IMG/VR virus record: IMGVR_UViG_3300034045_000055
Span: 1-37,489 of that record
DNA: 37,489 nucleotides
From: a virus
Reading direction: 5' to 3' (one strand)
Below the pieces are notes generated by a model. It did no database searches, was not told the origin of the DNA, and saw nothing but the letters and a program-made list of their open reading frames with translations. Below, in pieces: positions 1 to 37,489 of the stretch (the stretch's first letter is position 1; each line of letters opens with the position of its first letter). Both the position numbers and the translations under genes were made by a program.

Positions 1-44
1 CAGACGACGGCTTCACCATCATCAGCCTGAAACGGGTGGCCTAA
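1..44 (+). CDS. 3' end of an unidentified gene (partial)
   Basis: An open frame enters from the left edge (first full codon at position 3) and reads DDGFTIISLKRVA before a TAA at 42-44. Only 13 residues are visible, so no function can be given. It lies on the same strand as all following genes, and the 77-bp gap before the next start fits the end of an upstream transcription unit gene. The call rests on frame and strand only. Confidence 0.45.
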   Translation, partial: DDGFTIISLKRVA

Positions 45-121
45 AATACCGGCGACCGCCGTAAAAAGGTGACAGCCCGGAGAGGACGGGCACATCATTC
101 ACAGTAAAAGAGGGGATTAAC

Positions 122-502
122 ATGGCAAAGGCAACATATCAGACCAAGGCGGCTGCTACCCGCGCTGCCAACACGTTTGAGAGAGACTTGATGTCAGCAT
201 TGCGCGAGATCGACGATCTGAGGCAGCAAAATGCGAAGCTCCAGCAAGAGATCGAAATGAAGACACGTCTGGCCACGCGCCTGAACGAAACCGCAGAGGA
301 GCGATATCGCCAGTTGGCGGATATCAAATCATCCACCACCTTCCATCAGGAAGAAGTGCGACGTCTCAAGAGCATCAAGAGTGACCTTGAAACGTCCCTC
401 GCGCGAGCAGATAATGAAATAATGTCTCTGAAAGGTCAGCTTGGCGGCATGGAGCGGGCAATCGTGGCACTCGTGCACCCCAGCACCGGGGGGCGCACAT
501 GA
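122..502 (+). CDS. small coiled-coil protein, unknown function
   Basis: 126 residues. From about residue 20 to 110 the protein is rich in E, K, Q, R, L and A with heptad-like spacing (for example LREIDDLRQQNAKLQQEIE), so a long alpha-helical coiled coil is expected. The start is supported by AGAGGGG at 109-115, six bases upstream. Its stop overlaps the start of the next gene in an ATGA junction, which suggests translational coupling. No family is recognised; a structural or scaffolding role is only a guess. Confidence 0.8.
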   Translation: MAKATYQTKAAATRAANTFERDLMSALREIDDLRQQNAKLQQEIEMKTRLATRLNETAEERYRQLADIKSSTTFHQEEVRRLKSIKSDLETSLARADNEIMSLKGQLGGMERAIVALVHPSTGGRT

Positions 503-753
503 TACAGAGCATCAGATATCGCATAAACAACGTCAGATCGTCTCTGAGTGTAACTCTGATGATACTGGCCACCCGTATCTCACCGGATGATTATACCACG
601 CTATGGGGCTGCCGTGGCCTGAAGATGGCGCAGCGATGCATGGAGTTGGAAAAGGAAACACAAAAATGCCTAACGAGCGTTTCCTATAAATTCGAACCTC
701 ATCATGTGCCGATACCGAAAAAGACACGCCGCCGGGAGGTGACGCCCCTTTGA
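499..753 (+). CDS. hypothetical protein
   Basis: 84 residues, basic at the C-terminus (KKTRRREVTPL). The start overlaps the previous stop by four bases, so it is probably read by coupling. The TGA stop lies inside the -35 box of the promoter at 750-777, which marks the end of this small operon. There is no recognisable domain. Several Cys residues (39, 47, 57) are present but not in a clear zinc pattern. Confidence 0.6.
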   Translation: MIQSIRYRINNVRSSLSVTLMILATRISPDDYTTLWGCRGLKMAQRCMELEKETQKCLTSVSYKFEPHHVPIPKKTRRREVTPL

Positions 754-777
754 CATGAAAATAAGGTGTAGTATGCT
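750..777 (+). promoter_or_regulatory. sigma70-like promoter
   Basis: Consensus -35 TTGACA (750-755), a 16-bp spacer and -10 TATGCT (772-777). The spacer end GGTGTAG resembles the GGTTGTG of the main promoter family. It would drive the gene starting at 818 or 833. The -35 overlaps the stop codon of the preceding gene. Confidence 0.75.
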
Positions 778-817
778 ATAAAAACGCCACAGATTGTTTG
801 CTTACCGGGATATAACC

Positions 818-1108
818 ATGGAGAAAACCAACATGATCACCGCAGACGACATGCGCAGAACCAGCGCAGATGATTTCGATATTGATGACATGAAAAACAT
901 GCGCAGGCAGTTCATCATGGCGTCAGCGTCGGAGAGACCACAGCCCATCACACGCCAGTGCATGGCAAGGATGCTGGTGCAGTTTGGGATGCCGGAGTGG
1001 GAGCACGGCAAGAAATACGCGCTTTCTCACGCTGGAGAAATGCTGAACCGTATGACGAAAATGGGCCTGCTGGTGAAGACTTCCAGCGGGAAATGGGTGG
1101 TCGCATGA
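818..1108 (+). CDS. small winged-helix-like protein
   Basis: 96 residues from the ATG at 818 (GGGA at 807-810). An ATG at 833 with GGAG at 821-824 is an equally good start and would give 91 residues. The C-terminal half (LSHAGEMLNRMTKMGLLVKT followed by SGKWVV) has the look of a winged-helix recognition helix plus wing, and it resembles the C-terminus of the gene at 21183, which ends RMKDRGILRFSGGRWYF. A DNA-binding or regulatory role is inferred from this shape only. The stop overlaps the next start (ATGAGA at 1105). Confidence 0.75.
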   Translation: MEKTNMITADDMRRTSADDFDIDDMKNMRRQFIMASASERPQPITRQCMARMLVQFGMPEWEHGKKYALSHAGEMLNRMTKMGLLVKTSSGKWVVA

Positions 1109-1302
1109 GATCGGATATCGCAGACGTGGAATGCATCCTGCACCACATGACGGACAAAGCGATCAAGGTGTCAGAGTATGAGGGCGCGGAGGAGGTATGG
1201 CTGCCCCTCAGCCTGATCGAGTACACCCGCGATACGCAGAACCCACGCATCGTGACCGTGACAGCGCCACAGTGCCTGCTCGAAGAAAAAGGATTGCTGT
1301 GA
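1105..1302 (+). CDS. hypothetical protein
   Basis: 65 residues, acidic, unrecognised. It starts at an ATG overlapping the upstream stop and ends in TGATG, overlapping the start of the HAD phosphatase. This places it in a tightly coupled operon of at least three genes from the promoter at 750. Residues 36-50 (PLSLIEYTRDTQNPR) look folded and the small size fits an accessory or adaptor protein, but nothing specific can be said. Confidence 0.7.
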   Translation: MRSDIADVECILHHMTDKAIKVSEYEGAEEVWLPLSLIEYTRDTQNPRIVTVTAPQCLLEEKGLL

Positions 1303-1724
1303 TGCTCGTGGTATTTGATCTTGATGGCACGTTGTCAGACCCTACCCACAGGGAGCACCACGCGAAGGCCCGCGAATGGGATAAATTTCATGCCGCGTGC
1401 GGTGGGGATGCGCCGAAGAGTGAGATCATGGAAATCCTGTACGGGATGCGCGCCATGGGACATCGCGTGGAGATATGGACGGGCAGATGGGAGAGCGCGC
1501 GTGAGACCACTCTGGATTGGTTGTACACCTACGGGCTTCAGTTGCCGTCAGATCAGCTGCTCATGCGCGAAGACAATGACTTCCGGCCAGATACCGTGCT
1601 AAAAGGCGAGTGGATTGTGAACCGTGGTAGACCTCGCCTTGTATTCGAGGATCGCGACAGCATGGTCAAATATTATCGAGGGTTGGGCATCACCTGCGTC
1701 CAAGTGGCACCGGGTGATTTCTGA
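1302..1724 (+). CDS. HAD-superfamily phosphatase, PNKP 3'-phosphatase-like
   Basis: 140 residues. HAD motif I is at the N-terminus (VVFDLDGTLSD, with both Asp residues at 6 and 8), motif II is EIWTGR near residue 62, a conserved LKGEW follows, and motif III/IV is VFEDRDSMV near 115-123. This order matches the stand-alone phosphatase domain related to T4 Pnkp (PseT) C-terminal 3'-phosphatases, which remove 3' phosphates from DNA or RNA ends. No kinase domain is present. It overlaps the upstream gene by one base. Nucleotide-end repair or nucleotide dephosphorylation is likely; substrate unknown. Confidence 0.8.
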   Translation: MLVVFDLDGTLSDPTHREHHAKAREWDKFHAACGGDAPKSEIMEILYGMRAMGHRVEIWTGRWESARETTLDWLYTYGLQLPSDQLLMREDNDFRPDTVLKGEWIVNRGRPRLVFEDRDSMVKYYRGLGITCVQVAPGDF

Positions 1725-1725
1725 T

Positions 1726-2109
1726 ATGAAACAGCTGAACAGACGAGGATTTCTTACAGCGGTCGCAGCGACGGCGACGTCCACCCTTCTGCCTGCCATA
1801 CCTTCCCACGTGCGCGCAAGAAAGCCTGCCAGAGCAATGATATTGCCAATGGAAGTTGAATACGACATCAGGGCGCAGGTATATAAATTAACACGTCACA
1901 TCGTGTTTCCCGCGTTTACTCGTGATGCACGCACCGGGAGGCCAGATATAGCGTACATGGTGGCACACATCACCGTGGGTAAACAGGACTTGCCAGCCTC
2001 GGGCGGGGAACCTGACTACGACCATTTCAGCAGTTTATTTCTTGAAGATATACTGCCCGTTCTGAATGACGATTTTGATATTCCTGAAACGCTAGTGAGC
2101 ATCATATAG
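1726..2109 (+). CDS. protein with N-terminal twin-arginine (Tat) signal
   Basis: 127 residues. The N-terminus MKQLNRRGFLTAVAATATST carries a twin arginine at 6-7, an FL pair and a hydrophobic Ala/Thr-rich h-region, followed by SHVRA, a plausible AxA-like cleavage site; this is a classic Tat export signal. The mature part (VYKLTRHIVFPAFTRDAR and acidic C-terminus) is unrecognised. It starts one base after the stop of the phosphatase gene. Tat-dependent export of a folded phage protein is unusual and suggests a role in the periplasm, for example exclusion of other phages, but that role is inference. Confidence 0.75.
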   Translation: MKQLNRRGFLTAVAATATSTLLPAIPSHVRARKPARAMILPMEVEYDIRAQVYKLTRHIVFPAFTRDARTGRPDIAYMVAHITVGKQDLPASGGEPDYDHFSSLFLEDILPVLNDDFDIPETLVSII

Positions 2110-2122
2110 AGGAGATTTCAGC

Positions 2123-2275
2123 ATGGGTAGTGTATTCTGGAGCATCGTAATCATCATTTTTCTGATATGTGCCTATCCAATCATCGGCATGATCATGGAA
2201 CACCTGATAAGACGGAACGCCTTCAAGGGCGGGGCGCGCGAGCTTCTGAAATCCAGCAAGCGCAGGGACAAATAG
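2123..2275 (+). CDS. small single-span membrane protein
   Basis: 50 residues. A strong GAGGAG site ends 8 bases before the ATG. Residues 4-25 (VFWSIVIIIFLICAYPIIGM) form one transmembrane helix, followed by a basic tail (KSSKRRDK), predicting N-out/C-in topology. The stop is followed at once by the start of the next gene. Function unknown. Confidence 0.7.
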   Translation: MGSVFWSIVIIIFLICAYPIIGMIMEHLIRRNAFKGGARELLKSSKRRDK

Positions 2276-2276
2276 C

Positions 2277-2588
2277 ATGACCCCGTTAACCCCTCTGGTC
2301 GTGAACAAGGTGTGGGGAACCCTCCGCGAAACCCATCCTTCACGGTTCAGGAGAGCAGATTTGATCGCTTGCTTCTGCACACACCTCCCAAACTGCAACA
2401 CCGATCCAGACCTCATGGAAGATGTGCGGTGCAAATCTATAACCCTTCTGCGCGGTGCGAAGAAACGCCAGTATATAAGGTTTGACGAGGCGATAAGAAA
2501 ATGGGAATGGGTGCCCTCATCGGAGCAGAGCAAGACGTTATTGGACCTGATGAATGATCCTGATTACGAAAATATTAGAACGCCTTGA
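2277..2588 (+). CDS. hypothetical protein
   Basis: 103 residues, starting one base after the previous stop. It contains three Cys residues (residues 32, 34 and 40) in ACFCTHLPNC and a basic centre (LLRGAKKRQYIRF) followed by a short WEWVPS strand, reminiscent of a small winged helix. No family is recognised. Last gene before a new promoter at 2633. Confidence 0.7.
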   Translation: MTPLTPLVVNKVWGTLRETHPSRFRRADLIACFCTHLPNCNTDPDLMEDVRCKSITLLRGAKKRQYIRFDEAIRKWEWVPSSEQSKTLLDLMNDPDYENIRTP

Positions 2589-2632
2589 TAAATAATAGAA
2601 TATCTTTACACGCCGAGGAGGAGACTATGTGG

Positions 2633-2660
2633 TTGGCACGCCAAATACGTGCGATATAAT
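2633..2660 (+). promoter_or_regulatory. promoter of phoH
   Basis: -35 TTGGCA (2633-2638), 16-bp spacer, perfect -10 TATAAT (2655-2660). The start codon of phoH is 26 bases downstream, with AGAGGAGA at 2671-2678 in between. Confidence 0.75.
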
Positions 2661-2685
2661 GCAAGTGAAAAGAGGAGATCACTTG

Positions 2686-3450
2686 ATGGCTAAACGACAG
2701 GCTTCCAAACGGCAGAAACGCGATAATGCACGGGATCGTGAAGACAGCTCCTACCGGCGAAAAAACCCAGCGCAGATCAGGCTACCAGCCTTGGAAGCCC
2801 AGACAGCCACCCAGAAAAAAATGATAAGCATGATCACGACGAACTCGCAGACATTTGCTGTGGGGCCAGCTGGTACGGGAAAAACCTATATTGCTGCACG
2901 TAAGGCCGCAGACTTGTACGACCAAAAGCAGGTGCGTAAAATTGTGATATCACGCCCGAATACGCCCACCGGTCGCAGCTTGGGATTTTTCCCCGGCACT
3001 CTGGAAGAGAAAATCGCACCTTGGGCGGTCCCTGTCATTGAGGTGCTGGAAGCCTCGCTTGGAAAATCGCATGTTGAACACCTCTTGAAGACTGGCAAGA
3101 TAGAGGTGGCACCCTTCGAGACCATGCGCGGGCGCACCTTTGATGACGCCTTCATCATATTGGATGAGGCCCAGAACACCACGCCGCATGAAATGAAAAT
3201 GTTTCTCACCCGTGTAGGTGCCCGCAGCACCTTGATCGTCAGCGGCGACGTGTCACAGTCCGACTTACAAGGCAACAGCCTTGATGGATTGACAATGGCA
3301 TTGCAACTGGTTGCAAAATTTGACCTGCCCGTCGGCGTGGTGGAATTCACCACGGAGGATGTCGTGCGCTCAGACATATCCGCGCAGTGGGTTGTGGCGT
3401 TTTACAGGCATGAGGCAGCCAATGGGAGAGGGCTTGATCGGGTGGCATGA
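2686..3450 (+). CDS. phoH: PhoH-like ATPase
   Basis: 254 residues. Walker A GPAGTGKT is at residues 60-67, the family motif ISRPNTPTGRSLGFFPG follows at about 88-104, and Walker B FIILDEAQN is at 156-164, then the sensor segment VSGDVSQSDL. Length fits phage PhoH proteins. PhoH-like proteins are NTPases linked to RNA metabolism; they are common in phages, but their exact role is unresolved. The first 30 residues are highly basic. The start at 2686 is chosen over an upstream in-frame start because of the AGAGGAGA site. The gene contains a perfect copy of the dispersed palindrome at 3301-3316. A weak 5-bp hairpin (3458-3479) followed by T7 may end its transcript. Confidence 0.93.
   Translation: MAKRQASKRQKRDNARDREDSSYRRKNPAQIRLPALEAQTATQKKMISMITTNSQTFAVGPAGTGKTYIAARKAADLYDQKQVRKIVISRPNTPTGRSLGFFPGTLEEKIAPWAVPVIEVLEASLGKSHVEHLLKTGKIEVAPFETMRGRTFDDAFIILDEAQNTTPHEMKMFLTRVGARSTLIVSGDVSQSDLQGNSLDGLTMALQLVAKFDLPVGVVEFTTEDVVRSDISAQWVVAFYRHEAANGRGLDRVA
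3301..3316. repeat. palindrome site 1 (TG centre)
   Basis: TTGCAACTGGTTGCAA, perfect half-sites, inside phoH. It is read in frame as Leu-Gln-Leu-Val-Ala. Confidence 0.85.
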
Positions 3451-3486
3451 TCCTGTCATGAGCAGATAATCCTTCTCATTTTTTTC

Positions 3487-3514
3487 TTGCATATAATCGT
3501 GGTTGTGGTATGCT
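3487..3514 (+). promoter_or_regulatory. family promoter with conserved spacer
   Basis: -35 TTGCAT (3487-3492), spacer ATAATCGTGGTTGTGG, -10 TATGCT (3509-3514), preceded by a T-tract. The leader GTCAGAAAAGAGAAAGG (3521-3537) is shared with other members and contains the ribosome binding site of the DUF6011 gene. Confidence 0.85.
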
Positions 3515-3546
3515 GTACATGTCAGAAAAGAGAAAGGATGATCACA

Positions 3547-4218
3547 ATGGCTTATGCAGCACAAAGAGCACAGCGTCAGGTGGACTTGGACCACATATCC
3601 GATCTACCACAATCCGCCATCGCGAAGGAACTTGAGGCGCTTACCTCAAAGCTGAGCGAACGCAGCCGTGAGTTTGCACTGTCCCTGTTGTCCCAGTACG
3701 GCAAGCGAGGACTTACATCCAAACAGGACTATTGGATGCGCAAACTGTACCGGCAGGCCGTGGAGGGCGAGAAGCCTCTGGCGCAGGTATCAGTTGGCGA
3801 CCTCACAGGGGTCGAAAATCTTCTGAACACCGCTAAAAGCAACGGGCTGAAATACCCACGCATCACCATGGAGACCTCGGAAGGTAACCCGGTCCAGATA
3901 TCAATGGCGGGGAGCAGATCGAAGGCACCCGGCAGTCTGAACATCACGGACGGCGGGCGCTACGGGTCGAACACGTGGTACGGTCGCGTGATTGACGGTA
4001 GGATGACAATATCGCCACGTGCATTGGAAGCGCATCCTGATGAGACGAAAGATGTGTGCCTTCTGTTGTCTAGGTTGGCAAGCACCCCGAAGGAAACGAT
4101 CACTGAATATGGCCGGATGTCAGGATACTGCGCGTGCTGCGGTCGCAAACTCACTGATCCCGCATCCATGAAGTTGGGTATGGGGCCTGTATGCGCAAGC
4201 CGTTTCGGCTTAGTATGA
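3547..4218 (+). CDS. DUF6011-type zinc-binding protein
   Basis: 223 residues. The C-terminus holds CACCGRKLTD followed by GMGPVCASRFG, the four-cysteine signature I know from the DUF6011 domain found in many phage and actinobacterial proteins. The N-terminal 100 residues are helical and basic, the middle (TWYGRVIDGRMTISPRA) is beta-rich. The ATG at 3547 is preferred over 3538 because AGAAAGG then sits about nine bases upstream. It is alone behind a strong family promoter, followed closely by another gene with its own good ribosome site. Function unknown; nucleic-acid binding is a reasonable guess. Confidence 0.8.
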   Translation: MAYAAQRAQRQVDLDHISDLPQSAIAKELEALTSKLSERSREFALSLLSQYGKRGLTSKQDYWMRKLYRQAVEGEKPLAQVSVGDLTGVENLLNTAKSNGLKYPRITMETSEGNPVQISMAGSRSKAPGSLNITDGGRYGSNTWYGRVIDGRMTISPRALEAHPDETKDVCLLLSRLASTPKETITEYGRMSGYCACCGRKLTDPASMKLGMGPVCASRFGLV

Positions 4219-4239
4219 AATTTTGAGGAGGATATGATC

Positions 4240-4755
4240 ATGGCATTACCGGAATGGGCAGAAGCCGACGGAATATATACACTTTTTTATAAGGGGTATC
4301 ACGCCCTCACGAAGCAACCGGTGGAAATCGTCAGCGCGGTCATCACGGCAATGGGCGTCCAGAATTATGGCCCGTTGAAGGGGCACATCCTGTACAAGCT
4401 GACCCTGTATTACGAACTGAAAAAAGGGACACGCGCCTATGAGCGCCGCGTCACCAACGGTATATCCAAACCGGGTCCGGACGGGCGGCACTATAGGAAG
4501 GTGGAACGAGGTGGTCTATCCCTCAGTGAGGCACAGCTTCTGGCCTGCGTGCATCTGCCTTGTGATGAGGGCGAACTTGATCGTGAGGCCAGTGAGCAGG
4601 GGTGGGGGCATCGTGAGTACACGGATACGGTCGAACACGCTGAGCGCCAGCAGGAACTCGAAATTGCAGCCCATCAGTTTCGCGATTTTCACAAGGCCCA
4701 GAAGATAATGGCAGACCTCAATCAATTCATGAGGAAAGGTGGTGGTTTGTCCTGA
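4240..4755 (+). CDS. hypothetical protein
   Basis: 171 residues, unrecognised. GAGGAGG at 4224-4230 fits the ATG at 4240 (nine bases) better than the ATG at 4234 (three bases). The first half is beta-rich (HILYKLTLYYELKKGTRAYE), the second half is helical and charged and ends in a Gly-rich tail. It follows the DUF6011 gene by 21 bases and is probably co-transcribed with it. Confidence 0.75.
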   Translation: MALPEWAEADGIYTLFYKGYHALTKQPVEIVSAVITAMGVQNYGPLKGHILYKLTLYYELKKGTRAYERRVTNGISKPGPDGRHYRKVERGGLSLSEAQLLACVHLPCDEGELDREASEQGWGHREYTDTVEHAERQQELEIAAHQFRDFHKAQKIMADLNQFMRKGGGLS

Positions 4756-4804
4756 TATGGGACGCTAGGGATAGGCATTTTTTTCAAAAACATGAACTTT
4801 TTTC

Positions 4805-4832
4805 TTGCAAACAATCGTGGGTGTGGTATTCT
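4805..4832 (+). promoter_or_regulatory. family promoter with conserved spacer
   Basis: -35 TTGCAA (4805-4810), spacer ACAATCGTGGGTGTGG, -10 TATTCT (4827-4832). A T7 tract lies just upstream, and the leader includes GTCAGATAGAGAAAC. Confidence 0.85.
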
Positions 4833-4868
4833 ATATATGTCAGATAGAGAAACTTAGGAGACAGACCC

Positions 4869-5285
4869 ATGACACGTACAGCCAAAACCACAAAAGTCAC
4901 CCTCGCGAAGATCAAATCAGCGCAGAAGCGCCACGCGCGCCAGCTGGCCAAGATCGAGGCTGGTCTGATCGAAGCAGGCACCGTGTATGTAAAGAACGCG
5001 ATCCAATACAAAGTCCGCAAGGATGGAGTGCATGAGCGTATGCCGACACGTGATCACCCGGTAACGCGGGAAGAGGTGGTGTTCATGCTGACCAATGTTA
5101 GAGCACTGGAACAGGAAGACGTGCTGCATTTCATCGGTAAAGGGGCCATGGATTTTATGCTTCAGCATGACCTGTTGCGCAAGTTGGAAGATGGCTTGCT
5201 CTGGATCACCACCAACGCGCAACGTAAATACGGTCTCCAAAATCCCATGCTTCCATCAGGTGTCAGGGCACGATACGTGAAGTAA
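4869..5285 (+). CDS. hypothetical basic protein
   Basis: 138 residues, strongly basic in the first 50 (TKVTLAKIKSAQKRHARQLA). The second half is helical (REEVVFMLTNVRALEQEDVL) and could be a small helix-turn-helix fold, but no family is recognised. AGGAG at 4856-4860 supports the start. It has its own family promoter and is followed by a strong terminator, so it is a single-gene transcription unit. Confidence 0.8.
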   Translation: MTRTAKTTKVTLAKIKSAQKRHARQLAKIEAGLIEAGTVYVKNAIQYKVRKDGVHERMPTRDHPVTREEVVFMLTNVRALEQEDVLHFIGKGAMDFMLQHDLLRKLEDGLLWITTNAQRKYGLQNPMLPSGVRARYVK

Positions 5286-5302
5286 TAAATGTTAAACGGC
5301 AG

Positions 5303-5334
5303 AAAGACCGATGGGGTGTGCTCATCGGTCTTTT
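5303..5334 (+). terminator. Rho-independent terminator
   Basis: An 11-bp perfect stem AAAGACCGATG / CATCGGTCTTT with a 9-base loop, followed by a T-run. It ends the 4805 transcript and insulates the ribonucleotide reductase gene. Confidence 0.88.
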
Positions 5335-5346
5335 CGTGTCACTAAC

Positions 5347-5362
5347 GTGCAACCCGTTGCAG
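5347..5362. repeat. palindrome site 2 (CC centre)
   Basis: GTGCAACCCGTTGCAG: perfect 14-bp core with both outer bases deviating. It lies between the terminator and the RNR gene. The 110 bases from here to the RNR start show no clear promoter and no B12-riboswitch signature. Confidence 0.75.
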
Positions 5363-5475
5363 TCGTTTTGTATGGACCTTCCCCTGCGCATGTGCTTGTA
5401 TAGAAAAGCTGTTTCAACCAGCACTGGCGAATACACTTTCCCCTAATGAGCACAATTAACCTTTGGAGCCTCCAC

Positions 5476-8208
5476 ATGTTTGATACTGTCACTACGCAGT
5501 TTATTGCCCCTGAAACCTCACGCCCGCTGCATCCCACCATGGGGCAGGGTGTGGCTGAAAGGACGTATTTACGTCGCGTTTTTACGGACCCACAAAAAGC
5601 AAGCATCGGCAATGACGGCCTGCATCTGAACCCGAGCGATCCAGATTTTCAAAAGTGGTATGTTGCCGCTCTGAATTCGAATGTGCCGGTGGCAGTGTGC
5701 GATGACGCAACACATGTAGGCCATGCCCCTGATACCAGATGGGAAGAATGGCACGAAGTCGCACACCGGGTTGCACTTGGAAATGTTTCATTGCTGCGAA
5801 CGCTGGCGGACAACACCCCGCATGAAGAAGGGCTGAATTATATCCGAGACACTCGCAGGAAACTTGCCGATACCACCGCAGTCCCGGAGCATACAATGAT
5901 GGCGAACGCAATCGCGAACGGGTCACTGCTGATGTCCGGGCGGCACCTACAGCAGGGTGATGCGAACCAAGCCAACAGGAATATGGAGGTGTTCACGAAC
6001 TGCGCGACAGCTTCCACCAGCTTCGCCCTGTTCATGCTGCTACTCAATGGATCAGGAGTAGGCCGGGATTACTCTGACGCGATGATGGCGGTAGACTGGG
6101 CAAAGGATATGCCCATGATCGTCCCGGTGCTGAAGGAAGATCATCCAGATTTCATATGGGGCAGGCATGTATCGGTGAGGGACGCAAAGCACCTCTACAA
6201 AACGGGGAAAGACATATACTGGCATGAGGTCGAGGACAGCCGGGAGGGGTGGGGCAAAGCGATAGAGGCTCTTGAACTGACAACCTACCGCAATGGGCGC
6301 AATCGGAAGAAGATAAAACGGGACGTTCGGGTGAATGTGCTCGTGCTGGATTTCTCAAAAGTGCGGGAAGAAGGGAAACCTATTATGGGGATGCAGGGCC
6401 GACCGTCATCCGGCCCTGCCCCCCTGATGGATGCAATCGAGAAGATCGCGCGGATCAGGGGCACCGGCCTGAAGCCGTGGCTTGCCACCCTGTACATGGA
6501 TCATTACCTTGCGGAGCCGGTCCTTGTGGGTGGGGCACGACGATCTGCCCGCATGTCCACGAAGAACTGGAGGGACGAGGACATCCTCGAATTCATCGGG
6601 GTGAAACGCCCCATTGAATATGAGGGTATGACCATGGAAGACGTGCAGGAACATCAGAAAAATCTGGTAGCCTCCGGTAGGACACTTCCCATGTCTTTCC
6701 TGTGGTCATCCAACAATTCAGTGGCCGTGGACGCGGATTTTTGGGCGCGGGTGAAAGGGCCGATCACCTCAGACCAGATGACTATCAAGGCCAAGATGGT
6801 GTACGAATATGCTTGCCAATGTGCCTACGGCGACGGGACCGGAGAGCCGGGATTTGTGAACGTGGATCGGCTGACCACGAAAGACGAGGGGCTTGGTCTC
6901 GGGGAAGAGGAACCCGCCACCGCATTCCGCGACGGCGAATATATCGGGTCACTGCGGTATCAGGTCAGTGGTAGCACGAAGGAACTGATGCGTGACCTGC
7001 ATGACCGGTTCAAGGATATGCCGTACCACTATATCGTGAACCCTTGTGGAGAAATTGTGTTATGCATTCTCGGGGGGTTCTGCGTCATCGCGGACGTGGT
7101 GCCTTTCCATGCTTCATCCATAATCGAAGCCACGGAAGTCGCGAAGACAGCAGCTCGCGCACTGATACGTGTCAACACCATGGACAGTATATACAATGCT
7201 GAGGTGCACCGCACAAACCGCATCGGCGTCGGAGTGACGGGGATACACGAAGCCGCTTGGAAATTTTTCAGGTGCGGGTTCCGCGACTTGCTGGCACCCG
7301 ACTTTCAGAAATATGCAGCCTTGTATCCTTCCTTTGACGAAATGGTGCCGGACAGCGACGATCTGATTGAATTCTTTTCCCAGCACGAAAACCCTGCAAT
7401 TCGTGCCGCCGCCTTCTGGGATTGGTTGGGTGATATGGCACGTGCTGTGGAGAAAGAGGCGACACGATACGCGAAGGCACTCGGGGTCAACGTGCCGCAC
7501 ACGTTCCTGACTGTGAAGCCGTCCGGGTCAGTTTCTAAACTGTTTGGCCTGTCGGAGGGCTGGCACCTACCCGCCATGCGCCATTATATCAGGTGGGTGC
7601 AGTATCATAAAAACAGCCCCATGCTGGATGAGTACCGGGCCGCAGGCTATCCAGTCCGCGAACTGCAATCCTACCGTGACCACTTCATCGTAGGGTTCCC
7701 CACTGAACCTGCGATGTGCGGACTTGATGGGGTGAATGATCACCTCGTGACGGCGGGCGAGGCCACCATGGCTGAGCAATTCACATGGCTGCGGATGGGC
7801 GAATTTTTCCTGATGGAAGGGGGGTCAGCAAAGGATTGGCTGGATCACGAAGGGAACATGGATAGCTTCCTGTCTGGCAAGCGGGATCGGGGCGTCGAAC
7901 CCATAGGGAACCAGATCAGTTACACCATGAAATACGTTCCTGAAGAGACCAGCTTTGAGCATTTCAAATCCGCCATCCTCAACTATCAACCCTACGTCCG
8001 GTGTGTCAGCGTGATGCCGCAATCCATGACTGCTGCCTACGAATATCTACCGGAGGAACAGGTCAGCATCGTGGACTATCAGAAATTGCTGGCAGACGTG
8101 CGCCGGGAAAACAGCACACCCTCTGAGGATGTGGGGATCGAGCACCTTGATTGCTCCACTGGGGCGTGCCCCATCGCATTCACGGATGCCAACAAGGAAG
8201 ACTTGTAG
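5476..8208 (+). CDS. nrdJ: adenosylcobalamin-dependent (class II) ribonucleotide reductase
   Basis: 910 residues; reduces ribonucleotides to deoxyribonucleotides. The active-site loop NPCGEI is at 522-527 with the radical Cys at 524 and Glu at 526. C176 (in FTNCATAS) and C536 or C530 are candidates for the redox pair. The C-terminus LDCSTGACPI has C893 and C898, spaced as in the shuttle cysteines of the monomeric Lactobacillus RTPR. VKPSGSVSKLFGLSEGWH near 680 matches the substrate-phosphate loop region. No separate NrdB or NrdG is nearby, as expected for class II. It is about 170 residues longer than RTPR. The ATG at 5476 has GGAG seven bases upstream; an ATG at 5446 would add ten residues. 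Confidence 0.92.
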   Translation: MFDTVTTQFIAPETSRPLHPTMGQGVAERTYLRRVFTDPQKASIGNDGLHLNPSDPDFQKWYVAALNSNVPVAVCDDATHVGHAPDTRWEEWHEVAHRVALGNVSLLRTLADNTPHEEGLNYIRDTRRKLADTTAVPEHTMMANAIANGSLLMSGRHLQQGDANQANRNMEVFTNCATASTSFALFMLLLNGSGVGRDYSDAMMAVDWAKDMPMIVPVLKEDHPDFIWGRHVSVRDAKHLYKTGKDIYWHEVEDSREGWGKAIEALELTTYRNGRNRKKIKRDVRVNVLVLDFSKVREEGKPIMGMQGRPSSGPAPLMDAIEKIARIRGTGLKPWLATLYMDHYLAEPVLVGGARRSARMSTKNWRDEDILEFIGVKRPIEYEGMTMEDVQEHQKNLVASGRTLPMSFLWSSNNSVAVDADFWARVKGPITSDQMTIKAKMVYEYACQCAYGDGTGEPGFVNVDRLTTKDEGLGLGEEEPATAFRDGEYIGSLRYQVSGSTKELMRDLHDRFKDMPYHYIVNPCGEIVLCILGGFCVIADVVPFHASSIIEATEVAKTAARALIRVNTMDSIYNAEVHRTNRIGVGVTGIHEAAWKFFRCGFRDLLAPDFQKYAALYPSFDEMVPDSDDLIEFFSQHENPAIRAAAFWDWLGDMARAVEKEATRYAKALGVNVPHTFLTVKPSGSVSKLFGLSEGWHLPAMRHYIRWVQYHKNSPMLDEYRAAGYPVRELQSYRDHFIVGFPTEPAMCGLDGVNDHLVTAGEATMAEQFTWLRMGEFFLMEGGSAKDWLDHEGNMDSFLSGKRDRGVEPIGNQISYTMKYVPEETSFEHFKSAILNYQPYVRCVSVMPQSMTAAYEYLPEEQVSIVDYQKLLADVRRENSTPSEDVGIEHLDCSTGACPIAFTDANKEDL

Positions 8209-8251
8209 CACGTGGTTGCTGGCGCACGGATCATCACGTGACAGAACATAG

Positions 8252-8278
8252 TGCCCCGGCTGGATCAGTGCCGGGGCA
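8252..8278 (+). terminator. GC-rich hairpin after the RNR gene, probable terminator
   Basis: A 9-bp perfect stem TGCCCCGGC / GCCGGGGCA with a 9-base loop. The downstream sequence is only moderately T-rich, so it could act as a weak terminator or as an RNA-stabilising 3' end. Confidence 0.65.
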
Positions 8279-8284
8279 TATCTA

Positions 8285-8312
8285 TTGCAACCCGGATCAG
8301 CTATGGTAATCT
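8285..8312 (+). promoter_or_regulatory. promoter with palindrome half-site as -35
   Basis: -35 TTGCAA (8285-8290), 16-bp spacer, -10 TAATCT (8307-8312). The spacer is unlike that of the main family, and the -35 box is part of a lone half-site TTGCAACC of the dispersed palindrome. Confidence 0.6.
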
Positions 8313-8336
8313 GGATCAAACAGTTGGAGGTATGCC

Positions 8337-8567
8337 ATGCACACAAGCGACGATATGGGCAATGGTACGGAAGAGAGAACCAGAGACAATCTGATATCAT
8401 TTGCAGCGATGAACATTGACGTCATGATGATGCACATGGGATACCCGGCCCCGCAACGCTCGGAGCACATCGGGGAGCGGGTAAAGAAGATGCGCACCAT
8501 GACCACGACGCAGATTGCCACGCGGCTGTTGATCGAGCTTCCCGCATCGGCATTTCATAAGGTGTGA
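8337..8567 (+). CDS. hypothetical protein
   Basis: 76 residues, Met-rich in the middle (NIDVMMMHMGYP). TTGGAGGT about eight bases upstream supports the start. The protein is probably helical, with a basic patch (HIGERVKKMRTM). No family is recognised. It is followed by the GNAT-like gene after four bases, so the two are likely co-transcribed. Confidence 0.75.
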   Translation: MHTSDDMGNGTEERTRDNLISFAAMNIDVMMMHMGYPAPQRSEHIGERVKKMRTMTTTQIATRLLIELPASAFHKV

Positions 8568-8571
8568 TAAA

Positions 8572-9177
8572 ATGAAAAAACCAATGATCACAGTGCCGCA
8601 TGTCATTGACGAGACGGGCACTGAATTCCGACTGTACCCAAAAATATCCAAGCCGTTCATGAAAGCCATGGGATACCTGTACCCAGCGTTCGCCTCCTAT
8701 GACAAGGCTGAGCGGGGATATAGTGCGTTCCACAATGGGAAATTCGTTGGATGTTTCGGAGGTCTCACGTTGCAGTCAGTACGGCGCAACCCTCTCCTAG
8801 TGGAGGACGGTTCTCAGCTGTTCATGCGAGCATTACTGGGAGGTCTTTCCATAGATGGGTACGCGCATCACTCATCCGTATGCGATCCGAGGAACTATGG
8901 CACCCTCAGATTGTGGAAGAAGCTCGGGCTTGGAGCAAAGCTGGACGGCAGGGGGAAGGCGCGATCTGCATTCGCTGATTTGGAAGGTGCGTCGGTACTT
9001 GACATGCTCATACAGGCAATAAATCGTGATGAATATGATGAACATCGTGTCATCGCTTCCCGGAGGCTTGCACACCTCACGCCTGAAGACTTCATCCCCA
9101 CGGAAGATGATTTTTCGAGCAGCTGCGCGGGGGTTTGTGTAAATTTGAACGTGATACTGCTTGACGAACAAACATAG
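8572..9177 (+). CDS. GNAT-like fold protein, tentative
   Basis: 201 residues. The segment FHNGKFVGCFGGLTL followed by a helix and later NYGTLRLWKKLGLGA (about residues 109-123) is the strand-helix arrangement and the asparagine/LWKKLG signature typical of GCN5-related N-acetyltransferases. The acetyl-CoA loop (Q/RxxGxG/A) is not clearly present, so catalytic activity is doubtful. The C-terminal 70 residues are extra. GNAT relatives in phages can modify host proteins or tRNA, but nothing here points to a target. Confidence 0.65.
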   Translation: MKKPMITVPHVIDETGTEFRLYPKISKPFMKAMGYLYPAFASYDKAERGYSAFHNGKFVGCFGGLTLQSVRRNPLLVEDGSQLFMRALLGGLSIDGYAHHSSVCDPRNYGTLRLWKKLGLGAKLDGRGKARSAFADLEGASVLDMLIQAINRDEYDEHRVIASRRLAHLTPEDFIPTEDDFSSSCAGVCVNLNVILLDEQT

Positions 9178-9189
9178 GTGTGGTACCGT
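9161..9189 (+). promoter_or_regulatory. divergent member of the promoter family
   Basis: -35 TTGACG (9161-9166), 17-bp spacer ending AGGTGTGG, -10 TACCGT (9184-9189). The spacer end matches the GTGG-TA junction of the family. It lies over the stop of the GNAT-like gene and upstream of the HNH-type gene. Confidence 0.6.
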
Positions 9190-9218
9190 AAGAGGTAGAA
9201 AACGCAGGGGATGCATTT

Positions 9219-9743
9219 ATGAATGATATGTTTGGTATGCCAGTGTGGCACTGGGATGCAGAAGGCTGGAATGATCGGGCCGTAGAATTTGAAGTGGTAA
9301 CAGCGGTCAACAAAGGTTTGATCAAGCCTCGTGTCTGGTCTTGGCCTGTGCTGAAGGCGTACAATGGATCAAGTGGCGAAGAACGTATACGCGGGTGGCA
9401 AAAAACGTGGGCTGGTATCCACCTGAAATTGATCCCCCCTCCCCGTACCTGCTCCATTTGCGGGTCAAGACGGGCGGTCCAGTATCATAACGAGGATTAT
9501 CTCCGGCCTATGAACGCAAAACCTGTATGCTCAACGTGTCATAAGGTGTTACATAAACGGTTCTCGAATGAGGGTACGTGGCTGCGGTTGGTCAGAGATT
9601 GCGAGTACGATGGATGTTGGTTTTCTGATCTGATATTGGGAAGAGAGAGGAGCATCGAGGAGGCGGAGGTGCAGCGTAGCAAATTACAGAAATGGAACAT
9701 CGACGTTCCTGCCCCTCTATCTCGGGGCCTCACTGCCCTATAA
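9219..9743 (+). CDS. HNH-type zinc-finger protein, possible endonuclease
   Basis: 174 residues. CSIC (C78, C81), then HNEDY (90-94), then CSTCHKVLHKRF with C104, C107, H108 and H112: this is the treble-clef layout of HNH nucleases, with two CxxC knuckles and a candidate catalytic His in HNE. The sequence after the HNE box is shorter than in classical HNH enzymes, so it may be a degenerate or binding-only version. AGGGG upstream of the ATG supports the start. A free-standing HNH gene in a phage may be a homing nuclease or packaging helper; it is not next to the terminase here. Confidence 0.72.
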   Translation: MNDMFGMPVWHWDAEGWNDRAVEFEVVTAVNKGLIKPRVWSWPVLKAYNGSSGEERIRGWQKTWAGIHLKLIPPPRTCSICGSRRAVQYHNEDYLRPMNAKPVCSTCHKVLHKRFSNEGTWLRLVRDCEYDGCWFSDLILGRERSIEEAEVQRSKLQKWNIDVPAPLSRGLTAL

Positions 9744-9792
9744 GGATGATACACGCCTGCCCGGCATATTTTCACGCAGTACACTATGGACA

Positions 9793-9808
9793 TTGCAACC
9801 CGTTGCAA
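9793..9808. repeat. palindrome site 3 (CC centre)
   Basis: TTGCAACCCGTTGCAA, perfect 16-mer, 41 bases before the start of the first ParB-like gene and therefore in operator position. Confidence 0.85.
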
Positions 9809-9849
9809 TTATGGTTCAGTAACAAGTGAAGCAACAGGCAGGCATCTCA

Positions 9850-10487
9850 TGCATATTGAGCTAGAGAAGCGGGCATTGGACGCGATTACTCCATACGCCC
9901 AAAACTCCAAACACCACGGCGAGGAAGACGTCGCGCTGATCATGGCATCAATCGAACGGTTCGGGTTCAATGACCCAATAGCAGTCGATGAGGATGGGGT
10001 GATAATTGAGGGCCACGGTCGCTATGAAGCGGCCACAAACCTATCACTCGAACATGTCCCCGTTATAGTGTTGAGCGGTCTCACCGATGAGCAGAAGCGG
10101 ATGTACCGCATAGCACACAACAAGATCGCATTATCATCCACCTTCGATTTTGCAAAGTTGGCAGAAGCTCTAGGGCAGATCGCTGGCGACGACATAACGT
10201 ACAACCACCTAGGGTTTTCCGACGCAGTTGCAGATAATTTGGTGAATGTGGTGTTCGGGGATGGCAGCCTGAAGGAACCATCCTTATCATCTGTTGAGCC
10301 GTTTGACGTAATTTGGGATACCAAGGAGCAACGGGACCGATGGCAGGGGTTCATGAAGCGGGTGCACGCAAATTTCCCAAATATGTCTGACGCGGAAGCA
10401 CTCATCGAATTCATAGAGGAAAGCGGCATACTGAGCGGCATCCGGAACCTGTCCAATGAGGTAGAGGAGGTGACCCATGAGCAGTGA
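9850..10487 (+). CDS. ParB/sulfiredoxin-fold protein, copy 1
   Basis: 212 residues. An N-terminal ParB N-domain-like fold: SIERFGFNDPIAVDEDG then IIEGHGRYEAA (EGHGR at 54-58), VPVIVLSG and the helix EQKRMYRIAHNKIAL. There is no partition-type KorB helix-turn-helix or CTP-binding GERRxR box, so this is the stand-alone nuclease/ParB-like family often found beside phage methylases and IbrA-like genes, not a plasmid partition ParB. The C-terminal 90 residues are acidic. The ATG at 9850 is chosen because residues then align with copy 2; an ATG at 9786 would run through the palindrome and has no ribosome site. It overlaps copy 2 by 11 bases. Confidence 0.85.
9945..9973 (+). repeat. 29-bp direct repeat, copy A (intragenic)
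   Basis: Identical to 10582-10610. It encodes the ASIERFGFND segment in both tandem ParB-like genes and marks their common origin. Confidence 0.85.
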
Positions 10488-11121
10488 CACTCTTGAGGTG
10501 ACAACCAGAAAAGTGGCGGACCTCATCAGGGACGAGGAAAACCTCAAGGTACATCCCGTGCTCCAAATTGATCAGCTTGTCGCATCAATCGAACGGTTCG
10601 GGTTCAATGATCCTGTGGGTATCGACGAGCAAAATAATGTGCTGGAAGGTCACGGTCGCCTCCTAGCGGCTGATAAGATTGGCCTCGATGAAGTGCCTGT
10701 CGTGGTTATATCCGGGTTGACCGAAGCAGAGAAGCGAGGGTACCGGATCGCGCACAATCAGACCACCATGAATACGGGGATGAACCGTGACGCGGTTCGG
10801 AATGAGTTTCAGGCACTGAACCTGAGCAGCGATGACTATATGAGCGTAGGTTACGCACAGGATGACGTACTGTTCCTATCGGATATGTTCGATGGGGACG
10901 CGAATTCAGACATGGATCATAACGGTCACGAGCGTGATAATGTGAGTTCGTTCCTACCTCCGGTGGTGAGGACGTCTATCACGTTTGACAATGACGCGCA
11001 GTTTGACAAGTTTCAGGATTTCCAGATGGCGCTGAGATCGCGGTACCCGGAGGGTGCCACCATAGCGGATCGGTTAATGCTGTTTGTCGATGAATATGAG
11101 GGACAGCTGGATGGCCACTAA
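10477..11121 (+). CDS. ParB/sulfiredoxin-fold protein, copy 2
   Basis: 214 residues, a paralogue of the gene before it. Shared blocks are ASIERFGFNDP, LEGHGRLLAADKI (EGHGR at 57-61), VPVVVISGLTEAEKR and YRIAHNQT. The C-terminal part (about 115-214) differs in detail but both copies keep a domain with aromatic residues and acidic helices (FDNDAQFDKFQDFQMALRSR here, DTKEQRDRWQGFMKRVHANF in copy 1), which suggests a second shared domain. Its start overlaps copy 1, and its end overlaps the IbrA-like start by 11 bases, so four genes form one coupled block. The role may be DNA binding or nicking; not shown. Confidence 0.85.
   Translation: MSSDTLEVTTRKVADLIRDEENLKVHPVLQIDQLVASIERFGFNDPVGIDEQNNVLEGHGRLLAADKIGLDEVPVVVISGLTEAEKRGYRIAHNQTTMNTGMNRDAVRNEFQALNLSSDDYMSVGYAQDDVLFLSDMFDGDANSDMDHNGHERDNVSSFLPPVVRTSITFDNDAQFDKFQDFQMALRSRYPEGATIADRLMLFVDEYEGQLDGH
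10582..10610 (+). repeat. 29-bp direct repeat, copy B (intragenic)
   Basis: Exact match to 9945-9973, within the second ParB-like gene. Confidence 0.85.
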
Positions 11122-12283
11122 GGAAAATGTAGAATTTTTGGGCGTGAACGTCTATGAAGAGGCGAAACGGCGCATAAAATATTGCTACGCAAACTGGGAT
11201 CACGTGTGGTTAAGTTTCAGCGGAGGCAAGGATAGCCTGTGCGTTCTATGGCTGATGCGCGAGGTGCTGGATGATATGGGATTGTCCCACGTCAAGGTTA
11301 ATGCTTTTTTTCGTGACGAGGAAGTCATTCCAGACGATGTGATATCCTTCGTTCAAGGTTTCATAGAAAACCCTGATCTTTCATCGCGGTTCAACGTCGC
11401 GTATTTCGCGGTACCAATGGCCAGCCACATATTCATGATGGGGGAACACTGGCCATATGTTCAGTGGGATAAATCGCGGGAGTGGTTGAGGGAGCCTCCG
11501 GAGTACGCCATACGCAAGCTGCATCCTGAAGATAAGCCCATGGATCAGCACGAAATGAACGGGCTGACCGCCGAGGTGTTGGGATTGAAGGGAAAAATTG
11601 CCATACTGAACGGCTTGCGTGCGGACGAAAGTTTGAACCGGTACCGATCCTGTGTGGCCAAGAAGGGACGATACAACTGGGTCATGGGGTCACCGGGGAA
11701 AGGTGAGAAAAATATCGCGTTCTGCAAGCCTATTTTCGACTGGGCGACTGGCGACTTGTTCAAGTATTTCAAAGAGAAAAACATCACGTATCCCTCAATA
11801 TACGACACGCAGCTTTATTCCGGAGAGAGCCTGCGAGTGTCCACCCCCTTGCATGATCGCGCGTATCAATCGCTGGTTAAATTGCGCGTCACTCATCCTA
11901 AGTTCTATGAACAAATACTGCACATCTGGCCTGAAGTTGCCACGCATGAACGGTACTATTGTGCTGTGGATCGCTACGGGATCATTGATCGGTATCCGAA
12001 GTCGTGGGAGGGCATCATCCAATATATCGAGGATAATATTGACAGCCCCACGAACAAAGCAAGAGCCATGGAAGTGCTAAAAAATTGCAAGACCATGAAA
12101 GACAAGAACCGCAGACTGGGGCGATATGCTGATAAGGCGTTCGGCTTTCCATTGTTGCATGTGTTCAAGCAAATAGTGGCGGGGAGCTACATGAAGGGCA
12201 TATCCACGGAACCTTTCCCTCCCCCGAGCTACATGGCGTATGAAGAAGCAGCTGAAAACCTTCGCGACGGCGGAAGAGATTAA
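11111..12283 (+). CDS. IbrA-like PP-loop ATPase, PAPS reductase family with DUF3440-like tail
   Basis: 390 residues. The PP-loop SGGKDS is at 37-42, followed by LCVLWLMREV and NAFFRDEEVIPDD. Further conserved-looking segments are GLRADESLNRYRSC and CKPIFDWATGDLFKYFKEKN. This combination and length match the IbrA group (PAPS-reductase-like plus DUF3440). The C-terminal Cys of true CysH enzymes (ECGxH) is absent, so sulfate assimilation is unlikely. Family members adenylate or thiolate unknown targets. GAGGGA seven bases upstream favours the ATG at 11111. It sits between a ParB pair and an IbrB-like ParB gene, the arrangement expected for ibrA/ibrB. Confidence 0.85.
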   Translation: MATKENVEFLGVNVYEEAKRRIKYCYANWDHVWLSFSGGKDSLCVLWLMREVLDDMGLSHVKVNAFFRDEEVIPDDVISFVQGFIENPDLSSRFNVAYFAVPMASHIFMMGEHWPYVQWDKSREWLREPPEYAIRKLHPEDKPMDQHEMNGLTAEVLGLKGKIAILNGLRADESLNRYRSCVAKKGRYNWVMGSPGKGEKNIAFCKPIFDWATGDLFKYFKEKNITYPSIYDTQLYSGESLRVSTPLHDRAYQSLVKLRVTHPKFYEQILHIWPEVATHERYYCAVDRYGIIDRYPKSWEGIIQYIEDNIDSPTNKARAMEVLKNCKTMKDKNRRLGRYADKAFGFPLLHVFKQIVAGSYMKGISTEPFPPPSYMAYEEAAENLRDGGRD

Positions 12284-12293
12284 GGAATACCAC

Positions 12294-12824
12294 ATGTTCA
12301 CAGATTTTGATAAACAGCCGATCAACCGGGTACAGTGGGTGCCAGTTGATCAGCTGAATGCCAATGACTACAATCCTAATCACGTTTTGGCGCAGGAAAT
12401 GCGTCTTCTGAAGCATTCGATGCTGGAGCAGGGGTGGATACAGCCGGTGCTGGTCTCAAAAGCTGACGACGAGGATACCTACACCATCATCGACGGGTTT
12501 CATCGCGCCACCTTGGTGAAGACTGACAAGCACGTCTTTAATATGACGAACGGGTTCGTGCCTTGCGTGATCATGGACATGACAGTGCCTGAACGTAAAA
12601 TGCTCACCGTCCGCATCAATCGGGCGAAAGGCTCACATAGCGCTGTGCGTATGCATGAGATCGTTGCCGGTCTGGTATCCGAACATGGCCTTCCTGTAGA
12701 CGCGATCATGCGCGGAATTGGGGCCACGAGACATGAGGTCGATACTCTTCTGACGGAGAATTTGTTCAAAAAATTCGATGTGGACAACACACCGTACTCG
12801 GAAGCGTGGAAACCGAAGGACTAA
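12294..12824 (+). CDS. IbrB-like ParB-domain protein
   Basis: 176 residues. ParB-like signature QWVPVDQLNANDYNPNHV, then EQGWIQPVLVSK, IIDGFHRATL (DGFHR at 67-71) and MLTVRINRAKGSH. The NRAKGSH box is typical of IbrB relatives and differs from the two ParB-like genes upstream. The segment after 120 (HEIVAGLVSEHGLPVDAIMR plus a helix with RHEVDTLL) could be a helix-turn-helix. An ATG at 12240 would overlap the previous gene by 44 bases. TAAGGA, formed by the upstream stop, supports 12294. A terminator follows. Confidence 0.83.
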   Translation: MFTDFDKQPINRVQWVPVDQLNANDYNPNHVLAQEMRLLKHSMLEQGWIQPVLVSKADDEDTYTIIDGFHRATLVKTDKHVFNMTNGFVPCVIMDMTVPERKMLTVRINRAKGSHSAVRMHEIVAGLVSEHGLPVDAIMRGIGATRHEVDTLLTENLFKKFDVDNTPYSEAWKPKD

Positions 12825-12862
12825 CTACCATCTTGCAGGTGGCGCATTCACGTGATTGGAAT

Positions 12863-12887
12863 AAACCTCACTTAGGTGGGGTTTTTT
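12863..12887 (+). terminator. Rho-independent terminator
   Basis: Stem AAACCTCAC / GTGGGGTTT (one G-T wobble), TTAG loop, then a T-run. It closes the ParB/IbrA/IbrB block. The T-run leads directly into the next family promoter. Confidence 0.87.
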
Positions 12888-12897
12888 CATTTTTTCC

Positions 12898-12925
12898 TTG
12901 CAAACAATCGTGGTTGTGTTATTCT
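12898..12925 (+). promoter_or_regulatory. family promoter with conserved spacer
   Basis: -35 TTGCAA (12898-12903), spacer ACAATCGTGGTTGTGT, -10 TATTCT (12920-12925). A palindrome site lies 29 bases downstream. A second TATACT followed by ATGTCAGAAGAGG (12981-12999) imitates the family -10 and leader without a matching -35. Confidence 0.85.
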
Positions 12926-12953
12926 GATAAGGTAAGAAAGGGCGCACGACGAA

Positions 12954-12969
12954 TTGCAACCAGTTGCAA
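12954..12969. repeat. palindrome site 4 (CA centre)
   Basis: TTGCAACCAGTTGCAA, perfect. It lies in the transcribed leader between the promoter at 12898 and the gene at 13009. Confidence 0.85.
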
Positions 12970-13008
12970 CTAGATGTGGGTATACTATGTCAGAAGAGGG
13001 GTAACAGC

Positions 13009-13191
13009 ATGACACAACGACAAAAAGCACACCGCACGCACACCATAGGCGTCAGCAATTTTGAGGCCATGGTGCACGACAGGATCATCCGGGAGCAGCG
13101 GCTCGCAGAAGACCCTGTGATGATCTTTCTCGACGACGAATGGGACGACGTATATGAGGATGTGCTCCGGGAGGCACGCGATGACGAGTAA
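13009..13191 (+). CDS. small acidic-tailed protein
   Basis: 60 residues; basic N-terminal half (MTQRQKAHRTHT), acidic C-terminal half (FLDDEWDDVYEDVLREARDD). AGAGGGG eight bases upstream of the ATG. The acidic end overlaps the start of the next gene by 11 bases. Charge separation of this kind is seen in small DNA mimics and anti-restriction proteins, but this is only a resemblance. Confidence 0.72.
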   Translation: MTQRQKAHRTHTIGVSNFEAMVHDRIIREQRLAEDPVMIFLDDEWDDVYEDVLREARDDE

Positions 13192-13696
13192 GTTGCGCCC
13201 CGCCGCCACCCCAGAGCAACACCTCGGGTACTACGGGAATAAACCCATAAAAAGCGATGTTGGTTTCGGTGGTTTCATCCGCACCAAGGATCACATGAAG
13301 CCACCTGCGAAGATACCGTGCAGGGAATGCCCGCTACGGAGAGACGCGGCACCGGGTTTTTTGGGAGGATATACCCCCGAAATGTACATTGCCGTGCTCC
13401 ACAGCCCAGCCAGCCTCGCCTGTCACTGTTCCAAAGGGTTTCACACCGGGGAAATCGGCAAACAACGCCATTGCACCGGTGTCGCAGGGTACCGCGCCAA
13501 CGTGGGCATCCTGCGTGGAGCAGCTGCGGATACAGCAACTCGGGCGATGGAAAATTATCCCCGAGACCTCACAGAAGATTTCTTCTCAAGCCCGGAGGAA
13601 TTTTACGCGCACCACAAACCGGGACAGACCACTTCGCGCCAAGACGGCAATCCATATCCGCTGGACTGGGGCCACGACCAAGACGACGAACTGTAA
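13181..13696 (+). CDS. DUF6283-like cysteine-rich protein
   Basis: 171 residues. CRECPLRRDAAPGFLGGYTP (about 48-67) followed by SLACHCSKGF and RHCTGVAGYRAN matches the pattern of DUF6283-type phage proteins: CxxCPxR, a Pro-Gly turn, then CH and C-x-G. The Cys and His residues probably bind zinc. GGGAGG six bases upstream supports the ATG at 13181, within the preceding gene. The C-terminus is polar and ends in DHDQ-like residues. Role unknown. Confidence 0.72.
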   Translation: MTSKLRPAATPEQHLGYYGNKPIKSDVGFGGFIRTKDHMKPPAKIPCRECPLRRDAAPGFLGGYTPEMYIAVLHSPASLACHCSKGFHTGEIGKQRHCTGVAGYRANVGILRGAAADTATRAMENYPRDLTEDFFSSPEEFYAHHKPGQTTSRQDGNPYPLDWGHDQDDEL

Positions 13697-13719
13697 CAGG
13701 AAAAGAAAGGAAAACCGAA

Positions 13720-14064
13720 ATGGCACATGAATTCAATATCGGGGTAGTCGCAGAGCAAGATGTGGTGACCTCCCTGCCGGATAATGCATCCCGTATGACC
13801 GATGAAGAGGTGCAGGAATGCAACGAAAGTTTCTCGCATCTGGGGCCGATCAAGATGCAATGCGATATGAGCGGTACTTCTGTGCTGGCGTACAACAGGG
13901 ACCGGACATACACGCAAATATTTGCCGGTGAAGCCGCACAGCATCTGATCTCACACACGGGCCTGACCCCGATGGGCAAAGGGTATTTCACACCTTCGCT
14001 GATACCGGGTGACGCCTATGTGACGTGGACAGAGGTATATCAGGAGAATGGCTTTGACTTCTGA
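13720..14064 (+). CDS. hypothetical protein
   Basis: 114 residues, unrecognised, acidic N-terminal half and a beta-rich second half (TYTQIFAGEAAQHLISHTG). AAAGAAAGG at 13702-13710 supports the start. It overlaps the next gene by 17 bases and is likely in the operon from the promoter at 12898. Confidence 0.75.
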   Translation: MAHEFNIGVVAEQDVVTSLPDNASRMTDEEVQECNESFSHLGPIKMQCDMSGTSVLAYNRDRTYTQIFAGEAAQHLISHTGLTPMGKGYFTPSLIPGDAYVTWTEVYQENGFDF

Positions 14065-14353
14065 TCGCGAAATACCACCGTCTTGGCGAAAGGCGCTGGT
14101 TTCAAATGATGACTTGAACGAGATTACGCAAAGGTTGCGTGCCACGACGCTCACAACTTCGGCGTCTTTCGAGACCGCATCACGGGAGCTACTTGCGATG
14201 TCCAGAATACTGAACGCCTCCGAGGTACTGGATATCCTAAGTTGGTCTCGCGAGGACGTGCAGCCCGCCCCGGAAAGGGAAGAGGAGCAGGAGGAACACG
14301 TCACAAGCACCCGGCCCCGGCCTTCTGGCACCCGTGACGTTGATCTGACGTGA
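14048..14353 (+). CDS. hypothetical helical protein
   Basis: 101 residues. Helical with Ser/Thr/Leu-rich stretches in the first 75 residues, then a charged low-complexity tail (APEREEEQEEHVTSTRPRPS). CAGGAG lies just upstream of the ATG, inside the end of the previous gene. No family recognised. Confidence 0.7.
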   Translation: MALTSDREIPPSWRKALVSNDDLNEITQRLRATTLTTSASFETASRELLAMSRILNASEVLDILSWSREDVQPAPEREEEQEEHVTSTRPRPSGTRDVDLT

Positions 14354-14375
14354 TCCGCGCCGCCAGCCTATAAAT

Positions 14376-14391
14376 TTGCAACCCGTTGCAA
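14376..14391. repeat. palindrome site 5 (CC centre)
   Basis: TTGCAACCCGTTGCAA, perfect, in the 88-bp gap between two genes and 50 bases before the next start. Confidence 0.85.
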
Positions 14392-14441
14392 CTACACCAC
14401 CCGCCCTCGTGGCACCGTAAGCAGCCATCCCGGAGTAGATA

Positions 14442-14873
14442 ATGGAGTTCACAGATACCACCCCGCCGCAAACAGACCCGATTGAAAAATATTGGTGGAC
14501 CGGCAAGGGACATATCACCTTCTACGTGATCCAGAATGTGCCGGGCGCTTTCGAGATAAACGTGGAGGATTACAGCGGTTGCGCAATCGGGATGGAAGAA
14601 ATCATCGGCATAGAGTGGTGGATCGCGTCACACACAGGGGAAGATGGCCGCGTGGCCCTGCTCAATCCCCCATTGCGTGAGGGCTGCCACTACACAATCA
14701 CCAGCATAACCAGCAAGCACACACGCGGCGACGGATATACAACTGAAGACGAGATAGATTGGCGTTGGAAGAGTGTCAGCGAGACATGGTATTTGTGGGA
14801 GCGTGTCAGGCAGAAAATCAGCAACTGGTGGTGGCGCGGCGTCACGCAGTATATAACCCCCTCGCGCAGCTGA
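14442..14873 (+). CDS. tryptophan-rich hypothetical protein
   Basis: 143 residues with many Trp, including KYWWTGKGH, GIEWWIASHTG and a C-terminal SNWWWRGVTQY. The ribosome site is weak (GGAG at 14431-14434), but the frame is open and compositionally consistent. It could be beta-rich and bind a ligand or membrane surface; no family recognised. Confidence 0.7.
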   Translation: MEFTDTTPPQTDPIEKYWWTGKGHITFYVIQNVPGAFEINVEDYSGCAIGMEEIIGIEWWIASHTGEDGRVALLNPPLREGCHYTITSITSKHTRGDGYTTEDEIDWRWKSVSETWYLWERVRQKISNWWWRGVTQYITPSRS

Positions 14874-14910
14874 AGCAGATCGGCGCGCCATACATCGTGA
14901 GGAGAGAACA

Positions 14911-15117
14911 ATGAAAAGCAAATATGTCACAGAGATCGACGGAAGGCTGTACGAGGCAACAGCGCTCCACGGTAATCCCGCCATACGAAAGCTCAACAAG
15001 AATGGGGGCACGGCAAGATGGGTGCGGGTGCTGTCACCCTTGGGTGTAAAGGTGATGCAGCAATTGGGTATCGAACCTGCCATGGCACCTGCGATAGGGC
15101 GGGAGAAAGACAAATGA
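14911..15117 (+). CDS. hypothetical basic protein
   Basis: 68 residues. GAGGAGA upstream of the ATG is strong. The first 40 residues (EIDGRLYEATALHGNPAIRK) look like a short beta-hairpin fold; the rest is helical and basic. It overlaps the next gene by four bases. Confidence 0.72.
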   Translation: MKSKYVTEIDGRLYEATALHGNPAIRKLNKNGGTARWVRVLSPLGVKVMQQLGIEPAMAPAIGREKDK

Positions 15118-15263
15118 CCTTTCCGGAAATCCTGCTTACGCTGATCTGGGTATTCATCATTGTGCTGGTCTGCATTCCCCCGAGATATGACCCGGCAATC
15201 AGGTGGCGCGAAAAACATGAGTGCGAAAAACAAGACCAACAGACACGTGGCAGACACAGGTAA
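15114..15263 (+). CDS. small single-span membrane protein
   Basis: 49 residues. Residues 4-22 (PEILLTLIWVFIIVLVCIPP) form a transmembrane helix; the tail is highly charged (KHECEKQDQQTRGRHR) and cytoplasmic by the positive-inside rule. The ATGA junction with the previous gene indicates coupling. It is the last gene before the terminase promoter. Confidence 0.65.
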   Translation: MTFPEILLTLIWVFIIVLVCIPPRYDPAIRWREKHECEKQDQQTRGRHR

Positions 15264-15337
15264 CAGAACGGGGTGCATTTCATCCTGATCCCGGCAGGTT
15301 GTCATAATTCGTCATTTAACAAACATGCCCCATGGGC

Positions 15338-15353
15338 CTGCAACGGGTTGCAA
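15338..15353. repeat. palindrome site 6 (GG centre)
   Basis: CTGCAACGGGTTGCAA, one outer mismatch. The right half-site TTGCAA (15348-15353) doubles as the -35 box of the terminase promoter. Confidence 0.8.
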
Positions 15354-15376
15354 ACTAAAGCGTGTCCGACTAATAT
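15348..15376 (+). promoter_or_regulatory. probable terminase operon promoter, -35 inside palindrome
   Basis: -35 TTGCAA (15348-15353), 17-bp spacer, -10 TAATAT (15371-15376). A protein bound to the palindrome would cover the -35, so this promoter is a candidate for direct repression. Confidence 0.6.
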
Positions 15377-15436
15377 GCTACACGAGTGGCCCCGTACCAA
15401 GACACGGTGGCTGTGCAATTTTAGTAGAGCAGCAGC

Positions 15437-16336
15437 ATGGGGGCACCTCGGATGTCCGATCCTAGCGGCAGCACGCCCCCGAACCAGCGGGGAGGGCAGC
15501 CAGAAATTTCACAGGTGGTGGCTGAAAGGTTGGACCGCATCATTGCGGACCCAGACGGCGTGGTCAATCTAAACGAGGTTTACGACGGCCCAGCGGGGGC
15601 ACTTCCACAGGAGGTGGCTGATCGCGTAAGATCAATCAACACATATAGCTCGGGGTACACGTGGCCTTTCATCAAGCAGGCCCTTCGATACATGGTGTTC
15701 TCTGGGGTACCACATGATCAGATAGCAAAAAAATTCAATGTGACGTGGCGCACCTGCCACCGTTGGATCACCCGGATGCAGAAGGAATGGGATGGGGACG
15801 TCCTGAACTTCAGCCCCCGTGCTCAGTTCGCCAAAAGTCTGCAACTCAAACAAATGGTAATCGAGCAGCTTCTACAGCAGGCGGCGGCACCCGGAAACAC
15901 GGTCAGAGATAAGGTCCATGTTCTGACGCAGGTATCCCGCATCGACAATGACATCGCTGTGCTCATCAACATGGCCGGGGGATGGGCGGATCAGCCTCTA
16001 TGCCAGCAGCAGTTACAATCCGCGAAAACACGGGACACCATCGAAGAAAGGTCAGAGGTTGAAACCATCGGGGACATGATGAAGAGTTTCATGCGGGGCG
16101 GCATGGAGGATGCTGAGATCATCGACGATCCGGAAGACGAGAGAGGGGATCAAGAAACCCAAGCAGATGACCCAGAACCTGCCAGTCCAGAACCTGCTCG
16201 CGCAGTTGACCACACGTCAGAGAAAGCACCTGAAGTTAGGGAACGTCGCGCCCCGACTGACATGATCCGAAACAGAGTGCGCCGGGTGACGAGCAGACCG
16301 GATGCATCATCCACAGACGACACGGATAATCACTGA
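15437..16336 (+). CDS. terS: putative small terminase subunit
   Basis: 299 residues. Located directly before the large terminase with a TGATG overlap. A helix-turn-helix is seen at about 93-115 (VPHDQIAKKFNVTWRTCHRW followed by ITRMQKEW), as expected for the DNA-recognition domain of TerS. Residues 130-185 are helical and could form the oligomerisation core. The last 90 residues are acidic and low in complexity, then Arg-rich. TerS would recognise the packaging site and regulate TerL. An ATG at 15452 preceded by a G-run is an alternative start. Call by position plus HTH; no specific family match. Confidence 0.75.
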   Translation: MGAPRMSDPSGSTPPNQRGGQPEISQVVAERLDRIIADPDGVVNLNEVYDGPAGALPQEVADRVRSINTYSSGYTWPFIKQALRYMVFSGVPHDQIAKKFNVTWRTCHRWITRMQKEWDGDVLNFSPRAQFAKSLQLKQMVIEQLLQQAAAPGNTVRDKVHVLTQVSRIDNDIAVLINMAGGWADQPLCQQQLQSAKTRDTIEERSEVETIGDMMKSFMRGGMEDAEIIDDPEDERGDQETQADDPEPASPEPARAVDHTSEKAPEVRERRAPTDMIRNRVRRVTSRPDASSTDDTDNH

Positions 16337-18342
16337 TGTACACGCCCCCACAGGATACCTTGGAGGAACAGCGCACCGCTCGGGATCGCGATATATGGCT
16401 CAGCGAGCAGAAGCAGCGTATGGAGCACATCTACGCCAGCGCCCTTGCACGGGGGCACAAACGGGAAGGTGAGATATTTCGGTATGCAACGGAGCAGCTG
16501 ATCCTGCACGACAACCAAATACCGTATGAAATGTTGTCCCGCATGAACAAGCAGCCGGTGACCATTGACGAGTTTGTGCAAAGCGACGAATTTCTCGGAG
16601 ACTTAATGGATGTCTGGCCAATGCTGATGCGTGACCTGCGGCTGATGAACCCGGATGTGTTCGTGGGTGAACCCCCTTGTCATGAGGCATTGTTGGGTGG
16701 CGCGACGGGTACGGGTAAAACACACCTCAGTCAGATCACGAACATGTTCCAGCTGTATGGGTTCACCTGCTTCAACGAGGTACAGCGGATGTACCGGCTG
16801 GCAGCCAAGACCCCCATCGTATTCATGCTTCAATCCGTCAGCCCGACCATCACGAAGCGGGTTATATACAAGCCATTGCGCGACACCTTCACGGCAATGC
16901 CATATTTCCAGAAGAACATCACCTATGACAGGTACAATGAGAGCACCCTGCTCATAGAGGGTGGCCTTGTGGTTGCTCCTATGGCGGCGAGCGTGCAATC
17001 TCTGGTAGGTCAGGCCATCCCCGGTGGCATCCTCGACGAGGTGAACTTCATGTCAGTCGTGGAAAACTCCAAACAGGTGGCAGGGCCGCAGGGACTTGGT
17101 GGGTATTACAATCAGGCGGAAGTGGTATACACGAACATTTCTCGCAGGCGTAAGCGCTCATTCCTGACGCGGGGATACAGCTTAGGTACCCTGTGCGTGG
17201 TGTCATCCACCAGATATAATGGTGACTTTCTCGACAAGCGCATTTCTGAGGTGGATGAGTTTGGGGAGAAAAACATCGTCACCCTGCGCAGGAAACAGTA
17301 TGAGGTGGCACCGCAGGAACGGTATTCCGGTGATACCTTCACCTATATGATCTCATCCCCAGACACCCCCGGCAGGGTGATTGAGGCCGACGAGGTGGCA
17401 GGGGTGCATTACCCTGAAGGTGCCCGCCTTGAACAGGTTCCAATCGAACTGATAAATGACTTCAGGCGTGACCCGGAGGCAGCACAGCGCGACTATATGG
17501 GCATCGCAACTGATGCGATCACCCCCTTCATCAGAAAGCGCCAGAAGATCAATGATGCTGTGAGCAGGGGAGCCGCCCGTGATCTGTTGCCCCTCATAGA
17601 GAGCGATCAGGTGGATTTGGCAGAAGACGGAATGCCAACATTCATACCGGAGAACTTCCCGAGAACGCGGGCACGCAGGAACAAGAGCCGGTGGGTGCAT
17701 ATCGACTTGAGCAGAGTGAATGACAGATGTGGCATCGCCATGCTGGCATTGGAGGGGTTCGTCAACAAAGCGATGGATGGCCCGGACGGTCTCACTGAAA
17801 TACTGCCAAAATTCACCGTGGAGCTTGCGGTCGGCATCAAACCGTCAGTCGTGCGCGAGATCAACATCGCCGAGGTGCGGGCATGGGTGCTCCAGCTGGC
17901 AAGGGATTACGGCCTCAATATCGAGGGCATCAGCTTTGATGGGTTTGACAGCCGAGAAACCATACAGGTGCTCAGGAACTCAGGTATGCGCGCCGGGACA
18001 GTGAGTATGGATCGGGACGTCACGCCGTACCACACGCTCAGGGATGCATTGTACGAGGATCGTCTTGACATTCAGCCAGATATTGATCTTCTACTCACAG
18101 AGTTGAGAACCATCGAATACTACAAGGAGAAGAACAAAATTGACCACCCGCCCAACGGTACAAAGGACGTATCTGACTGCGTTGCCGGGGCCATAGCATC
18201 TGCCATGAAATCACGGGTGGTCAGAAACGGCATGGAGATCGTAAGTGGTGATCATCCTGAAGATGGAAGCACACAGCCTCCACGTTTCCGGGTTCGGAGA
18301 GAGCGCCACCGTATAGAGAGAAATCGGGAGAGACCCAGATGA
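16336..18342 (+). CDS. terL: large terminase subunit
   Basis: 668 residues; the ATP-driven motor and nuclease that packages DNA into proheads. Walker A GGATGTGKT at 121-129; Walker B GGILDEVNF at 230-238 (ILDE); coupling-like segment VVSSTRYNGDF near 288-298. The RNase H-like nuclease domain begins at HIDLS (Asp 457), with further acidic residues in SFDGFDSRE and KDVSDCVAGA (near 617). The N-terminal 110 residues precede the ATPase. It overlaps the genes on both sides (TGATG and ATGA). No portal follows; the portal lies 12.5 kb downstream. Confidence 0.93.
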   Translation: MYTPPQDTLEEQRTARDRDIWLSEQKQRMEHIYASALARGHKREGEIFRYATEQLILHDNQIPYEMLSRMNKQPVTIDEFVQSDEFLGDLMDVWPMLMRDLRLMNPDVFVGEPPCHEALLGGATGTGKTHLSQITNMFQLYGFTCFNEVQRMYRLAAKTPIVFMLQSVSPTITKRVIYKPLRDTFTAMPYFQKNITYDRYNESTLLIEGGLVVAPMAASVQSLVGQAIPGGILDEVNFMSVVENSKQVAGPQGLGGYYNQAEVVYTNISRRRKRSFLTRGYSLGTLCVVSSTRYNGDFLDKRISEVDEFGEKNIVTLRRKQYEVAPQERYSGDTFTYMISSPDTPGRVIEADEVAGVHYPEGARLEQVPIELINDFRRDPEAAQRDYMGIATDAITPFIRKRQKINDAVSRGAARDLLPLIESDQVDLAEDGMPTFIPENFPRTRARRNKSRWVHIDLSRVNDRCGIAMLALEGFVNKAMDGPDGLTEILPKFTVELAVGIKPSVVREINIAEVRAWVLQLARDYGLNIEGISFDGFDSRETIQVLRNSGMRAGTVSMDRDVTPYHTLRDALYEDRLDIQPDIDLLLTELRTIEYYKEKNKIDHPPNGTKDVSDCVAGAIASAMKSRVVRNGMEIVSGDHPEDGSTQPPRFRVRRERHRIERNRERPR

Positions 18343-18947
18343 ACGTATTGCCGAACTTTATCAGAGCACCCGCCAGACGCATCAGACAGCGTATACTTCG
18401 AGCTTGGTATTCGGTGCAGAAATGGTGGTCATGTTTCATCGGGCTGCACTGCATAGAAGTCACTGAGGGTCGCGGGTTCACCCATATCAAATGCACGCGG
18501 TGTGATGCCTCAATCATGGCCACATGGGACGTCCACACAGAAAGTGGCCCCACACCCGAGACAGTCTCTGGAAGTGACACGGTAGCGGATGCGGGTGGTA
18601 AACCATTGCAACTGGTTGCAAATGATCCTGCTTTGGATGCAGAGGGGCATCTGTTGTTGCCCGAAGATGTGACCGGGTTCACGGTGGTGTGCATGTTTTT
18701 CTACACCCCAACTGAGCAACTCAATCACGCGCTGGTGTATGCCCCTGCATATGACGCAGAACACGCGCGTATGGCAGCAGAGCAGACCCTCATGAGTTAC
18801 ATGGGTACGATTGGTTATGAGGTGCAGCATCTTGATGTATGGGCCATCACCATATTCGAGGGCGAAGTGGACCCGGTGTGGGATGCAGGGCAGGAGGGAT
18901 CAGAAGATCAACCATCCGCTGAAAATTCAGACGATCCCGACGCATAA
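18339..18947 (+). CDS. hypothetical zinc-ribbon-like protein
   Basis: 202 residues, coupled to terL by ATGA overlap. The N-terminus is Arg-rich (RAPARRIRQRILRAWYSVQK). C32, C38, C52 and C55 (GLHCIEV then KCTRC) could form a small zinc ribbon. The C-terminal half is beta-rich with Tyr and His and ends in an acidic tail (EDQPSAENSDDPDA). It contains a palindrome site in frame. A packaging accessory role is suggested only by position. Confidence 0.75.
   Translation: MNVLPNFIRAPARRIRQRILRAWYSVQKWWSCFIGLHCIEVTEGRGFTHIKCTRCDASIMATWDVHTESGPTPETVSGSDTVADAGGKPLQLVANDPALDAEGHLLLPEDVTGFTVVCMFFYTPTEQLNHALVYAPAYDAEHARMAAEQTLMSYMGTIGYEVQHLDVWAITIFEGEVDPVWDAGQEGSEDQPSAENSDDPDA
18606..18621. repeat. palindrome site 7 (TG centre)
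   Basis: TTGCAACTGGTTGCAA, perfect, inside the gene after terL; read in frame as Leu-Gln-Leu-Val-Ala. Confidence 0.85.
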
Positions 18948-18952
18948 AGTTG

Positions 18953-18981
18953 TTGACGATCACACACGTGTAGCATATTCT
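18953..18981 (+). promoter_or_regulatory. promoter of a noncoding stretch
   Basis: -35 TTGACG (18953-18958), 17-bp spacer, -10 TATTCT (18976-18981). No gene starts within the next 250 bases; the predicted transcript begins with the C11 tract and hairpins described separately. Confidence 0.65.
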
Positions 18982-18984
18982 ACC

Positions 18985-19140
18985 ATTGTCCCCCCCCCCC
19001 GGATAGAGCGGGTTTTCCTTTCGTTTTCACGCTCCATCCACCCCCCCTGCGCATCATAGACCCCCTCGTGGTGCGCAGGGATCATCCCCCCAGATATATG
19101 ATCCCCTCCCCAGCCTGATCCAGCAATTGATCAGGTTGTG
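18985..19140 (+). ncRNA. candidate structured noncoding RNA or leader
   Basis: Gene-free stretch with a homopolymer of eleven C (18990-19000), then four consecutive hairpins: GAGCG/CGCTC (19006-19034), CCCTGCGCA/TGCGCAGGG (19045-19080), GGGATCAT/ATGATCCC (19078-19105) and CCTGATC/GATCAGG (19114-19135). Stems 2 and 3 share three bases, so they could compete. C-runs recur in the loops. There is no plausible reading frame. The last hairpin lacks its own T-run, but T-rich sequence follows at 19157-19175. It may be a small RNA, an untranslated leader of the 19235 gene, or a terminator cluster. Confidence 0.5.
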
Positions 19141-19141
19141 T

Positions 19142-19157
19142 TTGCAACCAGTTGCAA
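19142..19157. repeat. palindrome site 8 (CA centre)
   Basis: TTGCAACCAGTTGCAA, perfect, 20 bases upstream of the -35 of the promoter at 19177 and downstream of the hairpin cluster. Confidence 0.85.
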
Positions 19158-19176
19158 TTTTTACTGTATTTTTCTC

Positions 19177-19204
19177 TTGCAAATAATCGTGGTTGTGTTA
19201 TGCT
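19177..19204 (+). promoter_or_regulatory. family promoter, near-identical to that at 28814
   Basis: -35 TTGCAA (19177-19182), spacer ATAATCGTGGTTGTGT, -10 TATGCT (19199-19204), then GTAAAAGTCAGAAGAGAG. From the upstream T-tract through the leader it matches 28808-28868 almost base for base. Confidence 0.87.
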
Positions 19205-19234
19205 GTAAAAGTCAGAAGAGAGAAAGGGACAAGC

Positions 19235-19621
19235 ATGTCGAGATACGCATATATTGGTCGTCGCATACAGAACGGCAAACTACAGCACTGCTTCAAGGAA
19301 AAGGGCGACGACGCACGCATCGTTTGGTGGCCGAAGGCCAAGGTTGCCAGATTTCGTGGGGCCTTGATAGGGTTCATCTACGAAATCGGAGAGAGCCTGC
19401 CCGACAGATGGGCAGATGCCGAGGTAGGCACGGTGGCTGAGGGCCGCAGATTGCGCTGGCAGACCGAGGATATGGCTGCGAACATGCACGCCAAGGAAAT
19501 CAAACGCAGCGTTACCCCGGACCTTGACCGGTATGTGGACGCATTGCGGGATGCCCGTAAAATGGTGCCACGCAGTCAGCAGGCGGCGTTCGACGCATGG
19601 CTGCTCAACAAGATCAGATAG
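19235..19621 (+). CDS. hypothetical protein
   Basis: 128 residues, basic. AGAAAGGGAC upstream, part of the shared promoter leader, supports the ATG at 19235. The beginning (SRYAYIGRRIQNGKLQHCFK) looks like a small beta-sheet domain; the remainder is helical. No family recognised. First gene of an operon that runs on with very short gaps to at least 21114. Confidence 0.75.
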   Translation: MSRYAYIGRRIQNGKLQHCFKEKGDDARIVWWPKAKVARFRGALIGFIYEIGESLPDRWADAEVGTVAEGRRLRWQTEDMAANMHAKEIKRSVTPDLDRYVDALRDARKMVPRSQQAAFDAWLLNKIR

Positions 19622-19628
19622 GGAGGAC

Positions 19629-19985
19629 ATGAACGTGACAGCATATATCACGGTGATCTCGGCGGAAGGGGGCGGGATCACCACCACCGAGGTGCCCGGC
19701 GCGGAGAACATACTCCCCATTTTGCAGGAGGCGGTTGGCGGTTTCATAGAAATCGTGCCCTTCTGGGATCAGTGGACCCACGAGGGAAACACGGTGCCTT
19801 GCATCGTCTATTGCAACGAAGAGGGCAAGATCAGGAAGCTCCCCGTGAACGAGGAGGCCACCAAACAATGGGCACACGCGGTGAAGGCCACCTTGCCTGA
19901 CATGATCGGCAGGGTGCTGCCCGACATACTGGTGGGGGATGTCGTGATCTGCCACGGTGATGAAACCTTCATGAGGGAAATGTGA
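19629..19985 (+). CDS. DUF3846-like protein
   Basis: 118 residues. The layout ILQEAVGGFIEIVPF, then IVYCNEEGKIRKLPVNEEAT, then LVGDVVICHGDE matches DUF3846, a small domain widespread in phages and plasmids whose function is unknown. GGGAGGA is three bases from the ATG at 19629; length fits the family. It overlaps the next start (TGATG). Confidence 0.8.
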   Translation: MNVTAYITVISAEGGGITTTEVPGAENILPILQEAVGGFIEIVPFWDQWTHEGNTVPCIVYCNEEGKIRKLPVNEEATKQWAHAVKATLPDMIGRVLPDILVGDVVICHGDETFMREM

Positions 19986-20347
19986 TGACCAAAACATCTA
20001 CAAAACAAGAGATATCAGACGATCTGGACGCGGTGATGAACAATCACTTCACCGGTCTATACCTCAATCTCAACAAGGTGGGGGATACCCTGTTCGATTG
20101 GATGAATTTCATGCACAAGCCCCACTTCTGGCAGCTGCGCAAGAGGCGGATGTACCGGGAGGTTTACTGGCTTTTCGCAATGCACGGCCTGTGGCTGACA
20201 GACACGGATGCCGACAAATTCCTGATGACACGCGGGCAGCAACCTGATGAAGATTACGGGGGCAGCATCGTGCGCAGGTTGCGCGAGGTGTGGCAATACC
20301 AGATGGGCGTGCCGTTCAGTGTGTTCAATCCAAAGAAGGGGAAATAA
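19985..20347 (+). CDS. hypothetical protein
   Basis: 120 residues, rich in Trp and aromatic residues (WMNFMHKPHFWQLRKRRMYR). GAGGGA upstream. The start overlaps the DUF3846-like stop by one base; a GTG three bases upstream is an alternative start. No family recognised. Confidence 0.75.
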   Translation: MTKTSTKQEISDDLDAVMNNHFTGLYLNLNKVGDTLFDWMNFMHKPHFWQLRKRRMYREVYWLFAMHGLWLTDTDADKFLMTRGQQPDEDYGGSIVRRLREVWQYQMGVPFSVFNPKKGK

Positions 20348-20349
20348 CC

Positions 20350-21114
20350 ATGGCACACGGAAACGGGAAAACCTTCAGGGAAGTGGTGGCACAAGTCCCC
20401 ATGCCTCCCAAGATCGCGGCGCTGCCCAAGGACAAAAGAGGGCTGCCCATCCCATATATCGTGTATAACGACGAGCAGGGGCCGCAGTTCATCGTCAACG
20501 ATATGGAGAAGGTGATGAACGGATGCTTCGCGAAAGGGCTGTGCTCTGTGACCGGCACCAAGCTCGATCCGGATGATACATGGCTGATCGGGGGGTTCGG
20601 GTCCGCCTTTGATCCGCGCGGGCTGTATAATGACCCGCCGGTGTGCGGAGCAGCTGTACGATATGCCATGCGGGTGTGTCCCTATCTCGCAATGCCTCAG
20701 TACGCGAAGATGAAGGCCAAGGCGAAGGCAGACCTGATGGAGAAGTATATCGCATTCGATCCCACCATGGATGCCAATAAACCAGAGGCGTTCGCGGTGA
20801 CCCGGATCACGGGATACGTCGTGCTGGCGTTCAAGCGCCGGAAGGAAGACTACCCGGAGGGTACAGACCCGCGCATCTTGGAAACCCCTGAATACAAAAT
20901 TTGCCCGAACCGCCCGGCAAAAGAAATCCAAGTGTGGCAGGGAGGCACCATGATCAGAAGTGAAACTGATCCGGAGCGTATTGCAGGATTTTACATTCAG
21001 GGTATACACGAGGCGATACGCGAAGGCTATGGCACGGATCAGTACGCCAGTTTTCAGCGCAAATCCCTGTCCAATGCGTTTGAGGGCAGATGGCCATGGA
21101 AGGATGGGAAGTGA
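20350..21114 (+). CDS. hypothetical phage protein with Cys-rich centre
   Basis: 254 residues, starting three bases after the previous stop. Conserved-looking segments are IPYIVYNDEQGPQFIVNDME, CSVTGTKLDPDD and a Cys-containing helix PPVCGAAVRYAMRVCPYLA. Such proteins (a CxxTG knuckle plus a CxxYA-like helix) occur in actinobacterial and proteobacterial phages without known function. The Cys residues may bind metal. It ends in the operon from the promoter at 19177. Confidence 0.78.
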   Translation: MAHGNGKTFREVVAQVPMPPKIAALPKDKRGLPIPYIVYNDEQGPQFIVNDMEKVMNGCFAKGLCSVTGTKLDPDDTWLIGGFGSAFDPRGLYNDPPVCGAAVRYAMRVCPYLAMPQYAKMKAKAKADLMEKYIAFDPTMDANKPEAFAVTRITGYVVLAFKRRKEDYPEGTDPRILETPEYKICPNRPAKEIQVWQGGTMIRSETDPERIAGFYIQGIHEAIREGYGTDQYASFQRKSLSNAFEGRWPWKDGK

Positions 21115-21182
21115 GGCTGGACCATGCAACCCACGGGGGGTATACAGATGTGGAGGCTACACGAGCAGAAAGGTCGCCCCCC

Positions 21183-21557
21183 ATGTCAGACACACCCACC
21201 TTCACCGTCATCGACAACCCCATTGCGGATTATCGGCTGCGCGCGTGCGGATATACCATCGAACCTGTCGGCATCCGGGCCGCGCTGTGCCTGATGCGCA
21301 AGAAGCATCCCGATGGGTTCACCCGCAAGCATCTGGCAGAAATCCTGTACATGACGGGCATTCCGAAAACGAAACCACGCGGCACCTACGTGTCATCGAA
21401 GGACGGATCGAAGCGGGCGTATCCCGACAACCCGGCCATGACCATCGCGGGCAGGATCATCGAACGAATGAAGGACCGTGGCATCTTGCGGTTCTCTGGG
21501 GGCCGGTGGTATTTCAGTGATCAACAAATAGGTGCAAAACCCAGCAAATACCTGTAA
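21183..21557 (+). CDS. winged-helix-like protein
   Basis: 124 residues from the ATG at 21183; in-frame ATGs at 21090 and 21096 would overlap the previous gene and add up to 31 residues, and no start has a convincing ribosome site. The centre FTRKHLAEILYMTG and the C-terminal IIERMKDRGILRFSGGRWYF form a helix-turn-helix plus wing. The C-terminus resembles the gene at 818, so the two may be distant paralogues. Probably binds DNA. Confidence 0.7.
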   Translation: MSDTPTFTVIDNPIADYRLRACGYTIEPVGIRAALCLMRKKHPDGFTRKHLAEILYMTGIPKTKPRGTYVSSKDGSKRAYPDNPAMTIAGRIIERMKDRGILRFSGGRWYFSDQQIGAKPSKYL

Positions 21558-21591
21558 GATACCAGTTAACAAACCGACGCTCTGCACAGTC

Positions 21592-21607
21592 GTGCAACCC
21601 GTTGCAA
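21592..21607. repeat. palindrome site 9 (CC centre), overlapping site 10
   Basis: GTGCAACCCGTTGCAA. It shares its right half-site (21602-21607) with the next palindrome. Confidence 0.85.
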
Positions 21608-21617
21608 CCAGTTGCAA
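21602..21617. repeat. palindrome site 10 (CA centre), overlapping site 9
   Basis: TTGCAACCAGTTGCAA, perfect. Together with site 9 it gives three half-sites at 10-bp steps, one helical turn apart, 31 bases before the GTG start of the membrane protein gene. Confidence 0.85.
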
Positions 21618-21647
21618 ATCATGCAACCCACAAATGAAGGATATCAA

Positions 21648-21986
21648 GTGACCTTACAATTCATCATCGTTCTCATCTACTACCTCGCGCTGATCTGGCC
21701 AATGCGGGTGTTCTGGTCATCCACCATGGATGTATGGCTGGAGGCCACGGAGGGATATTACCCAAGGCACCGTGTCAGGATCATGAAATCCGCCAACATG
21801 CTGAACATCCTTGCGGCGGTGTGGCCCATCACCATATGGATCGTGTTTGCCCACATCATTTGGATTTTGCTGCACGCAGTGTCCCAAGACGAATATGATC
21901 AGACCATGGTAAAGCTGGATGACGCTTTCGATGACCTCGGCGAGTGGGCTGAGAATTCCCCTGACGAAGACCCTGACAAAACCTAA
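21648..21986 (+). CDS. small membrane protein with two predicted spans
   Basis: 112 residues from a GTG start with GAAGG seven bases upstream; upstream ATG and TTG codons in the same frame would run into the palindrome and have no ribosome site. Transmembrane segments are at about 5-20 (FIIVLIYYLALIWPM) and 50-73 (MLNILAAVWPITIWIVFAHI). The C-terminal 35 residues are acidic. Unknown function; possible membrane regulator or exclusion protein. Confidence 0.72.
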   Translation: MTLQFIIVLIYYLALIWPMRVFWSSTMDVWLEATEGYYPRHRVRIMKSANMLNILAAVWPITIWIVFAHIIWILLHAVSQDEYDQTMVKLDDAFDDLGEWAENSPDEDPDKT

Positions 21987-22005
21987 ATATTTTCTCACTT
22001 TTTTC

Positions 22006-22033
22006 TTGCATACAATCGTGGTTGTGCTATTCT
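22006..22033 (+). promoter_or_regulatory. family promoter with conserved spacer
   Basis: -35 TTGCAT (22006-22011), spacer ACAATCGTGGTTGTGC, -10 TATTCT (22028-22033), preceded by a T-tract. The leader after -10 differs from the other members. Confidence 0.85.
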
Positions 22034-22080
22034 GAATATACAATCACAAGTAGTGAAAGAGAACCGGAGAGGATAAGACC

Positions 22081-22281
22081 ATGACCACAGTTGATTTACT
22101 CGTCACGACGGCAATCGCAGTGACCGTGGGCCTTACCTCTGTATCCCTCGTGGAGCGCGGCGTTCGCAGTCTGGCTGAGGGCATCGTACCTGTGAACATG
22201 CAGATCGGTGGCCAAGGTGCTGATCCAGCGGATTTCAGCGCGAAATGGGAAAAAGTAGAACCAGAGGCAGTATCCCAGTGA
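22081..22281 (+). CDS. small membrane-anchored protein
   Basis: 66 residues. GGAGAGGA upstream of the ATG. The N-terminal 20 residues (TVDLLVTTAIAVTVGLTSVS) are hydrophobic, either a membrane anchor or an uncleaved signal; the rest is polar (FSAKWEKVEPEAVSQ). Unknown function. It precedes the ADP-ribosyltransferase-like gene by 62 bases and shares its promoter. Confidence 0.68.
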   Translation: MTTVDLLVTTAIAVTVGLTSVSLVERGVRSLAEGIVPVNMQIGGQGADPADFSAKWEKVEPEAVSQ

Positions 22282-22343
22282 TACCCGCCTCTGGAGACAG
22301 AAACAACGGCTGACTTCACAGCCAAGCGATGGGGGCATCGAAA

Positions 22344-23150
22344 ATGAAAAACGAAACACAAGGCGCAACACCCGCGCCACAATATCCGAACGTCATCACG
22401 GGGCCGGAGGATATACCGGATCACCTGAAGCACCACATCATGCGTGCACACGGCATCACGTATTTCCATCATCCGATGATGGTCACCATTCTGCCCACTC
22501 TTACCCCGGAGCCACTGGAGCAGACGCTGGCGCGGAGAGCCGATATGGCTGCCGCCTACCTCCAGAAGGGGAACGTCTCAGCATACCTGACCATGACGTC
22601 GCGGGCATACCGCATGGACGCGCTGTCATCCTTGGTCGGGGATGGATATTTTGACCCTGAGAAGGTGGAAGACCGCATCGCTTACTGGGAGCACGCACGT
22701 GCGGTATGGGTGGACGCGGAGCAGCCGGAAGATGATGAGAGGTGGACCCGCCTCATGACCGACATGCCGGAGCCGTGGCGTATGACCTCGGACGAAGATC
22801 GGCGTGACATGCGGGCGTTTCCCTACATGGTTCCTGTTTACAAGGGAATGCGTGTCCCGCACTCGGCGACGGACGAGGAGATATACGCGATGTCTGAGGT
22901 CGGGTGGTCGTGGACCATCAGCAAATCGGTCGCGCATTATTTCGGGTGCCGGTTCGAGAGTGATAGCACTCGTGGTATCGTGGTACGTGCGGGCGCTCCG
23001 AGAGACGACATCACCGCCTATGTGACGGATCGGGGTGAGGAGGAAGTGCTGATCCGCCCCGGTACGGTTCGGGCGACCTCGTGGAAGCACACCAGTCTGG
23101 CGTATATCCATCGTGTGCCTAACACAGAAAACAACGCTGACGTGTCTTGA
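22344..23150 (+). CDS. ADP-ribosyltransferase-like protein
   Basis: 268 residues (an ATG at 22329 would give 273). The C-terminal half shows the R-S-E layout of arginine-type mono-ADP-ribosyltransferases: VYKGMR (Arg 170), WSWTIS (Ser 193 region), and RGEEEVLI (Glu 232 and 234, the ExE box), with GIVVRAGAPRDDITAYV between them. Such phage enzymes modify host RNA polymerase, ribosomal proteins or toxins with NAD as donor. The N-terminal 150 residues are helical and may select the target. A phage role in host takeover is inferred. Confidence 0.72.
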   Translation: MKNETQGATPAPQYPNVITGPEDIPDHLKHHIMRAHGITYFHHPMMVTILPTLTPEPLEQTLARRADMAAAYLQKGNVSAYLTMTSRAYRMDALSSLVGDGYFDPEKVEDRIAYWEHARAVWVDAEQPEDDERWTRLMTDMPEPWRMTSDEDRRDMRAFPYMVPVYKGMRVPHSATDEEIYAMSEVGWSWTISKSVAHYFGCRFESDSTRGIVVRAGAPRDDITAYVTDRGEEEVLIRPGTVRATSWKHTSLAYIHRVPNTENNADVS

Positions 23151-23154
23151 GGGG

Positions 23155-23182
23155 TTGCTTTTCTTTAGCATTTCGTTATGCA
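23155..23182 (+). promoter_or_regulatory. possible promoter of dut
   Basis: -35 TTGCTT (23155-23160), 16-bp spacer, -10 TATGCA (23177-23182). The spacer is unlike that of the main family. It lies just after the stop of the previous gene. Confidence 0.5.
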
Positions 23183-23245
23183 CCTAAAGACATAGTAAAC
23201 ATACATCGCGAGCATCGCGGGATAGTTAAGAGGGAAGGACCACAC

Positions 23246-23686
23246 ATGAAAATGAAAATTCGATTTGCCCCCAAGAATGAGGGGGTATCCGCTCCAGCCT
23301 ACCAGACAGCAGACGCCGCTGGGTTCGATCTGCCTGCGGACATCACCAAGCCGCTGACGATCAAGCCGGGGAGACACGCACTCATCCCCACCGGTATCTA
23401 CGCTGCGGTGCCACCCTGTTTCGAGCTTCAGGTGCGACCGCGCTCAGGGCTGGCACTGAAGCACATGATCAGCGTCACGAATTCACCGGGAACCGTGGAT
23501 GCTGATTACCGTGGAGAGATAGCAGTGATGCTGATCAACTTCGGTGCGTCAGAATATACCGTGTACCGCAATGATCGCATCGCACAGGCCGTCATTTCCC
23601 CGGTCGCACAGCCGGAATTTGAATTCGTTGACACACTCGATGAGACAGATCGGGGTGCTGGCGGATATGGATCAACTGGTAGGTGA
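23246..23686 (+). CDS. dut: dUTP diphosphatase
   Basis: 146 residues. Hydrolyses dUTP to dUMP, keeping uracil out of DNA and feeding thymidylate synthesis. All five trimeric dUTPase motifs are visible: ADAAGFDL (1), RPRSGLALKH (2), GTVDADYRGEIAVML (3, with the catalytic Asp in VDADYRG), RIAQAVI (4) and the Gly-rich RGAGGYGSTGR at the C-terminus (5). Length is normal for the family. GAAGGA upstream supports the ATG at 23246. Its product feeds ThyX, encoded two genes downstream. Confidence 0.95.
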   Translation: MKMKIRFAPKNEGVSAPAYQTADAAGFDLPADITKPLTIKPGRHALIPTGIYAAVPPCFELQVRPRSGLALKHMISVTNSPGTVDADYRGEIAVMLINFGASEYTVYRNDRIAQAVISPVAQPEFEFVDTLDETDRGAGGYGSTGR

Positions 23687-23696
23687 GGGCAGGCAC

Positions 23697-23945
23697 ATGA
23701 CAGGCGCAGACCTATGGATACCGATGAGCAGTTTCGTGGCATCCCATATTCTCTTTGGACTATACTTTTTCCGCACGATCATGATCCCCAACCTTATCGA
23801 ATTGGCATACGCCGGGGATCAGGTGTGCATCGAAGTGTTGGCGGCGATACACGCGAGCATCAGGACGTATTTCGTGGTCTTGCTGGTATTCGTCCCATTA
23901 TGGCCCGTGCTGATGCTGCACGCTTATATCAGGGCCAACAGGTGA
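23697..23945 (+). CDS. small membrane protein with two predicted spans
   Basis: 82 residues. GAGGGCAGG ends five bases before the ATG, overlapping the dut stop. Hydrophobic segments are at about 12-30 (FVASHILFGLYFFRTIMIP) and 55-76 (YFVVLLVFVPLWPVLMLHAY). In topology it resembles the protein at 21648. Unknown; an alternative ATG at 23670 lies inside dut. Confidence 0.65.
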   Translation: MTGADLWIPMSSFVASHILFGLYFFRTIMIPNLIELAYAGDQVCIEVLAAIHASIRTYFVVLLVFVPLWPVLMLHAYIRANR

Positions 23946-23959
23946 CACCACTCACGGTG

Positions 23960-23983
23960 GGGGGATGGCCACGGCTGTCCCCC
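23960..23983 (+). terminator. G/C-rich hairpin, possible terminator
   Basis: 10-bp stem GGGGGATGGC / GCTGTCCCCC (two wobbles), loop CACG. Only a short T-run follows, so termination is uncertain. Confidence 0.5.
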
Positions 23984-24012
23984 ATTTCACACGATCAACG
24001 ACACATGTAGAT

Positions 24013-24028
24013 TTGCAACGGGGTGCAA
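24013..24028. repeat. palindrome site 11 (GG centre, one mismatch)
   Basis: TTGCAACGGGGTGCAA, one mismatch in the right half-site, 14 bases before the next start and just upstream of its AAGGTGAGA ribosome site. Confidence 0.75.
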
Positions 24029-24042
24029 TTAAGGTGAGAAAT

Positions 24043-24828
24043 ATGGATTGGCAGGGGGATCACACCATTTCAGATGTTGTTTCTGGCGGTAAAACGCACA
24101 AGAATATGATAGGGCTGGTCAGACACGTTGACGGATATCTGATAGGCACGATTGATCCTATCAAATTTACCGGAGGGCTGGTCAGGATACCGAACCGTGC
24201 GGCCCTGAACAACCTCGCACGCGACCCCTCAGCAACCCAAGTGATGCGCGAGCATCCGCTCGTGGAAGAACAGGGAATTTTCCTTGCATATCCTGTGCAA
24301 ACGATTGTGACGACCGAACAGATCACGTCCTACGATCACGACGGCAGGTCGATCCAGATACCGGTCCATGAGGTGGAGGCCATTTCGAACCTCGACCGCA
24401 ATTCTGTCGCGGTTAGGCACACGTATATGGTGCTTGAGGTGCAGGATATAGAATATGCCACCTTGCTTCCGGGGTTCCGCTATATGAGCAACTTCAGCGA
24501 GATAATCAGGGAGTGGGCGAAGAAGCCAAATGATGCGGAGCGCCAGATACAAAGTCTCAGGCAATCGCTCAGAGAACAGGAGGCGGATTTATATCAGATA
24601 ACAGCGGAAAAGGCGGCTGCCGAGCGCCTCGCCGAAAGCCTTGAGGCGGACAAAGCGTTGCTCGTGGCCGTCCTCAACTGCATCGCGGACAAGGCACCGC
24701 TGGGGACGATATCCAATACGGTTCGTGAGGTATTGATCTCACGTTCCCTGCTGAAAGAAGATAAGCTGCCGGAGGTCACCCTCGAAAATATACCTCAACA
24801 TCGCGCACGAAAATTAGACCTATCATAG
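24043..24828 (+). CDS. hypothetical protein with coiled-coil C-terminus
   Basis: 261 residues. The N-terminal 160 residues are beta-rich (MIGLVRHVDGYLIGTIDPIK, later YMVLEVQDIEYATLLPGF). About 168-212 is a coiled coil (AERQIQSLRQSLREQEADLY and on). No family recognised. AAGGTGAGA upstream of the ATG at 24043 could bind both ribosomes and a palindrome-binding repressor, a possible control point for this gene and thyX, which follows after nine bases. Confidence 0.75.
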   Translation: MDWQGDHTISDVVSGGKTHKNMIGLVRHVDGYLIGTIDPIKFTGGLVRIPNRAALNNLARDPSATQVMREHPLVEEQGIFLAYPVQTIVTTEQITSYDHDGRSIQIPVHEVEAISNLDRNSVAVRHTYMVLEVQDIEYATLLPGFRYMSNFSEIIREWAKKPNDAERQIQSLRQSLREQEADLYQITAEKAAAERLAESLEADKALLVAVLNCIADKAPLGTISNTVREVLISRSLLKEDKLPEVTLENIPQHRARKLDLS

Positions 24829-24837
24829 GAGAACAAC

Positions 24838-25644
24838 ATGGTCACTATCGTAACACCCTCGGTTCATGTCATCGGGGAGACCCGGCTCGTAGGCGAGGGG
24901 TTGAAATCAGCCCTATCGGTATTGGGGGCAAAGGGCTGGAAGACGGACGCCAGTTCGGATGCAGAAACGCTGACAGAATTCGGAGGCAGGCTCTGTTACA
25001 TGAGCTTCAATGACAAGCTCAATCCAAATGTGACGCGCACCCGGAAGGGTAACATCCCTTATATCGGCAACATCCTGCGATCAAAACATGGTTCTGTGCT
25101 GGAGCACGGGGTGGTCAACTTTGCCTTATTGAATGTGACCCCGGTTCTCACACATGAGCTTGTGCGGCACCGGGCGGGCACGGCGTTCAGCCAGCTGTCT
25201 GGGAGGTTCGTGCGGATAGACGACGTGCATTTCATGTACCCTGACATGCTCGACGAAGAGATCAACCCGGCCATCACGGCACGGCAAGCGGCGCGCATTC
25301 AAGAGCGGGGATTGAACCTGCTGGAATACATGGAGGAGTTCCAGAAATTTGTCGCTGAGGAGTTATCTCTCGACACCATGTCGGACTTCGCCATGAAGAA
25401 GAAGATCACGTCAGCCATGCGCCGCTTTGCCCCCTACGGCATCCGGACGCATATCATGTTTTCAGCGAACCACCGCGCCTTGCGCCACATCATTGACGTG
25501 CGCAATTCGGTCCATGCAGAGGAAGAACCAGACAAGGTGTTCCACGAAATCGGGAAAGAAATGAAGGCCCGCTATCCGGCGCTGTATCAGGATATGATAC
25601 TGGACGGCTCGGGACGCTGGACATTCATGCATCAGAAAGTGTAA
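24838..25644 (+). CDS. thyX: flavin-dependent thymidylate synthase ThyX
   Basis: 268 residues. Converts dUMP to dTMP with FAD, NADPH and methylene-tetrahydrofolate. The signature is HELVRHRAGTAFSQLSGRFV (R110-H111-R112 to S121, R123). The classical RHRx7S has one residue fewer before the Ser; a longer RHRAGTAxSQxS form exists in other ThyX proteins, so this is probably functional. GSVLEHGVVNF (85-95) and FAPYGIRTHIMFSANHRALR match FAD and substrate regions. TAGGAGAAC supports the start. Works downstream of dUTPase and RNR. Confidence 0.93.
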   Translation: MVTIVTPSVHVIGETRLVGEGLKSALSVLGAKGWKTDASSDAETLTEFGGRLCYMSFNDKLNPNVTRTRKGNIPYIGNILRSKHGSVLEHGVVNFALLNVTPVLTHELVRHRAGTAFSQLSGRFVRIDDVHFMYPDMLDEEINPAITARQAARIQERGLNLLEYMEEFQKFVAEELSLDTMSDFAMKKKITSAMRRFAPYGIRTHIMFSANHRALRHIIDVRNSVHAEEEPDKVFHEIGKEMKARYPALYQDMILDGSGRWTFMHQKV

Positions 25645-25671
25645 GATACACGTGTGGCATCGGAGAACAAC

Positions 25672-26250
25672 ATGCTGACCATCCTGTTTATTTTTGTGGA
25701 ACTCACATTGCTATCACTTCTGACGTGGTTTGTGGTGTCCACATATGCGCTGACTTTTCATGGAGGCATGGCCCCGTGGTTATTCAAGACTTTATACGCA
25801 CGCATCGCAGCCACCCGCGAGCCGGACGTGATCATCACGGACGCAAATCCAGATACTGAAGACGGGGTGCATATACGCAGGTGGTTCGTGATCCCGAGGA
25901 ACCGGTTCCTGAACATCTATCTGCACAATATCAGAGGGGATGATCATTCTGCACCACATGACCACCCATGGTGGAGCATATCCTATATGCTGAAAGGCTA
26001 CCTGTGTGAGCACACACCTGATGGCAGCAAGAAGTGGATAACTGAGGGCCAGATCAGGATACGCAGCCCGAAATATGCGCACAGGCTGACGACCAACTCT
26101 AGGCTGCACATAGACCGGCCCGCGTGGACCATCTTCATCACCGGCCCTGTCGTGCGACCGTGGGGCTTTCACTGTCCGCAAGGATGGGTTCATCGGGACG
26201 AGTATATCAGCCGCCGGGATCGTGGCGAGAATGGGTGCGGTGAGGAATGA
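25672..26250 (+). CDS. membrane-anchored cupin-like protein
   Basis: 192 residues. An N-terminal transmembrane helix (residues 2-27) is followed by a cupin-like beta-barrel: SAPHDHPWWSISYMLKGYLC with the H-x-H metal pair, GQIRIRSPKYAHRLTT with the second His, and WTIFITGPVVRPWGF. Similar cupin proteins are common in phages, without a known substrate. GGAGA five bases upstream supports the ATG at 25672 over a GTG at 25654. It follows thyX and precedes the winged-helix gene with overlap. Confidence 0.78.
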   Translation: MLTILFIFVELTLLSLLTWFVVSTYALTFHGGMAPWLFKTLYARIAATREPDVIITDANPDTEDGVHIRRWFVIPRNRFLNIYLHNIRGDDHSAPHDHPWWSISYMLKGYLCEHTPDGSKKWITEGQIRIRSPKYAHRLTTNSRLHIDRPAWTIFITGPVVRPWGFHCPQGWVHRDEYISRRDRGENGCGEE

Positions 26251-26666
26251 ATATGCAATGCACACCGAAGAAGCACACGAACGGTCAGCTTGCGTCGGCA
26301 GCCAAGCAGATCAACCCCGCCTATGTGGAATTCCTCGAAGAAGAAAATCGCACGCTGAAAGCGATCCTGTCCGGGTCTGACGAAGAGATAATCCTACCAC
26401 CCGGAGTGCATTTGACTGCGCGCCAGCTGCAAGTGATATCAACCATAGTGGCCCGCAAGGGGGACGTGGCATCGAAGGCAATGATACACCAAGCCCTCTA
26501 TTCTGACAGGCCGGACGGTGGCCCTACCCTTCTGGTCATCGACGTGTTGATATCCCAGATCAGGAAGCGGGTGGCGGGTGCTTTCGATATCGAAACACTG
26601 CACGGGCGGGGATACCGGATAAGCAGGGACGACATCGCAAAACTGGCAGGAGAACTCCCATGGTGA
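26247..26666 (+). CDS. winged-helix regulator (OmpR/CtrA-type C-terminal domain)
   Basis: 139 residues; an ATG at 26253 is an alternative start. A short coiled coil (YVEFLEEENRTLKAIL) is followed at 53-130 by a DNA-binding domain of the response-regulator C-terminal type: LTARQLQVISTIVARKGDVA, SKAMIHQALYSD, then VIDVLISQIRKRV (recognition helix) and ETLHGRGYRIS (wing). There is no receiver domain, so it is not phosphorylation-controlled in the usual way. It may mimic a host regulator such as CtrA. Target sites are unknown. Confidence 0.83.
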   Translation: MNMQCTPKKHTNGQLASAAKQINPAYVEFLEEENRTLKAILSGSDEEIILPPGVHLTARQLQVISTIVARKGDVASKAMIHQALYSDRPDGGPTLLVIDVLISQIRKRVAGAFDIETLHGRGYRISRDDIAKLAGELPW

Positions 26667-26782
26667 AGCATCCATTTACCACGACGACCCGGTGTATCAT
26701 TGCTATCAACGCGGCGCGCTTCATAAGTGGGACCGTATGGGTGGGCATCCTCATCATCGGGGTCACCTACGCGGGTGGGTGA
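26660..26782 (+). CDS. small membrane protein
   Basis: 40 residues; AGGAGA upstream, ATG inside the end of the previous gene. Residues 12-36 (IIAINAARFISGTVWVGILI) are hydrophobic. Too short for further analysis. Confidence 0.55.
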   Translation: MVKHPFTTTTRCIIAINAARFISGTVWVGILIIGVTYAGG

Positions 26783-26862
26783 CACGCCGAGCGGCGCTCA
26801 CGCAGGGGCATAACTGAGGTCATCATGACGAGACACACAAGACACAAGAGAAGGAACACACT

Positions 26863-27174
26863 ATGACGAAGAAGAAAGAGAAGCGGACGCGGCCATGGCC
26901 CTCGCCTGATCCGGTGACAGCTGAAGATCAATCGGCCATACAGCCTGAGACCGCGAAATCAGAGGGCACCAAGGTTCCAGAAGACACGAGCCATCCTGTG
27001 CAACCCGTTGCAAACGGGCCGTTCAAGGCACCTTTCGAAGCCTACGGGGTCACCGTGAAGGATGCTGACGGTCGGACTGTTTGCCTGTGCGCGACATCCG
27101 CCCCTTGGAATACCAGAACGAAGGCGGCGGGCTGGATCGCGGATGCACTGAACACAGCGTCATCACCGTCCTGA
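26863..27174 (+). CDS. hypothetical protein with basic/disordered N-terminus
   Basis: 103 residues. The first 55 residues are low complexity, Lys/Glu/Pro/Ser-rich (TKKKEKRTRPWPSPDP); the rest (YGVTVKDADGRTVCLCATSA) is a compact beta-like domain. The junction between the two parts, VQPVA, is encoded by a palindrome site. GAAGGAAC upstream. Followed by a terminator. Confidence 0.75.
   Translation: MTKKKEKRTRPWPSPDPVTAEDQSAIQPETAKSEGTKVPEDTSHPVQPVANGPFKAPFEAYGVTVKDADGRTVCLCATSAPWNTRTKAAGWIADALNTASSPS
26998..27013. repeat. palindrome site 12 (CC centre)
   Basis: GTGCAACCCGTTGCAA, inside the gene at 26863; read in frame as Val-Gln-Pro-Val-Ala. Confidence 0.85.
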
Positions 27175-27205
27175 CATGACACCACGACCATGCTCCAGAA
27201 GCATG

Positions 27206-27254
27206 AGGCAAGCGCACGTCCCTAACCAGTGGGCACGGCGCTTGCCTTTTTTTA
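27206..27254 (+). terminator. Rho-independent terminator
   Basis: 10-bp perfect stem AGGCAAGCGC / GCGCTTGCCT with a 22-base loop that can itself fold, followed by a T7 run. Confidence 0.85.
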
Positions 27255-27294
27255 CCAAAGGCAGCATAATCCTTGCCATGATAATCCTTGACAT

Positions 27295-27322
27295 GTGCAA
27301 ACAATTGTGGTAGTGGTATAGA
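27295..27322 (+). promoter_or_regulatory. divergent family promoter
   Basis: -35 GTGCAA (27295-27300), spacer ACAATTGTGGTAGTGG, -10 TATAGA (27317-27322). A TTGACA at 27288-27293 lies just upstream, but its spacing to a -10 is not right. Confidence 0.7.
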
Positions 27323-27357
27323 TAGGTAAATATACATGCAGGGGAAGGGACACACCC

Positions 27358-27777
27358 ATGACAACCACAGCCACACCTTCGATGTTGAATATCCGCACGC
27401 GCACGCCGCGCGGCGCAGACGCACAAATATCAACAGAGGCAGCGCATCGCCTCACAATGTATGGAAAGCCCGTGCTCAGCGCGGATGCTCCCCGCACGCC
27501 GTCACGATCAGGAGATTACGATCTCTATTACGTGCGCGACGATATCACCCCTGCTGTCAGGCACCGGGCCGGTCGCGTATGCGCTCACATGATTGACGGG
27601 AAGAAGGTGTATCGCGCACATTCACTTTCACCTGTGAGCACCTCAGCATCCCCGGTGTGGAAACTGCTGGGGGAATACAAGACGTGCACCGAGGCGCATT
27701 TTGCCTTGGTCGAGGCCCACAGGAAAATTATCACCAAGCTCAGCAAAAAACGGGGCAAGAGGAAATCCAGCAAGTAA
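27358..27777 (+). CDS. hypothetical basic protein
   Basis: 139 residues with a very basic end (KLSKKRGKRKSSK). GGGGAAGGGA supports the start. The middle (RSGDYDLYYVRDDITPAVRH) is beta-like. A nucleic-acid-binding role is plausible from charge alone. It forms a single-gene unit behind the promoter at 27295. Confidence 0.75.
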   Translation: MTTTATPSMLNIRTRTPRGADAQISTEAAHRLTMYGKPVLSADAPRTPSRSGDYDLYYVRDDITPAVRHRAGRVCAHMIDGKKVYRAHSLSPVSTSASPVWKLLGEYKTCTEAHFALVEAHRKIITKLSKKRGKRKSSK

Positions 27778-27791
27778 TTTGTGATAGTCCC

Positions 27792-27807
27792 GTGCAACGG
27801 GTTGCAA
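27792..27807. repeat. palindrome site 13 (GG centre)
   Basis: GTGCAACGGGTTGCAA, intergenic, 15 bases after a stop codon. Confidence 0.85.
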
Positions 27808-27928
27808 ATTCATGGTGGTACACCCTTCAGAACCGGGGCAGACGGGCACATGTGGCGGTAAAATAAATAGTGACAACCCCTTTAGATTTTGTTAAGTATA
27901 TCCTACACACTGCCACGCGAGGGGGCTG

Positions 27929-27942
27929 ACAAACTTGTTTGT
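27929..27942. repeat. inverted repeat in intergenic region
   Basis: ACAAAC-TT-GTTTGT, a 6-bp perfect inverted repeat, in the 246-bp gap before the gene at 28024. An operator is possible. The gap also holds a small hairpin CCTGCT-CAAA-AGCAGG at 27971-27986. No tRNA or clear promoter was found in it. Confidence 0.4.
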
Positions 27943-28023
27943 GACATCAACCGGGTGGACCAGTAAATGACCTGCTCAAAAGCAGGCTGACGGGGGACCA
28001 CTGACACACGATGGGAGACAATG

Positions 28024-28479
28024 ATGAAATCTGCAACCATATCCATGGCCGATCTTCACGGCATGTACGGGGACTTCGCACCAGACATGCAAGAGGAGAA
28101 AAAGATCAGGGCGGACCTGCGCGACCGGGCAGCCTATGTGTATGTCACGGGGCAATTCCCGAGCCACCTGCGCCGCAAGTACACCGGTATGCTCCGGGCG
28201 TTGACGCATTATTTCAAAAAGCCTGTCAGCTTGGACGGGCGAACCGGGCACCTGAAGCTGGATGACGAGGTGATCCGCGATCTTGCACTCGACAGCCACC
28301 CGATGGTGCGCAAGGTGCGGGAAAAGATCGCCGCCGGATATTTCATCCAGCCCTCACTTGGGTTGGGCACTCGCAGGAATTTCTGGAAGATATTCATGTT
28401 CAAGCTAAACGCGGACAACATCCCCTTCGGGCACATTATCGTGCAAGGGGATGGCTCCATAAAGGATGGCTGGTACTGA
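28024..28479 (+). CDS. hypothetical protein
   Basis: 151 residues (an ATG at 28021 adds one). GGGAGA five bases upstream. The first part is helical and charged (HGMYGDFAPDMQEEKKIRAD), the second contains HPMVRKVREKIAAGYFIQPS and ends in a beta-like segment. No family recognised; it does not match ProQ/FinO or other RNA-binding families I know. Confidence 0.75.
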   Translation: MKSATISMADLHGMYGDFAPDMQEEKKIRADLRDRAAYVYVTGQFPSHLRRKYTGMLRALTHYFKKPVSLDGRTGHLKLDDEVIRDLALDSHPMVRKVREKIAAGYFIQPSLGLGTRRNFWKIFMFKLNADNIPFGHIIVQGDGSIKDGWY

Positions 28480-28481
28480 TC

Positions 28482-28802
28482 ATGGACTTATGGGTGCTGG
28501 GTATCCTGTGGATCGGTGCTTACCTTTTCACGCGCAGAAATCGGCAGTGCCGGTGTAAACAGTGCGAACATCCAGAACAACCAGAGCCTCAAGAGCAGGC
28601 TGCGCACCCTGACCTCACCAAATTGCGCAACGATCTGTACGCCCTCGACATGAAGATCAGTATGATTGACAGGGTGGTGGCTGGTATGCTCCGGGATCGG
28701 GAGCAGGAATTGCGGGATGCCACCACATCACCCCCTCCGGCCCGCACGCCCACACGGCCCACGCGGGAGACAAAATATCTGCGTAAACTCGATCTACAAT
28801 AA
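28482..28802 (+). CDS. membrane-anchored coiled-coil protein
   Basis: 106 residues. Residues 2-17 (DLWVLGILWIGAYLFT) form a membrane helix, followed by basic and Cys residues (RRNRQCRCKQC) and a helical coiled-coil region (LTKLRNDLYALDMKISMIDR). This layout is spanin-like or anchor-like in shape only; no lysis gene is nearby. It starts two bases after the previous stop. Confidence 0.7.
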   Translation: MDLWVLGILWIGAYLFTRRNRQCRCKQCEHPEQPEPQEQAAHPDLTKLRNDLYALDMKISMIDRVVAGMLRDREQELRDATTSPPPARTPTRPTRETKYLRKLDLQ

Positions 28803-28813
28803 GCATTTTTCTC

Positions 28814-28841
28814 TTGCAAATAATCGTGGTTGTGTTATGCT
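28814..28841 (+). promoter_or_regulatory. family promoter, near-identical to that at 19177
   Basis: -35 TTGCAA (28814-28819), spacer ATAATCGTGGTTGTGT, -10 TATGCT (28836-28841), leader GTCAGAAGAGAG with the ribosome site for the 645-residue gene. Confidence 0.87.
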
Positions 28842-28871
28842 GTAAAAGTCAGAAGAGAGAGGGACACAATC

Positions 28872-30809
28872 ATGACCGCTTTAACGCTTACAGACCAACG
28901 CCCATGCGCGCTGAATTTTCTCAAACAAGAGACGGAATACCGCAAATACGGGACCACGTTTTACCACACCGACACGAATTCGGATCACGTTCTGCACCTG
29001 CCCATCGTAGGTCTTCTGATCACGAAACACCCAAGCTGGGATTACTATGTGAAGAAGCACTTCTGGCTGGACCAAATTGCTGAAAACCCAGACATGACAG
29101 AACCTACTGAATGCCTCACCGCTGCACTGGTGCTGGCCCCGCGCCTGACCAAAAACCAGCTGGATTACATAGATTGGTTCACTCAGTCACAGTTTACCCG
29201 AGTGTGGAGCGAAGAAACGAATTCGTTCGTCTTGTTCCGCAAGGTGATGTACGAGAATTACACCTACAGTGCTCCGAGGGAGGTGCGTGCTCACGCGCAA
29301 ATCAGGAGCACGTGTGGTCGCCCCTATGTCACCGCGCATTTTCATGAGGAGCAGGGCGACCCCGCGCGGGTATGGGTTACGCAGGATGCCGTGGACGTGG
29401 CGATAACGGTGGGTTACGCGATCAGCCGGGCCATCGGCAAATCAGATTACACCATCTATATTCACCCTTGCGGGGCACGTAACATTGAGGGCTTCGATAT
29501 CAACCGCGCAGCCGTGAGAAACATGGTAACCGCATGGAACCAGCTTAACGCGGGTCCGGAGGAAGGGGAGCAGGAGAATGTAGCAGATGCCAGCCGGTTT
29601 AGCACCTTCGACACGCATGAAGCGGTACGCATCCTGCGGCCCGTCAGCCGGGACATGGACCTTCCCATACGTGCAGACGCCGATGTGTCCAAGAACACGC
29701 TTGACAGGCAATCTGTCACTGGGCTGTGCAGGAGTATCAAAGCGATCACGAAGCGCCAGAAGGAAAAAATGGAAATGCCGAAAGCCGCAGGCAGGCTGAT
29801 AAACTTCGGCATAGACGAAGAGAAGGCACCTGACACCGCACTCGTGCCGAGAGATTTCATGGATGGGTTTTCCTACGACCGTGGCACCAGCTATGACAAT
29901 ACCATCGGTGATCTCATGGTCATCGGGCTTACGAAATCACTCACACCGATCAGGTTCCAGCCCGTCACCACTGAGTGGGTGGTGGACAGAAACTTGACGA
30001 GTGACATACTCAGCATCGAGCATTCCGCGATGTGGACCCGAGAACTGCGCACGTCATGGCTGTCACCGGAGAGCCGGGTGTATGTGCACAAAAGCGCCAC
30101 GCATTTCAGGTTCCTGTTTGCTGTAAAAGTCAACGCTGTATTACCAATACGGCTCAGCTCGATGACCAAATTTCCCGTGTTCATTTGTTTTGGGCACAAT
30201 GTACCGGTCGCTGGCATCAACACCGACTTCAGGACGACTTGGCGCGGCGCGCATCCTGATCTCATCGCTGCAATCAACGCGGTTCCGGGACTTCCCATCG
30301 CCTTGGTGTCCGCCCTGAATGAGGCCGGGGCGCAGATGAAGAAGATATCTGGGGATGCTGACACCTTTTGGGGGTTGTTCAATGCAGAGCGTCCATGCGA
30401 CGGGCATGTCATAGCGTTTACAGGATGGGGCCGCGAAGAAATAGAACGCCTCGACGATGAAGTAGGGATGACACGTGATGAAGATCAACGATCAATGTAT
30501 TACAGGACGTGGAAGGATAAATACGGTTTTGGCGGGAGCAACATAGATTACCGCAGAGACGGCCTGTGGAGCGTTCACAAAATAAGGGCGCGTGGATACC
30601 GGGGCCGGGGCGTTCCTTACCCTCGGGTGCTGGATTACGCGAAGCGGTGCTTCGCCAACGTGGGCAAAAACCTGATCGTGACCGCCGCCCCACGGACGGA
30701 GGGAAGCAATCTAAAATTGCAACCAGTTGCACGGCATCTGGATATCGACAACGAAACTGATATCCGGAAGAACGATTACCGGCTGAACAGGACCGTGAAC
30801 CTGTTTTGA
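28872..30809 (+). CDS. large orphan protein, unknown function
   Basis: 645 residues, the largest unassigned gene here. The frame is supported by a strong family promoter, an AGAGAGGGAC ribosome site and the absence of overlaps. The first 200 residues contain several aromatic and His-rich segments (FYHTDTNSDHVLHLPIVGLL); 200-300 hold a hydrophilic linker (GPEEGEQENVADAS) and a basic helix (CRSIKAITKRQKEKMEM); the last 250 have FRFLFAVKVNAVLPIRLSSM, FPVFICFGHNVPVAG and FTGWGREEIERLDDE. No family is recognised. A palindrome site lies in frame near its end. Confidence 0.82.
   Translation: MTALTLTDQRPCALNFLKQETEYRKYGTTFYHTDTNSDHVLHLPIVGLLITKHPSWDYYVKKHFWLDQIAENPDMTEPTECLTAALVLAPRLTKNQLDYIDWFTQSQFTRVWSEETNSFVLFRKVMYENYTYSAPREVRAHAQIRSTCGRPYVTAHFHEEQGDPARVWVTQDAVDVAITVGYAISRAIGKSDYTIYIHPCGARNIEGFDINRAAVRNMVTAWNQLNAGPEEGEQENVADASRFSTFDTHEAVRILRPVSRDMDLPIRADADVSKNTLDRQSVTGLCRSIKAITKRQKEKMEMPKAAGRLINFGIDEEKAPDTALVPRDFMDGFSYDRGTSYDNTIGDLMVIGLTKSLTPIRFQPVTTEWVVDRNLTSDILSIEHSAMWTRELRTSWLSPESRVYVHKSATHFRFLFAVKVNAVLPIRLSSMTKFPVFICFGHNVPVAGINTDFRTTWRGAHPDLIAAINAVPGLPIALVSALNEAGAQMKKISGDADTFWGLFNAERPCDGHVIAFTGWGREEIERLDDEVGMTRDEDQRSMYYRTWKDKYGFGGSNIDYRRDGLWSVHKIRARGYRGRGVPYPRVLDYAKRCFANVGKNLIVTAAPRTEGSNLKLQPVARHLDIDNETDIRKNDYRLNRTVNLF
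30717..30732. repeat. palindrome site 14 (CA centre)
   Basis: TTGCAACCAGTTGCAC, one outer mismatch, 77 bases before the end of the orphan gene; read in frame as Leu-Gln-Pro-Val-Ala. Confidence 0.8.
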
Positions 30810-30845
30810 CCGGGCCTTGAAAAGTGCTACCCTTTCTCGTACTCT
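30806..30845 (+). promoter_or_regulatory. head-module promoter (two overlapping candidates)
   Basis: TTGAAA (30817-30822), 17-bp spacer, TACTCT (30840-30845), or TTGACC (30806-30811), 16-bp spacer, TACCCT (30828-30833). Both differ from the early-type family spacer, which fits separate control of structural genes. Confidence 0.55.
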
Positions 30846-30901
30846 GTGATATACGTGTAGCTGACAATCACAGCACCCTATCATAGAAGGACGAGATCGG
30901 G

Positions 30902-32626
30902 ATGGCCGAACACACCCATACCACGATGGACGCACGCCGCGAAGGTGCGGTCGTTCCCATTCGAACACGACGGATTGCACAGGATGATGATGAAACGCTT
31001 GAACAGGTCCGGAAGGGCGCATTCACAAGCCAGCAGATCGACGATCCTTTTGCAAAATTCGGAGGAGCTGTCAGTGGATCGGCGCTGAGTGACGTCAAAC
31101 CCCCATTCAACATGGCGGCGTTGCTGCGCATGGCAATCGAAAACTCCACGCTGAAACAGTGCATCGAGACCATGGTGACGAACGTGTCAGGCCACGGGCA
31201 TCGCCTAGAATTCATCGGGGATCAGGATCAGGTGCAGAATGCGGAAGTGCTTCAGGAAGCCAAGGATATCGAAGAATTCCTCAACCACATCAACGGGGAC
31301 TATTCAATCCTCGAACTGAAGAAGAGGGTACGGTGGGATTTGGAAGCCGTGGGTAACGCATTCATTGAGGTGGCGCGGAACCGAAAGGGACAGATCACAG
31401 CGGCATGGCATGTCCCCGGCCATCTGATGCGGCTGACCGAGACCGACAAGAAACCCACCGTGGTGACCCAGACCCTGCCACGCTTCGGCACTTTGGAGAA
31501 AACGCAAGTCGAGAAATACTTCCGCAGGTTCGTGCAGATCAAAGGCATGAAGCGGGTGTATTTCAAGGAATTTGGCGACCCCCGGCAGATCGACCCGACG
31601 AACGGGGCGGAGAACAACAGCCTATCCTTCGAAGACACAGCGACCGAGATCATCCACATGGCATTGTACCATGCAGGCAGTGCGTATGGGCTGCCCCGGT
31701 GGATCAACAACGTCGTGGCAATTCAGGGATCACGGCAGGCGGAATTGACCAATCTGGATTTCTTCAGCGAAAACGCAGTGCCAGCCATGGTGGTACTGGT
31801 CGCTGGCGGCATGATCAGCCAAGGTACCATGAGCGCGCTGGAAAATCACTTCACCGCATTGCGCGGCAGGCAGGCAGCGAACAGGGTTGTGATCGTGGAA
31901 GCCTTTGGGGATCAGGAAGCAAAAAGCGAAGACGGCACGGTGCCCCCGCCGAAGCTGGAACTGAAACCCCTGTCCTCTGAGCGCCCGAAGGAGGGCATGT
32001 TTCTGGAATACGACAAGATGCAGACGGACAAGGTGCGGTCATCTTTCAGGCTGCCACCGATCTTTCTGGGCCTGAGCCAAGATTACACGCACGCCACGGC
32101 AAACACCTCATATGACGTGGCTGAAGGGCAGGTGTTCGGGCCGGAGCGCGTCAAAGAAGACGATATCGTGAACCGCAAATTGCTTGGCGGATATGATGTG
32201 AAATATTGGGAAGTGCGCTCGAACCCACCGCGCATCACCGATCCTTCTGAGATACTGGACGCGGTTTCCAAATTTGACACCGTGGGGGCGATGACCCCCA
32301 ACACTGCGGTCGGTATCGCCAACGAACTGTTTGATTTGCAGATGACGCGGATCAAGGAGCCGTGGGGCAACCTGCCTATGGCGGTCGTGGACAAACTCAT
32401 CACGTCAGGCGCGCTGGCACCCGATGAGGACGGCTTGTTGCATTTCGTTGATCCAGACACGATCCCTACAGCTGATCAGCCCGCGCAGGATCAGACCGCA
32501 CCGGCGGAGGACAAGAACAAGACCATCCGCCGTGCGATGATGGATTTGCGCGATCAGCTGATCAACCGGAAGGCAGATACCGTTGCCGTCGGGACCGTGC
32601 GGGAGCGGAAACGTGTTCCACATTGA
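30902..32626 (+). CDS. portal protein (PBSX/SPP1-like)
   Basis: 574 residues. Portal forms the dodecameric ring at one prohead vertex. Recognisable features are LLRMAIENSTLKQCIETMVT (N-terminal helices), VRWDLEAVGNAFIEVARN, EIIHMALYHAGSAYGLPRW (the AGxxYGxP wing seen in PBSX-type portals) and FRLPPIFLGLSQDYTHATAN in the C-terminal part. Residues 1-25 and the last 50 are disordered. It overlaps the next gene by 14 bases. The gene order portal, minor head, protease, scaffold, capsid supports the call. Confidence 0.9.
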   Translation: MAEHTHTTMDARREGAVVPIRTRRIAQDDDETLEQVRKGAFTSQQIDDPFAKFGGAVSGSALSDVKPPFNMAALLRMAIENSTLKQCIETMVTNVSGHGHRLEFIGDQDQVQNAEVLQEAKDIEEFLNHINGDYSILELKKRVRWDLEAVGNAFIEVARNRKGQITAAWHVPGHLMRLTETDKKPTVVTQTLPRFGTLEKTQVEKYFRRFVQIKGMKRVYFKEFGDPRQIDPTNGAENNSLSFEDTATEIIHMALYHAGSAYGLPRWINNVVAIQGSRQAELTNLDFFSENAVPAMVVLVAGGMISQGTMSALENHFTALRGRQAANRVVIVEAFGDQEAKSEDGTVPPPKLELKPLSSERPKEGMFLEYDKMQTDKVRSSFRLPPIFLGLSQDYTHATANTSYDVAEGQVFGPERVKEDDIVNRKLLGGYDVKYWEVRSNPPRITDPSEILDAVSKFDTVGAMTPNTAVGIANELFDLQMTRIKEPWGNLPMAVVDKLITSGALAPDEDGLLHFVDPDTIPTADQPAQDQTAPAEDKNKTIRRAMMDLRDQLINRKADTVAVGTVRERKRVPH

Positions 32627-33590
32627 TCCGCATAATCTGGATGCAAATAACTGCCCGTGCTGCGGCGGCAGCCACGAGGTGTACCAGACCCTCGATGAAA
32701 TGGCGTTTGACTGCACAGCGCTGACTTTGAACCGGCTCAAGGGTGAGGAGATCGTCACGCGGGCACAGCTTGCCAATCGGGATGACGTGAATTTCCTAGA
32801 AATGGAACTGGCGGCGTCACTGGCACTGGCAGAAGATGCGCTTTCCCTTGTCCCTCGGGTGGAAGACATCATATTGCCGCACCTGAAGGAAGACCTCCGG
32901 GCGGATCAGGTATATGACGCCATGGATAGGGCGAACAGTCTGTGGAGGAACGAGAGTTTCAAGGAAGAAACATCCACCAAATGGGAGGAGGCCATCGCAC
33001 TGGCGCTTGCCGTCGGGGTGGTCACGGCGAACGACGCGGTGTTTGTGCCCAGAGAATTCAGAACCGGGATGATAAACGGGATGAACCGGGCGGCAAAATA
33101 TTACACCAACGAGTTTTTCAATACGCAGGTCATGCCTTCCCTGTATGGTGCCGTGGATCGCGTGCTTTATGGGGATCAGACCGGGGCCAAGGCAGCATTC
33201 ACTCTTGTCCGGGAAACACTAGACAAGCGATTGAAGTCGGTACCCTACTGGAACGTCGTGGCCAACGCCGCAACCAGCCGATCCTATCACTATGGTATGC
33301 TGCGCGCTGGGCAGTTTGCAGGAAAATCATCATTCCGATACGTGGCGGTCATGGACAAGCGGACCTCTGATATCTGCACGAACATGAATGGAAGAGAGTG
33401 GACAATTTCTGTCGGACTGAACCTGATGCAGCGCGTCATCAACGCGGAGCACCCGGAAGATTTGAAGACCATCACCCCATGGATGAAATATCAAGACATG
33501 AAAAATCTTGATGAGAGTGCACTGGCGGAAGCCGGAGTGATTGTGCCCCCGCTGCATGGCCGGTGCCGATCCACGATTGCCCTGATCTGA
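32613..33590 (+). CDS. minor head (Mu F/SPP1 gp7-like) protein
   Basis: 325 residues from a GTG start with GGGAG upstream; an in-frame TTG at 32583 would lengthen it. The C-terminal domain shows VAVMDKRTSDICTNMNGREW and PPLHGRCRSTIA, the PxHxxCR signature of the Mu F-like family, needed for DNA handling during packaging or ejection. The N-terminus has a CPCC knuckle (C14, C16, C17), an unusual addition that may bind zinc. The long helical middle is typical. Confidence 0.86.
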   Translation: MFHIDPHNLDANNCPCCGGSHEVYQTLDEMAFDCTALTLNRLKGEEIVTRAQLANRDDVNFLEMELAASLALAEDALSLVPRVEDIILPHLKEDLRADQVYDAMDRANSLWRNESFKEETSTKWEEAIALALAVGVVTANDAVFVPREFRTGMINGMNRAAKYYTNEFFNTQVMPSLYGAVDRVLYGDQTGAKAAFTLVRETLDKRLKSVPYWNVVANAATSRSYHYGMLRAGQFAGKSSFRYVAVMDKRTSDICTNMNGREWTISVGLNLMQRVINAEHPEDLKTITPWMKYQDMKNLDESALAEAGVIVPPLHGRCRSTIALI

Positions 33591-33601
33591 GGGCAAGTCG
33601 T

Positions 33602-33853
33602 ATGCCGTGGGCTTTTTGGAGTAGAACCCTGAACATCCTGACGCTGGGCAGAAAGGGGGAGACCTTTTGTTGTCGCGCTTTCCGGTGTTGGCTGGAGGGC
33701 GCGTTCCCCGGCCACCTATTCTGGAAACTGGTATGCAAGCTGCTGGATAGTCTGGCCATGTGGTACTGGGGTGAGCGCGTGCACTGTTACAACCAGTATA
33801 ATTTTCATCTGCTCAACCGGGCAAATGACATCGAGGACACGATTGATACGTGA
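33602..33853 (+). CDS. hypothetical Trp/Cys-rich protein
   Basis: 83 residues. GAGGG overlapping the previous stop supports the ATG at 33602. Rich in Trp, Phe, Cys and Leu (GETFCCRAFRCWLEG, LFWKLVCKLLDSLAMWYWG), so it may associate with membranes. No family recognised. Confidence 0.6.
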   Translation: MPWAFWSRTLNILTLGRKGETFCCRAFRCWLEGAFPGHLFWKLVCKLLDSLAMWYWGERVHCYNQYNFHLLNRANDIEDTIDT

Positions 33854-33859
33854 TATTTC

Positions 33860-33875
33860 GTGCAACGGGTTGCAA
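33860..33875. repeat. palindrome site 15 (GG centre)
   Basis: GTGCAACGGGTTGCAA, in the 111-bp gap before the protease gene. TTGCAA at 33870 with TACAAA 17 bp on could be a weak promoter. Confidence 0.85.
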
Positions 33876-33964
33876 CGTGATTTAAGATAGGCTACAAATG
33901 CTGGTGACGAAGCCAGCGTACCCTCTGGCATCAGAGATTATATTTCACGCAGGCCATCGAACAC

Positions 33965-34576
33965 ATGACCCTCGACGTCCAAAAATTATCTCGACTTTGC
34001 CCGATCCGTCGTACCAATGATGACGAACGCCTTATCTATGCAGAGGTGTACGCACCCAACACGCTGGATACCTACGGCGAGTTTATGCTGGAAGACGACA
34101 TCAAAAAAATGGCACACAGGTTCATGAAGCTGGACCTGTCAAAGACCATCGACACCAATCACGACAACATTCCTAACGGCTCGCACCCTGTTGAGAGTTT
34201 CATCGCCCGTGCAGATGATCCAGATTTCACAGAGGGCGCGTGGGTTCTGGGCGTGCATGTGCCGGATGACATCATCTGGAAGGCCATAAAAAGTGGTGAG
34301 TTGAACTGCTATTCTTTCGAGGCCATGGTGCGGCCCGTGGAATACAAAACGGCTGTGTCCGTTATTCGCGATCATGTCGGCGTGACGAAAAAGGCAGAAG
34401 ACGACAAGGGCACAGATCATCACCACACGTTCTTTGTGCAGGTGGATCAGACCGGTGTGATCCGGAATGGTATGACATCACCCGGCCCGGACGGCCATGT
34501 GCACCGCATAGCGGGACCGTCACGGACAGAACGTGCAGGTGCGGATAACCATAACCACAGATTTGACCTGTTTTGA
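33965..34576 (+). CDS. prohead protease, XkdF-like
   Basis: 203 residues. VYAPNTLDTYGEFMLEDDIK, then IDTNHDN and VESFIARAD, then GAWVLGVHVPDD and LNCYSFEAMVR match the XkdF-like serine protease (peptidase S78-related) family; His in TNHD and Ser in CYSFE are the likely catalytic residues. The C-terminal 60 residues carry His-rich repeats (DHHHTFFV, DGHVHRIAG, DNHNHRF), a common extra domain in these enzymes, possibly metal-binding. It would cleave scaffold and capsid during prohead maturation. Confidence 0.84.
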   Translation: MTLDVQKLSRLCPIRRTNDDERLIYAEVYAPNTLDTYGEFMLEDDIKKMAHRFMKLDLSKTIDTNHDNIPNGSHPVESFIARADDPDFTEGAWVLGVHVPDDIIWKAIKSGELNCYSFEAMVRPVEYKTAVSVIRDHVGVTKKAEDDKGTDHHHTFFVQVDQTGVIRNGMTSPGPDGHVHRIAGPSRTERAGADNHNHRFDLF

Positions 34577-34589
34577 GGATACCTGACCC

Positions 34590-35930
34590 ATGAAACGTAA
34601 ACCTAAAACGAACATCGTCACGGCCCGTGCCCTGACTGATCCTGATCCCGCATTTGTATCTCTGGTCAAAGGCGGTGCAAACCAGCGGCCCTATCGGGCT
34701 GTTAAAATGGAGAGCGTCGAAGCGACGGCTCCACATGAAACCCGAAAGGAAAGTGACATGTCGAAGACACAGATTGTGCCGGAAGGCCACGACATCGCCG
34801 CGTTGAAGTTTGCATCCAAGCACTTCGCGGACGAACACGCCGTGGAAGCATGGCTGAAGCAAGGCGGATATGAAGGCTATAAGATCGAGAAGACCAAAGC
34901 TGGCTTCGAGGTCAATGCCACCGATGTGACCTTCAAGGAAGGTTCGCTGACGAAAGTGGATGGGGCCGTGAGCGGCCTGACCGTGTATATCGGTGAACTT
35001 GAGGGTGAGACACCTGCCGAGAAATCGGAAGACGAACAGGTTGCAGAGCACGCGGAAGACAACACCAGCGCCGTGCAACCAGTTGCAAAAAAAGGTGAAG
35101 CCCCCGTTGCTGATGCAGCGGATGAGGCCAAGGTCAAAGCCACGGTAAAAACCAGCGCCAAAACCAAGGCCACGGCAGATACCAAGGTTGAGAAAGCCGA
35201 CGCAGACACCAACGCGGTGGAAGCCGTGGCGGCGGATGATGAAAAAGTGGATGTGGCCAAAATGGTTGAAGACTTCATTGCCTCCAAAAAAGGCAACTAT
35301 GAGGTTTCCATGTTGTCCATGGTGCTGATGGACCTTGCCTACCTCGTGATGGATGCGGACTATATGGGCACGGACGACGCCACGGTTTCGCAGATCAAGA
35401 CGGCTGCAAAGACCCTCATCACCGCCCTGACCAATGAAATGGGTAACAGCGTTGCAGCCTTTGAAGATGCGTTCAAGGCCATTGCGGCGAAGCATGGTGT
35501 GGTTATCTCGGAAGCACCCGCAGCTGAAGCGGACGTACCTCCGGCTGACACCGCTACCCCGGCAGACGAAGCTGGTGTGGCAACGAAATCCGACGACGCC
35601 GGAGAGGGCACGAAGGATGAACTGGTAGTGAAGAAGGATGATCCTTTGATCGCTGCCATCGCAGGGCTGACAAATGCTGTTGCCGGTATGAAAACCGACA
35701 TGGCAGCCAGCCTGAAAGAGATCAACGATAAGGTGGATGCCACCAAGGCGGAGATCAATGAGCGGGTTGAAGCGGTCGAGACGACCTCGCAGTCCCGCAA
35801 AGGAGCAGATGTTACCGGTGATACGGAAGAAGCAACAGCCGATGCAGCGCAGAAAGCCGAAGGTGAAAACCGGAAGCGTAAAGTCCGCCTTGCATCCGCG
35901 CTGGGGCATCCAAACCCTGATCGCGTGTAA
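34590..35930 (+). CDS. scaffold-like head protein
   Basis: 446 residues. Its location between protease and capsid, high Ala/Glu/Lys/Asp content and predicted coiled-coil tail (MKTDMAASLKEINDKVDATK) are typical of scaffold or head-assembly proteins. The N-terminal VSLVKGGANQRPY is the phage motif seen in protease/scaffold genes (VSLVxxGANxxP). A second domain at 60-110 (KFASKHFADEHAVEAWLKQG) precedes an Ala-rich linker (150-215). A palindrome site lies in the linker. The region after 215 may bind the capsid. Confidence 0.78.
   Translation: MKRKPKTNIVTARALTDPDPAFVSLVKGGANQRPYRAVKMESVEATAPHETRKESDMSKTQIVPEGHDIAALKFASKHFADEHAVEAWLKQGGYEGYKIEKTKAGFEVNATDVTFKEGSLTKVDGAVSGLTVYIGELEGETPAEKSEDEQVAEHAEDNTSAVQPVAKKGEAPVADAADEAKVKATVKTSAKTKATADTKVEKADADTNAVEAVAADDEKVDVAKMVEDFIASKKGNYEVSMLSMVLMDLAYLVMDADYMGTDDATVSQIKTAAKTLITALTNEMGNSVAAFEDAFKAIAAKHGVVISEAPAAEADVPPADTATPADEAGVATKSDDAGEGTKDELVVKKDDPLIAAIAGLTNAVAGMKTDMAASLKEINDKVDATKAEINERVEAVETTSQSRKGADVTGDTEEATADAAQKAEGENRKRKVRLASALGHPNPDRV
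35073..35088. repeat. palindrome site 16 (CA centre)
   Basis: GTGCAACCAGTTGCAA, in the linker of the scaffold-like gene; read in frame as Val-Gln-Pro-Val-Ala. Confidence 0.85.
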
Positions 35931-35984
35931 CGCAGCACCTCTATTGCAACACTCTTGTAGCTTCAACAAAAAGGAAACCAAGCT

Positions 35985-36914
35985 ATGACAACTGAACTGT
36001 CCCGCAAAGCGGACCTCGCCCTCGCCGATCTTACGGCAGGCGGCGGTGTGCTCGATCCCGAACATCAGAATACCTTCTTTCAGAAGGTGATTGATGCTCC
36101 CACCATTTTCCGCGATGTACGCAGCGTGCAGATGGGTGGCCCTGAAATGAAAATCCCGAAGATCGGGTTTGGTTCTCGCGTATTGCGCGCCGCGCCGGTT
36201 GACGGTGGTGCTCAGGACGCTGGTAGCAACACCCGGCACCTGCCTTCGGCGGATCGTTCCAAGCCTGATTTTGGTCTGGTCACAATGAAGACCTCGGAAT
36301 TCATCGCGGAAATCCACCTGCATGATGACCTTCTGGAAGACAACTTGGAAAAAGAAGACCTCGTTGACACCATCATGAGCCTGCTGGCCGAGCGCGTTGC
36401 CCTCGACCTCGAAGAACTTCTGGTATCCGGTGACACGGCGTCGGCTGATGCATATCTCGCCGCGCAAGACGGTATTCTGAAACGGCTGACCACAAATGTG
36501 GTTGACGCATCTGCGGCTCCGATTTCCGCAACCGTGTTCAACAACATGAAGAAGGCCATGCCGACCAAGTATCGCCGGAACCTGAACGCCATGCGGTTCT
36601 ACACCTCGATGGATCAGGAAAGCGATTATCGTCTGGCCGTGTCGAGCCGTGGCACCAGCCTCGGTGATGCGATCCTGACCGGTAACACTCCGCTGCCCGT
36701 GCTTGGTATCCCGATGCGTCCCGTGGCACTTATGCCCGAGAGCAACGGTCTGCTGATCAACCCGCAGAACGTGATCTTCGGTATCCAGCGCAACATCCGC
36801 ATTGAGCGTGCCCGTGACATCCGCGCCCGTTCGTGGATCATCGTGCTGACAATGCGCGTGGCCATCCAGATCGAGGAGGAAGAGGCAGCTGTCAAGCTGA
36901 TCAACCTCGGCTAA
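35985..36914 (+). CDS. major capsid protein
   Basis: 309 residues, HK97-fold type by position, length and pattern: N-terminal arm, then PTIFRDVRSVQMGGPEMKIP, an E-loop-like stretch, the helix VDTIMSLLAERVALDLEELL (the spine helix), LNAMRFYTSMDQESDYRLAV, GNTPLPVLGIPMRPVALMPE and the C-terminal strand WIIVLTMRVAIQIEEEEAAV. There is no obvious long pro-region, so the separate scaffold gene probably supplies that role. AAGGAAACC supports the ATG. Confidence 0.88.
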   Translation: MTTELSRKADLALADLTAGGGVLDPEHQNTFFQKVIDAPTIFRDVRSVQMGGPEMKIPKIGFGSRVLRAAPVDGGAQDAGSNTRHLPSADRSKPDFGLVTMKTSEFIAEIHLHDDLLEDNLEKEDLVDTIMSLLAERVALDLEELLVSGDTASADAYLAAQDGILKRLTTNVVDASAAPISATVFNNMKKAMPTKYRRNLNAMRFYTSMDQESDYRLAVSSRGTSLGDAILTGNTPLPVLGIPMRPVALMPESNGLLINPQNVIFGIQRNIRIERARDIRARSWIIVLTMRVAIQIEEEEAAVKLINLG

Positions 36915-36926
36915 ATCCTGAAGTGA

Positions 36927-36948
36927 GGGGGCAGCATCCGCTGTCCCC
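36927..36948 (+). terminator. hairpin after the capsid gene
   Basis: 9-bp stem GGGGGCAGC / GCTGTCCCC with ATCC loop, no T-run. More likely an mRNA 3'-end stabiliser or attenuator than a full stop. Confidence 0.45.
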
Positions 36949-36982
36949 ACATCCACACCCACTATGACTTAGGAGACACCCC

Positions 36983-37174
36983 ATGAAAATCACACCGCAA
37001 GGCGAGATTGTAGGAGGCGACAGTGGCCATCCGGGTACGGTCTTGTTCGCCCTCGCAAAAGCCCTTTTTGGGGTTGACGCGAATGGCCACGTGACCATCC
37101 CCGATGATCTCACCGCCGCCCCAACTTCATTCACCTCTGCCAGCTTCGTAGCTGAAGTGAACCTGAAAACGTAA
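36983..37174 (+). CDS. small protein after capsid gene
   Basis: 63 residues. TAGGAGAC upstream. Rich in Gly, Pro, Ala and Thr (TPQGEIVGGDSGHPGTVLFA), with beta-like character. By position it may be a head decoration or head-completion protein, but no family is recognised. Followed by a terminator. Confidence 0.7.
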   Translation: MKITPQGEIVGGDSGHPGTVLFALAKALFGVDANGHVTIPDDLTAAPTSFTSASFVAEVNLKT

Positions 37175-37178
37175 CCCT

Positions 37179-37215
37179 GATCCCCAACCTGAGAGTTGGG
37201 GGTCTTTCATCTTTT
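37179..37215 (+). terminator. Rho-independent terminator
   Basis: Stem TCCCCAAC / GTTGGGGG-type (7-8 bp), followed by TCTTTCATCTTTTTG. It separates the capsid transcript from the gene at 37250. Confidence 0.8.
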
Positions 37216-37249
37216 TGTTATCTTGGCATCAACAGAAAAGGAAGCCAAC

Positions 37250-37489
37250 ATGTCCAAATCCACTCACACCGCAACCCTGAAAGACGGTCGCATCTACGTC
37301 CTCATGATCCAGAACGAGAAGGAACCCACAAAGCCGGTATCCATCACGTTCGAACAGGATAAGCCGAAACCCGTGACCGCAGCGATCAAGGCGCGTCTCG
37401 AAGAACAGGCGGTGGACGTGAATTATTTCCGGGGCCGTGAAGAAATGCGGTGCAAATTCGAATTCACTCCGATTTCGGTTGCCGCCAAG
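37250..37489 (+). CDS. hypothetical protein (partial, runs off the right edge)
   Basis: 80 codons are visible without a stop. AAAAGGAAG upstream supports the ATG. The visible part (KDGRIYVLMIQNEKEPTKPV, then NYFRGREEMRCKFEFTP) is beta-rich. No family recognised; it lies downstream of the capsid genes. Confidence 0.75.
   Translation, partial: MSKSTHTATLKDGRIYVLMIQNEKEPTKPVSITFEQDKPKPVTAAIKARLEEQAVDVNYFRGREEMRCKFEFTPISVAAK

Follow-up and report, generated by a model that had tools for sequence, protein, structure and literature searches.

Which molecule reads a 16-bp palindrome that recurs sixteen times in one stretch of viral DNA, and what does the phage gain from it? The stretch analyzed here (the window, 37,489 nt) is a rotated part of an 85.3-kb phage genome (copy G001), a relative of Rhizobium phage L338C. 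An earlier note had listed sixteen site positions, all of which proved correct: fifteen are exact copies of the core TGCAACNNGTTGCA, and the site at 24013 (TTGCAACGGGGTGCAA) deviates from it by a single mismatch. The shuffled-control count proposed there returned no exact core in 100 dinucleotide shuffles, and an unbiased count of inverted repeats (6+gap+6) gave the same core, with 15 copies, as the commonest palindrome of the window. All 14 fixed bases of the longer form TTGCAACNNGTTGCAA are perfect in 7 of the 16 sites, eight carry one mismatch and the site at 5347 carries two. Every one of the 16 centres is CC/GG or CA/TG, as had been claimed, with 10 reading CM and 6 KG; the centres of the relatives' sites are less restricted.

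Gene calls made by our own script for the complete 85.3-kb genome put 12 sites between genes and four within them. Among the latter, TTGCAACTGGTTGCAA is found at 3301-3316 inside a PhoH-like gene (2686-3450) and at 18606-18621 inside gene 18516-18947, TTGCAACCAGTTGCAC at 30717-30732 inside gene 28872-30809, and GTGCAACCAGTTGCAA at 35073-35088 inside gene 34590-35930. The intergenic sites comprise GTGCAACCCGTTGCAG at 5347-5362, 114 bp before a ribonucleotide reductase gene (5476-8208); TTGCAACCCGTTGCAA at 9793-9808, 41 bp before a ParB_N-type gene with its start better placed at 9849, and at 14376-14391; TTGCAACCAGTTGCAA at 12954-12969 and 19142-19157, the latter 78 bp before gene 19235; CTGCAACGGGTTGCAA at 15338-15353; an overlapping pair formed by GTGCAACCCGTTGCAA at 21592-21607 and TTGCAACCAGTTGCAA at 21602-21617; the mismatched TTGCAACGGGGTGCAA at 24013-24028, 15 bp before gene 24043; and GTGCAACGGGTTGCAA at 33860-33875, 90 bp before the head protease gene at 33965. 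Two further sites, GTGCAACCCGTTGCAA at 26998-27013 and GTGCAACGGGTTGCAA at 27792-27807, lie where no gene was called. Downstream of the site at 19142, a weak promoter-like element (TTGCAA...TATGCT, 19177-19204, + strand) can tentatively be placed.

Extension toward related genomes showed that the dispersed palindrome array is a trait of this phage group. The whole G001 genome holds 29 exact sites and other carriers hold 9-59 each (59 in L338C, in N1 and N2 spacing), with relatives infecting Rhizobium, Agrobacterium, Rhodobacter, Stenotrophomonas, Aeromonas, Pseudomonas, and Vibrio having their own version of the site. Its positions are conserved too, a point on which the earlier reading had hinged: of the 43 L338C sites that could be aligned, 41 coincide with a site in RHph_I4. 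The window sites are palindromic; asymmetric versions were seen only in some Vibrio phages, e.g., VcaS_HC with 21, of which 17 run with transcription. Open-licence PMC papers yielded nothing relevant on the motif strings or on dispersed palindromes in these phages.

Sites are spread across the genomes without clustering, and most of the genomes tested space them more evenly than expected by chance (in HJ05 the evenness is not significant). They favour gene gaps, many lying just past a stop codon or ahead of a promoter, and in all of 12 genomes but G015 nearly all called genes share one direction. Gene calls behind the gap, promoter, spacing, and own-gene-site results came from our own script, which under-called JP1 (74% coding). 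Using phage-specific -35 motifs, which were written after the flanks had been seen, a site ending 6-19 bp upstream was found in 12/18 cases in I4, 9/16 in L338C, 8/13 in V-YDF132, 9/15 in G014, 6/18 in G002, 5/8 in VcaS_HC, and 2/4 in G008; the motifs themselves are absent from the opposite strand. In I4 and L338C, a generic promoter pattern accounts for 13-15 sites; it fits one of 16 in the window and none in DLP5, HJ05, G014, and VcaS_HC. The link between sites and promoters is thus partial.

The regulators that the earlier note had listed as possible binders found no support; the best candidate, a member of the PHROGs family phrog_17202, is encoded outside the window (446 aa, 58797-60137 of G001); in L338C it is gp074. 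This family was matched in 49 phage records. Dispersed sites were present in 22/22 singly examined records with phrog_17202, and the protein was present in 12/12 site-bearing genomes that have a replication module. Ten more records carry both protein and sites (P11VFA, Pa BHU-15, plasmid p7, VHS1, SIO-2, 29Fa.3, KarBoss, RcZahn, RHph_TM16, and RcTiptonus), including Pa BHU-15, which had been chosen as a presumed negative. Five phages with the same capsid and without phrog_17202 have 0-1 sites each, among them G010 with no site. The contig G014 has 37 sites and no phrog_17202 match; it also lacks RecA, DnaB, and primase and is probably incomplete.

With phrog_17202 as bait, 80 viral loci were kept. 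The best palindrome reached at least four copies in 40/80 of these loci versus 2/80 shuffles, with a palindrome of other sequence in three of the 40 (L262, L274, L275). Across 40 bait records found by the protein alone, TGMAAN4TTKCA occurred 605 times versus 12 for the reversed pattern. At least five copies were seen in 29 of these records and fewer in 11, of which six have another palindrome and five none that is clear; three of those six palindromes have only 3 copies, a count matched or exceeded by shuffles in 14/80. A set of 58 control loci (9 with at least four copies, 8 of these in the motif family) is a poor control because it was retrieved by searching for the motif itself, leaving the shuffles as the trustworthy one. 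The phrog_17202 gene sits within a replication/recombination block, beside RecA, exonuclease, and RuvC; RecA was found in 49/53 bait loci and, together with other replication genes, is nearly as widespread there as phrog_17202.

A site also tends to precede the gene itself. It lies within 400 bp upstream in 10/11 genomes and within 200 bp in 9/10, placing phrog_17202 at the top of 23 conserved families (next, 5/11), and bait loci have an upstream site in 25/37 cases versus 3.7 expected; VcaS_HC has none at this position. Within the predicted DNA-binding core, residue 115 is R/K in 9/9 proteins with TGCAAC-type sites and in 0/31 others, covarying with site position 6, which may be explained by common descent because there are only two changes on the tree. 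Signals at site position 3 were weaker. In this set L212, a spacing variant, was labelled by hand, and loci with fewer than three copies were left out.

In two AlphaFold models, the phrog_17202 core resembles the DNA-binding domain of ParB and Noc. The top structural matches were ParB (6sdk, Z 9.5) and Noc-NBS (7ol9, Z 8.8), alongside 4umk (ParB, Z 8.8) and 6y93 (Noc, Z 8.5), the Noc HTH domain being the best match of one model. Top rows are chromosomal ParB/Noc domains with Z 7.6-9.5 over 93-101 residues at rmsd 2.4-3.4 (6s6h, Z 7.3, rmsd 5.0-8.7); Z values of 8-9.5 are middling for a helical protein. Further matches were Raf1 (Z 6.7-7.4) and SopB and P1 ParB (Z 4.5-4.8). Foldseek against the PDB gave no significant match for the models, and sequence searches found no convincing solved relative (best E 0.02). 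Pfam detected no ParB_N CTPase domain (PF02195) at E<=1 in six of six members (L338C, VcaS_HC, JP1, V-YDF132, DLP5, and G008); in both models, helices follow the HTH core.

Based on these data, we consider it probable that the palindromes are the sites of a clamp-less ParB/KorB/Noc-like phrog_17202 dimer, which would coat the genome of the phage and regulate it, also in plasmid-like prophages. Two subunits would sit on each palindrome through their ParB/Noc-type HTH cores, each contacting one half-site. The protein should not slide as a clamp, because no ParB CTPase domain was found; fixed sites, one roughly every 2-3 kb, would give it genome-wide coverage instead. Promoters, its own included, would come under its control where a site lies immediately before a -35 box, as with KorB at promoter-proximal O_B; from other sites it may organize or silence the genome in the manner of Noc or stoperator repressors, especially in plasmid-like prophages. 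The array and its even pitch, its co-occurrence with phrog_17202, the site ahead of that gene, and the resemblance in fold are computed results; binding and dimerisation, repression or activation, and a role in nucleoid or lysogeny are what we infer for phrog_17202. The prediction made from the sequence, that a dimer encoded by the phage binds the palindrome in a manner akin to parS or stoperator systems, suits a palindromic and conserved trait of the phage group that tracks one phage protein.

Closest in predicted fold are Noc, which has many dispersed palindromic NBS, and ParB with its parS, a 14-16 bp palindrome. Noc combines a CTPase domain with a membrane-binding helix, acts on division, and serves the chromosome of its Bacillus host, whereas here the DNA is that of a phage. 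ParB resembles the models in its HTH fold and also has a palindromic site, but neither CTPase domain nor ParA was found here and the sites are unclustered. KorB of RK2, a ParB family protein, has 16-bp operators O_B, a number of them 4-10 bp ahead of promoters and the remainder distant, and is described as a sliding clamp that depends on CTP and is locked by KorA (PMC11790492). Some phage sites likewise stop 6-12 bp ahead of a -35 box, and global regulation of a mobile replicon would be shared too; the phage protein differs in having no ParB_N detectable by sequence and 9-59 mostly evenly spaced sites.

Three of the regulators named earlier (9850, 10477, and 12294; here 9849, 10477, and 12240) are ParB_N-type proteins, which might bind the sites alone or as the CTPase half of a split ParB with phrog_17202. 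They were first favoured because one iterative search gave superfamily matches in all 12 palindrome-bearing genomes and none in VcaS_HC. A site also lies 41 bp before gene 9849. However, by Pfam they have only the N-terminal ParB domain and no HTH, and ParB_N does not track the sites: it is matched in the site-less G010, missing at E<=0.01 from the site-rich G033, G043, and G057, and absent by iterative search from VcaS_HC with its asymmetric sites. They were dropped as binders, and we regard this explanation as highly improbable. The regulator given as 26247 (26253-26666), an OmpR-type winged helix, was dropped as well, having a relative in only one of 13 other genomes searched (G008) besides the window's own phage; genes 818 and 21183 had no match in the PHROGs scan. 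A dispersed centromere, with phrog_17202 partitioning a plasmid prophage from parS-like sites using host ParA or none, would agree with the modelled ParB-type fold and with DLP5 and plasmid p7 being plasmid-like prophages (PMC5834331 and this analysis). It is decidedly doubtful given the lack of a ParB_N CTPase match in the six members scanned, the genome-wide unclustered sites, and ParA-type AAA_31 (PF13614), found in 0/13 genomes searched and 14/14 control genomes; a plain ParABS system was dropped on the lack of ParA. A HTH gene at 54657 of G001 gave a weak match.

Strict stoperators, with phrog_17202 or another immunity repressor stopping elongation in lysogeny along unidirectional genes and no genome packing, are an unlikely account. 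According to PMC6550527, Cluster A mycobacteriophages (L5 gp71 type) have 20-30 repressor sites per genome, some of their prophages are extrachromosomal, and motif distance tracks repressor distance. The genome-wide sites, the one-way genes, the many sites directly after stop codons or before promoters, the plasmid-like prophages, and the orientation in VcaS_HC all resemble this picture. True stoperators are, however, described there as 13-14 bp, monomer-bound, without dyad symmetry, and following transcription, whereas most sites here are palindromes and the 10:6 window centres are not oriented with it; in addition, the carrier R21Y is called lytic (PMC10671443) and the phrog_17202 gene belongs to a replication/recombination block. 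The even spacing and the neighbouring RecA, exonuclease, and RuvC genes would also suit a signal for recombination, packaging, or modification that phage enzymes read, such as a Chi-like or pac-like sequence or a methylation target. Such a signal is extremely improbable, as the sites favour gene gaps and -35 boxes and the associated protein has the predicted fold of a DNA-binding protein, not of an enzyme.

Binding by phrog_17202 would propose a function for a PHROGs family of unknown function, with predicted sites in nearly every genome, and, if true, extend the ParB/KorB/Noc group by a clamp-less branch. The diverged protein-site pairs offer a natural series for studying change in DNA-binding specificity. 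The array may also explain how large siphophages persist as circular prophages, e.g., DLP5 and the 109-kb Rhizobium 'plasmid', which we counted among the plasmid-like prophages. A more far-reaching version, which we put forward only tentatively, is a phage chromatin of fixed pitch, in which spacing would be selected to seat one dimer of the clamp-less ParB-fold protein per 2-3 kb. The hard-wired array would replace sliding ParB-CTP clamps, silencing and compacting lytic and plasmid-prophage genomes, while site and protein co-evolve to mutually blind specificities. When the spacing is viewed as a fixed pitch, the genic sites appear to fill gaps left by the intergenic ones.

The dispersed interrupted palindrome described in the earlier note was upheld, as 15 exact TGCAACNNGTTGCA cores and one mismatched copy (at 24013) occur in it, compared with none in 100 shuffles of the window. 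The viral contig G001 (85.3 kb) contains the window in rotated form, as an exact copy with 0 mismatches across 18,998 and 18,489 bases. This contig carries 29 exact sites, no occurrence of the reversed pattern, and 100 called genes all running in one direction; its capsid protein and the one of Rhizobium phage L338C share 64% identity. At 21592-21617 of the window, two sites overlap with six bases (TTGCAA) common to both, and might be occupied by two dimers side by side or in competition.

The palindromic site is a trait of a phage group. Exact TGCAACNNGTTGCA copies number 28 in G002, 48 in G008, 47 in L338C, 37 in G014, 28 in G015, 45 in RHph_I4 (I4) and 19 in the 32-kb contig G012, with a single dominant palindrome per genome in an unbiased inverted-repeat count. 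The centre is not of constant length inside one genome: L338C and I4 have 12 and seven additional copies with a one-base centre and G015 has 10 with a three-base centre. More distant relatives carry diverged versions, namely TGCAAAYRTTTGCA in JP1 (33 copies), TGCAATTAATTGCA in V-YDF132 (25), TGCAACYRGTTGCA in HJ05 (16) and, in DLP5, 31 sites of which 27 read TGCAAT-NN-ATTGCA; GCAAT-NN-ATTGC occurs in about 20 copies in 29Fa.3. The inverted-repeat count gave no outstanding palindrome for Vibrio phage vB_VcaS_HC (VcaS_HC; viral loci L189-L193), which holds 21 copies of the asymmetric YGNNNTTAATTGCA. Matches to the latter amount to 22 in VHS1 and 36 in KarBoss, summed over both strands, so that a palindromic copy would score twice. 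The halves of the 11 SIO-2 sites are unlike, one being TGAAA and one TGCAA. A pattern count of the diverged and asymmetric versions returned none for genome G010. Of the 43 sites that can be aligned between L338C and I4, 41 are conserved. A literature search of open-licence papers found no report of these palindromes.

The 437 sites of 12 genomes include 248 intergenic ones, compared with 54 expected from the non-coding fraction. In a set of 12 genomes including the near-identical L338C and P11VFA, the coefficient of variation (CV) of the intervals was 0.48-0.76 compared with ~0.95 for random placement, and spacing was more even than random at p<0.005 in 10 genomes (G014, 0.023; HJ05, 0.23). 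The real array stayed more even (p<0.02 in 10 genomes, with G014 and HJ05 as the two exceptions) when genic sites alone were scattered and intergenic ones held fixed, which suggests that the spacing itself is under selection.

Some sites are followed by a phage -35-like motif at a distance of 6-12 bp (19 bp in one case). L338C, I4, G002, G014 and V-YDF132 each have their own well-conserved -35-like text, on the sense strand only, e.g., TTGACAAAGGATC, common to L338C and I4. For these phage-specific motifs, composed after flank inspection, a site was located just upstream of 12/18 in I4, 9/16 in L338C, 8/13 in V-YDF132, 9/15 in G014, 6/18 in G002, 2/4 in G008 and 5/8 in VcaS_HC, with no occurrence of the motifs on the opposite strand. 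In VcaS_HC, where the motif is TTTACAAAACAA, the asymmetric site ends exactly 8 bp upstream in these five cases. The sites followed by a generic sigma-70 pattern numbered 13 (of 52) in I4 and 15 (of 59) in L338C, compared with 0.5 expected, and one to four in G001, G002, G008, V-YDF132 and JP1; DLP5, HJ05, G014 and VcaS_HC had no such site; a looser promoter-like pattern lies downstream of one of the 16 window sites. A second element (~CTACA..TGTAG / ACACGTGTAG), possibly the site of another regulator, occurs in low copy a short way upstream of some starts in the Rhizobium-group phages G008, G014, I4 and G001.

The window encodes three ParB_N-type proteins (9849-10487, 10477-11121 and 12240-12824), at loci that the earlier note had listed among candidate regulators, a suggestion that was not borne out. 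The ParB_N superfamily was found in 12/12 palindrome-bearing genomes of one search, and likewise in the site-less G010; it was not found in VcaS_HC, which retains its asymmetric sites, nor at E<=0.01 in G033 (28 sites), G043 (35) and G057 (24), and these proteins were rejected as binder. The third gene and its PAPS-reductase-like neighbour (11111-12283) form an IbrAB-like pair according to the RHph_I4 annotation. The OmpR/PhoB-type winged-helix protein encoded at 26253-26666 gave no receiver domain match, and of the compared genomes G008 alone has a relative.

The likely binder is phrog_17202, a PHROGs family of unknown function encoded outside the window. It is present in all 12 site-bearing genomes with a replication module and was not found in site-less G010, nor in G014, a contig with 37 sites also without RecA, DnaB, helicase and primase. 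Presence alone is not decisive because RecA and other replication genes, too, are common to many of the genomes; the family is favoured on account of a bait search, same-capsid controls, a site at its own gene and its predicted fold. The protein-only bait search retrieved 80 viral loci, 40 of which had a best palindrome of at least four copies compared with 2/80 shuffles; in three of those 40 it was of other sequence. New versions comprised TGAAAT-NN-ATTTCA, GGCAAT-NN-ATTGCC, CGCAAT-NN-ATTGCG, TGCAGA-NN-TCTGCA and TGACAT-NN-ATGTCA. Across 40 bait records selected by length, TGMAAN4TTKCA occurred 605 times compared with 12 for the reversed pattern, at least five times in 29 records; of the remaining 11, the locus contained a different palindrome in six (with only three copies in three of these) and none visible in five. 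Five same-capsid phages were picked as presumed negatives: four were without phrog_17202 and had 0-1 sites, and the fifth, Pa BHU-15, had both phrog_17202 (E 2e-44) and 15 sites.

The phrog_17202 start is preceded by a site at a distance of 21-199 bp in all but one (VcaS_HC) of 11 genomes (G012 left out). Ranked by an upstream site within 200 bp, phrog_17202 came first (9/10; next family 5/11) of 23 conserved families, i.e., BLAST clusters present in at least six genomes, and 25 of 37 bait loci had their own palindrome upstream of it compared with 3.7 expected. Two distant members were modeled with AlphaFold (mean pLDDT 82.8 and 82.7; core mostly >90), and the models aligned best with the DNA-binding domains of ParB (6sdk, Z 9.5; 7bnr, 9.2; 4umk, Spo0J-parS, 8.8) and Noc (7ol9, Noc-NBS, 8.8; 6y93, 8.5). 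The modeled core thus appears to resemble the ParB/Noc DNA-binding domain, a good match falling short of proof because Foldseek gave no significant PDB match and Raf1 scored 6.7-7.4. Core residue 115 is R/K in 9/9 proteins with TGCAAC-type sites and in 0/31 others (40 proteins), a covariation which is suggestive only because it represents just two changes on the tree.

ParB_N, the N-terminal CTPase domain of ParB, was absent from all six phrog_17202 members scanned. As described in PMC11790492, the O_B bound by KorB (RK2) may lie 4-10 bp ahead of a promoter, or KorB acts from afar as a CTP clamp sliding up to 1.5 kb, and variants without clamp closure retain repression from proximal O_B. A ParB-fold protein without CTPase would need many fixed sites to cover the genome; since the array matches this need, we favor phrog_17202 as a putative global DNA-coating regulator, similar to KorB at promoters and to Noc or stoperator systems at the other sites.

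With respect to lifestyle, no ParA-type ATPase was detected in the 13 genomes searched. DLP5 is reported to exist as a phagemid (PMC5834331, PMC7326821), and at least one other carrier, R21Y, is called lytic (PMC10671443). Rhizobium bangladeshense plasmid p7 (NZ_CP071625.1, L285; 109,431 bp, circular) is probably an L338C-type plasmid prophage, judged by adjoining RuvC, phrog_17202 and RNR genes, a capsid protein 49% identical to that of the window, and 50 sites.
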